From positions 73,061 through 137,060 of the forward strand of contig CAIVAT010000163.1 of the NCBI GenBank assembly GCA_903903985.1: DNA of 64,000 nt, in the 5' to 3' direction. Of this stretch, positions 1-64,000 are shown piece by piece. The position numbers and the translations under genes are program-made. Numbering within the stretch: position 1 is the stretch's first letter; each line of letters starts with the position of its first letter. The notes under the pieces were generated by a model. That model searched no databases. It worked only from the letters and a program-made list of their open reading frames with translations, and was not told the DNA's origin. This DNA comes from an uncultured Bacteroidales bacterium (GTDB lineage Bacteria; Bacteroidota; Bacteroidia; Bacteroidales; FEN-979).

Positions 1-1
1 G

Positions 2-3000
2 AAAATAGAATTTGTATACAGGCAGGAATCCGGCAGCGTACAAAGTGGCAGCGCATCCATCGGGATCACTTCATCAGGTACGGGTTCTGGAAATTACCTT
101 TCACTCAGCGGCAGCGGGACAAACCCGACTGCAAGTTCCACCTCTGAAATCAGCAACATTAATATCAAACCTGCAAGCGGTCAGGTTTATACTTTTTCTC
201 CTCCCTCACCATCACCCTCCTCCCCTGTTAACATGACCTTTTCATCTGTTACCCAAACCGGAATGACCATGAACTGGGTTGACAATTCGACTACCGAAAC
301 CAACTTCCTGGTTGATTTTTCCCAGGACGGCATCAACTTTTCCCAGGTTGTTGTTCCTTCCAGCAGCATGGCTGCCACCGGTACCACCTATTCCATTCAG
401 AAAACCGGCTTGCTGCCCGGGATTACCTATTATTTCCGCCTTACAGCCATGAATGAAGGTACGGTTCCATCCGCTTACCTTGTCGGGAACCAGTCAACCA
501 CCGCTCCCGGTAACATTTTATCAATTGCAGATGGCAACTGGAGCAATACCAGCACATGGTCGACATCGGCAGTTCCAACAACCATGGACAATGTGACCAT
601 TTCCAATGGCCATACCGTGATCATTGATGCTGCTGCGAATTGCAATGGCCTTACGGTCGGACAAGGAACCTCGGGAACCCTTAGATTTGGGACCACATCC
701 ACTTCATTGACAACTGTCCAGGGCGTTACAGTTTCAACCAATGGAACCTTTGATGCCGGAGCGCCTGCGGGAGCTGACCTTACACACCAGTTGAATATCG
801 GAGGAAACAGTTCCACTGCATTGGGTATCGGAAACCTTACAGTGAATGGTTCGCTGGACATGTATATCGGTTTATCGAATGGGAAATGCAACATCACCTT
901 TTTCGGAATCCCGGGTGCAACTGTATCCGGAACCGGAACAATTGATTTCAACTCGGTTACCCTGAATAAAGGAAACACCGTTGCTACAGCCACAGTAACC
1001 CCACCGGTTCTTGAAATCCTGGCAGCTTATTCTTCCAAAGGGGATGCGGCAGCCGGGATGCTTGCAACCCATACTTCCGGGACGCTGAAGATCGGAGGAA
1101 GTTTTTCCGGAACGAATCCCGTGTATGCCATCGCAGCTTATACAATTCCTGCAACAGGCGCTTTCTGGGTGGCCAATCCGAACTTTATTGTTACAGGGAT
1201 GAATGGAAACCCGACCAACAATGGTTTGCTGAAGCTTTCATCCGGCACATTAAATATCTGCAGCACGAGCGGGAATGCAATGGGAGCCACTTCCGGGGCT
1301 GTTTTTTTCATTGAGGGCGGAACCATGAATATCGCTTCCAGGCTCAACACAGCAACCGCTGTAAGCTATAACCAGACCAATGGAATTGTTAACGTAACTA
1401 CCGTCGGGAATACCGCCTCGGCAGCTGGTTTCGGCCTGACTGGCACCGGTTCATCCTTTGCCATGAGCGGAGGTACCATTTGTTGTGTAATTGCCAATAC
1501 AAGTGCAACAGGCGACTATAACGTCAATTCTGCGACCACCAATATAACCGGTGGAACCCTTCAGCTGGGAAACGGCAATTCAGGTACCACCAGGACTTTC
1601 CGCATCCGGGGAACTGCACCCAATGTGCTGCTGACCAACACCACAGCAAACCATAATTGCTCTTTATCCGGCGATCTGGCGATCATGGGCGACCTGGTGC
1701 TGAATGGTACCGGAACTTTTTCGAACGTCAGCAACTACCTCACCATGTCGGGAATGAATGCCAGTTACCCCGGGAATATAATCATCGGCACAGGAACCAC
1801 TTTTACAATGAACACTTCCTATTCCCAATACCTGACCTTCAACAGCATCTACGGCAACCAGTCGCTGACAAACGGCGGAACGATCACCTCAAATCTTTTA
1901 CCATGCCTGCTTGTCAACAATTCATTCGGAGGTGCTGGCACTGTAACCATTCCGGGTGGCCTTATTCTGATGGGCAATTCGACTTTGAACCTCACCAGGG
2001 GCACGTTGAATGTGGGCACCGGAATCACTTTAGGGACCGCCACTACCAGTGGTTTTACCTATATTCAGGGTGATGGTTCCGTAACAGGAACCGTAACCAG
2101 GAATTTCGGGACGGGAACTGTCAATTATACATACAACGGAACATCCGCTCAACTTACAAACACACTATTGCCATCCTCCATTACAGGAACTTTCACGATA
2201 AACAACAGCAGCGGTGTCACGCTGAACTCAGCGCTGAATGCCGGGAAACTTACACTTACCGCTGGAGCCCTGAACACCACCGCCACGAACCTCCTGACCA
2301 TCACAGGGACAGCAGTTTCAGATGTTTCCTATTCAAGCGGGCAGGTTAACGGCCCTCTTCAACGGACACTGCCTGCAAACCGGACAACCGGGACCACCTA
2401 TCTCTTTCCGTTGGGAAAAAACACCTACCGACCGCTGGAACTTGTAAATCCGATCACCAATGCCGGAGGCACTGTTCTGATCAAAGCTGAGGTCTTTGAT
2501 GCTGATTGCGGAGGCACGCCGGGGAATAACATGAATGCACTGAATACCAACAGGTACTGGACCTGTGGAATAACTTCCGGCTCCGCTAATTTCACCAGTT
2601 CCACCTTACGGCTTACTGAAACAGGCCTGACCAGCAACCATGGAATCGGTAAGTCGGCCACCCAAAACGGAGTCTATGACCTTGTAAGTTCAACTGCTCC
2701 CACAGCCACCACCGTAGTCACCGATGTGATGACCACGCTCGGCCCGTGCTTTTATGCAATTGGGTTAAAGAATATGCTTTATGTAAGCAGTAACGCAATT
2801 CAAAACAATACCGACCCCATCCGGCAGTCATCAACGGACCAGCAGGTCATCGGGATTCAGGTCGTCACCACCGGAAATTTAAACCCTGCCCTGGTGACCT
2901 CATTCACGTTGAATACCAACGGATCAACGAGCACGGGCGATATTGCTGCAGCAAAGGTATATTATACCGGTTCCAGTACTACATTTCAGGCTACCAACCA

Positions 3001-6000
3001 GTTTGGAGCCACAAATCCGAATCCGGCAGGTCTGTTTACAATTTCCGGATCACAGGCATTGGTGGAAGGAACAAATTACTTCTGGCTTGCTTATGATATC
3101 GCATTAAATGCCGGCAACGGAGACCTGATAGATGGTGAATGTAATTCCATTACTGTGAACGGGACAGCAAAAACACCGACACTGCAGGCACCAACAGGCG
3201 CCAGGACGATCAAAGCCGCACTCTCAGGCACCGTCATTGTTGGTTCCGGCGGCACCTATCCAACCATTACGGGGACCGGGGGGTTGTTTGAAGCGATCAA
3301 CACTGCGGGAGTGAGAGGAAATATCACTGCACAAATTATTTCAAATACGGCTGAAACGGGATCAGTTGCCTTGCCGCAGTGGGTTGAAATAGGAGGTTCA
3401 CATTACAACCTCCTCATCCAGCCAGGTGCAGCGGTTGAAAGGACCGTTTCAGGTGGTTATGCAGGAGGGCTCATCCGGTTGGCCGGAGCCGACCATGTTA
3501 CCATCGACGGCAATTTCGCAGGTTCAGGAAAATACCTGAATATCATCAACTCCAACACCTCCGGAACCATCGCGGCCCTTCAACTTGTGAGCAGTGGAAA
3601 TGGGCTCGGATCAACAAACGTCACCATTAAAAACTGTAAAATAAGTACAGGCCATGCTGGTTCCAGCTCTTATGGAGTTGCTGCCGGTGGTAGCAGCCCC
3701 GGCTCAGCAGGAGCAGACAACGATTCACTGGTCATTCAGAATTGCAATATCTCCAAAGCCTATTACGGCATATACGCCGGGGCGACTGCGGCCGGCGTAA
3801 ACAACAGCCTTATTATCACCGGCGATTCAATCGGGTCGTCCGTTGCAGGGAATTATGTAGGCCGTTTCGGGGTCTATATGCTATATTGTACCGAGGCGGA
3901 CATCTCGGGAAATACCATATTCAACATCATGAATCCATCATACGGTTCAAGAGGTCTTTATTTCGCCCTGGGTTGCATCAATGCAACAATTTCCAGGAAC
4001 CGGATCAGTGGAATAAAATATACCGGTACCAACACATACGGGTCAGCGGGAATTGATATTATGACCGACGAACCCTCAAGCAACATGACCATCTCAAACA
4101 ACCTGATCACTGATATTACCGGAATGGGAGACACTTACTGGGCAAGCGAGGCGATTGTCGGTATACGGATCCATGCCGGAACGGGAGGAATCAATTTGTA
4201 TTACAATTCGGTGAACCTTTTTGGAAACATCAGCCATTCCTCCATGGGCGGTGATAACAGTGCAGCCATCTACATCGCGGGAACAGGAGGAATCAGCCTG
4301 AAGAATAATATTTTCAGGAATTCAATCGTGAATACCGTTTCCTCATACTCCAAAGCCTATGCGATCTATTCCGAAATGTATAAAACCGGATTTACGCTCA
4401 TCGATTACAATGATTATTTCGTTGAAGGAACCCAGGGAAGGTTGGGTTACCTGGAATATGGTCAGAATGCTGCCACTATCGAAGCCTGGAGGTCTTATAC
4501 GACACAGGATGTCCATTCTGTCGGAGATGATCCGCTTTTCAAGTCAGCCACCGACCTGCACCTTGATTTTACTTCGGCTGCACTTCATGGAGGGAACCCT
4601 GTGACAGGTATTCTGACCGACAATGAAAATGTGATCCGCAACGGCACGACCCCTTCGATGGGTGCTTTGGAAACAGGAACCGATGCACGCGGGCCGATCA
4701 TTTCGTATTCTTTGCTTAATAACACTGCGTCCCGGTTAGAGCGTACCCTGATTGCGACATTGACCGACTATACTGGCGTGCCGGTAACCGGGGCAGGACT
4801 GCCGGTATTATATTGGAACATCAACCGCGGTACCTGGATTCCGGCTCCCGCCAGTGCGATCGGAGGCAGTCAATACCAGTTCACCTTTGGTTCGGGGGTA
4901 GCTGTCTCCGATAGTGTGTTTTATTTTATTGCAGCGCAGGATACGTGGTCTGAAACAAACGTCAGTGTCAGGCCTTCGGCCGGTGCTGCCGGATTCAGTA
5001 TTAATCCACCAGCCTGTTCAACCAAACCGGCTTATCCCGATTCTTACCAAGTAATAACGGGACTGAACGGAACCATCACCATTGGAACAGGAGGGCAATT
5101 TCCAACATTAACAGGTGAGGGAGGACTTTTCCAGATGGTCAACCAAAACCTGCTGAACGGCAACGTGGAGGCAGCGGTAATCTCTGATTTGACGGAACCG
5201 GGAACTTACAGCTTGTATTCCTGGCAGGAAGAAGGTGCGGGCAACTTTACCGTCACCATCCGTCCGGATGGAAATACAGAACGGCTGATATCCGGGAATG
5301 TGGCACAAGGGATGATCACGCTCGATGGCGCCACCCGCCTGACCATCAAAGGATGTTATGGTGATACCCTTTCAAGATGTCTGAGGTTGCGCAACACGAA
5401 CAACAGCTACCCTGTCATCCAGTTCCTCAATGGTGCACAGAACATCACCATTCGCAACTGCCACCTGGAATCAGGGAGTTCAGGAATCAAATTCGGCACT
5501 TCCTCTGTGTTGTCCGGCAACTCTTTTAACCAAATCCTATACAATTCCATCCACAACCGAACAGATATCACAGGTGCGCTGTCATCGGGAATCACCTCCA
5601 CCGGAACCAGCAGCAATCCCAATCATACAAACACAATACGTGGGAATGAAATATATAACTACAGTTCCACTGGTATATTTATCTCAGCTACGGGTAACGG
5701 AGGCGAATGGATCATCTCAGACAATAGTTTTTATAACAACCTGTCAACTCCTCCCTCGACCCTGCAGCGGGGAATCTATTTCGTCCCCGGCTTTTTATCG
5801 TTCGGAAATAACATCACAGGAAATTATATCGGCGGCCATTCTGCCCAATGCGGTGGAAATTTATGGGAAAACACCGGGACCAGTGTCTTCACGGGAATAT
5901 ATCTCGATGCCGGTTCTGCAACAAATCATATTGAAAACAATATCATTTCAAATATCCACCTGAGCAACACCAATGGGGGCGGGTTCACAGGTATTATGAT

Positions 6001-7183
6001 CAATGAAGGCTGGTGCGGCGTGGCGGGAAATATGATCGGGAACGCGGATATTTCAAAATCCATCCGTTCAAATGCCACAGACCCCTTTATATACGGGATC
6101 AGCATAGAATCAAGCAGTTTCTGCAACATTGATGGAAATACGATTGCAAACCTGGTTCTGACGGCAACATCAGGGAACCCGTGGGTTTATGGAATTTATA
6201 TCAATGCTGCCAATGTTACAAAAAACAAATTGTACGGACTTGGTCACTGCCTGAATGCCGGCCTTTGGCCCAGGGTTGTAGGGATCCAAAACGATGGCCT
6301 TTCAGGTGCGGATATTGAAGTTTCCAATAATTCCATCTCCATCGATTGCGGTTTGTCGACAGATCCTGAGATTTACGGTTATTATGAAAACAGTTATACA
6401 GCTAATACAAACAGCATATTCTATAATTCAATCAGCATCTCCGGGCCAGCTTCTTTATCTTCAACAACCTGTGCGTTATATCGCTATATCGATGCAACCC
6501 TGAATATGAAAAACAACATTCTTGCGAATTTCAGGCAGAGTACAGGCGGAGGTCCTGCCTATGCATTGTATTTTGAGGACCCCGGCAACCTGGTTTCTGA
6601 TTTTAACGATCTTTATTGTGCACATGGCAACCTGGCCTATTACAATGGCATCGGCCTTTCTGAACTGGCTACCTGGAAAACGGCAACAGCAGGAGACCAG
6701 CATTCAATCAGCAGCGACCCGCTTTTTATGAGCAATACAAGTGACCTGAACCCGGCAACCGGTTCACTAGTTGTATCCGCAGGAGTGACATTGGAAGAAG
6801 TGACAGCAGATATCAATGGAAATCCTCGTGATCCTGTTTCTCCAACCCTTGGCTGTTATGAAGTTACGGGTATCATCAACAAAACCTGGAATGGGGCCGT
6901 TTCGACAGGCTGGAATGTTGCAGCAAACTGGACCCCCTCGGGCATGCCATTGGCAACGGAAAATGTTTTAATTCCCGAAGCGACTCCTTTCTATTGCACT
7001 GTAAATGCCACGGGGATGGTTTGCAAGCATATCACTATTGCCAGCAGTGGATTCCTGATCGTTTCGCCCTCCAATTCGCTTACGGTGTGGGGCAACCTGA
7101 CGATACAGGATACCGGAACCTTAACCAATGACGGACTTTTAATTCTGAAAGGCAACCTGATGAACCTGAATACGGCAAAATAG
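2..7183 (+). CDS. giant secreted parallel beta-helix protein, 5' end outside window
   Basis: The reading frame is open from base 2 with no start codon that must be used, so the gene begins upstream of the window; 2393 residues are visible. An internal ATG at 233 lies just inside a fibronectin type III domain (visible residues ~76-160) and is not a credible start. Then come a G8-like 'GNWSNTSTW' stretch (~175), a long Ser/Thr/Gly/Asn-rich beta-helix, a domain resembling the N-terminal domain of BNR-repeat neuraminidases (~923-1075, with 'AKVYYTGSS'), and two further beta-helix blocks, each introduced by 'GTVIVGSGGTYPT'/'GTITIGTGGQFPT'. A linker domain 'GPIISYSLLNNT' lies between them. The C-terminus is the 'KTWNGAVSTGWNVAANW' module (nt ~6877-7183). 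No T9SS sorting domain follows it. Probably a surface or extracellular carbohydrate-binding or adhesive protein; no enzyme active site could be recognised. Confidence 0.85.
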   Translation, partial: KIEFVYRQESGSVQSGSASIGITSSGTGSGNYLSLSGSGTNPTASSTSEISNINIKPASGQVYTFSPPSPSPSSPVNMTFSSVTQTGMTMNWVDNSTTETNFLVDFSQDGINFSQVVVPSSSMAATGTTYSIQKTGLLPGITYYFRLTAMNEGTVPSAYLVGNQSTTAPGNILSIADGNWSNTSTWSTSAVPTTMDNVTISNGHTVIIDAAANCNGLTVGQGTSGTLRFGTTSTSLTTVQGVTVSTNGTFDAGAPAGADLTHQLNIGGNSSTALGIGNLTVNGSLDMYIGLSNGKCNITFFGIPGATVSGTGTIDFNSVTLNKGNTVATATVTPPVLEILAAYSSKGDAAAGMLATHTSGTLKIGGSFSGTNPVYAIAAYTIPATGAFWVANPNFIVTGMNGNPTNNGLLKLSSGTLNICSTSGNAMGATSGAVFFIEGGTMNIASRLNTATAVSYNQTNGIVNVTTVGNTASAAGFGLTGTGSSFAMSGGTICCVIANTSATGDYNVNSATTNITGGTLQLGNGNSGTTRTFRIRGTAPNVLLTNTTANHNCSLSGDLAIMGDLVLNGTGTFSNVSNYLTMSGMNASYPGNIIIGTGTTFTMNTSYSQYLTFNSIYGNQSLTNGGTITSNLLPCLLVNNSFGGAGTVTIPGGLILMGNSTLNLTRGTLNVGTGITLGTATTSGFTYIQGDGSVTGTVTRNFGTGTVNYTYNGTSAQLTNTLLPSSITGTFTINNSSGVTLNSALNAGKLTLTAGALNTTATNLLTITGTAVSDVSYSSGQVNGPLQRTLPANRTTGTTYLFPLGKNTYRPLELVNPITNAGGTVLIKAEVFDADCGGTPGNNMNALNTNRYWTCGITSGSANFTSSTLRLTETGLTSNHGIGKSATQNGVYDLVSSTAPTATTVVTDVMTTLGPCFYAIGLKNMLYVSSNAIQNNTDPIRQSSTDQQVIGIQVVTTGNLNPALVTSFTLNTNGSTSTGDIAAAKVYYTGSSTTFQATNQFGATNPNPAGLFTISGSQALVEGTNYFWLAYDIALNAGNGDLIDGECNSITVNGTAKTPTLQAPTGARTIKAALSGTVIVGSGGTYPTITGTGGLFEAINTAGVRGNITAQIISNTAETGSVALPQWVEIGGSHYNLLIQPGAAVERTVSGGYAGGLIRLAGADHVTIDGNFAGSGKYLNIINSNTSGTIAALQLVSSGNGLGSTNVTIKNCKISTGHAGSSSYGVAAGGSSPGSAGADNDSLVIQNCNISKAYYGIYAGATAAGVNNSLIITGDSIGSSVAGNYVGRFGVYMLYCTEADISGNTIFNIMNPSYGSRGLYFALGCINATISRNRISGIKYTGTNTYGSAGIDIMTDEPSSNMTISNNLITDITGMGDTYWASEAIVGIRIHAGTGGINLYYNSVNLFGNISHSSMGGDNSAAIYIAGTGGISLKNNIFRNSIVNTVSSYSKAYAIYSEMYKTGFTLIDYNDYFVEGTQGRLGYLEYGQNAATIEAWRSYTTQDVHSVGDDPLFKSATDLHLDFTSAALHGGNPVTGILTDNENVIRNGTTPSMGALETGTDARGPIISYSLLNNTASRLERTLIATLTDYTGVPVTGAGLPVLYWNINRGTWIPAPASAIGGSQYQFTFGSGVAVSDSVFYFIAAQDTWSETNVSVRPSAGAAGFSINPPACSTKPAYPDSYQVITGLNGTITIGTGGQFPTLTGEGGLFQMVNQNLLNGNVEAAVISDLTEPGTYSLYSWQEEGAGNFTVTIRPDGNTERLISGNVAQGMITLDGATRLTIKGCYGDTLSRCLRLRNTNNSYPVIQFLNGAQNITIRNCHLESGSSGIKFGTSSVLSGNSFNQILYNSIHNRTDITGALSSGITSTGTSSNPNHTNTIRGNEIYNYSSTGIFISATGNGGEWIISDNSFYNNLSTPPSTLQRGIYFVPGFLSFGNNITGNYIGGHSAQCGGNLWENTGTSVFTGIYLDAGSATNHIENNIISNIHLSNTNGGGFTGIMINEGWCGVAGNMIGNADISKSIRSNATDPFIYGISIESSSFCNIDGNTIANLVLTATSGNPWVYGIYINAANVTKNKLYGLGHCLNAGLWPRVVGIQNDGLSGADIEVSNNSISIDCGLSTDPEIYGYYENSYTANTNSIFYNSISISGPASLSSTTCALYRYIDATLNMKNNILANFRQSTGGGPAYALYFEDPGNLVSDFNDLYCAHGNLAYYNGIGLSELATWKTATAGDQHSISSDPLFMSNTSDLNPATGSLVVSAGVTLEEVTADINGNPRDPVSPTLGCYEVTGIINKTWNGAVSTGWNVAANWTPSGMPLATENVLIPEATPFYCTVNATGMVCKHITIASSGFLIVSPSNSLTVWGNLTIQDTGTLTNDGLLILKGNLMNLNTAK

Positions 7184-7234
7184 CAACAGGAGACTTCTAC
7201 CACGCAATTAACCATTATGATTAATTTTTTTAAC

Positions 7235-9820
7235 ATGAAAAAACTACTCATATTCATTGCGGCATCAACGATCAGTTTATTGTCAACAGCGCAGCCATTG
7301 ACAGGAATAAAGGCTATTCCGGGAAACTATGCTACAATTCAGCAGGCTATAGCAGATTTGAATGCCCAGGGAGTAGGAATTGGAGGCGTAATTTTTAATG
7401 TTGCCGCCAACCATTCGGAAACCCTCGCCAATGGCACTGCTGGCCTGATAACAGCCACGGGAAATGAATCAGATACGATCGTTTTCCGCAAGGATCCATC
7501 CACCACCGGCAACAATCCAAAAATCATTGCCTTCACCCCTGGCACCTCCACCACGACTGATGGAATGATCAAGATCGCCGGAGGCGATTACATTACTTTC
7601 GACGGGATCGACCTTGAAGAAAACCCTTTAAACACCAACATTACCAAAATGATGGAATGGGGCTATGCCTTGGTAAAAAGACAGAATACGGCCCCTATCG
7701 ATGGATGTCAGTATGTTGTCATAAGGAATTGTACAATTACACTCAATAAAACCAATTACAGGTCGGTAGGAATTTACTCCGGGAACCATGTTGCTTCCAA
7801 TACCACAAACCTTACCCTCCTGGCGACCACCGACGCCTTGAATAATGTTCGTATTTATGGCAATACTATCTCAAATGTGTATGAGGGGATCCACCTGTAC
7901 GGATATGCACATCCCTACCCGGGACCTTATACACTCTATGATCACAACAACAGAATTGGCGTTGACGGGGCAAATACCATTACCAACTTTGGAGGTTATT
8001 CCGTTTATCCTTACGGGATCTTTGCAAATTTCCAGGAATACCTGCAGGTTGCCAACAATGTGATCAGCGGGGGTACGGGTAGTACCAGTTTTGTATATGG
8101 TATTTACCTGGGAGGCTCCTACAATGCAAGCGCGGATGTATTCAACAATGATATTTCCGTTACAAGCACCTCGGAATTTCAGCCAATAAAAGCGATCTAT
8201 ACGGGTTATGGCGGCAATGTTTCCGGCAATACGATCAACATTCATGACAATTACATCCATGACTGCAGTTTTTCAACAAGTACTACATCCGGTTCTTTTT
8301 ATGGAGTTTCACAAGTATCACACACCACAACGGCCAATATATACAATAATCACATCTTTAACAACAACATAAATGGAATCGGTGATTTTTATGGTATTGA
8401 AGGAATGGGTGAGCAGGTAACCTACCTGAATATCTATGGAAATCAGATACACAACAATCAGAAATCGGGGGGAAAGGGATACATGTATTGTATCTTCGGA
8501 AAGACTTGTGTCATAACCGTTCATGACAATGTCATATACAGCAACGCTATTCCCAACTCTTCCGGGACAGGAGGGTACCCTTCCGTCATTTATGGTTATT
8601 ACAATTATGAAAGTCCGACCCAGGAGGACTATTACAACAACACCATTTATGATTTATCGGTTGGGGGAACCGCCACTGCAAACAACTCCGGCATTTTCGG
8701 CATCTATACAAAATCTGCGGGAACCTCCGTCAAAAACATTTATTCGAATACAATCCATTCCTTTAAATTATCATCAAAAGGCGGGGGAACAGTAACGGGG
8801 ATCAAGACTTTTGGGGGGAACGCGGTTTCTCTCACCCGAAACGAAATTTACAGCCTGGAGGCAGACAGTTCAAATGCAATGAGTTATGGAATTCATGTGC
8901 AATCGGGTTCAGTTGTAGACATGTTTAACAACCTGGTATCCGATTTAACAACCCCTCAGTCCTACTATGGTTCAGCAATTAAAGGGATTTACCTTGAAGG
9001 GGGAGTCGCCCTGAACTTATTTTATAATACTATTTTCCTGGATGCTTCAAGTACGACAACCCAGCAGTTCGGATCCGCCGGGATTGTTGCAAGCGTTTCT
9101 CCCACGGTCGACATGCGCAACAACCTGGTGGTAAACCTTTCAAACCCTGTTCACATAACCGGCAATTCATATACTGCCGCATATATCAGAACTTCGATTA
9201 CACTGGCGACTTATTCTGCCAATTCCGACAACAATTGCTTCTACGCAGGGACACCAGGGGTTTACAACGTGATATTCTGGGATGGAACCAATACTGATTC
9301 AACAATGGCATCCTACCAGGCGAGGGTAAGCCCGAGGGATGCTTATTCCTTCTCGGAAAATCCGCCATTTCAGAACAAAACCACCCCACCCTATGATCTT
9401 CATCTGAATACCGGCACCCCGACAGGGTGTGAAAGCGGGGGAAAGATCATCACCGTTCCTGGAAATAATTTTGATTTTGAGGGAGATGCCCGGTTCCCGG
9501 AGAGCGGATATGCCGAAAATCCATCCTGCCCCGCCACCGCACCCGATGTTGGTGCGGATGAATTCGGCGGCATCCAGGAGAACCTGCTTAACTGGACAGG
9601 CACGGTTTCCAGCGACTGGGGCGATCCTGCAAACTGGAATCCTGCAGTAGTTCCCGGTCCAGGCAATTCTGTGGTTATTTCACCGGGAACGGTCAACGAA
9701 CCAGTTGTCCTTTCTGCCGGACAATCATGCAAAGACCTGATCATCCAAGGCGGGGCCACCGTAATTGTACAGCCCGGAATCCAGCTGACAGTGAACGGGC
9801 ACACTTTGATCAGAGAGTAA
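7235..9820 (+). CDS. secreted parallel beta-helix protein (paralogue 2)
   Basis: I chose the ATG at 7235 because it gives a clean signal peptide (MKKLLIFIAASTISLLSTAQ); an in-frame ATG at 7217 only adds six residues. The mature start 'PLTGIKAIPGNYATIQQAIA' followed by 'GVGIGGVIFNVA' is typical of Bacteroidota right-handed beta-helix proteins. The body is dominated by N-x-I-x-N helix turns ('NNTIYDLS', 'NIYGNQIHNN'). It ends with a 'VGADEFGG' segment and the same 'W-G-..-DWGDPANWNP' module as its neighbours. It lies 51 bp after the preceding giant gene and 114 bp before its closest paralogue, with which it shares the first ~350 residues at high similarity. No T9SS C-terminal domain and no catalytic motif are visible. 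Likely surface-exposed or secreted; function unknown. Confidence 0.85.
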   Translation: MKKLLIFIAASTISLLSTAQPLTGIKAIPGNYATIQQAIADLNAQGVGIGGVIFNVAANHSETLANGTAGLITATGNESDTIVFRKDPSTTGNNPKIIAFTPGTSTTTDGMIKIAGGDYITFDGIDLEENPLNTNITKMMEWGYALVKRQNTAPIDGCQYVVIRNCTITLNKTNYRSVGIYSGNHVASNTTNLTLLATTDALNNVRIYGNTISNVYEGIHLYGYAHPYPGPYTLYDHNNRIGVDGANTITNFGGYSVYPYGIFANFQEYLQVANNVISGGTGSTSFVYGIYLGGSYNASADVFNNDISVTSTSEFQPIKAIYTGYGGNVSGNTINIHDNYIHDCSFSTSTTSGSFYGVSQVSHTTTANIYNNHIFNNNINGIGDFYGIEGMGEQVTYLNIYGNQIHNNQKSGGKGYMYCIFGKTCVITVHDNVIYSNAIPNSSGTGGYPSVIYGYYNYESPTQEDYYNNTIYDLSVGGTATANNSGIFGIYTKSAGTSVKNIYSNTIHSFKLSSKGGGTVTGIKTFGGNAVSLTRNEIYSLEADSSNAMSYGIHVQSGSVVDMFNNLVSDLTTPQSYYGSAIKGIYLEGGVALNLFYNTIFLDASSTTTQQFGSAGIVASVSPTVDMRNNLVVNLSNPVHITGNSYTAAYIRTSITLATYSANSDNNCFYAGTPGVYNVIFWDGTNTDSTMASYQARVSPRDAYSFSENPPFQNKTTPPYDLHLNTGTPTGCESGGKIITVPGNNFDFEGDARFPESGYAENPSCPATAPDVGADEFGGIQENLLNWTGTVSSDWGDPANWNPAVVPGPGNSVVISPGTVNEPVVLSAGQSCKDLIIQGGATVIVQPGIQLTVNGHTLIRE

Positions 9821-9827
9821 CAGGATC

Positions 9828-9866
9828 TTTCCCGCGATTCCCAAGGGATTGCCGGGAAAAGTCTTT
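9828..9866 (+). terminator. possible imperfect terminator hairpin
   Basis: Just after the stop of the preceding gene, tttcccgcgattccc and gggattgccgggaaa form an imperfect stem (12 of 15 pairs) with a 2-nt loop, followed by gtctttt. Weak evidence, based on sequence only. Confidence 0.3.
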
Positions 9867-9934
9867 TGAGGAGTGGTGAAATGAGGTTAATGACTTGCAA
9901 TGAAAATACAGTTTCAACCCTTAAAACCTGACAA

Positions 9935-12900
9935 ATGAAAAACCTTATCCTAGCTGTGTTCCTGCTGTTGATAGCGGGAATGATCAATGCCCAGCCGATC
10001 GCAGGTGTAAAAAATATCCCTTCCGATTATGCCACCATCCAGGCAGCCATCGCTGATTTGAATACAAAGGGTGTAGGTTCAGGAGGCGTAACATTCATCG
10101 TTGCCCTCAACCATACGGAAACCCTTGCCAATGCCACAGCCGGGTTACTAACCGCCACGGGGACCGCAACTGATTCAATCATTTTCCGAAAGGCTTCCGG
10201 AACAGGGGCGAATCCAAAGATCACTGCCTTTACCCCGGGAACATCTGCCACCCTTGATGGAATGATCAAGATCGCAGGGGGCGATTACATTGTATTTGAG
10301 GGGATTGACCTCGAAGAAAATGCACTCAATAATACGAACACAAAACGCATGGAATGGGGATATGCATTGATAAAAAAACAAAACACCTCTCCGTTCGACG
10401 GATGCCAGCATGTCATCATTAAAAACTGCACCATCACACTGAATAAAACAAACACCGGTTCCGTCGGGATATATTCCGGCAATCACATTGCCACTTCCGC
10501 CACTTCACTCAATATCAGTGCTAAAACCGACGCATGTAACAATTGCCTATTCGAAAATAACACCATATCCAATGTATATATTGGGATAAGTCTGAACGGA
10601 TTCAACGCTTCTACACCCTTTTCACTTTATGATCACAACAACTTTGTAGGGCAGAATGGCAAAAACAGGATCTTCAATTTCGGGGGTTCAAGTTCGGGCG
10701 CTTACGGAGTACTTGCCAATTACCAGGATTCTCTCAGGGTAATGAACGATTCCATTGCAGGGGGAACAGGCACTACCAGCATTGTTGCCGGGATATACCT
10801 GCAGGCCGGTACCAGTACGACCGCAGAAATCTCCGGGAATTATATCTCCGTGACCCGAAGCACAACCAATGGCAGTAACCTGTATGGCATCTGGAATCAG
10901 ACAGGTGGCACCCCGTCGCTGAACTCAATAAAAATTCATGATAATATTATTAAAAACTGCACACAACCTGTCACCACCACCGGCAGCCTCTACGGTATTT
11001 ACAACACCGGCGGCGCCGATACTGTCAGGATTTACAACAATGAATTGGTAAACTCAAGTTATTCAGGAACTGCTTCACATTTTGGCATCAGGTCGGATGC
11101 ATCAGGAACGGTGCAATTCATAAACAACAATTTAATTCACAATCTCAGTAATTCAAATACCGGTGGCTTGACCCTGATCTACATAGCATCCTTCACGACT
11201 GCAAATTGCTTTTCAAACGATATGCATGACTGCTCAGGAAATGGCGGAACCATCTATGGCATGTATGGCACCACTACCACGACATGGAATGTCTATAACA
11301 ACATGCTTAACAATATCAGCAGCAACAATGGCAGCGCATCGTCCTGTATGGTCAACGGGATCTATAACCAGGGTGCGAGCACAGCAAATATTTTCAACAA
11401 CTTCGTTACCGGACTCAATGCCACTGCAGCCACTTCCAATCCTTCCATCATGGGCATAAATATTGTCGGAGGAACAACAAGCAATGTCTATTACAACACC
11501 GTTTACCTGAACGCATCCAGCACCGGCACCACTTTTGGATCCGCTGCTGTTTATGCAACTTCATCTACAAATACGGTAACGGTGCTGCGCAACAATATAC
11601 TGGTCAATAAATCAACGCCCGGAACCACCGGACATACCGTTGCATACAGACGAAACGGAACAAGCCTTTCTTCTTATTCACCAACCTCGGACAACAATTG
11701 TTTTTACGCCGGTGCCCATGGCCCAAAAAACCTCATTTTCTATAACGGAACCACCGGGGATGAAACCATTGATGCCTTTCAATCCAGGGTTACACCAAGG
11801 GATGCGCTCTCCTTTGCAGAAGATCCGCCATTTATTGAAGGGGACACCCCACCTTACGACATTCATTTGTCCGACACAATTCCAACGTTCTGTGAAAGCG
11901 GCGGAGCTATTGTAACTATACCCAATATTGTAAGCGACATTGATAATGACCCAAGGTTCCCGAATGCAGGATACCCTTATCACCCTCCATTCAATGTTAC
12001 AGCACCGGATGTTGGCGCGGATGAATTTGGCGGCATCCCCAACGATCTTACCCCCCCTGTGATCAGTTATGTTCCACTGGCAAATACATCATCCCTAGGC
12101 CCAAGGACCCTGACAGTCAATATTACCGATGTTATGTCAGGGGTGCCCACTGTATTACCGGGATTGCCTGTTTTGTACTGGAAAATCAACAATGCCGTTG
12201 CCTGGAACAGTTCAACAGGCTCATATTCCAGCGGAAATCAATATAGTTTTTCTTTTGGAGCAGGCGTTGTGCTTGCTGATGTTGTTTATTATTACATCTG
12301 TGCACAGGATGGCTTCCATACTCCCAATGTTGCCGTCAGTCCGGCTGCGGGGGCTGATGGTTTAACTTCAAGTCCTCCGGCATGTTCCACTGCTCCTGCT
12401 ACACCACATGCATACAGGATCGTTGGAACATTGCCCGCAGGTAATTATCTGATCGGCGGAACCGGCAATACTCCTTCAGCCGGCTGCACCTATGTTGACA
12501 TCACACAGGCATTTGCGGATGTTAACAATGTGGTTGACCGCATCGTAGTTACCAATGGAGGCAGCGGTTACAGTCAGTATTCCACTTATGTTACCCTGTC
12601 GGGGGGCGGCGGTTCTGGTGCATTGGCCGAAGCAGTTGTCGATGAATTTGGTGTAATTACAGCCATTGTTGTTACCAGAAACGGTGATGGCTATTACCTG
12701 CCGCCAACAGTCACGATTACCGGTGCAGGCATTGATGCGGCCGCAACCGCATATATCGGTGCCGGTAAAGAAATTACAGGGAATGTCACTTTCGTCATAG
12801 ATACTTCCTACCGGTCAGGCGAAGAAAACTATTTCCCGCTACACCTCGAACCGGTGGTGGGAACCGGTCCAACCAGGACCCTCACCCTAAAACCCGGCCC

Positions 12901-14512
12901 TTTGTCGTCTCCCACCATTTACGCAAACTATGGATCCGGGGTTTTTAAACTGAACGGAATCGATTATTTCACCATCGATGGCTCAAATAACGGGTCGTCA
13001 TCCAGAGATCTTACGCTTAATCTATTGTATTCCGGCATTAACACTGCCATCGTATGGATCGCCAGTGCCACCGATATAGACGGTGCAACGCACAATACCA
13101 TCAAAAACTGCAAAATCCTTGGAGCTGATCCAAGTACATTGACCTATGCCGGCATCTTTTCCGGAGGGACTGAATCGATCGAGAGTACATACTATGCCCT
13201 GGCTCCAAATTCATACAACACCTTTGAAAACAATAATATCTATTATGCACGGAATGGTATTGTAACCCTTGGAAAGTCATCCGCTGAACCCGACGAAGGT
13301 GTAACCATCAAAAACAACCAGCTCGGAAATGAAGCGGCCGGCGAAGGACTTTTCCGCCAGGGGATTTTCATCGAAAATCAAACCGGTGGGTTGATCAATG
13401 GCAACCACCTGCAAAACATCACATATAGCGGTCAATTTTACTGGGTCGCAGGGCTTTATGTTGTGAATTCAAAAAACATGAACATCTCCGCCAATAAAAT
13501 TCACAACGTACGGCAGACCCTCAACGGTGCATCCTATTGGGTGGATGGCATTTACCAGAGTGCCCCGGCTTTTAATGCTTCAGATAATCCTTCCGGGAAC
13601 ATTTACGTTAATAATGTCCTATACGATCTGACCTCCGGTGGCGAAAATACATACTACAATGTGGTTGGCATCCATAATGTTAATGGCTGGGGGGATAAAT
13701 ATTATTATAATTCAGTATATCTTTCAGGGCAACTGAATCAAACCGGCTCTTCAAATGGTGCACCTTCGGCCTGTTTTTCCAATGGATTGGGCGTCAACTC
13801 CACCTATGCTACGAACATTGAAGTGAAAAACAACATCTTTTACATCAACAGTTACAATCCTACCGGAACCAACCACCATTATGCCCATTATACCGTGCTG
13901 ACTTCATATGCCGGCAGCAACCTGGATTACAACCTGTTGCTTGATTCTGTTACAGGAACCGCCATTGGTCATATTGGCCGTTTCAACAATGCAAATCAGG
14001 ACGACATCTTCCAATGGCGGGCGGCTACTTTGCAGGACAATGCCTCCCTTTCGGTTGATCCTTTATTCAGTTCCGCCACTGACCTTGCACCACAGGCCGG
14101 ATCCCTGGTATTGGGAGCAGGAATTCCCATACCAGGTTTCACTACCGATTTCACAGGTGCACCGAGGAATGCCGCGCATCCTTCCATCGGTGCTTATGAA
14201 AATTCTGTCATCACGGGGAAATACTGGAATGGTTCTGTCTCTTCGGACTGGAACAATGGCCTGAACTGGACACCTGCAGGCATCCCGACGGCGTCAGATG
14301 ATCTCACCATTCCGACAGGAACTCCTTTCGGATGCATCCTGAACCATACCGGACTGGAATGCAAAAGCATCTCCGTCAACATTGGCGCTGTCATGACAAT
14401 GCTGGCCGGTTCTGAAATCACCGTCCATGGGAATTTCACCATCCGGAATGGCGGAAACCTGACGAATGACGGCACATTGACCCTCAAGGGGAATCTGGTG
14501 AATGAGAACTAA
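9935..14512 (+). CDS. giant secreted parallel beta-helix protein (paralogue 3)
   Basis: 1525 residues. Signal peptide MKNLILAVFLLLIAGMINAQ, then 'PIAGVKNIPSDYATIQAAIA', which is nearly the same start as the preceding gene; the first ~700 residues of the two proteins align throughout. After the first beta-helix comes a linker domain 'PPVISYVPLANTSS' that is also found in the first giant protein. Then there is a glycine-rich 'VTNGGSGY...GGGGSGA...VTRNGDGYY' module (nt ~12531-12767) inserted inside the next domain, a second beta-helix, and the C-terminal 'KYWNGSVSSDWNNGLNW' module. The stop codon overlaps that of the convergent protease gene by 3-4 bp. There is no T9SS sorting domain. Probably a cell-surface or extracellular binding protein; substrate unknown. 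Confidence 0.85.
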   Translation: MKNLILAVFLLLIAGMINAQPIAGVKNIPSDYATIQAAIADLNTKGVGSGGVTFIVALNHTETLANATAGLLTATGTATDSIIFRKASGTGANPKITAFTPGTSATLDGMIKIAGGDYIVFEGIDLEENALNNTNTKRMEWGYALIKKQNTSPFDGCQHVIIKNCTITLNKTNTGSVGIYSGNHIATSATSLNISAKTDACNNCLFENNTISNVYIGISLNGFNASTPFSLYDHNNFVGQNGKNRIFNFGGSSSGAYGVLANYQDSLRVMNDSIAGGTGTTSIVAGIYLQAGTSTTAEISGNYISVTRSTTNGSNLYGIWNQTGGTPSLNSIKIHDNIIKNCTQPVTTTGSLYGIYNTGGADTVRIYNNELVNSSYSGTASHFGIRSDASGTVQFINNNLIHNLSNSNTGGLTLIYIASFTTANCFSNDMHDCSGNGGTIYGMYGTTTTTWNVYNNMLNNISSNNGSASSCMVNGIYNQGASTANIFNNFVTGLNATAATSNPSIMGINIVGGTTSNVYYNTVYLNASSTGTTFGSAAVYATSSTNTVTVLRNNILVNKSTPGTTGHTVAYRRNGTSLSSYSPTSDNNCFYAGAHGPKNLIFYNGTTGDETIDAFQSRVTPRDALSFAEDPPFIEGDTPPYDIHLSDTIPTFCESGGAIVTIPNIVSDIDNDPRFPNAGYPYHPPFNVTAPDVGADEFGGIPNDLTPPVISYVPLANTSSLGPRTLTVNITDVMSGVPTVLPGLPVLYWKINNAVAWNSSTGSYSSGNQYSFSFGAGVVLADVVYYYICAQDGFHTPNVAVSPAAGADGLTSSPPACSTAPATPHAYRIVGTLPAGNYLIGGTGNTPSAGCTYVDITQAFADVNNVVDRIVVTNGGSGYSQYSTYVTLSGGGGSGALAEAVVDEFGVITAIVVTRNGDGYYLPPTVTITGAGIDAAATAYIGAGKEITGNVTFVIDTSYRSGEENYFPLHLEPVVGTGPTRTLTLKPGPLSSPTIYANYGSGVFKLNGIDYFTIDGSNNGSSSRDLTLNLLYSGINTAIVWIASATDIDGATHNTIKNCKILGADPSTLTYAGIFSGGTESIESTYYALAPNSYNTFENNNIYYARNGIVTLGKSSAEPDEGVTIKNNQLGNEAAGEGLFRQGIFIENQTGGLINGNHLQNITYSGQFYWVAGLYVVNSKNMNISANKIHNVRQTLNGASYWVDGIYQSAPAFNASDNPSGNIYVNNVLYDLTSGGENTYYNVVGIHNVNGWGDKYYYNSVYLSGQLNQTGSSNGAPSACFSNGLGVNSTYATNIEVKNNIFYINSYNPTGTNHHYAHYTVLTSYAGSNLDYNLLLDSVTGTAIGHIGRFNNANQDDIFQWRAATLQDNASLSVDPLFSSATDLAPQAGSLVLGAGIPIPGFTTDFTGAPRNAAHPSIGAYENSVITGKYWNGSVSSDWNNGLNWTPAGIPTASDDLTIPTGTPFGCILNHTGLECKSISVNIGAVMTMLAGSEITVHGNFTIRNGGNLTNDGTLTLKGNLVNEN

Positions 14513-17091
14513 TGTCTTGAAATAAGCAGCTTTCCAGTGGCTTTTCCGCTATCGGTGCTTATCTGATACATGTAATATCCGGGAGGCAACGATCTAACAT
14601 TGATCGTAACCTCCTGCATACCTGCTTTGAAATTGCCACTCGCAATATCCATTACTTTTTGCCCGAGGACGTTGGTTAAAGTACCGGTTAATATTTCCGC
14701 ATGTTGAAGGTCGAACCGGAATGTAACAACCTCCTTGGCGGGATTTGGAAATACACAAAGAGGGCTGTTTTCGGCGAACGGTCCGATTCCGACTGTCCTG
14801 GAAATGTTCATATCAAGCAGGTAGGTCCCGGTTACTCCCGGGAAATAGGGGGTCACATTGAAGATCAACGTTCCGCCGTTCGAAAGAATGATGTTTGAAG
14901 GCATGACGTCATCATACGAGTCTGACCATTTGGTTCCATACTTGTAAGAAAACATCACATCGGCAGTATAGGTCTGCCCGTTGCCACTGTTATAACTATC
15001 ATGCACCCGGGCATTTATACTGTAACTATAGCCGGCAGGAAAATCAACCTTGTAAAAATCCACATCGGTTCCGGAATGGATATTTGAGCCATTGGTATTG
15101 CAGTTGGCGGCATTATCTAAAAAGTTCAGTGGTAACGAAAAGGCTGTTGCTTCTGTATTGTTGGCCTCAAAACTGTCAGCATACAAGGGTTGGTCTGTAA
15201 TAATCACTTCCAAAGGATTCGTAAAAGAACCGGCTGAAACGATGGTCCATTCTCCACCTGTAGGCTTATCCCAAACAACAAGATAATAAGAGCCAGGTTC
15301 AACATTTAACCCGGCGGATGAAAAAGTTACATCATTGAAATAATAACCAGCCTGAAGCGATAATCCTGTATATTCCTGGATAGCCTGGATCCAGGTACCA
15401 TTGGAAGAATGAAGGTCGAGGGAGATGTCACCAGAGAAAGTCGTTGATCCTATATTGGATATATCGGCAGTAGCAGTGAAAGCCTGGTTCACCAGGATGG
15501 GATTGTGGTTGACAGTAATGTTGCTGTAAAGCTGAATGTTGTTGGAAGTACCCTCGACTGTGACATTGATCGGATTTGCATAAGAGCCTGCTGCAACAAG
15601 CGTCCAGCCTCCCCCGGTAGGCCGGGAATAGATGCCTATGGTATAATTGCCGGGTGTGGCTCCGGCAATGCCGGCCGAAGTGAATGTCAGACCTCCGGTG
15701 TAATGATAGCCTGCCGGCAGGTTTTCCCCGGTAAAGGTCTGTATGTAATCAATAAAAGTGCCCTGGTCGTTAAACAGCGCCGCGGTATAATCTCCTGTAA
15801 ATGTAGTGGTTCCTGCATTTAAAATATCCGCATTCACATTGAATCCCACCCCGAAAGCGATCGGATTGGGAGTTACGGTAGCGGCAGAATACATCTGAAT
15901 GGTCGTACCCGTCGTTTGATTCGGCTGAATTCCAAACAAGGCCTGCTGATTGTTGTTAAAGGAATTGCTTCCAGGGTTCAATGCATCAAGTAAATAGAAA
16001 CCATCCCCTGCTCCTCCCCATCCCCAGTTCATATGGAAGTAATCTGCATCGTAGCCGTCGCAGACCCATGTATGCCCGCCTGATCCAAAACCGGCATATT
16101 GAACCGGACGACCTGCATCCAGATCCGTTTTTAACATTTGCTTCCACTCAGCATCCGTATGGGTTGCCCTGATCGAACCAACCATCGCATTCGAATAACC
16201 AAAATAGGTTTTATACGCTGCTTCTGAACACACGGCATGATGTCCCTGGTCGTCATCTTCGATCACCCATCCGTAACTTCCGTCGGGGCCGTAGGTCATT
16301 TCAACAGCAACTCCGCAATGGAACATCAGCAATGCTACCGCATTATTTATACTGTTTAAGTGAGCCGGCATGGATGCATAATCATAGGTTGTACTTGCAA
16401 AATCGGCTGATAATGTTCCATAATTGGAATTATAAGAATGAAAACCCGTTCCGGTTGCTGGATAATTCCAGTATTTCATGATCTGTGCCATGGTAGTAGC
16501 CGGGCAACCCGTCACACAATGTCCACCGGGGCCGGCCGGGTCAGCAGGACACATTGCATTTTCATAAGGATTCTGGTTCCAGGTTGTATTCAGCAACGGG
16601 CCAACCGCTCTGGTTTTAATATGTGAATTTATTGGCTTCCCATCCTCCAGGTTTTTCCAGCTTGTCTCAATTTCAGGATCTGCCTGAAGTTCGTTCATCC
16701 TTACATAAAGAATTTCCTTTTTATACTTGTCAAGCAGTTTTATGAATGCCGGAGGCAGGTTGCTTCCTGTATAACTTCCTGAAAGGGTGTACCCTAGAAC
16801 CGGTGCGACATCGTCATCGGCTGACAGGATTACAAAACCATCGTCCTGATTGACGTTAAATATATAATATGCGGAAAATTCCTGATTGTCCGTGTTTTCT
16901 GAAATGGGATCTGAAATACTCTTTTGGGTGAAGGCGAGGGTGAGATCTACATCTGAAAATCCTTTATGATCAATCGAATAGAGATAGAAATTTTTTGCAA
17001 TCCTCATTGCAACCCCGGAGTCAACGGGATCACCAAATAAAAAGTTTGCGGCAAAAATCGAAAGCGTAAAAAAAAGAAATAGTTTTTTCAT
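14509..17091 (-). CDS. C10 family (streptopain-type) cysteine protease with T9SS sorting domain
   Basis: 860 residues with a signal peptide (MKKLFLFFTLSIFAANFLFG), an inhibitory pro-region (~25-160) and a C10 catalytic domain. The motif 'TGCPATTMAQIMKYWNYP' carries the nucleophile Cys196. 'SGGHTWVCDGYD' carries His340, followed by 'FHMNWGWGGAGDGFYLLDA', which matches the streptococcal SpeB pattern closely. Two related beta-sandwich repeats follow ('TVTPNPIAFGVGFNVNAD' and 'NITVNHNPILVNQAFTATAD'). Next is a PPC-like segment, and last a type A T9SS domain ('FPNPAKEVVTF' ... 'GKLLISRH'). The protein is expected to be secreted by T9SS and activated by pro-peptide removal. A GGAGG sequence lies 7 bases before the start, which is unusual in this phylum. 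Confidence 0.93.
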   Translation of the reverse strand: MKKLFLFFTLSIFAANFLFGDPVDSGVAMRIAKNFYLYSIDHKGFSDVDLTLAFTQKSISDPISENTDNQEFSAYYIFNVNQDDGFVILSADDDVAPVLGYTLSGSYTGSNLPPAFIKLLDKYKKEILYVRMNELQADPEIETSWKNLEDGKPINSHIKTRAVGPLLNTTWNQNPYENAMCPADPAGPGGHCVTGCPATTMAQIMKYWNYPATGTGFHSYNSNYGTLSADFASTTYDYASMPAHLNSINNAVALLMFHCGVAVEMTYGPDGSYGWVIEDDDQGHHAVCSEAAYKTYFGYSNAMVGSIRATHTDAEWKQMLKTDLDAGRPVQYAGFGSGGHTWVCDGYDADYFHMNWGWGGAGDGFYLLDALNPGSNSFNNNQQALFGIQPNQTTGTTIQMYSAATVTPNPIAFGVGFNVNADILNAGTTTFTGDYTAALFNDQGTFIDYIQTFTGENLPAGYHYTGGLTFTSAGIAGATPGNYTIGIYSRPTGGGWTLVAAGSYANPINVTVEGTSNNIQLYSNITVNHNPILVNQAFTATADISNIGSTTFSGDISLDLHSSNGTWIQAIQEYTGLSLQAGYYFNDVTFSSAGLNVEPGSYYLVVWDKPTGGEWTIVSAGSFTNPLEVIITDQPLYADSFEANNTEATAFSLPLNFLDNAANCNTNGSNIHSGTDVDFYKVDFPAGYSYSINARVHDSYNSGNGQTYTADVMFSYKYGTKWSDSYDDVMPSNIILSNGGTLIFNVTPYFPGVTGTYLLDMNISRTVGIGPFAENSPLCVFPNPAKEVVTFRFDLQHAEILTGTLTNVLGQKVMDIASGNFKAGMQEVTINVRSLPPGYYMYQISTDSGKATGKLLISRH

Positions 17092-17300
17092 TTTTTGTCC
17101 TCCTGATTTGAATTAAAATGTATAACATTGAAGAAAATATAGGCGATACAAAACATTACCTGCAAAACCGGATACTTCGATAAGCGAACGCAAGATATAA
17201 TGATTTTAACTTTTTTGCAACACTCCTGGCAACATATTTATCTCGAATTTTGGGATTGTGAATTATAAATGTTAAGAAAAACAGAATTTATTTTTTTACT

Positions 17301-19700
17301 ATGAAAAATTCAATCATTTCATTCCTGGCAGGAATGGTATTTCTTCCACTGATCCTTACAGCTCAAACCAGTCAGCCCTCTTTTATTGGAAAAATCAAAT
17401 CAATCAGCGTCAAGGAGCATTCCGTTCTGTTGAATGCAGAAAATGCCTGCGCCGAGATCGTTGCATACACGCCAACCGTTCTCCGGATCCGAATTGCCCG
17501 GACAGCCATGGTAAATGATTTTTCCTACGCGGTGATCCAGTCACCCGTTTCCGGTTTGAAGAGATTGAACGAAAATCGTGATTCCTTGTTGCTTGCAACA
17601 GATTCGCTAAACATTGTCATTTATAAAGATCCTTTCAGGATTTCAGTGAGAAGTCGCCATGGTGAAACACTCTCCGAAGATCAGTCCGGGTTTCCCGTTT
17701 CATGGCTCGGGACCGAGGTGACCTGTTATAAAAAACTTTTTGCCGATGAAAAATTCATGGGACTTGGAGAAAAGACCGGCAACCTTGATAAAAGTGGTAA
17801 TGCTTACGAAAACTGGAACTCAGATGTGCCTGCCTATGCCATCAATCATGATCCGTTGTACCAGAGCATTCCATTTTTCATCGGGGTTCATGGGAAAGTC
17901 ACCTACGGCATTTTCCTTGATAATTCCTTTCGGACGAAGTTTAACTTTGGCGCCTCCACCGATGAAAAGTTCAGCAGTTTCTCCGCTTCCGATGGTGATC
18001 TGAACTATTATGTTTTCGGAGCATCCGGAATTGCAGGGATCCTCAGGGATTATACCTGGCTTACCGGACGTATGCCCATGCCTCCTTATTGGAGTTTGGG
18101 ATACCAGCAATGCCGGTGGAGCTATTTCCCTGAATCGCAGGTGATGGATATCGCACAGCAGTTCCGCGACAAGCAAATTCCTTGCGACGTCATTTATCTC
18201 GACATCGACTACATGGATGCCTACAAAATTTTCACATGGAACCTCGACCGGTTTCCTCAACCGCTGGCCATGGTCAGGAAATTAAACAGCATGGGGTTTC
18301 ACCTGGCAACAATCGTTGATCCCGGCATCAAAATTGAGAAGGGATATTTCGCTTATGATGAAGGATTGGCCAACAATTACTTTGCAAAATACCCCGACGG
18401 AAGCAATTACATTGGCAGTGTATGGCCCGGACGTTGTCATTTCCCTGATTTTACAAAGGAGCAGGTCAGAAAATGGTGGGGCGCTTCATTCAACAGGCTT
18501 TCGGATGCCGGGGTTGAAGGTTTTTGGAACGATATGAATGAACCCAGCGCATGGGGTCAGAGCATTCCGAATATCGTTCAGTTCGATTTTGAAGGCCGGA
18601 AAGGTTCTATTACCGAAGCCCATAACATCTATGGACTTGAGATGTCGCGTGCCACGTTTGAAGGAACCAAATCGTTGTTGAATGGCAAGCGGCCCTTTGT
18701 ACTCACCCGGGCAGGTTATGCAGGAATACAGCGATATTCGGCGGTGTGGACCGGCGATAATGATGCAACCGATGATCACATGCTGCTTTCAGCGCGTATG
18801 GTGACCGGGCTCGGGCTTTCTGGCGTTTCATTCACCGGCCCTGATGTTGGCGGTTTCATGGGAAATCCGACAGAACAGCTCTTTACCCGATGGATGTCCA
18901 TGGGAGTGTACACGCCTTTTTTCAGGAATCACTCAGCCTGGGACACCAAAAGCAAGGAACCATGGTCTTTCGGACTGAATGTGGAACGGATGGTAAAAGA
19001 GATGATTATGCAGCGTTACCGGCTCCTGCCATATATTTATGCTTCTTTCAGGGAATCAGCCATTAACGGCCTGCCGGTTTCAAGAAGCCTGGCAATCAAT
19101 TATACCTTTGATGAGAAGGTCTATTGGAGGCAGTACCAAAACGAATATCTGTTCGGCGATAACCTGCTTGTGGCCCCCGTGTCATGCAACCAGCAGGCAG
19201 CAAAGGTATACCTGCCAGAAGGTGGCTGGTATCGTTTCAGTACGGGAGAATTTTACAAAGGAAAATCTGAAGTAACCGTGGATGCCCCGCTCAATGACCT
19301 GCCGGTCTTTGTCAGGGCTTCAGGCATCATACCCATGCAGTCGGACATTCAGTACACAGCGCAGATGCCCTCTTCCATCCTTGATCTGCATGTTTACAAC
19401 GGAGATAAACCCAATTCCTTTGTTTTTTATGAAGATGATGGCTTAACCTACCAATTTGAAAATGGCCAATACCTGAGCAGAATGATCTCCTTTGACCCGG
19501 TGAAAAAGGTGATCAGGTTTTCAAAAGCTGAAGGAAGTTTTAAATCAAAATTCACTGCCATTCGGCTGATCCTTCATTCCTTCGATGAGGTGATGACGAT
19601 GCGTTCAAACGGGAAGGACTATTCGCTTAAACTCAAGTCGGTTAACGAACGGACCATTGAGTTTCCGGTCACCGACGAGGAAATGGTATTCACCTATTAA
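17301..19700 (+). CDS. GH31 family alpha-glucosidase
   Basis: 799 residues with signal peptide MKNSIISFLAGMVFLPLILTAQ. The order is an N-terminal galactose-mutarotase-like beta-sandwich (~25-250), then the GH31 (beta/alpha)8 barrel starting at 'RMPMPPYWSLGYQQCRWSY'. 'GFWNDMNEPSAW' carries the nucleophile Asp411, and 'WTGDNDATDDHM' carries the acid/base Asp486. A C-terminal beta domain closes the protein ('LFGDNLLVAPV', 'YEDDG'). Length and motifs fit retaining alpha-glucosidases and alpha-xylosidases of Bacteroidota. It is probably periplasmic and cleaves terminal alpha-linked glucose (or xylose) residues. It is transcribed divergently from the protease across a 209-bp gap in which I could not identify a convincing promoter. 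Substrate preference cannot be read from the sequence. Confidence 0.93.
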   Translation: MKNSIISFLAGMVFLPLILTAQTSQPSFIGKIKSISVKEHSVLLNAENACAEIVAYTPTVLRIRIARTAMVNDFSYAVIQSPVSGLKRLNENRDSLLLATDSLNIVIYKDPFRISVRSRHGETLSEDQSGFPVSWLGTEVTCYKKLFADEKFMGLGEKTGNLDKSGNAYENWNSDVPAYAINHDPLYQSIPFFIGVHGKVTYGIFLDNSFRTKFNFGASTDEKFSSFSASDGDLNYYVFGASGIAGILRDYTWLTGRMPMPPYWSLGYQQCRWSYFPESQVMDIAQQFRDKQIPCDVIYLDIDYMDAYKIFTWNLDRFPQPLAMVRKLNSMGFHLATIVDPGIKIEKGYFAYDEGLANNYFAKYPDGSNYIGSVWPGRCHFPDFTKEQVRKWWGASFNRLSDAGVEGFWNDMNEPSAWGQSIPNIVQFDFEGRKGSITEAHNIYGLEMSRATFEGTKSLLNGKRPFVLTRAGYAGIQRYSAVWTGDNDATDDHMLLSARMVTGLGLSGVSFTGPDVGGFMGNPTEQLFTRWMSMGVYTPFFRNHSAWDTKSKEPWSFGLNVERMVKEMIMQRYRLLPYIYASFRESAINGLPVSRSLAINYTFDEKVYWRQYQNEYLFGDNLLVAPVSCNQQAAKVYLPEGGWYRFSTGEFYKGKSEVTVDAPLNDLPVFVRASGIIPMQSDIQYTAQMPSSILDLHVYNGDKPNSFVFYEDDGLTYQFENGQYLSRMISFDPVKKVIRFSKAEGSFKSKFTAIRLILHSFDEVMTMRSNGKDYSLKLKSVNERTIEFPVTDEEMVFTY

Positions 19701-19881
19701 GTACCCTCCTTTTGCCCTCCCCTGCCTGCAAAGTTCTGCGGGAGTATGTGTTCCCTTTCTTGCAGTACAGGTGATGGGTCTTGACTTTCTCCCCTGGATT
19801 CCTTGTATTTGTCATACAACACAAAAATCCACAGTTTGAGTTAACCTGTACAAAAGTCGCGTATTTAAAAAGGAGGAAAAA

Positions 19882-20010
19882 ATGAAAACCCATTCCATTT
19901 TCTTCCTGTTTCTGTTCATGATCCTTTTGGCAAACGCCCCTTCCTTTTCAGCCAACCTCGGCGATTTCCGGACCAAAGCGAGCGGAAACTGGAAATATTA
20001 TTCCCAATAG
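19882..20010 (+). pseudogene. truncated secreted-protein stub (signal peptide plus ~18 residues)
   Basis: A 42-codon reading frame preceded by an unusually strong ribosome site (aggagg 6 bases upstream of the ATG at 19882). It encodes a good signal peptide (MKTHSIFFLFLFMILLANAP) followed by 'SFSANLGDFRTKASGNWKYY' and then a stop. 'GDFRTKASGNW' is how many Bacteroidota surface proteins with G8/beta-helix domains begin after their signal peptide, but here the protein ends at once. The stop falls where the convergent GxxExxY gene begins (its stop codon lies inside this frame). I read it as the 5' remnant of a surface-protein gene cut off by insertion or deletion. A genuine tiny secreted peptide is possible but less likely. 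Confidence 0.55.
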
Positions 20011-20381
20011 CCGTTTATTACCCTTCTAATTCCATGTTTCAGAAGTGAAACATTAAAATTGATCAGTAAACCGGGTTTGAATTCCCCGGGTTTCATATAA
20101 GTAAGAATTTGTGCAAGATGCACATCTTTCAATTGTTCAACACTTTTAATTTTCACTACAACTTTTTTCTCGATTAAAAGATCAATCCGATATCCACACT
20201 GAAGTCTTACATCTTCAAATATCAGGGGCATTGGCATTTCCTTTGCTACGGTTAGGCCGGATTTCTGCAATTTAAAAGCAAGGCATTCCTTGTATGCGCT
20301 TTCCAGTAACCCTGGACCTAATGATTTATGAATTTCAAGTGATAATCCGACTATTTTAGAAGCAATAGCGTTCTCATGCAT
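19998..20381 (-). CDS. GxxExxY family protein (PDDEXK-like fold) with altered active site
   Basis: 127 residues containing the family signature 'LGPGLLESAYKECLAFKL' and the basic/acidic core 'CGYRIDLLIEKKVVVKIKSVE'. The family (PF13366) has a PDDEXK-nuclease-like fold; its members usually carry a D...ExK motif, roughly 'DLLVE..VVVEIK'. Here the Glu is replaced by Lys ('VVVKIK', codon aaa where gaa would be expected), so nuclease activity is doubtful. The C-terminus ends 'RRVINGYWE'. It is convergent with, and overlaps the end of, the truncated surface-protein stub. GxxExxY genes are often found as stand-alone single genes that vary in location between relatives, so recent insertion here is plausible. 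The biological role of the family is not established. Confidence 0.85.
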   Translation of the reverse strand: MHENAIASKIVGLSLEIHKSLGPGLLESAYKECLAFKLQKSGLTVAKEMPMPLIFEDVRLQCGYRIDLLIEKKVVVKIKSVEQLKDVHLAQILTYMKPGEFKPGLLINFNVSLLKHGIRRVINGYWE

Positions 20382-20424
20382 GATAAACTTTTTACTGCTT
20401 TATCGCCAATCCGATAAAAAGTAA

Positions 20425-20432
20425 TAGGTTTG
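20425..20432 (+). promoter_or_regulatory. candidate -7 box (TAGGTTTG)
   Basis: Matches the Bacteroidota sigma consensus TAnnTTTG 56 bp before the ATG at 20488. It supports that ATG rather than the TTG at 20458 as the start of the transglutaminase lipoprotein. No TTG -33 element was found at the right spacing. Confidence 0.4.
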
Positions 20433-20487
20433 TTAATAAGTTTTCCGCAAGGAACCATTGGACAAAATTGCGCATAAATCCATTTAT

Positions 20488-23082
20488 ATGAGAAAAAGGT
20501 ACTTCCTGTGCATTGTCATTCCCCTGCTTATTTCCGGTTGCAAAAGCGACCATTTCATCACCGACCAGGCTTACCGGAATAAAGTGGATATGCAGTTTGA
20601 CAAGCAGAAAGATCTGGCTAAAAACCGTTCACTGCAGCTTTTTACGGTTTTTGAACAGGAACTGACAACCCGTGAAAAGGAGGCCCTGGAATTTTTATAT
20701 GCATACAGTTCTCTGAACGACCTTGCCGACTATGACGGATCGTTCTTCCTGAAGAATATTCGGTCATCATTCGCAGCCAGGGATTCCTTCAGTTGGGGAA
20801 AAACCGTTCCCGAAGTCTTATTCAGGCATTTTGTCCTGCCCATCCGGGTAAACAACGAAAATCTTGATTCATCCCGGTGGGTTTTCTTTGCTGCGCTGAA
20901 AGAAAGGATTAAGAAACTTCCCATGAAAGAGGCAGTACTTGAAATCAACCACTGGTGTCATGAAAAAGTGACCTACCGCGGGTCGGATGGACGTACCTCC
21001 TCTCCGCTGGCATCAATGAAAACCTCCTGGGGCCGCTGCGGGGAGGAATCAACGTTTGTGGTTGCAGCTTTAAGATCGGTGGGAATTCCGGCACGCCAAT
21101 GTTATACCCCGCGTTGGGCGCATTGCGATGACAATCATGCCTGGGTCGAAGTATGGGTTGATGGCAAATGGTATTTCATCGGTGCCTGCGAGCCGGATGC
21201 CGATCTTGATCTGGCTTGGTTTTCAAAACCGGCAAAACGGGCAATGCTTGTTAATACAACAGTTTTTGGCGATTATGAAGGCCCTGAAGATGTTTTGCAA
21301 AAAGATCCGTTGTTCACCAGGATCAATGTTCTCCAAAACTATGCACCCACAAAGACAGTCTTTGCCAGGGTAACCGATGAGAAAAATCATTTCCTCGACA
21401 GTGCTATTGTTGAATTTCAACTTTACAACTACGCCGAATTTTATCCGCTGTTCAAAACACAGACCGATAAAAATGGACACTGTTCCTTTACGACCGGCTA
21501 CGGCGACCTTCTGGTTTGGGCATCCAAAAACGGTAAATATGGATTTGACAAACTTGATGTCCGCAAAACCGATACCGTGACGATCAAAATTGACCATGTA
21601 CCCGGGCAAACAATTGATATGGATATTGACCTGGTTCCCCCGGTAGAACTTGAACTCTCGGTTTCTGTCGGCGATTCGGCCAGAAAGCGAAACAATGAGC
21701 GCCTCTCCTTTGAAGATGGACTCAGGGGAAGTTATGAAGCAACCTTTATCGATTCGCTGAAAAGTGCCAGGTTTGCAAAGCTGGCAAAGCTAAACCCGGA
21801 TACACTCTGGTCATTTTTACACAAAAGCTATGGAAACTGGCGTGAATTGACTTCCTTCATCATGCAATGCCCTCCGGAAAAACATTCACAGATTTTTCCA
21901 TTGCTTGAAAATATTTCTGAAAAAGACCTGCGGGATGCCGATACAGCCGTTTTGCTTGACAATATCGGCAATTCCACAAAATCAACCCCAAAGGTTGAGG
22001 ATGTTAAAGACTACGGGAGGTACATCTTATCGCCCCGTGTTGATAATGAATTACTGAGGCCGTATAAACTGTTTTTCCAGACAAAATTCGATGCCGGTTT
22101 TATCAAGGCTTCAAGGCAAGATCCAATGAAGATTGCAGCATGGATCCGTACATATATTTCCATTGACAACAGCGGCAATTACAGCCGTGCTCCCATCACG
22201 CCGGTCGGGGTTTTCGAACTGAAAGTGGCTGATGGCCATTCGGCCGATATATTTTTTGTGGCTATCTGCCGCAGTTTTGGAGTTCCATCCCGGCTTGAGC
22301 CGGCGACAAAAATTCCTCAGTACCAGGCCAATGGCAGGTGGCATGAAATTTATCTGTTCGAAAAATTGCAACACGACAGTAACAAAGGCAAGGTTGTCCT
22401 GTTAAACCCGGCTTCCAACGAAAAGACACCTGAATATGCCATTCAATATAGCCTGCAGCGATACGAAAATGGTTTCTTCAAAACCCTCGATTATGAAAGC
22501 AGCCCCGATGTCCTGTCTTTTCCATGTACACTGGAAGTTCCGGTTGGCCCCTGTCTCCTGGTAACGGGGAACCGGCTCACCAATAGTACGGTCCTGTCAT
22601 CAATCAACATATTTGAGGTAAAATCAGGTGAAACGATTACCCGATCAATAACCCTGCGCAAAAACCAACTGCCTTTGCCCGAGTATGGCAGGATCAACCC
22701 GGCTCTCTTCAGTTTTCCAATCGCCCCGGGTATCATTGTTGCCTGGGTTGATCCCGACAAAGAGCCAACGAAACACCTGGTTGCTGATCTCAGGCAAAAT
22801 AAGAAAGAGTTAGGACAATGGAAAGGAAGGTTGATCCTGGTTTTTCCAACAGAAAAACAGATGAAATCATTCGTGAAAACCGAGGCAGCATTGCTCCCCG
22901 CGAATTTGACTTATTCCTTCCAGTCGACTTTTCCCGTAAACCCGACGGATCTAAAAGCAAAGCAAGGAGGATTAACTAACCTGCCGGTAGTGATTTTCAT
23001 AAATAAAAATGGAATAATAAACTATCTGTCAGAAGGTTACAAAATAGGAATTGGAGTTGAATTGCTTGCATTGATGCATTGA
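20488..23082 (+). CDS. transglutaminase-like lipoprotein
   Basis: 864 residues from the ATG at 20488, which yields a lipoprotein signal (MRKRYFLCIVIPLLISGC); the frame is open 10 codons further to a TTG. The first transglutaminase-like domain has the triad pattern 'WGRCGEES' (Cys184), 'DDNHAWVEVWVDGKWYFIG' (His217) and 'ACEPDAD'. A carboxypeptidase-regulatory-like beta domain follows. Then comes a second transglutaminase-like fold ('SADIFFVAICRSFGVPSRLE' ... 'NGRWHEIYLF') in which the usual Cys position is occupied by another residue, so it is probably inactive. The C-terminus ('LPVVIFINKNGIINYLSEGY') looks like a thioredoxin/peroxiredoxin-type fold. Homologues are widespread, uncharacterised lipoproteins of Bacteroidota. 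It likely acts at the outer or inner membrane face in the periplasm, possibly on peptides; the substrate is unknown. Confidence 0.85.
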   Translation: MRKRYFLCIVIPLLISGCKSDHFITDQAYRNKVDMQFDKQKDLAKNRSLQLFTVFEQELTTREKEALEFLYAYSSLNDLADYDGSFFLKNIRSSFAARDSFSWGKTVPEVLFRHFVLPIRVNNENLDSSRWVFFAALKERIKKLPMKEAVLEINHWCHEKVTYRGSDGRTSSPLASMKTSWGRCGEESTFVVAALRSVGIPARQCYTPRWAHCDDNHAWVEVWVDGKWYFIGACEPDADLDLAWFSKPAKRAMLVNTTVFGDYEGPEDVLQKDPLFTRINVLQNYAPTKTVFARVTDEKNHFLDSAIVEFQLYNYAEFYPLFKTQTDKNGHCSFTTGYGDLLVWASKNGKYGFDKLDVRKTDTVTIKIDHVPGQTIDMDIDLVPPVELELSVSVGDSARKRNNERLSFEDGLRGSYEATFIDSLKSARFAKLAKLNPDTLWSFLHKSYGNWRELTSFIMQCPPEKHSQIFPLLENISEKDLRDADTAVLLDNIGNSTKSTPKVEDVKDYGRYILSPRVDNELLRPYKLFFQTKFDAGFIKASRQDPMKIAAWIRTYISIDNSGNYSRAPITPVGVFELKVADGHSADIFFVAICRSFGVPSRLEPATKIPQYQANGRWHEIYLFEKLQHDSNKGKVVLLNPASNEKTPEYAIQYSLQRYENGFFKTLDYESSPDVLSFPCTLEVPVGPCLLVTGNRLTNSTVLSSINIFEVKSGETITRSITLRKNQLPLPEYGRINPALFSFPIAPGIIVAWVDPDKEPTKHLVADLRQNKKELGQWKGRLILVFPTEKQMKSFVKTEAALLPANLTYSFQSTFPVNPTDLKAKQGGLTNLPVVIFINKNGIINYLSEGYKIGIGVELLALMH

Positions 23083-23102
23083 CACTCCCTTATGGTTGTG
23101 TT

Positions 23103-23621
23103 TTATCTTACCAAAACACACTGCCGTGTGATCACCTGGTCACCGATGGTCAACCGGTAAAAATATACGCCTCCGGGTACTGTCCTGCCACGATCATCAA
23201 AACCATCCCATGAAATTGAATAAGTACCTGAATTTTTTCGGTTCGTCTCTAACATTCTGATATGTTGCCCGTTCATGTTAAGAACCTGTAGTTTTACTTC
23301 AGTTGACCAGGGGATAAAATATTCAAATCCACGACGTTCTTAACATACTGGGTATAAACTTCGCTCACAATGCAGAACGAATCCATTAAAAAAACACTCA
23401 CCGGTCGATCGAGTGGCAGCCCGACATGAATCGTACGATTAAAGGAATCACCTGGATTCATGGTATGCGGGAATGAAGTAAACGGCCTGGGATTCACGCC
23501 CCACATGATAAATTATGTTCTTATTCTTGGGTTCAATGAGAACATATTGCTGTGCATCCAGTTTCAGGGTCATCATGACCATGAAAAAGGCTAAATGAAC
23601 AACAAAAAAGGTTGTTTTCAT
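23103..23621 (-). pseudogene. decayed T9SS cargo gene with frameshifts
   Basis: Reading the minus strand from 23621, a signal peptide (MKTTFFVVHLAFFMVMMTLK) and a short extracellular start run to ~'YHESR'. A second frame then carries 'NPGDSFNRTIHVGLPLDRPV', a typical sorting-domain opening. A third frame, without its own start, reads 'LQVLNMNGQHIRMLETNRK' and 'ISWDGFDDRGRTVPGGVYFY' and ends 'VITRQCVLVR', the FlgD-Ig-like T9SS C-terminal end. All three pieces are in order on the same strand but in different frames, so this is one broken gene: a short secreted cargo whose passenger has been lost. The 5' and 3' parts are clear; the exact breakpoints are not. Confidence 0.7.
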
Positions 23622-23696
23622 ATAGGTCGGGTAGACTGTACGAACCAATGGTTCAAAGGTATTTTACTACAAACCTTACCAAATTGCACTTCAGGC

Positions 23697-24398
23697 CTAT
23701 CCGTGCTTACTGATCTGGATTAACATTTCCGGGTTCAGGATCACGATGTTACGGCCATCAATTGATAGAATCCCGTCATCATTGAATTTGGTAAGGACCC
23801 GGGTGGCACTCTCCCGTGAAAGGCCAATCAGGTCTGCAAATTCCTGCCGTGTAAACGGCAATTCAAACGATTCTTTTTCAAAAATTATCTTTGAAAAATA
23901 GATTATTGCATCGGCGACCCTGCCGTAAATTTTTTTCTGGGACTGGCTCATGAAACGATGAAAGTTGTTGAGGCTGTCACGGCTGACAGATATCAAAATC
24001 TCGTAGGCGAAATTTCCGTTATCACGGATAAGCTGATTGAAGATATTTACATCGATATAACATACTGTAACATCCGTCAATGCTGCATAAGAATAATGGT
24101 TCACCCTGTCGCCAAACAAGGAAGGAAGTCCAAGATAAGTGAATTTACAGACAATCTGTAAGATCTGCTCTTTATCATTGGTGCCTTTTACATATTCCTT
24201 GACCAGTCCTGATTTCAAATAGATGATATGGGATGTCATGGATCCGGCATGTACCAGGATATCCCCTTTTTTAAAGGATGTTGCCCGGCTGTTCTCCCTG
24301 ATCAAATCAAGTTCTTTTACATGTAGGATGGCCGCAGCGCATGATTTCTCCCTGCAATCGCGACACGAATTTACTTTGGTGCTATAATCTGAAATCAT
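23697..24398 (-). CDS. Crp/Fnr family transcription regulator, FNR-like
   Basis: 233 residues: an N-terminal cysteine cluster C12-x2-C15-x4-C20 ('SCRDCREKSC'), a cyclic-nucleotide-binding-like beta-roll (~35-150), and a winged-helix DNA-binding domain with the HTH 'FTRQEFADLIGLSRESATRV' (~183-202). The cysteines recall the [4Fe-4S] ligands of FNR, which suggests oxygen or redox sensing, but a fourth ligand (inside the beta-roll, e.g. the Cys in 'IVCKFTY') is only inferred. It is divergent from a NifX-like gene. A GTGAT-N4-ATCAC palindrome lies between the two, 69 bp upstream of this start, and is a likely site for this protein or a relative. Confidence 0.92.
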   Translation of the reverse strand: MISDYSTKVNSCRDCREKSCAAAILHVKELDLIRENSRATSFKKGDILVHAGSMTSHIIYLKSGLVKEYVKGTNDKEQILQIVCKFTYLGLPSLFGDRVNHYSYAALTDVTVCYIDVNIFNQLIRDNGNFAYEILISVSRDSLNNFHRFMSQSQKKIYGRVADAIIYFSKIIFEKESFELPFTRQEFADLIGLSRESATRVLTKFNDDGILSIDGRNIVILNPEMLIQISKHG

Positions 24399-24466
24399 TT
24401 TGGGTGTGGTTCTTTCCTGAGGTAAATTGCCAAACGCAAAATTGCAAAATTTTTACACACCATCGC

Positions 24467-24480
24467 GTGATATTTATCAC
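24467..24480. promoter_or_regulatory. FNR/CRP-type palindrome in divergent intergenic region
   Basis: The sequence gtgatatttatcac has the arms GTGAT and ATCAC with 4 bases between, matching the TTGAT-N4-ATCAA layout of FNR/CRP-family operators. It sits 69 bp upstream of the regulator gene and 149 bp upstream of the NifX-like gene. Further half-sites (tatcacat at ~24496, tatcacaa at ~24542) are nearby. Autoregulation is an inference. Confidence 0.55.
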
Positions 24481-24628
24481 AATGATGTACGTTGTATATC
24501 ACATAAAGTCAAGTTGACAATCACAGGATCAAATGACTTATTATCACAATAATAGTTTTATTTTGCACAAATGCAGTATCTATTTTTGGTTACTCATATA
24601 AAGATTGTTCAACATATTCCCTGTCCCA

Positions 24629-24970
24629 ATGAAAATAGCCTTTCCTACCGATGATGGAATAACCTTGTCGGTTGATGTTAATAAATCAAAAGGGTTTTTG
24701 GTTTTAACAGTGGAAGGCGGCGAGATCCAGGATGAAGAACTTCGGTGGATCAATCGCGGCGATATACCGGCCACCGGGAAAACCATGCTAAATAACCTGA
24801 TTGATTGTTCATTGATCATCGTCCATGTTCTTTCTCATGGTCTCCCTGAATATTTTAAATTGCAACAAATTGAAGTTGCGTCTACCAAAGAGGTAATAAT
24901 CACTAAATGTATTATGGAGTATTTAAATACAACCTTACTCAGGGAATCCAATACCTGTTGCAGCCCATAA
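24629..24970 (+). CDS. NifX/NifB-associated (dinitrogenase Fe-Mo cofactor) fold protein
   Basis: 113 residues from the ATG at 24629; the frame continues 8 codons upstream to a TTG that I reject because the family begins 'MKIAFPTDDG'. This start, a central 'GKTMLNNLIDCSLIIVH' and a Cys-rich tail ('SNTCCSP') match the small PF02579 family, a ribonuclease-H-like fold that binds metal-cluster precursors in NifX/NafY. Stand-alone members are common in anaerobes without nitrogenase, and no nif gene is visible here, so a role in nitrogen fixation should not be assumed. It is divergent from the FNR-like regulator and shares its upstream region, so oxygen- or redox-linked control is plausible. Confidence 0.75.
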   Translation: MKIAFPTDDGITLSVDVNKSKGFLVLTVEGGEIQDEELRWINRGDIPATGKTMLNNLIDCSLIIVHVLSHGLPEYFKLQQIEVASTKEVIITKCIMEYLNTTLLRESNTCCSP

Positions 24971-25056
24971 TAATTTGTTTATCAATCATCAGGTTTGCAA
25001 TTGTTCAGGAGATCGCCGGTTCTTTGCAAACTCAGTCAACAGAAGGTTAACTAATT

Positions 25057-26523
25057 ATGAATCAAGAGTCCTATTTTAAAAAGTTCCGGAATAATATCAT
25101 CGGGAATCAGTATCGTTTTTATACGCCTTATGGACGAAAAACAATGATCTATGCAGACTGGATTGCCAGCGGCAGGCTCTATCTTCCCATTGAAAAAATA
25201 TTTTCCCGGTCCATCGGTCCGTTTGTCGGCAATACCCATACCGAAACAAGTGAAAACGGGCGACTCATGACCGAAGCCTATCACCTTGCCCACCAGAAGA
25301 TTAAAGACCATGTTCATGCGTCCGCCAGTGATGTGATTATTACGACCGGTTACGGCATGACGGGTGCAATCGTTAAATTTCAACGCATTCTGGGTTTAAA
25401 AATTTGCGGGGAAATATTTCAAAAACCCTGTTTAAAAGAAGCAGAACGTCCGGTTGTATTCATTACACACATGGAGCATCATTCCAACCAAACCTCCTGG
25501 TATGAAACTGCTGCAGATGTTGTAGTCATTGAACCCGCCGAAGATATGCTTGTTGATTTGAACCGTTTGGAGGAAGCATTGATAAAATATAAAGACCGGA
25601 AAATCAAAATCGGCTCCTTCACTGCCTGTTCAAACGTTACCGGCATCCGCACGCCCTACCACGCGATGGCTTGTTTGATGCACCAATATGGAGGATTGGC
25701 TTTTATTGACTTTGCCGCATCCGCTCCATATGACAACATTGATATGCATCCTGACAACCTGCCTGAAAAACTGGATGGAATATATTTCTCGCCACATAAA
25801 TTTCTTGGTGGTCCTGGTTCATCAGGGGTACTTATTTTTGACTCTGCTTTGTACAATTCCAAAGTTCCGGATCAGCCCGGGGGAGGAACCGTCGATTGGA
25901 CCAATCCCTGGGGAGAATATAAGTTTGTTGATAACATTGAAGTGCGGGAAGATGGCGGAACGCCCGGATTCCTTCAGGCTATCCGCACGGCACTGGCCAT
26001 CGAACTGAAAAACCAGATGGGAGTCGCGAACATTCACCAGCGTGAAGACGAACTTGTGAAGCTGGCTTTCGCTGAAATGCAAAAGATTCCCAATTTGCAT
26101 ATCCTGGCCGACAATGTCGAACAACGGCTTGGTGTCATTTCCTTTTATATCCTTCCGATCCACTATAACCTGATCGTTAAACTTCTCAGCGACCGTTTTG
26201 GCATCCAGGTGCGGGGAGGTTGTGTTTGTGCCGGAACATACGGACACTACCTGCTGCATGTCAGCCATGCCAAGTCAAAAACGATCACTGAAAAAATCGA
26301 TCACGGGGACTTGTCGGAAAAACCAGGCTGGGTAAGACTTTCATTACATCCAACCATGAAAGATTCTGAGCTGATCTTTATAACAGATGCATTGAAACAG
26401 ATTGAGAAACATCATGAGCAATGGGCCCTGGATTATTCATACCACCGTCATACAAATGAATTTTCATACAAGGATGGCTCGAATGCAATCATGCATCCCG
26501 ACAAATGGTTTCAATTGGATTAA
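25057..26523 (+). CDS. class V aminotransferase, cysteine-desulfurase-like
   Basis: 488 residues, PLP fold-type I. 'THMEHHSNQTSW' resembles the substrate-side His region of cysteine desulfurases. 'GGLAFIDFAASAPY' carries the PLP-binding Asp, and 'FSPHKFLGGPGSSG' carries the PLP Lys248. 'RGGCVCAGTYGHYLL' lies where SufS/NifS enzymes have their active-site Cys loop. It is longer than typical SufS (~410 residues), and no SufE or scaffold gene is nearby. The next gene is a membrane thioredoxin 63 bp downstream with its own -7 box. Likely a cysteine desulfurase or selenocysteine-lyase-like enzyme making persulfide for Fe-S or thiolation; the exact substrate is uncertain. Confidence 0.87.
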   Translation: MNQESYFKKFRNNIIGNQYRFYTPYGRKTMIYADWIASGRLYLPIEKIFSRSIGPFVGNTHTETSENGRLMTEAYHLAHQKIKDHVHASASDVIITTGYGMTGAIVKFQRILGLKICGEIFQKPCLKEAERPVVFITHMEHHSNQTSWYETAADVVVIEPAEDMLVDLNRLEEALIKYKDRKIKIGSFTACSNVTGIRTPYHAMACLMHQYGGLAFIDFAASAPYDNIDMHPDNLPEKLDGIYFSPHKFLGGPGSSGVLIFDSALYNSKVPDQPGGGTVDWTNPWGEYKFVDNIEVREDGGTPGFLQAIRTALAIELKNQMGVANIHQREDELVKLAFAEMQKIPNLHILADNVEQRLGVISFYILPIHYNLIVKLLSDRFGIQVRGGCVCAGTYGHYLLHVSHAKSKTITEKIDHGDLSEKPGWVRLSLHPTMKDSELIFITDALKQIEKHHEQWALDYSYHRHTNEFSYKDGSNAIMHPDKWFQLD

Positions 26524-26557
26524 ATCGCATAATTATCACTATCTGATTTTTTTTTAT

Positions 26558-26565
26558 TACCTTTG
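26558..26565 (+). promoter_or_regulatory. -7 promoter box (TACCTTTG) before thioredoxin
   Basis: Exact match to the Bacteroidota TAnnTTTG box, 22 bp before the ATG at 26587. It sets the start there rather than at upstream non-ATG codons that lie within the box itself. A clear -33 TTG is not present. Confidence 0.55.
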
Positions 26566-26586
26566 CCGCATAAAAAAAAATCGAAT

Positions 26587-27012
26587 ATGTGGATAACAAT
26601 AATTATTTCAGGGGTTTTAGTTTTATTGGTAGGATTGTTGATTTTGAATGCCCGGCAACGCATGAACAGCCTCGGGGATGTTAAAGACAGTGAAAAGATT
26701 AAAATACTAACCGATCTGAATTTTCAGAATAAGATCAAATCCGGTACGGTATTGGTCGATTTCTGGGCATCCTGGTGTGTGCCTTGTAAAATGATGATTC
26801 CGGTGCTGAATGAAGTTGCTGATGAAGTAAAGGGAAATATTTCCATCGCCAAAGTAAATGTTGACGAACAAAAAGCCACCGCCTCCAAATTTGGAATCCG
26901 GAGCATTCCCACCATGATCCTGTTTCAGAATGGCAGGGAAGTTAAGCGCATCACAGGAGTAAAAACAAAGGATTATTTATTAAAGGAACTGGACCGCAGA
27001 ATCAATTTATGA
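26587..27012 (+). CDS. membrane-anchored thioredoxin-like protein
   Basis: 141 residues from the ATG at 26587. One N-terminal membrane segment (WITIIISGVLVLLVGLLIL) is followed by a thioredoxin domain with the redox motif 'WASWCVPCKMM' and the cis-Pro loop 'IRSIPTMILF'. The anchor puts the thioredoxin domain on the periplasmic side if the segment acts as an uncleaved signal. The stop overlaps the next start (ATGA), so it is translationally coupled to the ArsF-like gene; thioredoxin/ArsF pairs occur in other Bacteroidota. It probably reduces or passes electrons to periplasmic thiol proteins. Confidence 0.9.
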   Translation: MWITIIISGVLVLLVGLLILNARQRMNSLGDVKDSEKIKILTDLNFQNKIKSGTVLVDFWASWCVPCKMMIPVLNEVADEVKGNISIAKVNVDEQKATASKFGIRSIPTMILFQNGREVKRITGVKTKDYLLKELDRRINL

Positions 27013-27443
27013 GAACCATGACGAAAAAAACTATTCTCCTTATAATTTTCATTTTGATGGCAGGATTGGCAATTGGATTTTCCCAGGGGAAATCAGCCGC
27101 ATTGAAACCAGCGGTTGAAGTATATTACTTCCATCCTGCCGAGCGGTGCCCGATCGACCAGTCGATTGAAGAAAACACGCTCCGGTTGATGAAGGGAAGC
27201 TATTCCAGAGAGATCAAAGATGGAACCATCAGGTTTAAGATCATCAACACCGATGATAAATCACAGGCAAAGACGGTGGCTCGTTTTGAAATAAACTCCC
27301 AGGCTTTGTATGTTGTGAAACTCACGAATGGCAAGGAACTCAAAAATGACCTGACACATTTTGCGTTCAGTTATGGCCAGAGTAACCCACGAAAATTCCA
27401 GGATGGCTTAAAAGATGAGATTGAAAAAGCACTGAAGAACTGA
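27009..27443 (+). CDS. ArsF-like (nitrophenyl compound nitroreductase subunit ArsF family) protein
   Basis: 144 residues with a signal peptide (TKKTILLIIFILMAGLAIGF) and the family opening 'VEVYYFHPAERCPIDQSIEE'. Most members I know have 'YYFH..xRCxTCxxIE', a CxxC-type pair in a thioredoxin-like fold. Here the second Cys is replaced (RCPID), leaving a single Cys. It overlaps the thioredoxin gene by 4 bp. The family name derives from one proposed role in aromatic nitro/arsenic metabolism; the real function is poorly known. Probably a periplasmic thioredoxin-fold partner. Confidence 0.75.
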   Translation: MRTMTKKTILLIIFILMAGLAIGFSQGKSAALKPAVEVYYFHPAERCPIDQSIEENTLRLMKGSYSREIKDGTIRFKIINTDDKSQAKTVARFEINSQALYVVKLTNGKELKNDLTHFAFSYGQSNPRKFQDGLKDEIEKALKN

Positions 27444-27514
27444 CAGGACCGGTCACCTTAAAATCTTATACAAGGAAATTAAAATATCGTAAGAGTTCCG
27501 TGCGATAGTGTATA

Positions 27515-27598
27515 TACTTTTGTTTCCGGAGAATGTATTCCTTTAATTACTTTCCTCACTGATAAACCATCCTGGTGATAACGGTTTAAATCACCGGG
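27515..27598 (+). promoter_or_regulatory. candidate -7 box and hairpin in intergenic region
   Basis: TACTTTTG at 27515-27522 fits TAnnTTTG. An 8-9 bp stem (cctggtgat / atcaccggg) with a 10-nt loop lies at 27571-27598. Together they may form the promoter and leader of the downstream KNH-repeat gene; alternatively the hairpin ends the thioredoxin operon. Weak evidence. Confidence 0.3.
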
Positions 27599-27688
27599 GT
27601 CTGTTTGCGGAAAGGATAGTCCATCATACATAAAGTATTGCTAACTTTGAACCATTAAATGAATTTTAATCTTTTAATAACTAAAACC

Positions 27689-29788
27689 ATGAAAAATGTA
27701 AAGAGAATTACGATGTTGATGACTGCCATCACTTTGATAACCTTCCTGTCGAACTTCAATCCCGCTGTCGGGTCAACACTGACCGTAACTTCTCCTAACG
27801 GGGGTGAAACCTGGACTGCCGGGACTACAAGTACCATTACCTGGACCAGCGACATCACCGGGAACGTAAGGATCTCGTTGTATAAGAATGGCGTACATCG
27901 TATATTGATTACGCCGGGAACCCCAAATAATGGCACTTTTACCTGGATGGTACCGGCATTTATCGCCTCAGGAACGGACTATACCGTTAAAATATCAAGT
28001 TGTTCAAATCCTCCTGTGAGCGATTTCAGCAATGCAAATTTCACGATCAATGGCGCCGGTGGTACCATTGTGGCTGTAACGGCTCCCAATGGCGGTGAAA
28101 CCTGGACTGTGGGGACAATGAGTACCATCACATGGACCAGTGACATCATTGGAAATGTGAGGATTGACTTGTTGAAAAACGGACAACAGCGTGCAGTGAT
28201 TTCCCATAATACGCCAAATGACAGCAGTTTTACATGGATGGTACCAAACAACATGACCTCCGGAACTGACTACACTGTTAAAGTTTCAAGTTGTACCAAT
28301 CCATCCGTCAGCGATGTGAGCGATGCGAATTTCACCATCAATGGCGCGGGCGGCACGTTCATGACGGTGACCGCTCCAAATGGAGGTGAGACCTGGAGTG
28401 CAGGAACTACAAATACCATCACATGGACCAGCGATATAACCGGAAATGTGAGGATCTCCTTATACAAGAATGGAGTACATCGTGCGGTGATTACTCCGGG
28501 CACGCCAAACAGTGGCACTTTCAACTGGCTTGTACCAGCCTTTATCGCATCTGGAAGTGACTACACCGTCAAAATTTCAAGTTGTGCCAATTCATCTGTC
28601 AGCGATGTGAGCGATGCGAATTTCACCATCAACGGCGCTGGCGGGACTGTGGTAACTGTAACCACCCCCAATGGAGGTGAAACCTGGACCACTGGTACAA
28701 CGAGTACCATTACCTGGACCAGCGACATCATCGGAAATGTGAGGATCGATTTGTTGAAAAACGGACAGCAGCGTGCAGTGATTTCTCATGGCACACCAAA
28801 CGATAGCAGTTTCACCTGGATGGTACCGGCCTGCATTGCATCCGGAACAGATTACACTGTTAAAATCTCCAGTTGTTTGAATCCGTCGCTCAGCGATGTC
28901 AGCGATGCCAATTTTACGATCAATGGCGGTGGCGGGACTGTGGTAACTGTAACCGCCCCCAATGGAGGTGAAACCTTGACTTCCGGTACAGCGAGTACCA
29001 TTACATGGACGAGCGATATCACCGGAAATGTTAGAATCTCCCTGTATAAAAATGGAGTACATCGCGCTGTGATTACTCCGGGCACGCCAAACAATGGCAC
29101 ATTCATCTGGACAATACCAGCCTGTATTGCAACCGGAACAGACTATACTGTTAAAATTTCAAGTTGCAACAATTCATCGGTCAACGATTTCAGCGATGCC
29201 ACCTTCACCATCAATGGTGGTGGCGGAACAATCGTGACAGTTACCGCTCCCAATGGCGGTGAATCATTTACAGCAGGATCACCATGTTCGATCACCTGGA
29301 CCAGCGACATCACCGGAAATGTCAGAATATCCCTGTACAAAAACGGAATGCATCGCGCTGTGATCGTTCCGGGTGTGCCAAATAATGGCACCTATAGCTG
29401 GCTGATTCCTGCCCTCATTGACTTCGATAGTACTTACACCATCAAGATTTCAAGTTGTTCAGATCCTTCGATTTTCGATTTCAGCGATGCAACTTTCTCT
29501 ATTGTACCCTCAGATGGAGCAATTCTGAAAACCACTCCCGGTGCCGTTGACAATGCAACCCCAACTTTGAGTTTATATCCAAACCCTGCCATCAACATCC
29601 TGAATGTATCGGCTGATCGGAATTTAAAGCATGTTTGGTTGATGAACAATTTAGGTACGACGGTTTTTGAATCCTTACCGGATAGCCGCGAGATGCAGAT
29701 AAATGTTAAAGGTTTCAGCGAAGGCATTTATTTTGTCAGGATTGAAACAGCAGGTTCCATGAGCACGCGTAAAGTGATTATAAAATAA
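27689..29788 (+). CDS. secreted protein of six KNH-type repeats with T9SS sorting domain
   Basis: 699 residues from the ATG at 27689, which best fits the signal peptide (MKNVKRITMLMTAITLITFL); another in-frame ATG lies at 27659. The mature part is six tandem ~97-residue repeats of the Kre9/KNH-type (PF10342-like) beta-sandwich. Each starts 'V-T-APNGGETW' and contains 'TITWTSDI-GNVRI' and 'DYTVKISSC'. The C-terminus is a type A T9SS domain ('LSLYPNPAINILNVS' ... 'STRKVIIK'). Such repeats act as extracellular spacers or adhesion modules. The gene is bounded downstream by a strong hairpin. Confidence 0.9.
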   Translation: MKNVKRITMLMTAITLITFLSNFNPAVGSTLTVTSPNGGETWTAGTTSTITWTSDITGNVRISLYKNGVHRILITPGTPNNGTFTWMVPAFIASGTDYTVKISSCSNPPVSDFSNANFTINGAGGTIVAVTAPNGGETWTVGTMSTITWTSDIIGNVRIDLLKNGQQRAVISHNTPNDSSFTWMVPNNMTSGTDYTVKVSSCTNPSVSDVSDANFTINGAGGTFMTVTAPNGGETWSAGTTNTITWTSDITGNVRISLYKNGVHRAVITPGTPNSGTFNWLVPAFIASGSDYTVKISSCANSSVSDVSDANFTINGAGGTVVTVTTPNGGETWTTGTTSTITWTSDIIGNVRIDLLKNGQQRAVISHGTPNDSSFTWMVPACIASGTDYTVKISSCLNPSLSDVSDANFTINGGGGTVVTVTAPNGGETLTSGTASTITWTSDITGNVRISLYKNGVHRAVITPGTPNNGTFIWTIPACIATGTDYTVKISSCNNSSVNDFSDATFTINGGGGTIVTVTAPNGGESFTAGSPCSITWTSDITGNVRISLYKNGMHRAVIVPGVPNNGTYSWLIPALIDFDSTYTIKISSCSDPSIFDFSDATFSIVPSDGAILKTTPGAVDNATPTLSLYPNPAINILNVSADRNLKHVWLMNNLGTTVFESLPDSREMQINVKGFSEGIYFVRIETAGSMSTRKVIIK
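27776..29521 (+). repeat. six tandem 291-bp coding repeats
   Basis: The anchor ggtgaaacctgg recurs every 291 bp (e.g. the codon block at 27791, 28082, 28373). Units 2 and 4 share 'RIDLLKNGQQRAVISH', while 1, 3, 5 and 6 share 'RISLYKNGVHR', so the array alternates before ending in two like units. Confidence 0.9.
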
Positions 29789-29838
29789 AGGTACCGTGGC
29801 TCATTCATGTTCTATACTGCATTTATTTCGTAGTCAGA

Positions 29839-29872
29839 AATTCAAAATCCCGCCAAAGCGGGATTTTGAATT
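29839..29872. terminator. bidirectional terminator hairpin
   Basis: A perfect 15-bp inverted repeat (aattcaaaatcccgc / gcgggattttgaatt) with the loop caaa lies between two convergent genes, 50 bp after one stop and 39 bp before the other. The A/T-rich outer arms give a U-tract on both strands. Confidence 0.85.
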
Positions 29873-29911
29873 ATTGAACGAATAACAAAGAAGGAGCAGT
29901 GTTTAATTGGT

Positions 29912-32900
29912 TTAATGTGATTTGATGAGTTTTATTATTTCAACATAGTCATCAGAAAGCACTTTTACGACATAGAGTCCTGCCGGTGCGTTGAAGAATT
30001 CAAATTCATGTTTCCTTTCTCCTGCCATTAACGTGGTCATAACTACTTCACCGCGCATGTTATAGATTTCAACTGTTAATTTAGCGTAAAATTTCTCACC
30101 CTTTTGTTCAATTGTAAAGGTTCCTGTGGTCGGGTTTGGGTAAATACTGAACAATGGGTATTGCGCTTTGGCAATTATTTCTTCAACCACTGAAACAACC
30201 CCATCAGATTGTTTGATCAGGTTGCAGTATAATCCGGAAGAATCAATATAAGCATGCATGTACCCTTCAGGTTGTATCCAGGTATGGGGCAGGAAACTGA
30301 TTTTCATCCCGGCTGCAAAGATTGCACTTCCTGTCGGTTCGACGATGAAATAGGTATCATCGCCTGCCACGGTAATTGTGTTTGTAGCATCGTAACATAC
30401 GGATTGCCCGCTGGCTACTGTTACGTTCTGTACCGTCCTGAACTCCGGAACCAATGCAAGGGTCGAAAACATCAGCTCCTCTCCGTAAGCAGTCCCGGCA
30501 AGATTAGTCGCATAAGCCCGCACGTAATAAGAAGTTGATGGCATGAGTGGTGACATCAGGCTAACAAATGTACCCAGGCCCGAACCATCAGCAGTGAAGT
30601 TATCCAGTAATGTCGGAGCCGGAGTTGTATTCCAGCATACACCCCTCGAGGTAACAAAGGCTCCTCCATCACTGGTAACATTGCCTCCGCTCATGGCACT
30701 GTTCTGGGTTATGAGGTTTACAGGTGCTGTTGTAACGGTCGGCAAATTGGGTATCGGAACATTCGTTGTGTAGATCAACCCATCAATTCCAATGGATAAC
30801 CCAACGATAGTCGATAAGGTCATGGTATGAAAGCCGGGGGATAAAATTCCTCCGGTATGGAAATAACAGACGGTATCCCCGGGATTTATGATGGCAGTGG
30901 TTACCGGAATTGAAGCGTCCGGAATGTTTAACACCAATGTTCCGGGTTGGGTCACATTCACCAGATCGATCATCAGGTTCATATCGTTCCAGAAAATATT
31001 GTTATAGCTCTCAAACTGAATGGAAAGATTTTGTACACCATCTGGTCCCAACCTTGATGGAAATTGATCCAGGTAGGCACCTTCATAATCAAAATAAGTG
31101 TAGTTCACCGCCACTATATTGCCAAATTCACAACTGTTGTGCGGCCTGTCGCGCCATCCCATGTTAACCAGGGCAAATGCATTATTGTTACTTGGTGTTG
31201 TCACGGGATTAACAGGGCAGTTGAACATCATGTCGAACCAGATATCCCCGTTGTCGTTATGAATGGTATAAACCTTCGGAACATTTGTGTTGTTCTGGAT
31301 ATACCGCCACATGCAATAGTGGTTCCAGTTCCATTGCTTGAATTTAACCCAGCGAGAAAAGCTCCATTGAAAGACATCCGTGTTTCCACAACCGTTCACG
31401 TAGGTATAATGAATCTGAAGAGTTCTGTGGGGAGGGATCATGACCCTGACCGAAGCGGTCTTGTATGGCAGATGAACATGGCGTACTATTCTGATAGTAC
31501 TGTTGAAAGTCGTGACAGGTCCGGGGGCTATCTCCACCATCTCGGGTGCAAACTCCAGTGTAGCAGTATTGTAGAAAGCAATAAATACCTGATCCCCTGG
31601 TGGAGGAAGGTTGATGAACCTGTTGCAATGCACAACGTAGGTCCCGGCACCACCACCACCGCCGCCGATGTATGTAATTCCACCGTTCAGGGTACTCAGC
31701 GTGTCGTTTGGATTGCATGCAGTATGCGCTACAATGTATATATTTTCGGGTGGAGGTGAAATGCCCAGCGAATCGCTGATCGTACCGGTAATAACAGTCA
31801 TTGGCAAGGTCATAAAAGCATATTCGTTGCCATAAGCCGTTCCCACTGTGTTTGTGGCATAAGCACGCACATAATACTGAGTGTTTTGCAGCAGCGGGGA
31901 GATAAAGCTGGTGAAAATGCCAAGACCTGAGCCATCGATGGTATGACTGTCAGCCAACGTTGGCGCCGGCAACGTACTCCAGCATACCCCGCGGGCTGTG
32001 ACCAGTGCCCCTCCGTCATGCGTTACATTTCCTCCGCTCATTGCACTGCCGGGTGTGATGGAAGTTACAGGCGCAGTGATCACCGTTGGCAGAACCGGGG
32101 CCGGAACCATGGAGGTGAAATTAAAACAATCAATGCCCATGGAGAGGCCTCCCGTGGCGCTTAAAGTCATGGTGTGCATTCCCGGAAACAGAATTCCACC
32201 AGGAAGGAAATGCACGACATGATCCACCGCATTGATGGTGGCTGAGGTGAGCGGTATTGTCGCATCAGGAAGGTAAAGTTCGAGGGTGCCCGGCTGTGTT
32301 ACATTCACCAGGTCGATCATCATATCCATGTCACCCCAGAAGATGTTATCATAACTCTCAAACTGGATCGTCAGGTTTTGTACCCCATCCGTGCCCAATC
32401 TTGAAGGAAAATTCTGCAATTCGGCTCCCGGAAGATAGGAGAAAGCATGCGATGGCGCAATGATGTTGCCAAACTCACAGGAATATCCGTCCCTGCCGCC
32501 TACGTTCAGCAGTGCAAAATCCTGCGGATTGGAAGGTGAAGTTTGACCCGTTGAAGGAACAATTGTAAAATCAAGGGTAAACCCATAGCCATCATCACAA
32601 TGGAATCGTTTGAATATGTAATCTGCCGTATTGTTCGTGATCTCTCTTATTGTACTGTCGGGATTGAAATTCCAAGGGCTGTACACCGGAAGGTACCAGC
32701 TGCTGCCATTCCACTGCTGTATATCGGTATTGCCGCAGCCACCTGTGCCATTATAGGGCCACTGAACGTTATTCCAATGTACCCGCAAAGTCTTGTTCGG
32801 AGGTATGGCCATGGTGACCCAGTCGGTTTTCTGCAAAGTTGCAAAAACATTGACAACAACCTGTACATTGATTGTTGTCGGTAAAACAGCCGGCATCAGC

Positions 32901-35704
32901 ACTTCAGCCGGCCTGAAATTGGTACCATCGTAAAATGTCACATCAACCATTTCTCCTGTTTGGATTGGATGGCCGGGAAAATCAAAAACACGGTAGATCC
33001 CGACATTGTTCTCAACCTCATATTGAATTCCTCCGTTTGCAATTGTTTGAACAACAGATGTATTGCAATGCTGTGTGGCAATGATAAATAAATCGCCGGG
33101 AGACGGGGGAAGTCCGGATGGGGTTGTTACCGAACCTGTCATGATGACCTGTTGTGCCGTCATAAATTGATAACCGCTAGTCCATGGGCTGAAAATCAAC
33201 GTTCTGCAATGCGACCGGAGATATGCATAAAAGGTAGTATTGGCAGGAAGTCCGGTAACTGCTATGCTCAAACTCATAGTAGAACCTGAAATGAATAGAC
33301 CATCCGGTCCGCTTCCCGGAGTTCCGCTGATACGTACTTCATAATCATAGCCGAGGCCTGGATTTGGAACCGCGGCATTCCATGAAATAACAACAGAGGT
33401 TAAATTTGTAAAAGTTACGTTTATCCCTGTTGGTGGAAAACAGGATAATGGAGAGATTCCATCGAATTCATCGCATCCGACATCTGGTGGAGATAACCTG
33501 GGATCGCCTTCAATGTCATCGGTTACAGGGAAAGGCGTTGTGATTTGAATACCCCCGCCTTCACACAACGTGGGAATAGTTGTTTCCATATGAGGATTGC
33601 AACCGGAGGGTGTTCCTGAAAATGGCGGGTCTTCTGAAAAAGAAATATTATCCCTTGTCGGCCCGACGCGGGCCTGGAACGCAGCTATGCCCTGGTCGCC
33701 ATTGACACCATCATAGTAGATCAGGTACTGTGGCCCCGAATTCCATACGTAGTAATCGTTGGCGTTGGAATTGATTGAATAGGTCGCAAGGCTTACTCCG
33801 TCCCTTCTGTAGGCCACACTATAACCTGCGGCGCCATTGGGTGTCGATTTGTTCACCAGGATATTGTTTCGCATATCAAGATTTGACGTTGTTGATGCAT
33901 ACAATGCCGCACTTCCAAATAGAGCACCCGAGCTGAGTGCATAAAGGTTTACTGTATTGAAGAAAACATTTGCGTTTGTCACCCCGGATACATAAATCCC
34001 GACAAGCGGAATAGCTGCATTTGCATTGGTACATTGCAAGCCGGTCATGTAGTTATTGTAAACATTTGCAGTGATGCCCCCGGCAAGATAGATTCCATAA
34101 ACAACCCCATTGGTGTTGCTGCATACCAGATCGCAGATTTTATTCCCGTGAATATTGTTGGATGTTCCCAACAGATTGTGGATACCATAAACAGATAACC
34201 CTGAAGTGTGCAATCCATTTATTCTGTTGCTGCCAACTGATAATGACAACGGCCCCGTCGATATACCCAGCACAATACCGTGTATGGGCCCTGAACCAGT
34301 AAGGCCTGAAACTGTATTTCCGTTTACCATGGACCCGGTTGCTCCGAAACCCTGGTAAACACCAAACATCGGAGAACTCCCGCCGGAAATATTTGAAATG
34401 ACATTATTAGAAATGTTTTCAACCTCTGATGTTGAAGAATTAAGCCTGATACCATAAAATGACGAAGCTCCGGTCAAGGTGATATTGGAGAAATTATTGT
34501 TTGTTATGGTCACAGTACCTCCCGTGGCGGCGCCATTGCTGAAGAAGCATTCCAGCTCCCCTGCCCCTGTCTTATTGATCGCGCCTGTGGTCGAGTTACC
34601 ATCAATGGTTACATTGCTTGTAGTATTGCTGCAAAAAATCAAATAGGAAGTCGAAGTGGATGCAAAGGCGCCATAGCTGAAGGTATTGTTGTTGACAGTT
34701 GCCGTTGTCCCGGCCGGGGCGATGTGAATACAATTGGCCAGTGATCCTGTGCCCTGGGAGAGCGTAATGTTGTTATTATTAAAAACCATGTTACCTCCGG
34801 CATTCGAATTTGACATAAATATCCCGTATAAGGTACCAATCGCAGAGGTACCCCCGTTACCGGCATTGTCGATCAGATTATAACTGACGGTCGGACTTGT
34901 CTGATAAATCAGGTAAACACCATATGAAGCGGACGCTACGTTCCCTCCATAGTTCTGAATTGTATTCCCGGCATTAGCAGCACCAGTGGTATTGTTCTGA
35001 TCCTGGAAGTCATACGGGGATGATATATGATTGTATCCACGCAAGACAATACCGGCAAAAACATTATTAATGTTATTCCCGGTCATTGATATGTTCTCAT
35101 TTCTTCCCCCGGTTGAGGTAACTGCGACACCGGATGCAGACCCGGGAAGGGAAGACGGAACATTGTTGGATGAATAAATACCCACTACAAAAGGGCTGTT
35201 GCCTTTGGTCATGGTAATGGCGGCATTTTTAATGGTAACAAATTTGCAACCATCCAAACCCGACACTTTACGCAAATAATATCCATATTCGATGTCTTTG
35301 TTTCCCGAAACAACATCGATGGCATCAAAGGTGATATAATCCGAACCCTGGATAATGAAAATTGCATCCCCTTGTCCACCTAAAACGCTTGTGGCAACAC
35401 TTCCTGCGTCGTTTCTGCTAACAACCGGGTTGGGTCCGATGGTTGAATGGTCTTTTTGAAAAACAACCGGATCCGACACGGTTCCGGTAGCAGTAATAAG
35501 CAATGGTGTTGTAATGGATTCAGTATATCCGCAGGCAATGTTAAAAGTGACCCCGCCTGAACCTACACCAAAATTATTCAGATCTGTAATTGCCGTTGCA
35601 ATCGTTGGATAACTCCCAGGTATGGTTTTAATACCTGTCAAAGGCTGTCCAATAGCTGTAAAAAAAACTGCCATGGCAGCAAGGAAAAGGAAATTTTTTT
35701 TCAT
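29912..35704 (-). CDS. giant secreted beta-helix/FN3 protein with T9SS sorting domain
   Basis: 1930 residues. It has a signal peptide (MKKNFLFLAAMAVFFTAIGQ), then 'PLTGIKTIPGSYPTIATAIT', the same start as the beta-helix paralogues at 7.2-14.5 kb. A beta-helix runs to ~residue 750 and ends in 'DVGCDEFDG'. A fibronectin III domain (~755-840, 'CFPPTGINVTF') follows. Then come two copies of a ~450-residue module holding a jelly-roll-like part ('FPSRLGPDGVQNLSIQFESY') and an FN3-like part ('VRAYATN-GTAYG-E'). Last is a type A T9SS domain ('FSIYPNPTTGTFTIEQ' ... 'KLIKSH'). Likely a cell-surface protein exported by T9SS; no catalytic site was recognised. Confidence 0.9.
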   Translation of the reverse strand: MKKNFLFLAAMAVFFTAIGQPLTGIKTIPGSYPTIATAITDLNNFGVGSGGVTFNIACGYTESITTPLLITATGTVSDPVVFQKDHSTIGPNPVVSRNDAGSVATSVLGGQGDAIFIIQGSDYITFDAIDVVSGNKDIEYGYYLRKVSGLDGCKFVTIKNAAITMTKGNSPFVVGIYSSNNVPSSLPGSASGVAVTSTGGRNENISMTGNNINNVFAGIVLRGYNHISSPYDFQDQNNTTGAANAGNTIQNYGGNVASASYGVYLIYQTSPTVSYNLIDNAGNGGTSAIGTLYGIFMSNSNAGGNMVFNNNNITLSQGTGSLANCIHIAPAGTTATVNNNTFSYGAFASTSTSYLIFCSNTTSNVTIDGNSTTGAINKTGAGELECFFSNGAATGGTVTITNNNFSNITLTGASSFYGIRLNSSTSEVENISNNVISNISGGSSPMFGVYQGFGATGSMVNGNTVSGLTGSGPIHGIVLGISTGPLSLSVGSNRINGLHTSGLSVYGIHNLLGTSNNIHGNKICDLVCSNTNGVVYGIYLAGGITANVYNNYMTGLQCTNANAAIPLVGIYVSGVTNANVFFNTVNLYALSSGALFGSAALYASTTSNLDMRNNILVNKSTPNGAAGYSVAYRRDGVSLATYSINSNANDYYVWNSGPQYLIYYDGVNGDQGIAAFQARVGPTRDNISFSEDPPFSGTPSGCNPHMETTIPTLCEGGGIQITTPFPVTDDIEGDPRLSPPDVGCDEFDGISPLSCFPPTGINVTFTNLTSVVISWNAAVPNPGLGYDYEVRISGTPGSGPDGLFISGSTMSLSIAVTGLPANTTFYAYLRSHCRTLIFSPWTSGYQFMTAQQVIMTGSVTTPSGLPPSPGDLFIIATQHCNTSVVQTIANGGIQYEVENNVGIYRVFDFPGHPIQTGEMVDVTFYDGTNFRPAEVLMPAVLPTTINVQVVVNVFATLQKTDWVTMAIPPNKTLRVHWNNVQWPYNGTGGCGNTDIQQWNGSSWYLPVYSPWNFNPDSTIREITNNTADYIFKRFHCDDGYGFTLDFTIVPSTGQTSPSNPQDFALLNVGGRDGYSCEFGNIIAPSHAFSYLPGAELQNFPSRLGTDGVQNLTIQFESYDNIFWGDMDMMIDLVNVTQPGTLELYLPDATIPLTSATINAVDHVVHFLPGGILFPGMHTMTLSATGGLSMGIDCFNFTSMVPAPVLPTVITAPVTSITPGSAMSGGNVTHDGGALVTARGVCWSTLPAPTLADSHTIDGSGLGIFTSFISPLLQNTQYYVRAYATNTVGTAYGNEYAFMTLPMTVITGTISDSLGISPPPENIYIVAHTACNPNDTLSTLNGGITYIGGGGGGAGTYVVHCNRFINLPPPGDQVFIAFYNTATLEFAPEMVEIAPGPVTTFNSTIRIVRHVHLPYKTASVRVMIPPHRTLQIHYTYVNGCGNTDVFQWSFSRWVKFKQWNWNHYCMWRYIQNNTNVPKVYTIHNDNGDIWFDMMFNCPVNPVTTPSNNNAFALVNMGWRDRPHNSCEFGNIVAVNYTYFDYEGAYLDQFPSRLGPDGVQNLSIQFESYNNIFWNDMNLMIDLVNVTQPGTLVLNIPDASIPVTTAIINPGDTVCYFHTGGILSPGFHTMTLSTIVGLSIGIDGLIYTTNVPIPNLPTVTTAPVNLITQNSAMSGGNVTSDGGAFVTSRGVCWNTTPAPTLLDNFTADGSGLGTFVSLMSPLMPSTSYYVRAYATNLAGTAYGEELMFSTLALVPEFRTVQNVTVASGQSVCYDATNTITVAGDDTYFIVEPTGSAIFAAGMKISFLPHTWIQPEGYMHAYIDSSGLYCNLIKQSDGVVSVVEEIIAKAQYPLFSIYPNPTTGTFTIEQKGEKFYAKLTVEIYNMRGEVVMTTLMAGERKHEFEFFNAPAGLYVVKVLSDDYVEIIKLIKSH

Positions 35705-36220
35705 AATTCTCTTTTTTTTTATTTGTTTATCCTACACGAAAATTTTCGGTAAAATTCTATCAGTATACCTCCCAGGCTCAGCATTCATAAGAATAATATT
35801 AGTTGCAGACATCATCATTCATGATATTAAACACATTTATAACCAAATGAAAACATATCATTTTCACGGAAAACAACACCATCGGATGACTTCATTCAGG
35901 GTTCAGTTTTACTCCAATTATCAAGCAAAAAATTAGAACAAAAAATGTATCAAAATGAAAACCAAATGTTTATGAAGAATGAATTATAAGATAAAGCAGT
36001 TTTAGCAAGTGGAGGGTCAGAGAAATTTTCAACCGGCAACGCTGCAATCCGGTTAATTATCGAAGGACAGTAAATGTACAAAAAAATCAGATATTTGTCA
36101 AGGGCTTTTTCAGATATGATGATCGCTTAAAGGAATCGTTTAGCTATTTGGGGATTCCGCACCTCAGGGTCATTTTTTTCCCTATTTTTGCCGGCAGATA
36201 AATAATAAAAGCAACCAGGC
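35705..36220. other. 516-bp intergenic region upstream of the biosynthetic cluster
   Basis: No credible gene on either strand. It holds a 12-bp perfect palindrome cgaaaattttcg (35737-35748), 33 bp from the start of the leftward beta-helix gene, and a TATTTTTG -7 box (36183-36190) 31 bp before the first cluster gene. The rest is A/T-rich (notably 35900-36120), consistent with control sequences for two divergent transcripts. Confidence 0.6.
36183..36190 (+). promoter_or_regulatory. -7 promoter box (TATTTTTG) of the biosynthetic cluster
   Basis: TAnnTTTG match 31 bp before the first cluster ATG (36221). No TTG lies at 17-23 bp spacing; the nearest TTG is ~33 bp upstream, so the -33 element is weak or absent. 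Confidence 0.5.
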
Positions 36221-36622
36221 ATGCTTTTGGGCAATTTTTTTGATATTCAATTACTTACAATCGGTGATGTCATTGAGGCACAGCAAAAATGCAGTGCAAT
36301 CGCTGCGCTCAATTGCAACCATCCGATCTATGAAGGGCATTTCCAGGGGAATCCTGTTGTTCCCGGCGTATGCCAGGTTCAGATGGTAGCAGAAATCGTT
36401 GAAATAATTGTTAATCATCCAATTAAACTAACGACCTCGGATAATATCAAGTTTCTTTCGATGATCAATCCAATGGTAAATCCACTGCTGACGTTTGAAA
36501 TAGTCATCAGGCACAATCCTGATCAGTGTTTTTCGGTAACAGCTTCCGTGCAAACGGGGGCCATCCTCTTTTTTAAGTTTAAAGGAAAATTCGAATCTGT
36601 TGAAAAATGCCAAGGAAACTGA
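36221..36622 (+). CDS. FabZ/ApeI-like 3-hydroxyacyl-ACP dehydratase
   Basis: 133 residues, single hotdog fold. 'HPIYEGHFQGNPVVPGV' is the FabZ/FabA-family active-site segment with catalytic His40. The residue that is Glu in FabZ (four after PGV) is Gln54 here. It is probably the beta-hydroxyacyl-ACP dehydratase of the cluster, similar in setting to the ApeI-type dehydratases of aryl-polyene clusters. First gene of the run; its end overlaps the thioesterase start by 16 bp, implying one transcript. Whether the Gln variant still dehydrates or only isomerises/hydrates is unclear. Confidence 0.82.
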   Translation: MLLGNFFDIQLLTIGDVIEAQQKCSAIAALNCNHPIYEGHFQGNPVVPGVCQVQMVAEIVEIIVNHPIKLTTSDNIKFLSMINPMVNPLLTFEIVIRHNPDQCFSVTASVQTGAILFFKFKGKFESVEKCQGN

Positions 36623-36996
36623 CCATAACCCTCTCAGCGCGCGGCTATGAGCTTGATTCATACAACCACATCAACAATGCGGTTTATCTTCAATATTTTG
36701 AGCATGCCCGCTGGGAATTTTTCAGGCAACTTGATCTGTACAGTGTATTAAAAGAAACAAATAACCTTCCGGTTGTGACTGACATTCACATCCGCTACCA
36801 AAGAGAAATAAAACTCTTCGACGAACTGAAGATCGAATCATTTTGTGTGCAGGAAAAACCTTATCTCATTTTCCAACAAAAAATAATCAATTTGTCAACC
36901 GGTCTTTCTTCAGCCAGGGCAACAACAAAACTTATCTTTATTGATAATGACAGAATGGCCAGGGATGTTCCTGGCGAAATTCTATCCTGCATTTAA
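36607..36996 (+). CDS. hotdog acyl-CoA/ACP thioesterase (YbgC/4HBT type)
   Basis: 129 residues. 'YELDSYNHINNAVYLQYFEH' matches the 4-hydroxybenzoyl-CoA-thioesterase pattern D-x-x-x-H-x-N-N-x-x-Y-x-x-x-F-E, with the catalytic Asp in 'ELDSY'. Aryl-polyene clusters carry an equivalent gene (ApeK). It probably edits or releases acyl chains from ACP or CoA. Overlaps the dehydratase gene, with 11 bp to the next start. Confidence 0.86.
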   Translation: MPRKLTITLSARGYELDSYNHINNAVYLQYFEHARWEFFRQLDLYSVLKETNNLPVVTDIHIRYQREIKLFDELKIESFCVQEKPYLIFQQKIINLSTGLSSARATTKLIFIDNDRMARDVPGEILSCI

Positions 36997-37007
36997 ATCG
37001 AGATTGA

Positions 37008-37760
37008 ATGATTCATCGTGATAAATCAACATTTGAGCTAATTGATTCGATCGGGATTATTTCCCTGGACGATCCGCCTGCAAACGCACTTTCGATACCT
37101 GAATTTATCTCCATCCGCCTCCTTCATCAATGGATTGCCAACCCGTCTCTCAAGGGATTGATTATCAGGGGTGAGGGGAAAAATTTTTCTGCCGGTGGGA
37201 ATCTTGAAGCAATCTTCAATGCCAGCGGGAATCCAAAAACCTTACAATCGCTGATGGAGGACGGAATATCCCTTTTAAAGACCATTGAAAACCTTGACAT
37301 TCCGGTTATCGCAGCGATTAACCGGGTTTGCTTCGGAGGCGGGCTTGAAATTGCCCTCGCATGCCACATTCGGATTGCTTCGGAAAATGCACTGCTGGCC
37401 TTTCCGGAAGCGAACTTTAATTTGATGCCAGGGATGGGAGGAACAGTGAGGCTTCCGGCGTATGCAGGTTTTTCCCAATCTGCTGAAATGATCCTTGGCG
37501 GAGATATGATCGATGCCCTGAATGCCAAAGAGCTGGGCATTGTTGATCATATTGCTCCCAAAGACCAGGCATTTGAATATGCATGGACCCTGATGCAAAA
37601 AATGACCCATGACAGGCCGGTAAAAGTAATCAGGTCGATCATGAAAGCGCTGAAAAATGCCGTTGAATTATCACATGATGAGGCCATGAAGGAGGAAACC
37701 CTGTTATTTTGTTCCCTTGCCAGGGATGAGGCCGAACGTCGCAAGAATGAGGAGGCCTGA
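37008..37760 (+). CDS. enoyl-CoA hydratase/isomerase family protein (crotonase 1)
   Basis: 250 residues, crotonase fold. The oxyanion-hole segments are 'GKNFSAGGNLEAI' and 'FGGGLEIALACHIRIA'. The two glutamates used by hydratases are present: Glu114 in 'GGGLE' and Glu134 in 'AFPEANFNLMPGMGGTVRL'. It should therefore be competent for hydration/dehydration of a 2-enoyl thioester. It forms a pair with a second crotonase 3 bp downstream. With the 3-hydroxyacyl-CoA dehydrogenase of the same cluster it could run part of a beta-oxidation-like or reverse cycle on the cluster's acyl chain. Confidence 0.88.
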   Translation: MIHRDKSTFELIDSIGIISLDDPPANALSIPEFISIRLLHQWIANPSLKGLIIRGEGKNFSAGGNLEAIFNASGNPKTLQSLMEDGISLLKTIENLDIPVIAAINRVCFGGGLEIALACHIRIASENALLAFPEANFNLMPGMGGTVRLPAYAGFSQSAEMILGGDMIDALNAKELGIVDHIAPKDQAFEYAWTLMQKMTHDRPVKVIRSIMKALKNAVELSHDEAMKEETLLFCSLARDEAERRKNEEA

Positions 37761-37763
37761 GCC

Positions 37764-38411
37764 ATGACCTGTCAGTGGACCATTGAACAAAGGGTTGGAT
37801 TGCTGACCATGAACCAGCCCCCATCAAACACAATGACCATGCGGTTCTTTGAGGAATTGCATGTGCTTGTGCGTGAAATTTCAACCATGAACGATCTGAA
37901 GGCCATCGTCATCAGCGGAAATGGCCGGCATTACTCATCGGGGGCCGACATCAATGAGTTGCTGCAAAATGTTGACCAACGGACCATGTGTGATAATTAT
38001 CATGCTTTTATCATGCTTGAACAATTGGAAATTCCGGTTATTTCTGCGATACGTGGTGTTTGCCTGGGTTCTGCATTTGAACTCGCCCTGTTCAGTCGTT
38101 TCCGGATTTGTGCCCGGGACGCAGTGCTTGGATTGCCGGAATCAACTTTCAACCTGATGCCGGGAATCGGAGGAATTCAACGGGTTGCAGCACTTGCAGG
38201 TAAAGCCAAAGCCATCGAGATCATCCTGCGCGGAATTACTTTCTCAGCAATGGATGCCCTGGAAATGGGGATGGTTGACGCGGTAGTGCCTGGAAACCGT
38301 GTTATCCCTCTTTCCATGGAATTTGCAAACGCCCTTCCGGAGATTGTTTATAAACCTGACCGTGAACTCTGTCTTCACAAATTTTTAAAGCCCCTGTATG
38401 CAACAAATTGA
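37764..38411 (+). CDS. enoyl-CoA hydratase/isomerase family protein (crotonase 2)
   Basis: 215 residues, shorter than usual (~255) because the C-terminal helical part is reduced. Crotonase motifs are kept: 'GNGRHYSSGADINELL', 'CLGSAFELALFSRFRIC' (Glu106) and 'GLPESTFNLMPGIGGIQRV' (Glu126). It is clearly related to the upstream copy ('FNLMPG-GG' in both), so the pair probably arose by duplication and then diverged. The two may act on different chain positions, or one may isomerise or decarboxylate, as in polyketide beta-branching pairs. Its end overlaps the next gene by 14 bp. Confidence 0.85.
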   Translation: MTCQWTIEQRVGLLTMNQPPSNTMTMRFFEELHVLVREISTMNDLKAIVISGNGRHYSSGADINELLQNVDQRTMCDNYHAFIMLEQLEIPVISAIRGVCLGSAFELALFSRFRICARDAVLGLPESTFNLMPGIGGIQRVAALAGKAKAIEIILRGITFSAMDALEMGMVDAVVPGNRVIPLSMEFANALPEIVYKPDRELCLHKFLKPLYATN

Positions 38412-39522
38412 TCATGAAATATTTGTGAAAGTGGCTGGCAGTGGGTCCTTTTTACCCGGAAGGCCAATTCCTGCCGAAGAGGTCGACAGCTACCTGGGTG
38501 AGTTGACCGCAGCCCCGGAGAAAATTCAAAATTGGCTCAGGCGGATCAGGAACCTGATGAAGGAGTTGCTTGAAGTGGAATACTACCATTTTGCCCTGGA
38601 TCCCATCACCCGGAAATTTACCGAAGACAATGTGACCATGTCGGTGAAAGCTGCCAGGGTAGCCCTTGCAGATGCCGGCATACCGGCCGAAGATATCGGG
38701 CTGATCGTATACGGCAGTGCGCACCAGGACCAGATGCCCACAGCAAGTGTCAGGATCCAGGAAGCATTGGGGATTGAACAATGTGCTGAAATTTCGGTCC
38801 ACGCCAACTGCACCTCGGCGTATAAGGCCCTTTTAATCGGAGCCGACCTGATCCGGAATGGCCGGTATAAAAATGCCCTTGTTATTTCGTCAGGAATTTC
38901 TTCCTCCGAACTGGTTGCCGAATACTACAACCAGCCTCTTGTTAAAAAGGAAGAACTTTTTCTGCGCTACTTTTTAAGCGATGGTGCCGCCGCTATCCTG
39001 TTGAAAGCAGCCGATACCAAAGCCGCCGGTTTGTTCGTTGAATATAACTACATTGAATCCATCGGAGGGTTAAAACCTTCGGCGATGGGAAATAAACGGC
39101 CGGCTTACTTTATGAACCCCAGGGAAGAGTTTGAACTTGGTTATCATCACCTGGCACAGATGTTCCAGGAAGAACTGCGCAGCAACTTCCATGAACCCGA
39201 TGGGTCCGTGTTTCTGAAAGGGTTAACAAGAATGCTTGCGAAGTTTCCTGTTGAGATGGACCGGATAAAATTTTTCCAGGTCAACTTCCCTTCAAAACAC
39301 ATCTCGGAGCTGATCATGGATGAATGTAAAGTCCTGGGGATCAATCGCGAAACCCTTTATTCGAAAATGGCGACCATGGGATACATCGGACCACCCATGG
39401 CACTTCTTTGCCTCGACCGGATCAGAAAAGAGGAACAATTGGTTCCGGGCGATATTATTCTGAGTTTTGTAACTGAAGTGAGCAAGTTCATGCAGGCGGG
39501 TTATGTGATGAGGGAGTGGTGA
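38398..39522 (+). CDS. FabH-like 3-oxoacyl-ACP synthase III with altered active site
   Basis: 374 residues, thiolase fold. The nucleophile Cys138 lies in 'VHANCTSAYKALLIGADLI', and the C-terminal KASIII domain is present ('GDIILSFVTEVSKFMQAGYV'). Normal FabH has His in 'PHQANLRI' and Asn in 'GNTSAASIPLAL'. The corresponding places here read 'FQVNFPSKHISELI' and 'MGYIGPPMALLCL', so both the His and the Asn appear to be missing; a nearby His (in 'SKHI') may substitute. This resembles FabH-like enzymes that transfer acyl groups or use atypical starters rather than doing standard decarboxylative condensation. It is probably the starter-loading or acyl-transfer enzyme of the cluster. It does not resemble HMG-CoA synthase. 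Confidence 0.82.
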   Translation: MQQIDHEIFVKVAGSGSFLPGRPIPAEEVDSYLGELTAAPEKIQNWLRRIRNLMKELLEVEYYHFALDPITRKFTEDNVTMSVKAARVALADAGIPAEDIGLIVYGSAHQDQMPTASVRIQEALGIEQCAEISVHANCTSAYKALLIGADLIRNGRYKNALVISSGISSSELVAEYYNQPLVKKEELFLRYFLSDGAAAILLKAADTKAAGLFVEYNYIESIGGLKPSAMGNKRPAYFMNPREEFELGYHHLAQMFQEELRSNFHEPDGSVFLKGLTRMLAKFPVEMDRIKFFQVNFPSKHISELIMDECKVLGINRETLYSKMATMGYIGPPMALLCLDRIRKEEQLVPGDIILSFVTEVSKFMQAGYVMREW

Positions 39523-39573
39523 ACAGGCGGACCAACGGACGGAAAAATATATGATTTTTTAATTTTTAATTTC

Positions 39574-41115
39574 TTGACAGATATAAAACGATATACCTTA
39601 TTCCTCATTTCTCCAAGGCAGCGGTTTGTTAATTACCCTGCTCACAGTGAGATGGCCAGGATGTTCGGAAAAAAAAGGTTGATGATCCCGTTGGCTCTTC
39701 CTACAATAGCGGCACTTACCCCCGATCATTATGATATCCGTATTTTTGATGAGGAGATTGAAAGCTTACCAAAAAACCTCAAGCCTGATGTTGTTGGGAT
39801 TACAACACTGGCAGCAACGGGTAAGCGTGCATTTGAATTAGGGGACCATTTCCGGAAAATTGGAAGCAAAGTGATTTATGGCGGTCCCTATGCATCTTTC
39901 ATGCGGAAGGAGGCCCTTGAACATGGGGATTGTGTAATAGCCGGGGAGGCTGAAGGTAAATGGGAACAGGCGCTTGAAGATTTTGAAAATGGATGCCTGA
40001 AACCAGTTTATGAATCACAGGACTATGTCGAATATAAGTCACAGAAACCGCCCCGGTGGGATCTTGTGAACATGAAAAGGATCTTCCAGGTGGCGATACA
40101 GGTCTCACGCGGCTGCCCCTTCAACTGCGACTTCTGCCTGGTCTCAAAAAATTTCGGCAGGAAGATGCGCTATCGGACAATTGACAACGTTGTGGAAGAG
40201 ATTAAGGCAGCGCCATCAAAATATTTTTTCTTTGTCGATGACAACCTAACCATCAACAAGAAGTACGCAAAAGAGCTCATGCAAGCCATCATTCCCTTGA
40301 AAATATCATGGGGATGCATGTGCAGCCTGGATGTGGCCACCGATGATGAATTACTGGGCTTAATGGCCCGTGCAGGGTGTTTCAATATCCTCGTCGGATT
40401 CGAATCACTGAACCCTGCCAGCCTGGATGAATCGCAAAAGCACCACAACCGTGGAGGCAGCATCTATGAAGAGGCCATCAAAAAAATCCATGCCGCCGGT
40501 ATCCACATCAATGCAAGCTTTGTTGTGGGTTTTGACAATGATACCCTCGAAGAGTTCGACCGTATTTTCGATTTCACCATGCAGCACAACCTCCCTCATG
40601 TGAACCTGCACCTCCTCAATGCACCCCCCGGAACAGAGACCCACAGGAAGTTCAATGAGGAAGGACGATTGTTGTCATGCGATCCTGAATTGGGTGTGGG
40701 GCACTTCCCTACCCTGCAATACATGAACATGTCGCAGATTGAAATCTTCGATAAATATATGGAGACCGTGACAAAACTCTATTCTTTCAGCACCATACGT
40801 AAAAAGGGTGAAGCATTGCTGGGCAATGGAGCTTTCACCCGGCCCGGCGGGGATATTTCCGTATTCATGAAGGCGCGTCTTTCATGGATAACATTTAAAG
40901 AATTCGTCCTTACCAGCGACCCTGACCGTAAACACTTATTCAAATTCATCCTGAACCTCATTCGTACCAGGCAGATTGCCATTGACAAAGGCCTGGGGTT
41001 CCTGTTATCCATGCTGGGATATAACCGGCACATCAAGGCGCACCACCGCAACATGACAGAATACCGCAAGATTGTGATGGAGCAGGATAAAGGGGCGTGG
41101 AGACATAAATCGTAA
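39574..41115 (+). CDS. B12-binding-type radical SAM protein 1
   Basis: 513 residues from a TTG at 39574; no upstream ATG is in frame and the next ATG would remove conserved sequence. The N-terminal Rossmann-like cobalamin-binding domain (~1-150, 'DVVGITTLAATGKRAFEL') is followed by a radical SAM domain with 'RGCPFNCDFCLVSKNFG' (Cys181, 185, 188) and 'YFFFVDDNL', and a C-terminal extension. The DxHxxG cobalamin motif is absent, as in many BchE-type members. This class does methylation, cyclisation or C-C bond remodelling on unactivated carbons. It lies between the FabH-like and dehydrogenase genes, 51 and 13 bp away, so it is part of the same operon. Confidence 0.88.
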   Translation: MTDIKRYTLFLISPRQRFVNYPAHSEMARMFGKKRLMIPLALPTIAALTPDHYDIRIFDEEIESLPKNLKPDVVGITTLAATGKRAFELGDHFRKIGSKVIYGGPYASFMRKEALEHGDCVIAGEAEGKWEQALEDFENGCLKPVYESQDYVEYKSQKPPRWDLVNMKRIFQVAIQVSRGCPFNCDFCLVSKNFGRKMRYRTIDNVVEEIKAAPSKYFFFVDDNLTINKKYAKELMQAIIPLKISWGCMCSLDVATDDELLGLMARAGCFNILVGFESLNPASLDESQKHHNRGGSIYEEAIKKIHAAGIHINASFVVGFDNDTLEEFDRIFDFTMQHNLPHVNLHLLNAPPGTETHRKFNEEGRLLSCDPELGVGHFPTLQYMNMSQIEIFDKYMETVTKLYSFSTIRKKGEALLGNGAFTRPGGDISVFMKARLSWITFKEFVLTSDPDRKHLFKFILNLIRTRQIAIDKGLGFLLSMLGYNRHIKAHHRNMTEYRKIVMEQDKGAWRHKS

Positions 41116-41128
41116 ACCGTAAATCAAA

Positions 41129-42154
41129 ATGTTCCTCATCAGCAAGATTGGTATCATAGGCGAAGGGAAAATGGGTTCCGGCATCTTTAACTATTTGCTC
41201 GATTATCCTTTCGAATTGACCTGGGTATGCAGTCCGCAGGCAGATACGGATAAACTGACAAGGCAGTTTGCAAAACGGATCAACCGATCGCTTGATGCAG
41301 GAATTATTGATCAGCAAAGGTTTGACTCTTTAAAGCAGACCACCCTCACCCGGAGCCTGGATGATCTTAAACGGTGCAACCTGATCATTGAAGCAGTGCC
41401 TGAAATACCTCAACTCAAAAGGGAACTGTTTGCCGGGCTGGATAAAATCGTTGACCCTGCAGCTATTTTTACATCAAATTCTTCTTCCATCAATCCATCC
41501 AGGTTAGCCATTGCAGGCAATAGCCGCAGGCAATTGGCCGGGCTTCATTTTTTTTATCCGGTCGCTCTTAAAAATATCGTTGAATTCACCGTTACCGAAG
41601 AAATAACTGAGGAAACACGCATGGTTGTTGAAACTTTTCTCAAAACGATACAACGTCGCTTTATTACACTGGATGAGAAAAACAGCTTCATGCTTAACAA
41701 AATTTTTCTTGATTTGCAGAATGAAGCGTTTCTGCTGGTTCATGCAGGCCATTGCAGCTACGTCCAGATGGATCAACTGGTTAAAACCCATTTATTCCCG
41801 TTTGGAATCTTTGATTTCTGTGATAGCGTCGGTCTTGACACCATGCTTTGGTCTGTCATGAATTACACCGCGCAATATCCGCATGAAAGTTATTATTCAC
41901 AATTTATCAACGCCTTATCAGAACTGGTTTCCCAAGGAAGGCTAGGCATGAAAACACAGCGGGGATTTCATGATTATCCAATGGAAAGTGAAGTTGTTCC
42001 TCCACCTGTAAACGCACTGGAGATCGTCAATCATCTTCGGCAGGCTTACCTTTCATCAGCCAAAAGATTCACAGCCCTTGCCCATATTCCGATGGATGAT
42101 GCAAACCATGCGATCAAAGAGTATTTTAACCTCGACAAAGGGCCATTCGAATGA
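41129..42154 (+). CDS. 3-hydroxyacyl-CoA dehydrogenase
   Basis: 341 residues. The NAD-binding motif is 'IGIIGEGKMGSGIF' (~8-20). 'LIIEAVPEIPQLKREL' follows, then the catalytic segment 'LAGLHFFYPVALKNIVEF' with His140 and the C-terminal 3HCDH domain. Family members oxidise L-3-hydroxyacyl-CoA to 3-oxoacyl-CoA or run in reverse. No FabG/ApeQ-type short-chain reductase is present in the cluster, so this enzyme is the best candidate for reducing the 3-keto group formed by the ketosynthase. Confidence 0.88.
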   Translation: MFLISKIGIIGEGKMGSGIFNYLLDYPFELTWVCSPQADTDKLTRQFAKRINRSLDAGIIDQQRFDSLKQTTLTRSLDDLKRCNLIIEAVPEIPQLKRELFAGLDKIVDPAAIFTSNSSSINPSRLAIAGNSRRQLAGLHFFYPVALKNIVEFTVTEEITEETRMVVETFLKTIQRRFITLDEKNSFMLNKIFLDLQNEAFLLVHAGHCSYVQMDQLVKTHLFPFGIFDFCDSVGLDTMLWSVMNYTAQYPHESYYSQFINALSELVSQGRLGMKTQRGFHDYPMESEVVPPPVNALEIVNHLRQAYLSSAKRFTALAHIPMDDANHAIKEYFNLDKGPFE

Positions 42155-42196
42155 CCATAAATCACTGAATTATTTCACATCGTCGGTAATTCGGGT

Positions 42197-42204
42197 TATC
42201 TTTG
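42197..42204 (+). promoter_or_regulatory. -7 box (TATCTTTG) before haem protein
   Basis: TAnnTTTG match 21 bp before the ATG at 42225 in a 70-bp gap; probably an internal promoter. No TTG -33 element at proper spacing. Confidence 0.45.
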
Positions 42205-42224
42205 TAAAAATAAAATCAAAAACC

Positions 42225-42617
42225 ATGAAAAAAATTGCATTTGTATCTCTTGTTGCAATGTGTATGACGTTTGCCATTGCGATGTTACTAACTACTCAAT
42301 CTGCAATCGGATCCAAAAAACCCATTTCAGCAGGTCCCGGCATTGCCCTTCCTGACAGCATCCAGAAGATGGTGAAAAGAGCTTGCATGGATTGTCATGC
42401 CGATGATGGAAACTTTATGGCAAAAGGAAAAGTCAATTTCTCTGTCTGGGATAAATACGATGCTGAAAAGCAGGCTGGTAAAGCAAAAGCGATATGCAAA
42501 GTACTGACCAAAGGTTCCATGCCACAAAAGAAGTGGTGTACCAATAATCCAAAGGATGTTCCAACACAAGCCGAAAAAGATATGGTTTGCAGGTGGGCCA
42601 ATGGTTTACAGAAATAG
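42225..42617 (+). CDS. haem-binding periplasmic protein (monohaem CxxCH)
   Basis: 130 residues from the ATG at 42225. A signal peptide (MKKIAFVSLVAMCMTFAIAM) precedes a domain with 'RACMDCHADDG' (CxxCH at 54-58) and further conserved Cys near the C-terminus ('KWCTNNPKDV', 'VCRWANGL'). This fits the PF14376-like haem-binding domain of Bacteroidota. It probably carries one covalently bound c-type haem in the periplasm. It lies inside the biosynthetic operon, 8 bp before the ketosynthase start, which suggests a role as electron donor or acceptor for a cluster oxidoreductase; this is inference. Confidence 0.85.
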   Translation: MKKIAFVSLVAMCMTFAIAMLLTTQSAIGSKKPISAGPGIALPDSIQKMVKRACMDCHADDGNFMAKGKVNFSVWDKYDAEKQAGKAKAICKVLTKGSMPQKKWCTNNPKDVPTQAEKDMVCRWANGLQK

Positions 42618-42625
42618 TTAACAGG

Positions 42626-43840
42626 ATGTCAAAAGAAGTAGTGATCACAGGGATGGGCCTAATATCATCCCTGGGCTTGTCATTGGAAGAAAACTGGAAA
42701 AACATCATTGCCGGGAAGAGCGGGGTGAAGAAGATCACCTTATTCGATGCAAGTTCCCTGGCCACAAGGATTGCAGCAGAAGTTCCGCCTGAATTTGAAG
42801 AATTATCTCGCCACTACATTAAAAAACGTGCCGGCAGCCAAATGACCAGGGTTACCCGGATGTGCATGACTGCTGCAAAATTAGCTGTTGCAGATTCAGG
42901 AATTGATTTTGAAATGGAAGATCGATTGCGATGCAGTGTGATCATGGGAGTGGTGAACACAGGCAATTCAAGTTCAGAAAAGGACACGACCGCTCAAAAC
43001 ACTGTTTTCAAAACCATGACCAATTCCATGCCGGCATGGATATCACTGGAATACGAGTTGATGGGGCCCAATTATGCTGTCAATACGGCGTGCGCCTCTT
43101 CTGCCTATGCCATTGCGTTCGGTTTTGAAATGATTAAAAATGGCCAGGCAGACATCGTCATCGCAGGAGGTGCAGATTCGATCATCAATTTCGAAGAGAT
43201 CCAGGGATTTAATGCCTTGTACGCATTGTCAACTGCCAACGACAAACCAGAAGAGGCAAGCAAACCCTTTTCAAAAAGCCGTGATGGGTTCGTGATCGGT
43301 GAAGGTGCCGGAGTGCTGGTACTCGAATCGAAAGATCATGCCATAGGCAGGAAAGCGCAAATCCACGCTGAAATCGCCGGGTATGCCCTTACCAGTGAAG
43401 GATACAACATCATGGCCCCGATGAAAGATGGTGAAGGAATGGCTCAGACCATTGATCTGGCAATAAGAAACGCAGGCATAAGCAAGGAAGAGGTTGGTTA
43501 CATCAATGCCCACGGCACCTCAACGGAATTGAACGACCGCTATGAAACCATGGCTATTAAAAGGGTTTTCGGTGATCGGGCCTACCAAATCCCCATCTCA
43601 TCTTCAAAGTCGATGCTTGGCCATACCATCGGCGCAGCTGGTGCCATTGAGGCCATCATTACTGCCATGAGCCTCAAAAACGGCCTCCTCCCTCCCACCA
43701 TCAATTACCATGAGCCGGATCCTGACCTTGATCTTGATTATATTCCAAATTTTTCCAGGATAGCGGATTTCAGGGTAGCTCTTTCCAATTCGTTTGGTTT
43801 TGGAGGACACAATGCCACTCTTGTGTTGAAAAAACACTAA
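42626..43840 (+). CDS. FabF-type beta-ketoacyl-ACP synthase
   Basis: 404 residues from the ATG at 42626; the frame is open 13 codons upstream but inside the previous gene. It has a complete Cys-His-His triad: Cys156 ('VNTACASSAYAIAFG'), His296 ('INAHGTSTELNDRYE') and His333 ('SSKSMLGHTIGAAGAIEA'). It is therefore a normal elongating ketosynthase, not a decarboxylating variant or a chain-length factor. Only one FabF-like gene is present and no partner KS lacking the Cys. It works with the ACP and malonyltransferase encoded just downstream. Confidence 0.93.
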   Translation: MSKEVVITGMGLISSLGLSLEENWKNIIAGKSGVKKITLFDASSLATRIAAEVPPEFEELSRHYIKKRAGSQMTRVTRMCMTAAKLAVADSGIDFEMEDRLRCSVIMGVVNTGNSSSEKDTTAQNTVFKTMTNSMPAWISLEYELMGPNYAVNTACASSAYAIAFGFEMIKNGQADIVIAGGADSIINFEEIQGFNALYALSTANDKPEEASKPFSKSRDGFVIGEGAGVLVLESKDHAIGRKAQIHAEIAGYALTSEGYNIMAPMKDGEGMAQTIDLAIRNAGISKEEVGYINAHGTSTELNDRYETMAIKRVFGDRAYQIPISSSKSMLGHTIGAAGAIEAIITAMSLKNGLLPPTINYHEPDPDLDLDYIPNFSRIADFRVALSNSFGFGGHNATLVLKKH

Positions 43841-43870
43841 TTTTCGATGTGGGCTTTTCGACGGATTTTT

Positions 43871-43944
43871 TCGCAAAGAAGTTGCTAAGGCACTAAATAA
43901 CAAAGTGTTGTTTTCTGACAGTTGGCGTCTTTCCGTCTTTGCGA
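43871..43944. repeat. short inverted-repeat element
   Basis: tcgcaaaga (43871) and tctttgcga (43936) form a 9-bp inverted repeat in a 224-bp gap. It resembles the '...cgcaaag...ctttgcg...' interspersed elements common in Bacteroidota intergenic regions. No coding content. Confidence 0.45.
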
Positions 43945-44015
43945 TGAAATTTTAACCATTGGTTTTGCTTCCATTCCACAATTCATTTCGAATGCTTGTT
44001 TCCAGCAACAGAATA

Positions 44016-44045
44016 TTGTATTAAACCAAAAAAAAGTTATTTTTG
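44016..44045 (+). promoter_or_regulatory. complete Bacteroidota promoter (TTG-N19-TATTTTTG) before ACP
   Basis: A -33 TTG at 44016-44018, a 19-nt spacer and the -7 box TATTTTTG at 44038-44045 match the TTG-N17-23-TAnnTTTG consensus. They lie 20 bp upstream of the ACP ATG at 44065. This is the best promoter in the window; it gives the ACP-malonyltransferase pair its own start of transcription. Confidence 0.75.
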
Positions 44046-44064
44046 CAAAAAAAGTAAAGATACC

Positions 44065-44373
44065 ATGGCTGCAATAACGGAAAGCATCAGGAATGAAGTC
44101 AAAGAGATCGTTTACAGTTTTTTTGCCGAAGAATGTGAAGTTGAAATTGCTCAGATCAATGAAAATACCAGCATCATCAACGATCTCGATGGAGATTCCC
44201 TGATGTTCCTGGAACTGATTGAAATATTCAAGAAAAAGTACAACCTAGATATTGAGCTGAAAGTAATTGGCAAATATGCTGTAAAACACCCGGTGACTAC
44301 CATCGGGCAATTGGTCGATATGCAATTGCTTATCATTGAACATGAGAATCGGCTAATGGAGATAGATCAATAA
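44065..44373 (+). CDS. acyl carrier protein
   Basis: 102 residues from the ATG at 44065; upstream non-ATG starts would place the promoter inside the coding region. 'IINDLDGDSLMFLELIEIFK' carries Ser45 in the DSL phosphopantetheine site, with the usual four-helix ACP pattern. It is about 20 residues longer than FabC-type ACPs, mostly at the ends. Only ACP in the cluster; it carries the growing chain for the FabF-type synthase. Confidence 0.92.
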   Translation: MAAITESIRNEVKEIVYSFFAEECEVEIAQINENTSIINDLDGDSLMFLELIEIFKKKYNLDIELKVIGKYAVKHPVTTIGQLVDMQLLIIEHENRLMEIDQ

Positions 44374-44388
44374 ACTGGGCATACCAAT

Positions 44389-45309
44389 TTGTCAGAGAAT
44401 CACCTAGCATTTATTTTTCCCGCTTTTACCAGCGATTATACCGACCATCCGGCACGAAAGATGCCCGGATTTGAGGTTCGGTTTAATGATTTGTTGCTAC
44501 GGGCAGCACGTTTCATTGATCCCGAACTGGCAGGTTTTAATTTCAACGGAAACACTTTCCCTGATGACGAATTGCGTACCCAGTATCTCACCTATATTTA
44601 TAGTTGTGCGGCATCATTCCTATTGAGGAAAAATAGCTTAATCCCTTCCATGAATGCCGGTTACAGTATGGGTATATATGCAGCCCTTGTAGATTCAGAG
44701 GCAATTTCCTTTGAGACAGGACTTGCACTGATCAGAACAGCATATCATTCCCTGCGGAAATCTCTGAACAATGCATCATTCAGCATGGGTTCTTTGATTG
44801 GACTTAGCAGGGAGGATATTCTGCAACTTATTGAGCAATCGTCCCTGCGGGTTGAAATCACCAACCAGAATGCCTCCCACTCTTTTGTTATTTCCGGATA
44901 TCGGGATGATATTCAATTATTCATGAAGCTGGCAACAGCGGAGGGCGCTTTGCACACCCGCGATCTTGCCGTGTCAATACCTTACCACTCAGGTTATTTG
45001 AAAGAAGGAGCCATGCATTTTGCCGATCAGATCAGTCCATTGAAAATCGGCACTCCGAAAACACCCACAATCTCCCTGATCAATCAAATGATGATGACCT
45101 CTCCGGAAAAAACGAGGGAAGAAATAGTCAGGAACCTTTTTCATCCAATCAACTGGTTCCAATCCATGAACATGATGTTGGATCAGAAGGTCAAGCAATT
45201 CATTGAATGCGGACCATCGAAAGGATTGGCGAAGAATGCAAGGTTCGTAGATGGAAACTTTCTTTTTTCCACATTGAACGCTATTCCCTTTCCCGCTGTT
45301 TTGCCCTGA
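44389..45309 (+). CDS. malonyl-CoA:ACP transacylase-like protein (FabD-like)
   Basis: 306 residues starting at a TTG 15 bp after the ACP gene. 'NAGYSMGIYAALVDS' is the nucleophile elbow (Ser93, GxSxG) of the acyltransferase fold, and 'VSIPYHSGYL' carries the partner His200. 'FIECGPSKGL' is the typical C-terminal motif. GYSMG replaces the usual GHSLG of FabD. It probably loads the extender onto the ACP. Its 3' end overlaps the convergent radical SAM gene by 29 bp, showing how tightly the cluster is packed. Confidence 0.86.
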   Translation: MSENHLAFIFPAFTSDYTDHPARKMPGFEVRFNDLLLRAARFIDPELAGFNFNGNTFPDDELRTQYLTYIYSCAASFLLRKNSLIPSMNAGYSMGIYAALVDSEAISFETGLALIRTAYHSLRKSLNNASFSMGSLIGLSREDILQLIEQSSLRVEITNQNASHSFVISGYRDDIQLFMKLATAEGALHTRDLAVSIPYHSGYLKEGAMHFADQISPLKIGTPKTPTISLINQMMMTSPEKTREEIVRNLFHPINWFQSMNMMLDQKVKQFIECGPSKGLAKNARFVDGNFLFSTLNAIPFPAVLP

Positions 45310-46702
45310 TCCGGAGCAACGTCCTGAACATCGGTTCATCAAGGTTGTTGATTTTTCGCAATTCAATGGCTTGCGAAATCATTGCCGGTGAAGGTGCTGT
45401 TTCCAAAGCCGGCATGCAATGATGGCGTTTCAAAGAAGCCTGCCGGATCAAATGGTCAAGGTGATCCTTGGAAAGTTGATCGGAGTAATAATAAGCAGGC
45501 GGCTGGAAAACGGATTGGCCTGCATGGATCCTCCCTTCCTTTTTTGCAATACGGTAAAGGGCCGTACCCGGATAGATCCGAAGTCCGGCATTCATGTAGA
45601 CCAGGTCGGCCGGATTAATAAAAGCATCAATAAAATCAAGTGTTTCTTTAAAAGTACTTTCATCTTCGCCAGGTCCACCGAAAAGGAAAAACCACATGGT
45701 CGGCATGTTGTATTTCCTGATCAGCAGGGCCAGTTTTTCAATGTCGGGAAGGGTAAATCCCTTGAAAAGGCTTTCGAGCATACGCGGGGAAGCACTGTCG
45801 GGCGTAGCATCGATCTGTATGAATCCGGCCTGCAGCATCAGTTCAAATAATTCATCGCTGGCATGCCTGGGATTGATACCCATGGTCCTGAGTTTTACCT
45901 TGAGATTCCTCCTGATGATCTCCCGGCAAATCGATTCCGCATGGCCTTTGGGGTCATTAAAGGTTGAATCGACAAATTCAAAAGTGACGTACCCAAGGCG
46001 GTGGTGTGCCTGTTCAATCTCTTCAGCGATATCTGATGGCGCCCGGGCCCTGAATTTCCGGCCTTCGATCAAGGGGTAAGTGCAATAGATGCAACCATGG
46101 GCGCAGCCCCGCTTGGTTTGAATCGAATAGACTCCTTTGTTCTGATAGGGTGTAAAATCAATCCACCGGTCGATCTCAGGAAACCTGGAAGGGACCGGTT
46201 GTGAAAATGAAAAACCGGTTCCCATTTGAATGCCGGATTTCTTTGAAGTGATGACACTCGGTATATCTGCCGTATCCTGGCAATTTTGAATTCTCTCCAG
46301 CAAAACCGGTAAAATTGCCTCTGCCTCCCCGACTATACCAAAATCTGCACCAGTCATATCCATCAACTCTCCGGGAAAGATGCTGAATCCGCTGCCTCCT
46401 AAAATAACAGGAACACCGGTGATCTTCATGACAGGCCTGATGAACTTTTCAAGTATGTCGTCGATATAAAATATTAACCGGTCCATGACCACATCATCGA
46501 TATTCCTGATGCTGAACCCGATGAAATCGGGATTAAATTGCTGAACCAATGCAACCAGGCAATTGCCCTCATCAAAAACACCATCGTAAATCTTTACCTC
46601 AAACCGGTCGCTGAGCACCGTTGCAAGCATGCACAAACCAAGTGGAGGCACCGGGTATGGCGCTCTTTCAATGTTGGTATTGACAAGGAGCACTCTTTTC
46701 AT
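45281..46702 (-). CDS. B12-binding-type radical SAM protein 2
   Basis: 473 residues. The N-terminal cobalamin-binding-like domain begins 'MKRVLLVNTNIERAPYPVPP', with 'GFSIRNIDD' and 'GGSGFSIFP'. The radical SAM domain has 'KRGCAHGCIYCTYPLIEGR' (Cys200, 204, 207). Transcribed against the surrounding cluster together with radical SAM protein 3, 43 bp upstream, with which it probably forms an operon. Its 3' end overlaps the malonyltransferase gene. BchE-like in layout; likely acts on the cluster's acyl product, but the chemistry cannot be deduced. Confidence 0.87.
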   Translation of the reverse strand: MKRVLLVNTNIERAPYPVPPLGLCMLATVLSDRFEVKIYDGVFDEGNCLVALVQQFNPDFIGFSIRNIDDVVMDRLIFYIDDILEKFIRPVMKITGVPVILGGSGFSIFPGELMDMTGADFGIVGEAEAILPVLLERIQNCQDTADIPSVITSKKSGIQMGTGFSFSQPVPSRFPEIDRWIDFTPYQNKGVYSIQTKRGCAHGCIYCTYPLIEGRKFRARAPSDIAEEIEQAHHRLGYVTFEFVDSTFNDPKGHAESICREIIRRNLKVKLRTMGINPRHASDELFELMLQAGFIQIDATPDSASPRMLESLFKGFTLPDIEKLALLIRKYNMPTMWFFLFGGPGEDESTFKETLDFIDAFINPADLVYMNAGLRIYPGTALYRIAKKEGRIHAGQSVFQPPAYYYSDQLSKDHLDHLIRQASLKRHHCMPALETAPSPAMISQAIELRKINNLDEPMFRTLLRIRAKQRERE

Positions 46703-46745
46703 CGTTTATTGTGTCAATATCTGTAGTACGGTCACGCGTCACATT

Positions 46746-48086
46746 TTAAATGACATCGGTTCCCTTTTTTATCAGCCAAAGGCTTCCGATCCTAGCATGA
46801 AACTCATCATGAGGCAATGTTGTTCTCATGACGGAATTAAAAAAGTTATACTTCCGGTAGTTATGATCAATGATTTGATCTTTAACCTGTTGATAGTATA
46901 TGGTGCCGGGCATTGGGGTAAGCACGGTGTAACCTGCATAAACAACACGATTACGGTCGGCATATTCGGCAAGCGCCGCAAAATCATCCAGGTTATAGTC
47001 AGGCGGTACCACATAATTCCCCCTGACCATGATCCCGTTTTGCTCAAAAACCCTGACCGCCTCCTGGTTATCAATGGCAGGTGAGTCCTTATGATACTTT
47101 TTCAGTTCTTCGTCCCGGAATGATTCAAAACCACAGATCACAACCTTTAACCCGCCACGGGCAAGCTTTTCGATGATGCCGGGTTTGTTTGCCGCAATAT
47201 CAGCACGGATATCCATGACGAATGTTTTGCGAATTCCTTCCTCTTCAATCCTTTTGAAGAGCTCAAGCATAAATGATTCATCCACTACAGTATTTGCATC
47301 TGCAAACCGCACGACCGGGTATTCATCAATGCTCTTCAATTCAGTGATCAGGCTTTCAACCGTACGTTGATAATATTTGCCTTTGAACTGGGTCCAGATC
47401 GAGCAAAAAGTACATTTATAAGGGCATCCAAGGGATGTGAAAACATAAGTGCTCGGATACGGGCTGTTGCCTACTTTGTACGTTGCTATCCATCGTTTCA
47501 GATGATTGCGATCGGGCATCAGGTAATCGGCATCGGCAGTATCCCATGGGGCAGCTTTGCCGGCCGTTTTCTTCAGGGTACCACCCGAGTGGATCAGGAT
47601 ACCGGGAATGTTATCAAATGAGCCTCCAGCCTCCCTTACCCTGGCCACTTCCCGGAAAATATGCGGACATTGCCCCGGGATGATGATATCAAAGGATGGA
47701 TCAGTGAAGTCGTTTGGGCAAAGGGTTGCATGCAGGCCGCCGGCAACAGTAAGGATAGCAGGATTAACCTTCTTGACCGCACGGCAGATATCAATGCAAA
47801 AATCAAATTCAGAGGTGATTACAGTCACTCCAACCAGGTCAGGCTGATGTTTTTCAACAAGCAAACGAACCAGAATGCTTAATTCAGGGGTTTCAGGTAC
47901 CAGGTCATATTCGCCTTTGGTATCAAAAACTGTCACATCATGATCTTTCACAGCGGCAGCAATGGTTAATAAACCAAGAGGCGGTCCGATCAGTTTTTTA
48001 TGAATAAATCGTTTTGCCTCTTCCGGAGCAAACTTCAGAATATTGTTCTCCGGTGAACGGGGAGGATTGATCAGGAGTATTTTCAT
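46746..48086 (-). CDS. B12-binding-type radical SAM protein 3
   Basis: 446 residues. The start 'MKILLINPPRSPENNI', then 'KLIGPPLGLLTIAAAV' and 'AGGLHATLCPNDF', is a clear cobalamin-binding domain. The radical SAM site is 'SLGCPYKCTFCSIW' (Cys221, 225, 228), with 'CGFESFRDEELKKYHK' in the barrel. First gene of a leftward pair with radical SAM protein 2, divergent from the glycosyltransferase gene across 146 bp. The sequence is distinct from the other three radical SAM proteins, so the four are not recent copies of one another. Confidence 0.88.
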   Translation of the reverse strand: MKILLINPPRSPENNILKFAPEEAKRFIHKKLIGPPLGLLTIAAAVKDHDVTVFDTKGEYDLVPETPELSILVRLLVEKHQPDLVGVTVITSEFDFCIDICRAVKKVNPAILTVAGGLHATLCPNDFTDPSFDIIIPGQCPHIFREVARVREAGGSFDNIPGILIHSGGTLKKTAGKAAPWDTADADYLMPDRNHLKRWIATYKVGNSPYPSTYVFTSLGCPYKCTFCSIWTQFKGKYYQRTVESLITELKSIDEYPVVRFADANTVVDESFMLELFKRIEEEGIRKTFVMDIRADIAANKPGIIEKLARGGLKVVICGFESFRDEELKKYHKDSPAIDNQEAVRVFEQNGIMVRGNYVVPPDYNLDDFAALAEYADRNRVVYAGYTVLTPMPGTIYYQQVKDQIIDHNYRKYNFFNSVMRTTLPHDEFHARIGSLWLIKKGTDVI

Positions 48087-48131
48087 TGGGCAAATTTAGT
48101 TAAATCCATGACAATGGTGGAGCTGCCCGCG

Positions 48132-48163
48132 ACCCCGTCAGGGTGATGGACCCCGTCAGGGTG
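48132..48163 (+). repeat. tandem copies of accccgtcagggtg
   Basis: Two exact copies (48132-48145 and 48150-48163), 18 bp apart, in the divergent gap between radical SAM protein 3 and the glycosyltransferase. A third copy and its near-complement form the hairpin at 56606-56638. Confidence 0.75.
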
Positions 48164-48190
48164 GGGCCATACAGTATCGCTGAATTATCC

Positions 48191-48198
48191 TATCTTTG
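48191..48198 (+). promoter_or_regulatory. -7 box (TATCTTTG) before glycosyltransferase
   Basis: TAnnTTTG match 35 bp before the ATG at 48233. Because it lies downstream of earlier in-frame ATGs (48143, inside the repeat), it argues for 48233 as the true start. Confidence 0.5.
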
Positions 48199-48232
48199 TC
48201 CATCTTTACAGAATCAACCTTTGATCGTTCCA

Positions 48233-49420
48233 ATGCCCGATATCCCCTTAGTAAGACAGCAATTTAAGGATCTCAATTGTTGTATCATCATACCAACTTA
48301 CAACAACGACCACGCGCTGGAGGAGGTGATCAATGGGGTATTGCAATACACCGATGCTGTAATTGTAGTCAATGACGGAGCCACAGACCAAACAGCTGAG
48401 ATCATGGATCGGTTTCCGCTTATTCAGAAAATCAATATACCTGTCAATACCGGGAAGGGATGGGCCTTGCGGCAAGGATTCAAACATGCAATTGCCAAAG
48501 GTTACCGGTATGCCATCACCATCGACAGCGATGGCCAGCATTTCCCCGAAGATCTGCCGTTATTCCTCGAAACGGCTGATCAAAACCCTGATTCCATGAT
48601 CCTTGGAGCACGTGATATGACCCGGGAAGAGGTGCCCGGAACAAGCAGCTTCGGCCATAAATTCTCTATTTTCTGGTTTAAAGTCGAAACCGGAATAACG
48701 GTCCTGGATGTTCAGACGGGTTATCGCCTCTATCCGCTCAATAAAATCAAGGATATCAAACGGGTAGTATCAAGAAAATATGAATACGAGGTAGAAATCC
48801 TGGTCCGTCTGGCATGGCGGGGCGTGAAGGTTCTTTCGGTTCCGGTAAAGGTCTATTATGCGCCAAAAGAAACCCGCGTTTCCCATTTCCGGAAATTCAG
48901 GGATTTTTCGAGGGTAAGCATCGTCAACAGCATCCTTGTTTTCATGGCCCTGCTCTGGGTAAGGCCATTGTCTTTTTTTCATGGCCTCAGGAAAAAGTCA
49001 GTCCGTGAATTTATAATGGAATATATTGTCAACAGCCGGGATTCAAATGCAAAGCTGGCAAAGTCGGTTGCACTCGGTCTTTTTATCGGCGTGACACCCA
49101 TTTGGGGATGGCAGATTGTGACGACGCTCGGACTTGCACACCTTTTCAGGCTAAACAAGTTTGTCGCCGTCGCAGTTTCCAACATCAGTTTGCCTCCGAT
49201 GCTTCCTTTTATCATTTTTCTGAGTTACATCATCGGAGGATGGGTACTCGGGTCCAATGGGTCGAACCTGGAATACAGTCCTGGATTTGGGCTACATTGG
49301 ATAAAAGAGAATCTGGCTCAATACCTTCTTGGAAGCCTGATGCTTGGAATTGGCCTTGTCATCGTTTTCGGACCACTTTCATACCTCCTTTTGCATTTGT
49401 TCAGAAAAACACATGTCTGA
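48233..49420 (+). CDS. GT2 glycosyltransferase fused to DUF2062 membrane domain
   Basis: 395 residues from the ATG at 48233. The GT2 fold has 'CCIIIPTYNNDHALEEV', 'VVNDGATDQT', the metal-binding 'TIDSDGQHFPEDLP' and 'LGARDMTREE' (~14-230). Three to four membrane segments of a DUF2062 domain follow ('SVALGLFIGVTPIWGWQIV' ... 'IVFGPLSYLLLHLF'). Similar GT2-DUF2062 proteins occur in flexirubin/aryl-polyene-type clusters of Bacteroidota. It probably adds a sugar or sugar phosphate to the lipid product at the inner membrane. The end overlaps the exporter gene start by 8 bp. Confidence 0.87.
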   Translation: MPDIPLVRQQFKDLNCCIIIPTYNNDHALEEVINGVLQYTDAVIVVNDGATDQTAEIMDRFPLIQKINIPVNTGKGWALRQGFKHAIAKGYRYAITIDSDGQHFPEDLPLFLETADQNPDSMILGARDMTREEVPGTSSFGHKFSIFWFKVETGITVLDVQTGYRLYPLNKIKDIKRVVSRKYEYEVEILVRLAWRGVKVLSVPVKVYYAPKETRVSHFRKFRDFSRVSIVNSILVFMALLWVRPLSFFHGLRKKSVREFIMEYIVNSRDSNAKLAKSVALGLFIGVTPIWGWQIVTTLGLAHLFRLNKFVAVAVSNISLPPMLPFIIFLSYIIGGWVLGSNGSNLEYSPGFGLHWIKENLAQYLLGSLMLGIGLVIVFGPLSYLLLHLFRKTHV

Positions 49421-52400
49421 TCTCTTCATAAATATTTATCTTTTCTTCGGCTCACGAAAGGCACTCTTTTTTGCTTTACTAGCTATTATTTCGGTTTCCC
49501 TTGCATTCCTTGCTTCCCGGATTCGCCTGGAAGAGGACATATCGCATTCGGTTTCAGGCAACAATCATCATGACAACATTGATTTCGTTGTCAGGAATTT
49601 AAAGATAAGCGATAAGCTGATTGTCGATATTACCAGGGTGGATTCACTCGCTGCAGTGAACCCGGAAGAACTGGGATCGGCCGGAGCCCGGTTTGTTGAT
49701 TCCCTGAATGCACGATTCGATGCCGGTATCATTCGCAACATTTCATTTAGGGCATCCGATTCGGCTATGGCTTCCATGATGGATCTCATGACAAGCCATC
49801 TTCCCACATTTATGGATGAACCTGACTATCAATCAATCGATAGCCTGATACGCCCTGAATCCATTCAAAAAGCACTTGAAACAAATTACAAGATCCTGAT
49901 CTCCCCGGCGAGCATGGTCCTGAAAAAACGAATACAGCAGGATCCGCTGGGGATCTCAACCCTTGCCTTTAACAAGTTAAAGTCACTGAAGGCTGGTGAT
50001 AATTTTGAGATTAACAATGGGTGTGTCTATTCAAAAGATTTACGTCATCTGCTCATCTTTATCATCCCTGCAAATCCTTCAAGTGAAACTTCCCGGAATG
50101 ACATGCTGATCGGGGGGCTCGATGATATGATCCACGGGTTGAAGTCAGGGCCCGACTCAACGTTCAGCATCCGGTATTTTGGAGGAACAGCAGTGGCAGT
50201 ATGCAATGCAAGGCAACTGAAAAAGGATATCGTTCTGACACTGATTATCGCAATTATTTTGATATTCCTGCTTGTCGGATGGTATTTTAAAAGTATCAGG
50301 ATTCCCTTGCTGGGTTTGTTGCCGGCACTTTTCGGCGGTGCATTCTCCCTGGCAATTCTCTACATCACACAAGGTAAAATTTCCGCCATTTCACTGGGGA
50401 TTGGTTCCGTGATCCTTGGGCTCATTGTTGATTATTCCCTATACCTTGTGAACCATTATCGCGTGAAGCAGGATATCACACTCACCCTGAAGGAAATGTC
50501 ACTGACCATTGTATTATGCAGCCTGACTTCGGCCGGTGCATTCCTATGCCTGACCCTTCTCAATTCTGTTGTTTTACAGGGCCTTGGATGGTTTGCCGCC
50601 CTAAGTGTGGTTGGTGCTGCCTTGTTTACACTGATCGTACTTCCTCATTTCCTGGATACCAAACTTTTAGAGGCCAGTGAAACCAGGCGTATAAATATTG
50701 TTGACCGCGTTGCATCCTTCCCGTTTGAGAAAAAAAAATGGCTGGTCGCCGGGTTAATCGCCATCGGTATCCTGGGCATCTGGTTTTCCCGATCAGTTGA
50801 ATTCGAGAAAAACATGTCGGTACTCAGTTTTGTCACCCCTCAACTCTCTAAGGCGGAATCTGAACTTGATAAAATAAGCAACTACAAATTGAAAAACCTC
50901 TATCTCGTGGCGACCGGAAAAACAACGGAAGAAGCCCTGAGAAACCAGGAAATAACTGCAGGAAAGGTGAATTTTCTCCTGAGGAATGGAACGATCAGGA
51001 GTATATCAAATGCAGGTGCGCTGCTTACTTCCGACTCCTTGCAACAGCTCAAGATTGCACGGTGGAACCGTTACTGGACCACGCGAAAAATACACCGGTT
51101 GAAAACTGATTTGACTGACAAATCGAAACAATATGGATTTCGTCCTGCTGCATTCGACTCTTTTTTTGGCTTACTTGAAAAAAAATACAAATCGCTTACT
51201 CCGGGGGAACTGAATATTTCGGGAAACGCGATGGTTGCAGACTGGCTTTCTGTGAACCCGGGGATGTCACTTGCACCGACCATCCTGAAGGTCAGTGAAG
51301 ATAAAAAAGAGTTGGTTTACCGGGAATTTCAAAATAATTCACGATGTGTGCTGATCGACAAACAATCCATCACACAGCGTTTTGTCGAAAATGTAAAGCA
51401 TGATTTCGATCGGCTGGTCATGCTTTCCATGATCTTTGTCACATTGCTCCTGATCTTCTCCCTGGGTCGCCTTGGCCTGGGTCTGATGACCGCCCTGCCG
51501 ATGTTTTTCAGCTGGATCATTACCCTCGGATTTATGGGCCTGGCGGGCATACGGTTTAACATATTCAACATCATCATCTCATCCTTTATCTTCGGACTGG
51601 GCGTTGATTATAGTATCCTGATGATGCGTGGGTTGCAGCACTCCCTGAAAACGGGTAAAGATGAATTGCATGGATACAAGGTTTCCGTGCTTCTATCGTC
51701 ACTGACCACCTTGTTCGGCGTCGGAGCCCTCTTTTTTACCCGCCATCCTGCCCTCAACTCCATCGCCATGGTTTCGGTGGTTGGTATTGTAGCGGTTGTC
51801 ATGGTTTCTTTTGTCTTCCAGCCGTTGATCTTCAATTGGGTCATTCTGGAAAGGAACAGGAAAAACAAATTCCCGGTAACCTTCCGGATATTGATTAAAA
51901 CTCTGGTGACCTGGGGCAACATCGTCATGATTTCCTTGATCCTGATGATCCTGGGCGCCATGATCAACCTCCTGTTACCCATAAAACGGAAGAAAAAGGA
52001 GAGGCTGTTTCACCGGTTATTTTACTGGCTTACAAAAGCTTATATTGCATTTACTTTTGCGTACGACCGGAAACTGATCAATGAACATGGCGAAGATTTC
52101 AACAAACCCGCCATCATCATCAGCAATCACCAGAGTCTCATTGAAACCCCGGCTTTTCTAAGGTTATATCCTAAAATCCTCATTCTTACCACCACCTGGG
52201 TTTATCGTTCTCCGGTATTCGGCCCGATTGCCAGGCTTGCAAACTACTACAACGTTGATCATGGGATTGAAAGCATCATCGGCCAGCTGAAAGAGAAAGT
52301 GGATGAAGGGTTTTCGATCCTTATATTCCCTGAAGGACATCGTTCATCGGATCAGCATATTCAACGCTTTCACCGGGGGGCTTTTTACCTTGCTGAAAAA

Positions 52401-53327
52401 TTATCGATCGACATTCTCCCCATCATGGTGTTCGGCACCGGTGATTTCCTAGGAAAAGGTGCCTTCTGGGGCAGACCAAACAGCTTCAGGATGAAGATTC
52501 TCAACCGGGTGACCACCGCCGATCAATCGTTTGGGGCAACATACCAGGAAAGGTCAAGGAATTTCCGCCAGTTTTATATAACCAACTATGCACAATTTAA
52601 AGCTGAAGAAGGAAATGCACATTATTTCCGCCGCTTGCTGGCTTTGAATTATGTTTTGAAAGGTCCTGTCCTCGAATGGTACCTGCGAGTGAAAATGAAA
52701 CTGGAAAACAACTACGAAATTTATAACCAACTGATGCCGAGGCATGGAGAAATCCTCGACCTTGGCTGTGGGGACGGGTTTATTTCCTACATGCTGATGT
52801 TTACCGGAGACCACCGGTATATCAGGGGGGTGGATTATGATGCAGAGAAAATCGAAATAGCCGAAAACTGCTTTTCCAGGAATAAGCGCATCAGTTTTTC
52901 AACTGCGGATGTTTCTGATTATGAAATTACTCCAAAGAACGGATTTTTACTGAATGATGTCCTTCATTACCTGGCTCCGGAAAAACAGGTGGCCCTGTTG
53001 CGAAAATGCTTTGCAAACCTGAACCCGGGAGGATGCATCCTCATCAGGGAAGCAAATTCTGATTTGCCGGAACGACATAAAATGTCCAGGATGACAGAAT
53101 TCATTTCAACGCATATCGGTTTTAATAAAACCAGTACAAAAGAAAAACGCCTGTATTTCACTTCAGCGATAGAGATACAATCCATGGCGGCGGAATTTGG
53201 CTTATCAGTTGACATCTATGACAATAAAAAAATAACCTCAAACAATCTTTTTGTATTGAGAAAATTGGAATCCCCTATTCCCCTAACCCCTTCTATCAGA
53301 GGGAGAACGGGATTTCCCTCTCCTTGA
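49413..53327 (+). CDS. MMPL-type exporter fused to acyltransferase and methyltransferase
   Basis: 1304 residues from the ATG at 49413, which overlaps the previous gene and suits the N-terminal membrane segment 'ALFFALLAIISVSLAFLA'. Part 1 (~1-830) is an RND/MMPL transporter with 12 membrane segments in two halves. Part 2 (~860-1080) is a PlsC-type acyltransferase: 'IIISNHQSLIE' (905-911) stands where NHxxxxD is usual, and 'IFPEGHRSS' (~971-978). Part 3 (~1110-1290) is a SAM methyltransferase with 'LDLGCGDGFISYML' (1115 on). Aryl-polyene and flexirubin clusters have these activities, usually as separate proteins. It probably acylates, methylates and flips the finished lipid towards the outer membrane. 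The last ~18 residues are read out of a palindromic repeat. Confidence 0.9.
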   Translation: MSDLFINIYLFFGSRKALFFALLAIISVSLAFLASRIRLEEDISHSVSGNNHHDNIDFVVRNLKISDKLIVDITRVDSLAAVNPEELGSAGARFVDSLNARFDAGIIRNISFRASDSAMASMMDLMTSHLPTFMDEPDYQSIDSLIRPESIQKALETNYKILISPASMVLKKRIQQDPLGISTLAFNKLKSLKAGDNFEINNGCVYSKDLRHLLIFIIPANPSSETSRNDMLIGGLDDMIHGLKSGPDSTFSIRYFGGTAVAVCNARQLKKDIVLTLIIAIILIFLLVGWYFKSIRIPLLGLLPALFGGAFSLAILYITQGKISAISLGIGSVILGLIVDYSLYLVNHYRVKQDITLTLKEMSLTIVLCSLTSAGAFLCLTLLNSVVLQGLGWFAALSVVGAALFTLIVLPHFLDTKLLEASETRRINIVDRVASFPFEKKKWLVAGLIAIGILGIWFSRSVEFEKNMSVLSFVTPQLSKAESELDKISNYKLKNLYLVATGKTTEEALRNQEITAGKVNFLLRNGTIRSISNAGALLTSDSLQQLKIARWNRYWTTRKIHRLKTDLTDKSKQYGFRPAAFDSFFGLLEKKYKSLTPGELNISGNAMVADWLSVNPGMSLAPTILKVSEDKKELVYREFQNNSRCVLIDKQSITQRFVENVKHDFDRLVMLSMIFVTLLLIFSLGRLGLGLMTALPMFFSWIITLGFMGLAGIRFNIFNIIISSFIFGLGVDYSILMMRGLQHSLKTGKDELHGYKVSVLLSSLTTLFGVGALFFTRHPALNSIAMVSVVGIVAVVMVSFVFQPLIFNWVILERNRKNKFPVTFRILIKTLVTWGNIVMISLILMILGAMINLLLPIKRKKKERLFHRLFYWLTKAYIAFTFAYDRKLINEHGEDFNKPAIIISNHQSLIETPAFLRLYPKILILTTTWVYRSPVFGPIARLANYYNVDHGIESIIGQLKEKVDEGFSILIFPEGHRSSDQHIQRFHRGAFYLAEKLSIDILPIMVFGTGDFLGKGAFWGRPNSFRMKILNRVTTADQSFGATYQERSRNFRQFYITNYAQFKAEEGNAHYFRRLLALNYVLKGPVLEWYLRVKMKLENNYEIYNQLMPRHGEILDLGCGDGFISYMLMFTGDHRYIRGVDYDAEKIEIAENCFSRNKRISFSTADVSDYEITPKNGFLLNDVLHYLAPEKQVALLRKCFANLNPGGCILIREANSDLPERHKMSRMTEFISTHIGFNKTSTKEKRLYFTSAIEIQSMAAEFGLSVDIYDNKKITSNNLFVLRKLESPIPLTPSIRGRTGFPSP

Positions 53328-53341
53328 GGAGAGGGTTAGGG
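53281..53341. repeat. palindromic REP-like element at 3' end of exporter gene
   Basis: Inner arms ccctctcct/aggagaggg (53316-53335, 2-nt loop) and outer arms ccctaaccc/gggttaggg (53281-53289 / 53333-53341). The stop codon of the exporter gene lies inside the inner hairpin, so the protein tail 'PLTPSIRGRTGFPSP' is repeat-derived. Confidence 0.7.
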
Positions 53342-53393
53342 TGAGGCAATTCCAGAGAAATGGAGTGAAGTATTATAACGTGCAGACTGACAA

Positions 53394-54911
53394 ATGAATA
53401 AATTCGATGTGATCATCATTGGTTCCGGGCTTGGCGGGCTTCTTTGCGGGTATATTCTTTGCAAAGAGGGGCTGAATGTATGCATCCTCGAAAAGCACAA
53501 TCAACCCGGCGGAAACCTCCAGACCTTTAGCAGGCATGGGCATCAATTTGAAACCGGGGTCCATTATATCGGAGCCCTGGGCCCCAACCAAACATTGTCA
53601 CGATATTGGAATTACTTTGGATTAATGAACAAATTGTCTCTGCAACAGCTTGACATGGATGGTTTTGACCGCATCGCTTTTGGAGATGAGGAGTTCTCCT
53701 TTGCCCAGGGTTTTGAAAATTTTTCAGATCAGCTTATGCAGCACTTTCCGGGGGAAAAAGCCGCATTGAATAAATTTATCCGGACCATTCATGAAGTCAT
53801 ATCCGCCTTTCCGCTCTATAACCTTGAATTGCCTGTCGACCATCGCGAACATCATTACACCACCCAAAGTATTTATGAATTCTTAAATAAATTATCACAA
53901 ACAGATCAAAAATCAAAAGGCAAAAATCGAAAATCAAAAATTCCCCTTTCCTCCGTCCTTGCCGGAAACAATTACCTTTATGGAGGGAGCAGTGTATCGC
54001 CGCTGCATGTCGCTTCACTGATAAACCATTCGTTCATTTCTGGCGCCTACCGGATCATAGGTGGAAGTGACCAGGTTTCCAAGGCCCTGGTTCAGTCAAT
54101 TACAGCCCAGGGAGGAACTGTCAATACAAAGCGGGAAGTCAGCTCCATCAGGCATATGCAACAGAACTTTTTCATCACGACAACCGATGGGGATAATTAT
54201 CTGTCGAAGTTGGCCATCTCGGACATCCACCCGGCACAAACCCTGGCAATGATGCCTCCCGAAATGGTACGTTCTGCCTATCAGAAACGAATCGTTTCCT
54301 TAAAAAACACCACTTCATCCTTTATAGTCTACCTTACCATTAAACCCGGCACTTTTCCTTACTTAAATTTTAATTATTATTATCATGTTACTGCCAATCC
54401 CTGGGATGAATCGGAATCTTCTGACGCATTATGGCCGAAGATGTACCTGATTTCCACCGGCTGTCATATGCAGAATCAGAAGTTTGCCGAAACTGTGACT
54501 ATTCTTACTTACATGAGATACGATGAGGTGGCCGCATGGGAAAATACCACTGTTGGTAAAAGAGGACCCGGATACATCGATTTCAAGGCGAGGAAAGCGA
54601 AAGCACTCCTCAAACTGGTTTCAAAGAAATTTCCGGGATTGCTGAACTGTATAGACAAGATGGAAATTTCTACCCCCCTGACCTATCGTGACTATACCGG
54701 TACTGCTGAAGGGTCACTTTATGGAATTCAGAAAAGCTTTCATGAACCTTTGCTGACCACGGTGTTGCCCAAAACCAAGATTCCGAATTTCTATTTTACC
54801 GGGCAAAATACGAATCTGCATGGCGTGCTGGGAGTAACCATCGGCTCGGTAGTTACCTGTGGCGAAATATTAGGATTGGAATATCTCATGAAAAAAATCC
54901 AGCATGGCTGA
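53394..54911 (+). CDS. CrtI/RetSat-like FAD-dependent oxidoreductase
   Basis: 505 residues. The N-terminal FAD Rossmann motif 'VIIIGSGLGGLLCGYILCKE' is followed by 'LEKHNQPGGNLQTFSRHGH' and 'FETGVHYIG', the phytoene-desaturase/all-trans-retinol-saturase pattern. The C-terminal FAD segment is 'FYFTGQNTNLHGVLGVTIGS'. It acts on conjugated or polyunsaturated chains in carotenoid and retinoid systems, so here it may desaturate, saturate or isomerise the cluster's acyl chain. A Lys/Ser-rich stretch (169-183) stems from an A-rich repeat-like DNA stretch. It overlaps the next gene by 8 bp. Confidence 0.88.
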   Translation: MNKFDVIIIGSGLGGLLCGYILCKEGLNVCILEKHNQPGGNLQTFSRHGHQFETGVHYIGALGPNQTLSRYWNYFGLMNKLSLQQLDMDGFDRIAFGDEEFSFAQGFENFSDQLMQHFPGEKAALNKFIRTIHEVISAFPLYNLELPVDHREHHYTTQSIYEFLNKLSQTDQKSKGKNRKSKIPLSSVLAGNNYLYGGSSVSPLHVASLINHSFISGAYRIIGGSDQVSKALVQSITAQGGTVNTKREVSSIRHMQQNFFITTTDGDNYLSKLAISDIHPAQTLAMMPPEMVRSAYQKRIVSLKNTTSSFIVYLTIKPGTFPYLNFNYYYHVTANPWDESESSDALWPKMYLISTGCHMQNQKFAETVTILTYMRYDEVAAWENTTVGKRGPGYIDFKARKAKALLKLVSKKFPGLLNCIDKMEISTPLTYRDYTGTAEGSLYGIQKSFHEPLLTTVLPKTKIPNFYFTGQNTNLHGVLGVTIGSVVTCGEILGLEYLMKKIQHG

Positions 54912-56625
54912 CCACACACATCCCAGGCTTAGACGGATTGTTTTAATCTTCTTGCTCCTGCTGGCAATCATTGCAGGTTTAGCACTGTGGTTTCATTACC
55001 GAACAACCTTAATTCCACCTGAACCCCAGGATACAACATCCGTCAACCTCGTCACGGAGAATCCTGCTCCTGATTTTTACCGGATCGGCCCGAACTGGTT
55101 GAAAAAAAGTTCCAGCGGGTTGTGGGAAATGTACATCGAAGGAAAACCATTTGAACGGGGAGTGATCAATGGCAAACTTTCAAAACACCTCATTGCCGCA
55201 CAGGAAAAGGCTTTCATTGACCAGATACGCGAAATGGTTCCTTCCGCTTTCTACCTGCATTTTTTAAAATACCTCATCTATTGGTTTAACCGTGATCTTG
55301 ACAAATATCTCACGGAAGAATACAAGCTTGAGATATATGGAATATCCCTGTCTGCCTCTCCGCAGTTTGATTTCATCGGTTCAAACTATCAGCGAATCCT
55401 CAACTACCATTCTGCTCATGATATCGGCCATGCGCTGCAGGATTACAGGCTCGTGGGCTGCACAAGTTTTGGTGTTTGGTCTGAAAAATCAAAAGACAGC
55501 AATCTGATCATCGGTCGTAATTTTGATTTTTATGTTGGGGATGAATTTGCCAGGAATAAGATCATCTGTTTTGAAAAGCCGGACCAGGGGTTTGGTTTCA
55601 TGATGGTTACCTGGGGTGGAATGGTTGGGGCTGTTTCCGGGATGAACGAAGCAGGCCTGACAGTAACCATCAATGCTGCCAAATCTGAAATTCCAACCTC
55701 AGCGCGAACTCCGATTTCGATTGTTGCCCGTGAAATTCTTCAATATGCTTCTACGATCAGCGAAGCCTATGCCATTGCCGGCAAACGCCAAACGTTCGTC
55801 TCCGAGTCAATTCTTATCGGCTCTGCAAAAGACGGTAAAGCAGCCATCATTGAAAAATCGCCTTTTAAAATCGCCCTGGTCACCTCCTCCACCAGCGATA
55901 TTTGTTGTGCAAACCATTTTCAATCCCCTGAATTCGATTCAGATCCGCTCAACATCCTGAATAAGAAGGAGAATGCTTCTGTTTACCGCTATAAACGGCT
56001 TGTCCAGGACATCGCAGGCAACTCACCCTTGGATTACCGGGGTGTTGCAGCCATTCTTCGCGACAGGCAGGGGCTGAACGGGATAAACATCGGCATGGGC
56101 AACGAAAAGGCCATGAACCAGCTTATCGCACATCATTCAATCATCTTTATGCCGGAAAAGTTGCTGGTTTGGGTTTCAACCTCACCATGGCAAATCGGGC
56201 CATATGTATGTTATGACCTATATAAAATTTTTCATAACTTTGCCCGCCTTCAGCAGAAGGTTGAAATAACGGAAGCAGCATTGACTATTCCCTCCGATGA
56301 TTTTCTTGAATCCATTGATTACAGGAATTTTATGCAGTTCATTGTGATGAGAAAAGATCTGAGACAAAAGCTTAAATTCGGAAAGACCAACCTGCTGCCG
56401 GGTTCTTTTCTTCATGATTTCAGGAATTCCAATCCCATGTGTTATGAGGTTTATGAGCTGATCGGAGATTATTATTACCAGAATAATCAATGGATGCATG
56501 CTCAGGCTGAATACCGCCATGCACTGTCATTGGTTATCCCGCGATTAAATGAAAAAAGAAGGATCATTGGAAAACTTGCTGAATGCAATGTTCGGATAAT
56601 AAAAGCACCCCGTCAGGGTGAATGA
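54904..56625 (+). CDS. membrane-anchored C45-family Ntn hydrolase / acyltransferase
   Basis: 573 residues. One N-terminal membrane anchor (~11-30, 'RIVLIFLLLLAIIAGLALWF') is followed by a C45/penicillin-acyltransferase-type Ntn domain. 'LVGCTSFGVWS' has the Gly-Cys autoprocessing site (Cys186 becomes the N-terminal nucleophile), followed by 'GRNFDFYVGDEF' and 'VSGMNEAGLTVTINAA'. Family members hydrolyse amides or transfer acyl groups to amines. Placed in a lipid-building cluster and anchored on the periplasmic side, it may attach the acyl chain to an amine. The C-terminal 'KAPRQGE' comes from the hairpin repeat at 56606-56638. Confidence 0.86.
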   Translation: MADHTHPRLRRIVLIFLLLLAIIAGLALWFHYRTTLIPPEPQDTTSVNLVTENPAPDFYRIGPNWLKKSSSGLWEMYIEGKPFERGVINGKLSKHLIAAQEKAFIDQIREMVPSAFYLHFLKYLIYWFNRDLDKYLTEEYKLEIYGISLSASPQFDFIGSNYQRILNYHSAHDIGHALQDYRLVGCTSFGVWSEKSKDSNLIIGRNFDFYVGDEFARNKIICFEKPDQGFGFMMVTWGGMVGAVSGMNEAGLTVTINAAKSEIPTSARTPISIVAREILQYASTISEAYAIAGKRQTFVSESILIGSAKDGKAAIIEKSPFKIALVTSSTSDICCANHFQSPEFDSDPLNILNKKENASVYRYKRLVQDIAGNSPLDYRGVAAILRDRQGLNGINIGMGNEKAMNQLIAHHSIIFMPEKLLVWVSTSPWQIGPYVCYDLYKIFHNFARLQQKVEITEAALTIPSDDFLESIDYRNFMQFIVMRKDLRQKLKFGKTNLLPGSFLHDFRNSNPMCYEVYELIGDYYYQNNQWMHAQAEYRHALSLVIPRLNEKRRIIGKLAECNVRIIKAPRQGE

Positions 56626-56638
56626 CCCTGACAGGGTG
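56606..56638. repeat. palindromic repeat overlapping the stop of the C45 gene
   Basis: caccccgtcagggt / accctgacagggtg, 14-bp arms with one mismatch and loop gaatg. It shares its sequence with the repeats at 48132-48163. The stop codon of the C45 gene lies at the loop/right-arm boundary. An A-run follows, not a T-run, so terminator function for the + strand is unlikely. Confidence 0.7.
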
Positions 56639-56655
56639 ATAAAAAAAAATTGATC

Positions 56656-57927
56656 ATGAAGTTTAAACTGATATATCCCCGTTGGGAAAAACTCGAAGGA
56701 CAAACCATCTTTAACCTTCCTCCCCATGGACCGGTGGTCATGGCTGCCGAAATCCCTCAAAATATTGAAATTGACTTCACTGACGAAAATGTTGAGGAGC
56801 TTATTATTGATGAAAGTCCTGATTTCGTTGGAATTTCAATGATGCTGACTACCCAGGTCAAACGCGGATGGGAAATTGCCGACCAGTATCGGAAACTTGG
56901 TAAAAAGGTGATCTTCGGTGGTATTTCAACCATGTTGCATGCCGAAGAGACCATGCTGCATGCCGATTCCGTTTTCCTTGGCGAAGTGGAAGGACGGCTT
57001 GGCGAAGTATTTCAGGATTTCCACAAAAATGACCTGAAAAAGATCTACAACTTCATGAGCAAGCCGGCTGACATGACGCTGATTGGCCCGGCAAAACGGG
57101 ATATTCTGAAGAAAGACCTTTATTATCACAAAGGCTTTCGAATGGTTGACCTTTTCCATGCCTCGCGCGGATGCATCTATGATTGTTATCCTTGTGCTGT
57201 CCGATACCTTGGCGGCCGTGGCTTTCGTCCACGCCCGATCGACAAGGTTGTCGAAGAACTGTCGCAAATGGACAACAACCGCCTTTTCATCGTTGATAAC
57301 TCTCTTGCACTTGATACGCAATGGGAAAAAGACCTTTTCAAGGCGATGATCCCCCTGAAGAAAAAATGGGTGAGCCATACCATCGAAGATAAAGATGAAG
57401 TGCTGGATCTGGCTGCCCAGGCAGGCGCGTGGTATGTGTACCAGGCTGTATTCGATACTTCCGACTACATTAAAAACCGTATCAAACAGTATCATGAATA
57501 TGGCATTGCGGTTGAAGGAACCGTTTTACTTGGCCTTGACAATCAAACCGAAGATGATATCAAGCGTCTGGTTGATTTCCTCCTCGAAATCGAACTCGAT
57601 CTTGCTGAGTTCACTGTCCTTGCACCTTTTCCGCATACAAAAGCATATAGCGACCTGCTGAAACAGGGTCGTATTTTCGATACTGATTGGAATCATTACA
57701 ATGCCGGAAAAGTGGTTTATCACCCTAAACATATGTCGGCTGAACGGCTGGCTGAACTTTACCAGTATGCCTGGGATACTTTCTACAAGGATGAGCCCCA
57801 GACGATTAAAATGTTCAACCTGATCAACAAGGTTGTTTCACGCGAAATTGTTGACGGAACCTACACCCCCCGCCGCCGCGATATCGCCGATCTCAGCTTT
57901 GGAAAAAAAGTTCCTAAAGTGGCATGA
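56656..57927 (+). CDS. B12-binding-type radical SAM protein 4
   Basis: 423 residues from the ATG at 56656; a TTG 6 bp upstream is the only other start in reach. The short cobalamin-binding-like domain has 'DFVGISMMLTTQVKRGWEIA' and 'VIFGGISTMLHAEET'. The radical SAM site is 'SRGCIYDCYPCAVRY' (Cys173, 177, 180), with 'GTVLLGLDNQTEDDIKRLVD' in the barrel. It follows the C45 gene by 30 bp and ends the cluster on the + strand. Closer in layout to radical SAM protein 1 than to 2 and 3, but clearly different from it. Substrate unknown. Confidence 0.87.
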   Translation: MKFKLIYPRWEKLEGQTIFNLPPHGPVVMAAEIPQNIEIDFTDENVEELIIDESPDFVGISMMLTTQVKRGWEIADQYRKLGKKVIFGGISTMLHAEETMLHADSVFLGEVEGRLGEVFQDFHKNDLKKIYNFMSKPADMTLIGPAKRDILKKDLYYHKGFRMVDLFHASRGCIYDCYPCAVRYLGGRGFRPRPIDKVVEELSQMDNNRLFIVDNSLALDTQWEKDLFKAMIPLKKKWVSHTIEDKDEVLDLAAQAGAWYVYQAVFDTSDYIKNRIKQYHEYGIAVEGTVLLGLDNQTEDDIKRLVDFLLEIELDLAEFTVLAPFPHTKAYSDLLKQGRIFDTDWNHYNAGKVVYHPKHMSAERLAELYQYAWDTFYKDEPQTIKMFNLINKVVSREIVDGTYTPRRRDIADLSFGKKVPKVA

Positions 57928-58040
57928 GGATAGGAATGCAAAAAATGCAAGAAAAGAATATATTTACCAATGCAACGGAATGCCGGTATGTTCGTCCGCC
58001 TGTCCAACAAAATCCAACCACCTAACCTGATCACTCGCTA

Positions 58041-58427
58041 ATGGAGACCAATCCCGACTTCAATAAATACATGGACCGCTACTACACCTACTCAGGACAA
58101 TGGGATAGTCCATCGAAATGCGGGTTAAAGGTCATCAACCGCAAAGACGGCAAAACATTGGCCATTGCCACCGAAATTTACCGGCAAAACCCAGGAACAC
58201 CCGTCACAGAATGGTGCGCCCCGCTTGCAACCCAGGTCATGAACGACCTGCACTGTACCCCCGAACAGTTCATTTTCATAGAACACACGCCTGATTTGAA
58301 TAGCAAACTTGCATTTTACGGCGAAACCTTCGATCTGGTCAATTTTGATCTGGATGAAAACCGTCTTGTCAATCCCAAATGGTTGCGCCTTTTACCCGAG
58401 CAGGTCGATGAAATGATGGAAGTATAA
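58041..58427 (+). CDS. small protein of unknown function
   Basis: 128 residues ('METNPDFNKYMDRYYTYSGQ'). No signal peptide or membrane segment; acidic, with conserved-looking blocks 'TEWCAPLATQVMNDL' and 'FIFIEHTPDL'. I do not recognise a family. It lies 113 bp after the last radical SAM gene and 20 bp before the TonB receptor on the same strand, so it may be co-transcribed with the receptor. Its protein-like composition and spacing support a real gene. Confidence 0.65.
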   Translation: METNPDFNKYMDRYYTYSGQWDSPSKCGLKVINRKDGKTLAIATEIYRQNPGTPVTEWCAPLATQVMNDLHCTPEQFIFIEHTPDLNSKLAFYGETFDLVNFDLDENRLVNPKWLRLLPEQVDEMMEV

Positions 58428-58447
58428 TTTCTTCCTATATTTACCTC

Positions 58448-60835
58448 ATGTTTCGCAACAACATCCGGTGCCATTTCCCTTTTTTGTTAACCCTGCTGTT
58501 TTTTTTCTTCATTCTTCCGGGTTATGCGCAAAAGGTTCTCAAATCGAGCATCCAGGGCATCGTCCTGGATAAATCCACCCAGGCCCCGCTGTTGGGAGCA
58601 ACAGTTACCATTGTTGGCTCCAGTCCTTTGCTAGGGACTGTAACCAATGAAGAAGGTCACTTCAGGCTTCCTCCTGTAAAAATCGGTCAGTACCAGCTCC
58701 GTGTTACTTTTGTAGGGTATGCCCCCGTTGTCACCGACCCACTCATTGTTGCCAGCGGAAAGGAGACCATGACCACCATATTTATCCAGGAAACCGCTGT
58801 AAACGCAGGGGAAGTCGAAATCAGAGGCAACTACCGGAAAAATGAGGCCATCAACAAAATGGCAACAGTAAGCGTACGATCGTTCAGCGTTGATGAAACC
58901 TTTCGTTTTGCCGGGAGTTACAACGACCCGGCGCGCATGGCGGCAAATTTCGCAGGTGTTACCAGCGGAATAGACAATCGCAACGACATCATCGTAAGAG
59001 GAAATTCCCCTACCGGCATGCAATGGCGCATCGATGACATGGAGATCCCGAACCCGAATCATTTTGCAGCTGTAGGGACGACCGGAGGCCCGGTGACTGT
59101 CCTGAACAACAACCTGGTCACAAACTCCGACTTTTTCACAGGAGCCTTTCCTGCTCAGTTTGGAAATACTCTCGCCGGTGTTTTTGACCTGAAAATGAGA
59201 ATCGGGAATGCCGAAAAAAGGGAATACTGGTTTGAAGTCGGCTGGAATGGACTTGAATTCGGGACCGAAGGCCCATTCAGCAAAAAAAGCCGGGCCTCTT
59301 ACTTGGTTTCCTACCGCTATTCCCCACTGCAGTTTCTAAGTTTATTCGGAATCAACACAGGTATCGTTCCCAAATACCAGGACCTCAACATCAAGATCAA
59401 CATACCAACCCGGAAAGCTGGAACATTCACGATTACAGGGATCGGCGGCATCAGCGACATTGAACTCTTTGACAGCCGCAAGGAGCAATCACAATGGCTG
59501 TTCTCTGATTACGGCGAGGACCTCACCAACGGATCAAACCTGGGTGTCCTCGGAATTTTCCACCAGGTTTTTCTTAAAAACGGGCTGAGATGGAAAAACA
59601 TGCTCTACCTGGTTGCCTCAGGGACAAACACAAAAATTGATACTTTCTCATATGTTCAGCAAACGCCATCCTCCTGGGCCGGAGAAGCTTCTTCCGAACT
59701 GAAATTCTCGTTCTCATCGATGGTGACTAAAAAATTCTCTCTGAAAAATTCCCTGAACGGAGGTATATACTGGGACTATTATAACATGATCTTTGCTGAT
59801 AGCATGATGTACAAAGGAGTCTTTCAGGTGAATACGGGTTCACGGGAACGAATGCAGATGCTGCGCGGATTTGCGCAATGGCAGCACATTTTCAGCGAAA
59901 GGGTCTCTTCCACTCTGGGTATTTTCACCTCCTGGCTATCGCTGAACAATTCCTGGTCGGCTGAACCCCGGATCGGGTTTGACTGGAACATCAATGCACG
60001 CCATTCGATCAATTTTGGTGCCGGCCTTTACAGCCAGATGCAACCAAGGGTCATCTATTTTATCCTTTCGCATCAGCCTTCAGGAGAAGTGATTCAGCCC
60101 AACCTTGATCTTGGATTCACCCGAAGCATGCAAATCGCCCTTGGATACAATTTCCTGCTGAACAAAGATCTTCGGTTCAAAACAGAACTCTACTATCAGT
60201 ATTTATTCGATATTCCTGTCAAAGCCGCCATCCCCTCCTATGCACTCACCAACCAGGGACATGAATTTTTTATCAATCGCCAGTATGCCGACAGCCTCGT
60301 CAACCGGGGAACCGGGCAGAATTATGGCCTTGAATTTACATTTGAGCGATTTTTCAGAAACAGTTATTACTTTTTATTTTCAGCATCCTTTTTTAATTCG
60401 ACATACCGCGGGTACGACCGCGTGGTCCGAAACTCGGCATTCAATGTCAATTATGCATTGAATGCTGCCGGAGGCTATGAATTCATCATGGGAAAAAGAA
60501 AATGGGGCGTAATGTCTTTTGGCCTGCGGGCAACCTGGGCAGGAGGAAGCCCCTATGTTCCCTATGATGTGAATGCAACCCTGTCTTCGGGAGAGCCAAT
60601 TTACAATTGGAACGAGGCTTATGTCCCCCGGTTTCCGGAATACAAACGGATCGCTTTCAGGTTCGGGATCAGGCGTAACCTGCCGGGTTATAACATTGAA
60701 TTCTTTGTGGATTTACAATACCGGACAAGCTTTACCAATATTTCACTTCAACGGATCGACCCCCAGACTGGGGAAATCAGGGATTTTTTCACAATGGGGT
60801 TTTTCCCCATGGGGACCTGGAGGATACAGTTCTAG
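58448..60835 (+). CDS. TonB-dependent receptor with carboxypeptidase-regulatory N-terminus
   Basis: 795 residues. A signal peptide (~1-27) precedes a CarboxypepD_reg-like domain ('IQGIVLDKSTQAPLLGATVT' ... 'TNEEGHFRLPPVKIGQY'). A plug domain follows ('NDPARMAANFAGVTSGIDN', 'DIIVRGNSPTGMQWRIDDME'), then a 22-strand-type barrel ending 'FPMGTWRIQF'. No C-terminal SusD partner is encoded nearby. It is an outer-membrane receptor for uptake of an unknown compound; it may be unrelated to the biosynthetic cluster. Confidence 0.92.
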   Translation: MFRNNIRCHFPFLLTLLFFFFILPGYAQKVLKSSIQGIVLDKSTQAPLLGATVTIVGSSPLLGTVTNEEGHFRLPPVKIGQYQLRVTFVGYAPVVTDPLIVASGKETMTTIFIQETAVNAGEVEIRGNYRKNEAINKMATVSVRSFSVDETFRFAGSYNDPARMAANFAGVTSGIDNRNDIIVRGNSPTGMQWRIDDMEIPNPNHFAAVGTTGGPVTVLNNNLVTNSDFFTGAFPAQFGNTLAGVFDLKMRIGNAEKREYWFEVGWNGLEFGTEGPFSKKSRASYLVSYRYSPLQFLSLFGINTGIVPKYQDLNIKINIPTRKAGTFTITGIGGISDIELFDSRKEQSQWLFSDYGEDLTNGSNLGVLGIFHQVFLKNGLRWKNMLYLVASGTNTKIDTFSYVQQTPSSWAGEASSELKFSFSSMVTKKFSLKNSLNGGIYWDYYNMIFADSMMYKGVFQVNTGSRERMQMLRGFAQWQHIFSERVSSTLGIFTSWLSLNNSWSAEPRIGFDWNINARHSINFGAGLYSQMQPRVIYFILSHQPSGEVIQPNLDLGFTRSMQIALGYNFLLNKDLRFKTELYYQYLFDIPVKAAIPSYALTNQGHEFFINRQYADSLVNRGTGQNYGLEFTFERFFRNSYYFLFSASFFNSTYRGYDRVVRNSAFNVNYALNAAGGYEFIMGKRKWGVMSFGLRATWAGGSPYVPYDVNATLSSGEPIYNWNEAYVPRFPEYKRIAFRFGIRRNLPGYNIEFFVDLQYRTSFTNISLQRIDPQTGEIRDFFTMGFFPMGTWRIQF

Positions 60836-60846
60836 TTAAAAAACCG

Positions 60847-60854
60847 TATCTTTG
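60847..60854 (+). promoter_or_regulatory. -7 box (TATCTTTG)
   Basis: TAnnTTTG match 20 bp before the ATG at 60874, right after the TonB receptor stop. No -33 TTG was seen. Confidence 0.5.
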
Positions 60855-60873
60855 CATATCTTTAAACCTGACA

Positions 60874-62661
60874 ATGAATAAAATCACCCCGCATTCATTC
60901 CATATCCCGGTCCTGGGAATTGGATATTCCATTGATACACCGGTCAAAGTAGCTCATTTGGGAATCTCTTCAGTGATATCGCTTGTGGATGACATGCTGA
61001 TGGAAAAACTCAGGGAGTTCTACAGTAAAAAGTTTAATCTTCCGTTTCAGGCCATTTCCGAGAAAATTGAAGATTTCAGGGCGAAAAGGATTACAGCCTA
61101 CCTTAACCTCGTTGATAAGCTTGCCAAAGACAAATTTGAAGAACTTAAAACATCGTACGAGCAAAAAACAAGCGATTTTCACAAGTACATTGACATGTTG
61201 CACGAATCATCTCAACTGAAACAGAAATTCGTGCAGCTGAAGAGTGATTGGGAACATTTCGATATTAAGCAATGGATCCAGGAAAACCTCTCCATGGGCA
61301 GCATCGATGTGAACATCATGACCAAACTGGATAAGGAAAATTATGGCAACCATGAAAAACTTCCGGTAAAATACAACGATGGACATGCGGCACTGCGTGG
61401 ATTTGTCAACAGCGAACTGAGCTCGTCGGTTGTGTTGTCGGCAGGGATGAGCCCCAGGTTATACAATTATCTCGAAACCTTTGATGAATTCTATCCTGAC
61501 GAAAATTTCAGGTTGAAGAAAAAAATCACCCTGAAGGTGAGTGATCACAGATCGGCGTTGATCCAGGGAAAGTATCTGGCTAAAAAAGGATTATGGGTTT
61601 CTGAATATCGCATCGAATCAGGCCTCAATTGCGGTGGTCATGCATTCCCCACTGCCGGTTTTCTTCTCGGACCGGTTCTTGAGGAGATTAAAACAAACCG
61701 GGAAGACCTCATCAGCCAGACCTTTGAATTATTTAAGGTAGCGCTCAAGGCCAAAAACCGCCCTTGTCCCGAAGAACCCCTTGAAACCAAAATCACCGCC
61801 CAGGGAGGCGTTGGAACGGCCGAAGAACACCAGTTCCTTTCCGAACATTACCACCTTGATTCTGTTGGCTGGGGTACACCTTTCCTGTTGGTTCCGGAAG
61901 TAGTCAATGTGGATAAACAAACACTCGGTCTTTTATGCAATGCCAAAGAGGATGACCTGATCGTTAGCAATATCAGCCCGCTTGGCGTACCATTTAATAA
62001 CCTGAGAGGGAATACCAAGGACCTTGAAAAAGAGCAATTCATCCAGCGGGATACCCCAGGAACTCCCTGTCCGAAAAAGTATGCCGTACTCAGCGATGAG
62101 TTTGAAGGACCGACACTCTGTCTTGCTTCCAGAAAATACCAGAAATTAAAAATTGAGGAATTAAAGGCAAGCAACCTCGCCGGGGATGCATATCAAAAGA
62201 AATACAATAAAATTGTTGAAAAGGCTTGCATTTGTGTTGGTCTTGGCACCGCAGCACTTCTGGTAAACAATTTGGAAACAAAAGTTGAAAAGGCGGGTGT
62301 TTCAGTTTGTCCTGGCCCCAATATGGCCTATTTTTCCGAAGTGATGACCCTGAAGGAAATGGTGGATCACATTTATGGGAAAATCAATGTGATCAAACGG
62401 ACAGACCGTCCCCATATGTTCATCAAGGAGCTGACCATCTATATTGACTTTCTGAAAAACAAAATGGACGAAACTGCATGGCCGTGGTCTGAAAAACAGC
62501 AGGAATACTTCACTACTTTCAGGGAAAACCTTGGCAAAGGGATTCAATATTATAAGGAACTGATTTCAAATGTAAAACTGAACATCCGGGATAAAAAAGC
62601 CAAGTTGATGGCTGACCTTGATAAATATGAAATTCAGTTGAAAAACCTCCCGGCACGGTAG
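60874..62661 (+). CDS. conserved protein of unknown function, possible FMN/TIM-barrel fold
   Basis: 595 residues, no signal peptide. A helical, charged N-terminal third (~40-150) is followed by a core with 'SGLNCGGHAFPTAGFLLGPV' (~249-268), 'ITAQGGVGTAEEHQFL' (~307) and 'ISPLGVPFNNLRGNTKDLEK'. A Cys-containing 'EKACICVGLGTAALLVN' and a helical tail follow. The glycine-rich 'AQGGVGT..E' and 'GHAFPTAGFLLGP' segments recall FMN-dependent TIM-barrel oxidoreductases (nitronate monooxygenase/glutamate-synthase type), but I cannot confirm this. It has its own -7 box and is followed by a palindromic element. Likely cytoplasmic. Confidence 0.7.
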   Translation: MNKITPHSFHIPVLGIGYSIDTPVKVAHLGISSVISLVDDMLMEKLREFYSKKFNLPFQAISEKIEDFRAKRITAYLNLVDKLAKDKFEELKTSYEQKTSDFHKYIDMLHESSQLKQKFVQLKSDWEHFDIKQWIQENLSMGSIDVNIMTKLDKENYGNHEKLPVKYNDGHAALRGFVNSELSSSVVLSAGMSPRLYNYLETFDEFYPDENFRLKKKITLKVSDHRSALIQGKYLAKKGLWVSEYRIESGLNCGGHAFPTAGFLLGPVLEEIKTNREDLISQTFELFKVALKAKNRPCPEEPLETKITAQGGVGTAEEHQFLSEHYHLDSVGWGTPFLLVPEVVNVDKQTLGLLCNAKEDDLIVSNISPLGVPFNNLRGNTKDLEKEQFIQRDTPGTPCPKKYAVLSDEFEGPTLCLASRKYQKLKIEELKASNLAGDAYQKKYNKIVEKACICVGLGTAALLVNNLETKVEKAGVSVCPGPNMAYFSEVMTLKEMVDHIYGKINVIKRTDRPHMFIKELTIYIDFLKNKMDETAWPWSEKQQEYFTTFRENLGKGIQYYKELISNVKLNIRDKKAKLMADLDKYEIQLKNLPAR

Positions 62662-62676
62662 TTCTGAAATAAAAAG

Positions 62677-62812
62677 TTCACGCAGATTTGCCCAGATTTA
62701 ATCGCAGATTCTCACAGATTGTTGCTTCATGGCAAATAACCTGTTCATTATTACTCATTAAAATTTATTGTCTGCGCAAATCCGCGCTTAAATCTGCGAA
62801 AATCTGTGTGAA
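62677..62812. repeat. 136-bp element with inverted ends (MITE-like)
   Basis: Left end ttcacgcagatttgcccaga and right end (complement) ttcacacagattttcgcaga match at most positions over ~23 bp. The inside repeats 'gcagatt' and 'caaatccgcg' motifs. It fills almost all of the 180-bp gap between the unknown protein and the methyltransferase; no coding content. Confidence 0.65.
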
Positions 62813-62841
62813 ATATCCCGAAGGGAGAGAATTTATAACCC

Positions 62842-63945
62842 ATGAGTGAACCACAACCTCTTCAAAAACTCCCACCCCTCTGGCTCATCAAGGTCATTAA
62901 CACCTTCCGCACTTTCCTGATCCGGGTGAACAAAAAATTATTCCCCGGAAGTGTCGTGCTTTATGAACAGTTTCAATATTTCTGGCTACTACCCTCCATT
63001 TATGTTGCAGCAAAACTGGACATTGCCACCCTTCTTAAGGATAAACCATTGACTTCCAACGAGATTGCCGAGCAATTGAACGTTGACCCGACCAACATCT
63101 CACGCATTATGCGTGCACTCGCAAGCCAGGGAATCTTTAAGCAAACCCGTGAAGGACGTTTTGCATTAAACAGATTGGCCAACGGCCTGCTGGAGGAATC
63201 CGGCTCACTCCGCTATATGATCCTCCACCACCTGGGACCGGTCAACTGGAACTTAATGAGCAACCTGGAGTATGCAGTACGCAGTGGAAATGATGCCTTT
63301 ACAGATATGTATGGCAAGCCAACCTATGAGTACCTCAAAGACCATCCGAAAGAGTACGCCTTGTTCGACAAATCAATGTCAAACTTGTCTGACCTCAGCA
63401 TGGCACCCATTCTCAATGCCTATGACTTTTCTGCGTTCAGCAGGATTACCGACATAGGTGGCGGGGAAGGGTATCTCCTGGCCAATATCCTGCATTACCA
63501 TCCCAACAGCAACGGGATTCTTTTTGATACCCCGGAAGCGCTGGAAAAAGCCCCGGAAATGCTTGCACGCCACCAGGTTGCCCAACGGGTACAAACCGTT
63601 GAAGGAGATTTCTTCAATTCCGTTCCCGGATCCTGTGATCTTTATATTCTGAAAAATATCATCCATAACTGGAATGATGAAAAGGCAATACAATTACTGG
63701 AGAATATTCATCATGCAATTGGAAGCGATGGCCGGGTGTTGATCATCGAAATGGTGGTACCGGCTGGGAATAAACCTTCGCTGGCTAAATTACTGGATAT
63801 CCAGATGATGGCAACCATGCCGGGAGGCAAGGAACGATCCTGGAAGGAATACCAGGTATTGCTTGAAAAGTCAGGATTTATCCTGAACCGCATCATCCCT
63901 ACCATCGCACCACTCAGCCTGATAGAAGCCAGAAAAGTTGGATAA
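62842..63945 (+). CDS. acetylserotonin-O-methyltransferase-type SAM methyltransferase
   Basis: 367 residues. The N-terminal winged-helix dimerisation domain (~50-120, 'LTSNEIAEQLNVDPTNISRI') is followed by the methyltransferase domain with the SAM motif 'RITDIGGGEGYLLANIL' (~204). The family's 'LKNIIHNWNDEKAIQLLENI' and 'LIIEMVVPAGNKPS' segments are also present. These PF00891 enzymes methylate hydroxyl groups of small aromatic or isoprenoid compounds. It lies 5 kb from the end of the biosynthetic cluster, so it could tailor that product, but there is no direct link. Confidence 0.88.
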   Translation: MSEPQPLQKLPPLWLIKVINTFRTFLIRVNKKLFPGSVVLYEQFQYFWLLPSIYVAAKLDIATLLKDKPLTSNEIAEQLNVDPTNISRIMRALASQGIFKQTREGRFALNRLANGLLEESGSLRYMILHHLGPVNWNLMSNLEYAVRSGNDAFTDMYGKPTYEYLKDHPKEYALFDKSMSNLSDLSMAPILNAYDFSAFSRITDIGGGEGYLLANILHYHPNSNGILFDTPEALEKAPEMLARHQVAQRVQTVEGDFFNSVPGSCDLYILKNIIHNWNDEKAIQLLENIHHAIGSDGRVLIIEMVVPAGNKPSLAKLLDIQMMATMPGGKERSWKEYQVLLEKSGFILNRIIPTIAPLSLIEARKVG

Positions 63946-63952
63946 ATCTTCC

Positions 63953-63960
63953 TATTTTTG
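63953..63960 (+). promoter_or_regulatory. -7 box (TATTTTTG)
   Basis: TAnnTTTG match directly before the partial gene at 63965. The TTG at 63938 is too close (12 nt) to serve as a normal -33 element. Confidence 0.45.
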
Positions 63961-63964
63961 CAAC

Positions 63965-64000
63965 ATGCGAAAATTGTGGTTTATCCTGAAAAAAGAATTT
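63965..64000 (+). CDS. start of a gene, probably ABC-2 transporter permease (partial)
   Basis: Only 12 codons are visible (MRKLWFILKKEF) before the window ends. This basic/hydrophobic opening is typical of ABC-2 type permeases in Bacteroidota, and a -7 box precedes it. The assignment rests on very little sequence. Confidence 0.4.
   Translation, partial: MRKLWFILKKEF

Follow-up and report, generated by a model that had tools for sequence, protein, structure and literature searches.

A flexirubin-type aryl-polyene gene cluster of uncultured Bacteroidales, putatively split between contigs and enlarged by a radical SAM-rich module

Flexirubins are orange marker pigments of Bacteroidetes. The gene set analysed here lies in a 64,000-nucleotide stretch of DNA (the window) on contig C163 of an uncultured Bacteroidales genome that is 87% complete. 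Judged from its sequence, it makes up the latter half of a flexirubin-type (flx) aryl-polyene cluster that is split in its own genome and enlarged by two inserts. The inserted radical SAM/lipid gene module is conserved and apparently undescribed, and we consider it probable that the enlarged flx cluster and the pathway proposed below are as we describe them. Our best reading of the product is an aryl-polyene outer-membrane lipid, the partner of which would be made or modified by a module of B12-binding radical SAM proteins and a ketosynthase-III-like protein, KSIII. The hosts are uncultured bacteria, probably anaerobic.

The initial annotation had described eighteen packed genes of a lipid/polyketide cluster in which B12-type radical SAM enzymes abound. 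Open reading frames are present at all 18 positions (36221..57927) with intergenic gaps of -29 to 224 bases, the gene family assignments hold in Pfam and NCBIfam profile matches, and four of the proteins (rsA to rsD) carry B12-binding and radical SAM domains. The true starts of HEM, KS, ACP and MMPL are probably inside the listed frames, at 42225, 42626, 44065 and 49413. The right boundary had been drawn too short, as four more genes come after it (58041-63945), for x58041, TonB58 (TonB-type, outer membrane), x60874 and the O-methyltransferase OMT, and ABC-permease-, BtrH- and ACP-like genes lie beyond the window (L101). A tRNA scan gave zero tRNA genes. The features are listed below.

36221..36622, + strand: DH, FabA/FabZ-like dehydratase (Pfam FabA; catalytic His in 41/41 loci)
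36607..36996, + strand: TE, 4HBT-type thioesterase, module gene (Pfam 4HBT_2)
37008..37760, + strand: ECHa, crotonase with both catalytic Glu (Pfam ECH_1; Glu in 88/88 loci at both sites)
37764..38411, + strand: ECHb, crotonase with both catalytic Glu (Pfam ECH_1; Glu in 87/87 loci at both sites)
38398..39522, + strand: KSIII, thiolase-fold protein related to DarB/StlD and lacking the catalytic His and Asn (StlD 5gk0, E 6e-19)
39574..41115, + strand: rsA, B12-binding radical SAM protein (Pfam; CxxxCxxC in 57/57 loci)
41129..42154, + strand: HAD, 3-hydroxyacyl-CoA dehydrogenase (Pfam 3HCDH_N, 3HCDH)
42225..42617, + strand: HEM, small haem-binding protein, frame listed from 42078 (Pfam Haem_bd)
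42626..43840, + strand: KS, canonical FabF (NF005589 450.8 bits, cut-off 387)
44065..44373, + strand: ACP with DSL serine (Ser in 71/71 loci)
44389..45309, + strand: AT, FabD-fold acyltransferase, FabD/MdcH-like (scores below curated cut-offs)
45281..46702, - strand: rsB, B12 radical SAM protein near TIGR04072, ladderane-type (319.5 bits, cut-off 360)
46746..48086, - strand: rsC, B12 radical SAM protein, HpnR/BchE-like (142.7 bits to HpnR, cut-off 650)
48143..49420, + strand: GT2-DUF2062 glycosyltransferase, flx-type export/tailoring (also in plain flx clusters)
49413..53327, + strand: MMPL exporter with fused acyltransferase and methyltransferase domains (shared with plain flx clusters)
53394..54911, + strand: CrtI-like FAD oxidoreductase (relatives at 38-41% in plain flx clusters)
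54904..56625, + strand: C45 autoproteolytic acyltransferase/hydrolase (NF040521 217.5 bits, cut-off 85; Cys in 53/53 loci)
56650..57927, + strand: rsD, B12 radical SAM protein (pN 0.020, the most conserved of 11 genes tested)
58041..58427, + strand: x58041, 128-aa protein adjoining rsD (without Pfam or NCBIfam match)
58448..60835, + strand: TonB58, outer-membrane-type protein with CarboxypepD_reg domain (domain match)
60874..62661, + strand: x60874 (without Pfam or NCBIfam match)
62842..63945, + strand: OMT, O-methyltransferase (Pfam Methyltransf_2; FlxJ_fam 40.8 bits, cut-off 560)

The content and order of the 18-gene set are repeated in relatives of an uncultured Bacteroidales family. Comparison with genome G013 indicates purifying selection, with pS of 0.61-0.77 and pN of 0.02-0.22 for the 11 genes compared out of the 18. 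Because the gene order is shared with relatives and synonymous change far exceeds nonsynonymous change, the set is more than a chance assembly. With gene order kept, the objection that these genes might be found apart in relatives does not apply.

Genes of a flexirubin core are found elsewhere in the same genome. Contig C6 carries an aromatic ammonia-lyase (PF00221, 541.6 bits), a FabG-like reductase, canonical and non-canonical ketosynthases, a dehydratase, an ACP, BtrH, an ABC transporter and LolA2/LolB2, and contig C180 carries the CoA-ligase FlxY. As in flexirubin clusters, LolA2_flexi (211.9 bits, cut-off 125), LolB2_flexi (85 bits, cut-off 60) and FlxY (712.1 bits, cut-off 520) score over their cut-offs, and the genome also reaches DarG_fam (117.4, cut-off 70) while staying under the flexirubin_DarG equivalog cut-off (116.2 vs 170). 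Since the genes missing from the window sit on C6 and C180 and are joined to window genes in relatives, the window is best understood as the second half of an flx cluster. The earlier view that the set fits neither model, being without ammonia-lyase, CoA-ligase and FabG, is not supported given these locations, and a lone cluster lacking lyase, ligase and reductase was rejected. Both halves share one contig in four relatives (G025, G032, G020 and G030); in G025 the cluster spans ∼50 kb from the ammonia-lyase to FlxY, which lies at the far end (L273) on the same contig as the module. An ammonia-lyase orthologue was found in 37 of the 43 family genomes, the other six being without a clear one, and rsD orthologues (at least 78% identity) are present in 42/43 family genomes and in 28/295 genomes of the order. 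Twenty-two genomes hold both rsD and an ammonia-lyase (odds ratio 22, p 2.6e-12, without correction for kinship).

PMC3992019 describes flx clusters of Chitinophaga pinensis and Flavobacterium johnsoniae with the ammonia-lyase FlxA at one end and FlxY at the other, and with a type II ketosynthase/reductase/dehydratase set, polysaccharide deacetylase, acyltransferase, LolA, glycosyltransferase and exporter. In relatives, DH is the first gene reached on leaving the flx core at its LolA2/LolB2 end, and it adjoins GT2 in plain flx clusters, where the order DH-GT2-MMPL-CrtI-C45 runs without inserts (G437, G056); G437 has DarB (615.8, cut-off 550), FlxY (688.7, cut-off 520) and LolA2 (192.6, cut-off 125). 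The present cluster differs by an insert between DH and GT2 (TE-crotonase-crotonase-KSIII-rSAM-HAD-haem-KS-ACP-AT-rSAM-rSAM) and another after C45 (rSAM-x58041-TonB-OMT), by a B12 radical SAM protein also in the core, by its split over contigs, and by the lack of a detected DarA in its family or DarB in its genome. The resemblance of the export/tailoring genes to flexirubin/aryl-polyene clusters, noted in the initial annotation, was borne out, GT2, MMPL, CrtI and C45 all occurring in plain flx clusters; a match to a characterised cluster holds for the flx half and fails for the inserted module.

The arrangement varies among genomes. In G002 and G018 the module locus lacks MMPL-CrtI-C45, a divergent copy of which is found within the ammonia-lyase locus; in G005 and G012 the module locus is without MMPL and C45. 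At the module locus, rsB is absent in G006, G008 and G011, and the family members G016 and G021 have the export block and rsD with the KSIII module not alongside. A search for rsB at E 1e-60 in 296 genomes of the phylum, drawn without other family members, returned its own genome alone.

The module itself keeps its order, with ECHa-ECHb-KSIII in sequence in 73 of 80 named loci and TE-ECHa-ECHb-KSIII in 67/80. A flx-type gene lies within the fetched stretch in 51/80 KSIII loci. HEM, the eighteenth gene, which had gone unnamed earlier, is present in 28/80. Fusions of rsA to HAD occur in six contigs of relatives, and an LPLAT-rSAM fusion in 3 genomes. The module was also found in MAGs labelled Spirochaetota, the labels being submitters' titles. 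Among the PMC papers searched (subscription journals and preprints being outside this scope), we found no link between flexirubin and radical SAM, none between cobalamin-dependent radical SAM and polyenes, none joining dialkylresorcinol, flexirubin and Bacteroidales, and no mention of TIGR04072; papers that name both aryl polyenes and radical SAM do exist.

DarA and DarB are the makers of the resorcinol half of flexirubin. KSIII resembles DarB and StlD in fold family, full-length alignment and catalytic Cys, but falls under their cut-offs (NF005293 100.2 vs 450; NF053539 78.4 vs 550). At the positions where DarB and StlD have Cys, His and Asn, KSIII has C138 (93/93 loci), N296 (92/93) and Y329 (93/93), so that Cys alone is kept, while His109, His135 and His301 are newly conserved. 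In AT, Ser and His are found in 68/68 loci, with Ala at the malonyl-binding Arg position in 66/68. DarA was found in 0/43 family genomes by a query that found it in 36/295 genomes of the order, and the best DarB score in the window's own genome (74.2 vs cut-off 550) is that of KSIII, a weak negative at 87% completeness. That rsD replaces DarA as a rule was rejected, as the two co-occur in 10/295 genomes and are adjacent in G464; among ammonia-lyase genomes, DarA is present in 9/22 with rsD vs 22/38 without it (p 0.28). Because G433 and G616, of other families, apparently hold both KSIII (L254, L212) and DarA, the module need not replace DarAB.

We propose that the ammonia-lyase and FlxY would supply 4-coumaroyl-CoA, and that the C6 ketosynthases, reductase and dehydratases would lengthen this on ACP into an aryl-polyene acid. 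GT2-DUF2062, the MMPL-acyltransferase-methyltransferase protein, LolA2/LolB2, C45 and the TonB-type protein could serve lipid attachment and outer-membrane placement. Less certainly, AT, ACP, KS, ECHa/b, HAD, TE, KSIII and rsA-rsC of the module may build another acyl chain on ACP, through steps like those of FASII and beta-oxidation, to be methylated or cyclised by the B12 radical SAM enzymes without oxygen, with rsA perhaps working together with HAD. KSIII, its Cys kept and its decarboxylation residues lost, might transfer that chain rather than condense it, and would then stand where DarB stands in flexirubin. Since rsD and x58041 also occur without the module, they may act on the common aryl-polyene product. 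We tentatively suggest, as quite possible, a new anaerobic class of pigment-lipid in which an aryl polyene is joined to a non-resorcinol acyl partner, methylated or cyclised on ACP by B12 radical SAM enzymes and attached by a KSIII turned acyl-transferase.

The module might instead decorate the aryl polyene itself, by ring or chain methylation or cyclisation, with KSIII and TE just shuttling the polyene and no separate partner being made. This would suit the TIGR04072/TsrM group to which rsB and the C6 radical SAM protein belong; the nearest solved structure to rsB is TsrM (6wte, E 1e-35), a tryptophan C2-methyltransferase acting on an aromatic carbon, although the substrate of rsB is surely different. 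According to PMC3992019 the ring methyl of flexirubin derives from methionine, and rsD also occurs in module-free flx clusters (L167, L169, L176). However, the module's own KS with its apparently intact active site (Cys, His, Lys and His kept; 90/90 loci), ACP, AT, two crotonases and HAD exceed the needs of decoration, and the C6 half is already equipped with KS, reductase, dehydratase and ACP, so we regard decoration as rather unlikely. It is less likely still that the module is an independent anaerobic pathway to a ladderane-like or polyunsaturated fatty acid, merely neighbouring the flx genes. The ladderane link suggested by the initial annotation does have some support, rsB being closest to TIGR04072 (rSAM_ladder_B12) and just under its cut-off, and the C6 radical SAM protein exceeds that cut-off (422.7 vs 360). 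The clusters put forward for ladderanes in Kuenenia stuttgartiensis and Desulfotalea psychrophila, as described in PMC2649909 and PMC4790861, share B12/radical SAM proteins, a CrtI-like enzyme, FabZ, FabG, ACP, a glycosyltransferase and a phenylacetate-CoA-ligase-type enzyme, and in part their odd FabF paralogues with altered active sites, seen here among the C6 ketosynthases (cKS3, gKSx1 and gKSx2 are without the active Cys). Furthermore, 29/80 KSIII loci lack any gene of the stricter flx set within the stretches retrieved, many of which are short. Compared with these clusters as published, the present one has a canonical window KS, an ammonia-lyase and flx-type Lol genes. Against an independent pathway, the insert interrupts the flx gene series, with DH on one side and GT2 on the other; KSIII is DarB/StlD-like; and the association with flx genes recurs in differing arrangements, with the module placed after rsD-x58041 (L230, L242, L257) or beside FlxY (L237, L254).

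KSIII, ECHa, ECHb, ACP and KS could also be likened to an HMG-CoA-synthase-type beta-branching cassette that adds a carbon branch. Such cassettes hold similar kinds of genes (a thiolase-fold enzyme, two crotonases, ACP, KS and AT), and KSIII has a weak similarity to HMG-CoA synthase (42.6 bits vs 244). The KS of these cassettes is known to have Ser in place of Cys, whereas Cys is kept here in 90/90 loci, for which this was rejected as the best reading; KSIII is closer to StlD and DarB, and HAD is not known to have a part in beta-branching cassettes. We judge it very unlikely. Least of all do we expect the crotonases, HAD and thioesterase to be catabolic beta-oxidation genes caught in the cluster by chance: they are similar in sequence to parts of FadB/FadJ, but TE-ECHa-ECHb-KSIII keeps its order, rsA-HAD fusions occur, and neither an acyl-CoA dehydrogenase nor a thiolase is among the 18 genes.

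Our preferred reading, an aryl polyene with a partner shaped by the module, finds a parallel in the celluxanthenes of cellulolytic anaerobes, which PMC12144888 presents as aryl polyenes joined to a partner, with two KAS-III proteins; they differ in using an iterative type I PKS, and the word "radical" is absent from the text of that paper. An flx frame without resorcinol genes and with up to five B12 radical SAM proteins would show anaerobes reworking pigment chemistry without oxygen, and may provide a link with the ladderane candidates, clusters of the radical SAM/CrtI/FabF kind, the chemistry of which is unsolved. If the new pigment-lipid class is real, ladderane-type clusters of that composition in other phyla could be read as one aryl-polyene-like superfamily. 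KSIII with its altered active site and the radical SAM-dehydrogenase fusion offer concrete targets.

The genes to the right of rsD differ in their distribution. In further families, too, TonB58 lies close to rsD or rsC (L098, L166, L173, L177, L180), x60874 lies beside the cluster in 4/33 relatives within the stretches fetched, and an OMT homologue is near the module in 16/80 KSIII loci.

All 18 genes of the initial annotation are present in the window (G000:C163:73061-137060; assembly of 5.2 Mb in 195 contigs, 87% complete) and tightly spaced, with two of the four B12-binding radical SAM genes, rsB and rsC, on the opposite strand relative to the remaining set. Comparison of the window with the relative G013 shows strong purifying selection in all 11 genes tested of the 18, and the last gene, rsD, is the most constrained of the 11 (pN 0.020). 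A search with the CrtI protein covered 36 relatives from the genus and family, of which 33 were mapped and three (G010, G031, G034) excluded. The complete set lies within the fetched stretch in three of the 33 (G020, G030, G032), and 15 to 17 genes are found in seven others; fewer than 15 are found in 23, many of which reach the end of the 20-kb stretch or of the contig. Real differences are the absence from the locus of rsB in G006, G008 and G011 and of MMPL and C45 in G005 and G012, and the export block and rsD of G016 and G021, which do not have the KSIII module (the inserted genes TE to rsC, between DH and GT2) beside them. The relatives' contigs bear uncultured Bacteroidales titles, and their sample names suggest that the lineage may inhabit anoxic lakes and sediments.

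The flexirubin-type half of the cluster, its place and its joined order were read directly from the contigs. On contig C6 of the same genome (L087, L096), a second locus encodes an aromatic ammonia-lyase, an SDR reductase, ketosynthases, a thioesterase, an ABC transporter, two BtrH_N-DUF4872 proteins, a lipid-A-type acyltransferase, a deacetylase, LolA2_flexi, LolB2_flexi, a DarG-family protein, an ACP-like gene and a radical SAM enzyme of TIGR04072 (422.7 bits, cut-off 360). In G025, G032, G020 and G030, the ammonia-lyase core is continuous with the window's genes on a single contig. Beyond rsD, the G025 run continues through x58041, TonB58, OMT and the ABC, BtrH and ACP-like genes to the CoA-ligase FlxY, about 50 kb in total. 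Since, in the window's own genome, such ABC, BtrH and ACP-like genes likewise lie downstream of the window up to the end of C163, and FlxY is encoded on C180 at 1.2 kb from that contig's end, the two contigs are probably neighbours. In G008, the module and ammonia-lyase loci share a contig but are far apart. MMPL, CrtI and C45 are all missing from the module locus of G002 and G018, a further real difference, and a divergent copy of this block sits inside their ammonia-lyase locus, which ties the two loci together.

Plain flexirubin-type clusters lack the inserted genes. G437 has DH-GT2-MMPL-CrtI-C45-FlxY without them, its ammonia-lyase on a separate contig, and the resorcinol-half genes DarA and DarB adjoining the core radical SAM gene; DarB, LolA2 and FlxY all score above their cut-offs. 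In G056, a single run without inserts leads from the ammonia-lyase to C45. G519, G436 and G512 keep the flexirubin order with rsD, x58041 and two CrtI genes and lack the module, so that rsD-x58041 and the KSIII module are separate additions; neither DarA nor DarB turned up in the parts of these three loci that were read. Their paired CrtI genes are adjacent (L167, L169, L176), and L167 has a single fused 1005-aa ORF.

An rsD orthologue is present in 42 of 43 family genomes (in the exception, G357, the best match is a 35% relative) and in 28/295 order genomes, four of these from the own family. The ammonia-lyase occurs in 37/43 family genomes at no less than 67% identity and in 60/295 of the order. 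rsD and the ammonia-lyase are associated: 22 genomes carry both (odds ratio 22, p 2.6e-12, uncorrected for kinship). DarA was found in 36/295 order genomes and in none of the 43 family genomes searched. rsD and DarA are not mutually exclusive, as 10 genomes carry both; among ammonia-lyase genomes, DarA is found in 9/22 with rsD versus 22/38 without it (p 0.28). On contig-length matches, G433 and G616 each appear to have module and DarA together.

Scanning genome contigs for KSIII matched 145 stretches, of which 108 were relatives. Among the best 80 of the 108, the order ECHa-ECHb-KSIII is kept in 73 and TE-ECHa-ECHb-KSIII in 67; a gene of the stricter flexirubin set lies within the fetched stretch in 51 and none in 29, many of them short. 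In a tree of 77 rows, labelled by MAG titles, which can be wrong, five Spirochaetes-titled rows form one clade (99/97). Chlorobiota-, Neomarinimicrobiota- and Calditrichaceae-titled rows are singles or pairs. Three of the five Spirochaetes-titled loci have a common order of their own, with BtrH near. L205, titled Alphaproteobacteria bacterium INTA.CYC.164, is probably a mislabelled Bacteroidales MAG of the own genus.

Of the Cys, His and Asn present in StlD and in the DarB of G437, KSIII keeps only the Cys. Over 93 loci, some on contigs counted twice through presence in two collections, Cys138 is retained in 93, Asn296 replaces His in 92 and Tyr329 replaces Asn in 93. The FabD-fold acyltransferase AT retains Ser and His in 68/68 loci; in 66/68, Ala occupies the position of the malonyl-binding Arg. 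Catalytic residues of KS, ACP, ECHa and ECHb, and the three Cys of rsA, rsB, rsC and rsD, are intact in every locus counted. KSIII could transfer instead of condensing, and the module would make or modify a non-resorcinol partner. Because of flexirubin biochemistry, as given in PMC3992019, the product would be an outer-membrane aryl-polyene lipid.

Six contigs from relatives (L187/L038, L195/L056, L221/L054, L199, L200, L216) encode rsA and the hydroxyacyl dehydrogenase HAD as a single protein; in G020, G025 and G032, the lipid-A-type acyltransferase is fused to the core radical SAM enzyme. These fusions suggest radical SAM chemistry on acyl intermediates, beside the dehydrogenase and the acyltransferase. 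The 128-aa x58041 (58041-58427), of no known family, lies directly 3' of rsD in relatives and other families (homologues at 37-82% identity in BLASTP) and is a good candidate for an rsD partner protein. TonB58 (58448-60835), a TonB-type outer-membrane protein close to rsD or rsC in other families too (L098, L166, L173, L177, L180), may be a dedicated outer-membrane part. The small haem-binding HEM of the module (42225-42617), found in 28/80 KSIII loci (best 80 of 108 relatives), is a possible electron partner.

A 'ladderane' radical SAM enzyme (TIGR04072) lies within flexirubin-type cores of several families (L087; L094, L095, L090). The Kuenenia candidate ladderane gene list overlaps the flexirubin toolkit. 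A relationship between ladderane-type and flexirubin-type clusters is possible. The 1930-aa protein encoded immediately left of the cluster (29912-35704) carries a Por secretion tail; in a few genomes, relatives of this protein are encoded close to the cluster (L091, L178, L242, L247). A C10 peptidase with a Spi inhibitor domain and a Por secretion tail is encoded at 14509-17091; the rest of the left part holds large secreted proteins, one GH31 enzyme and ordinary genes.
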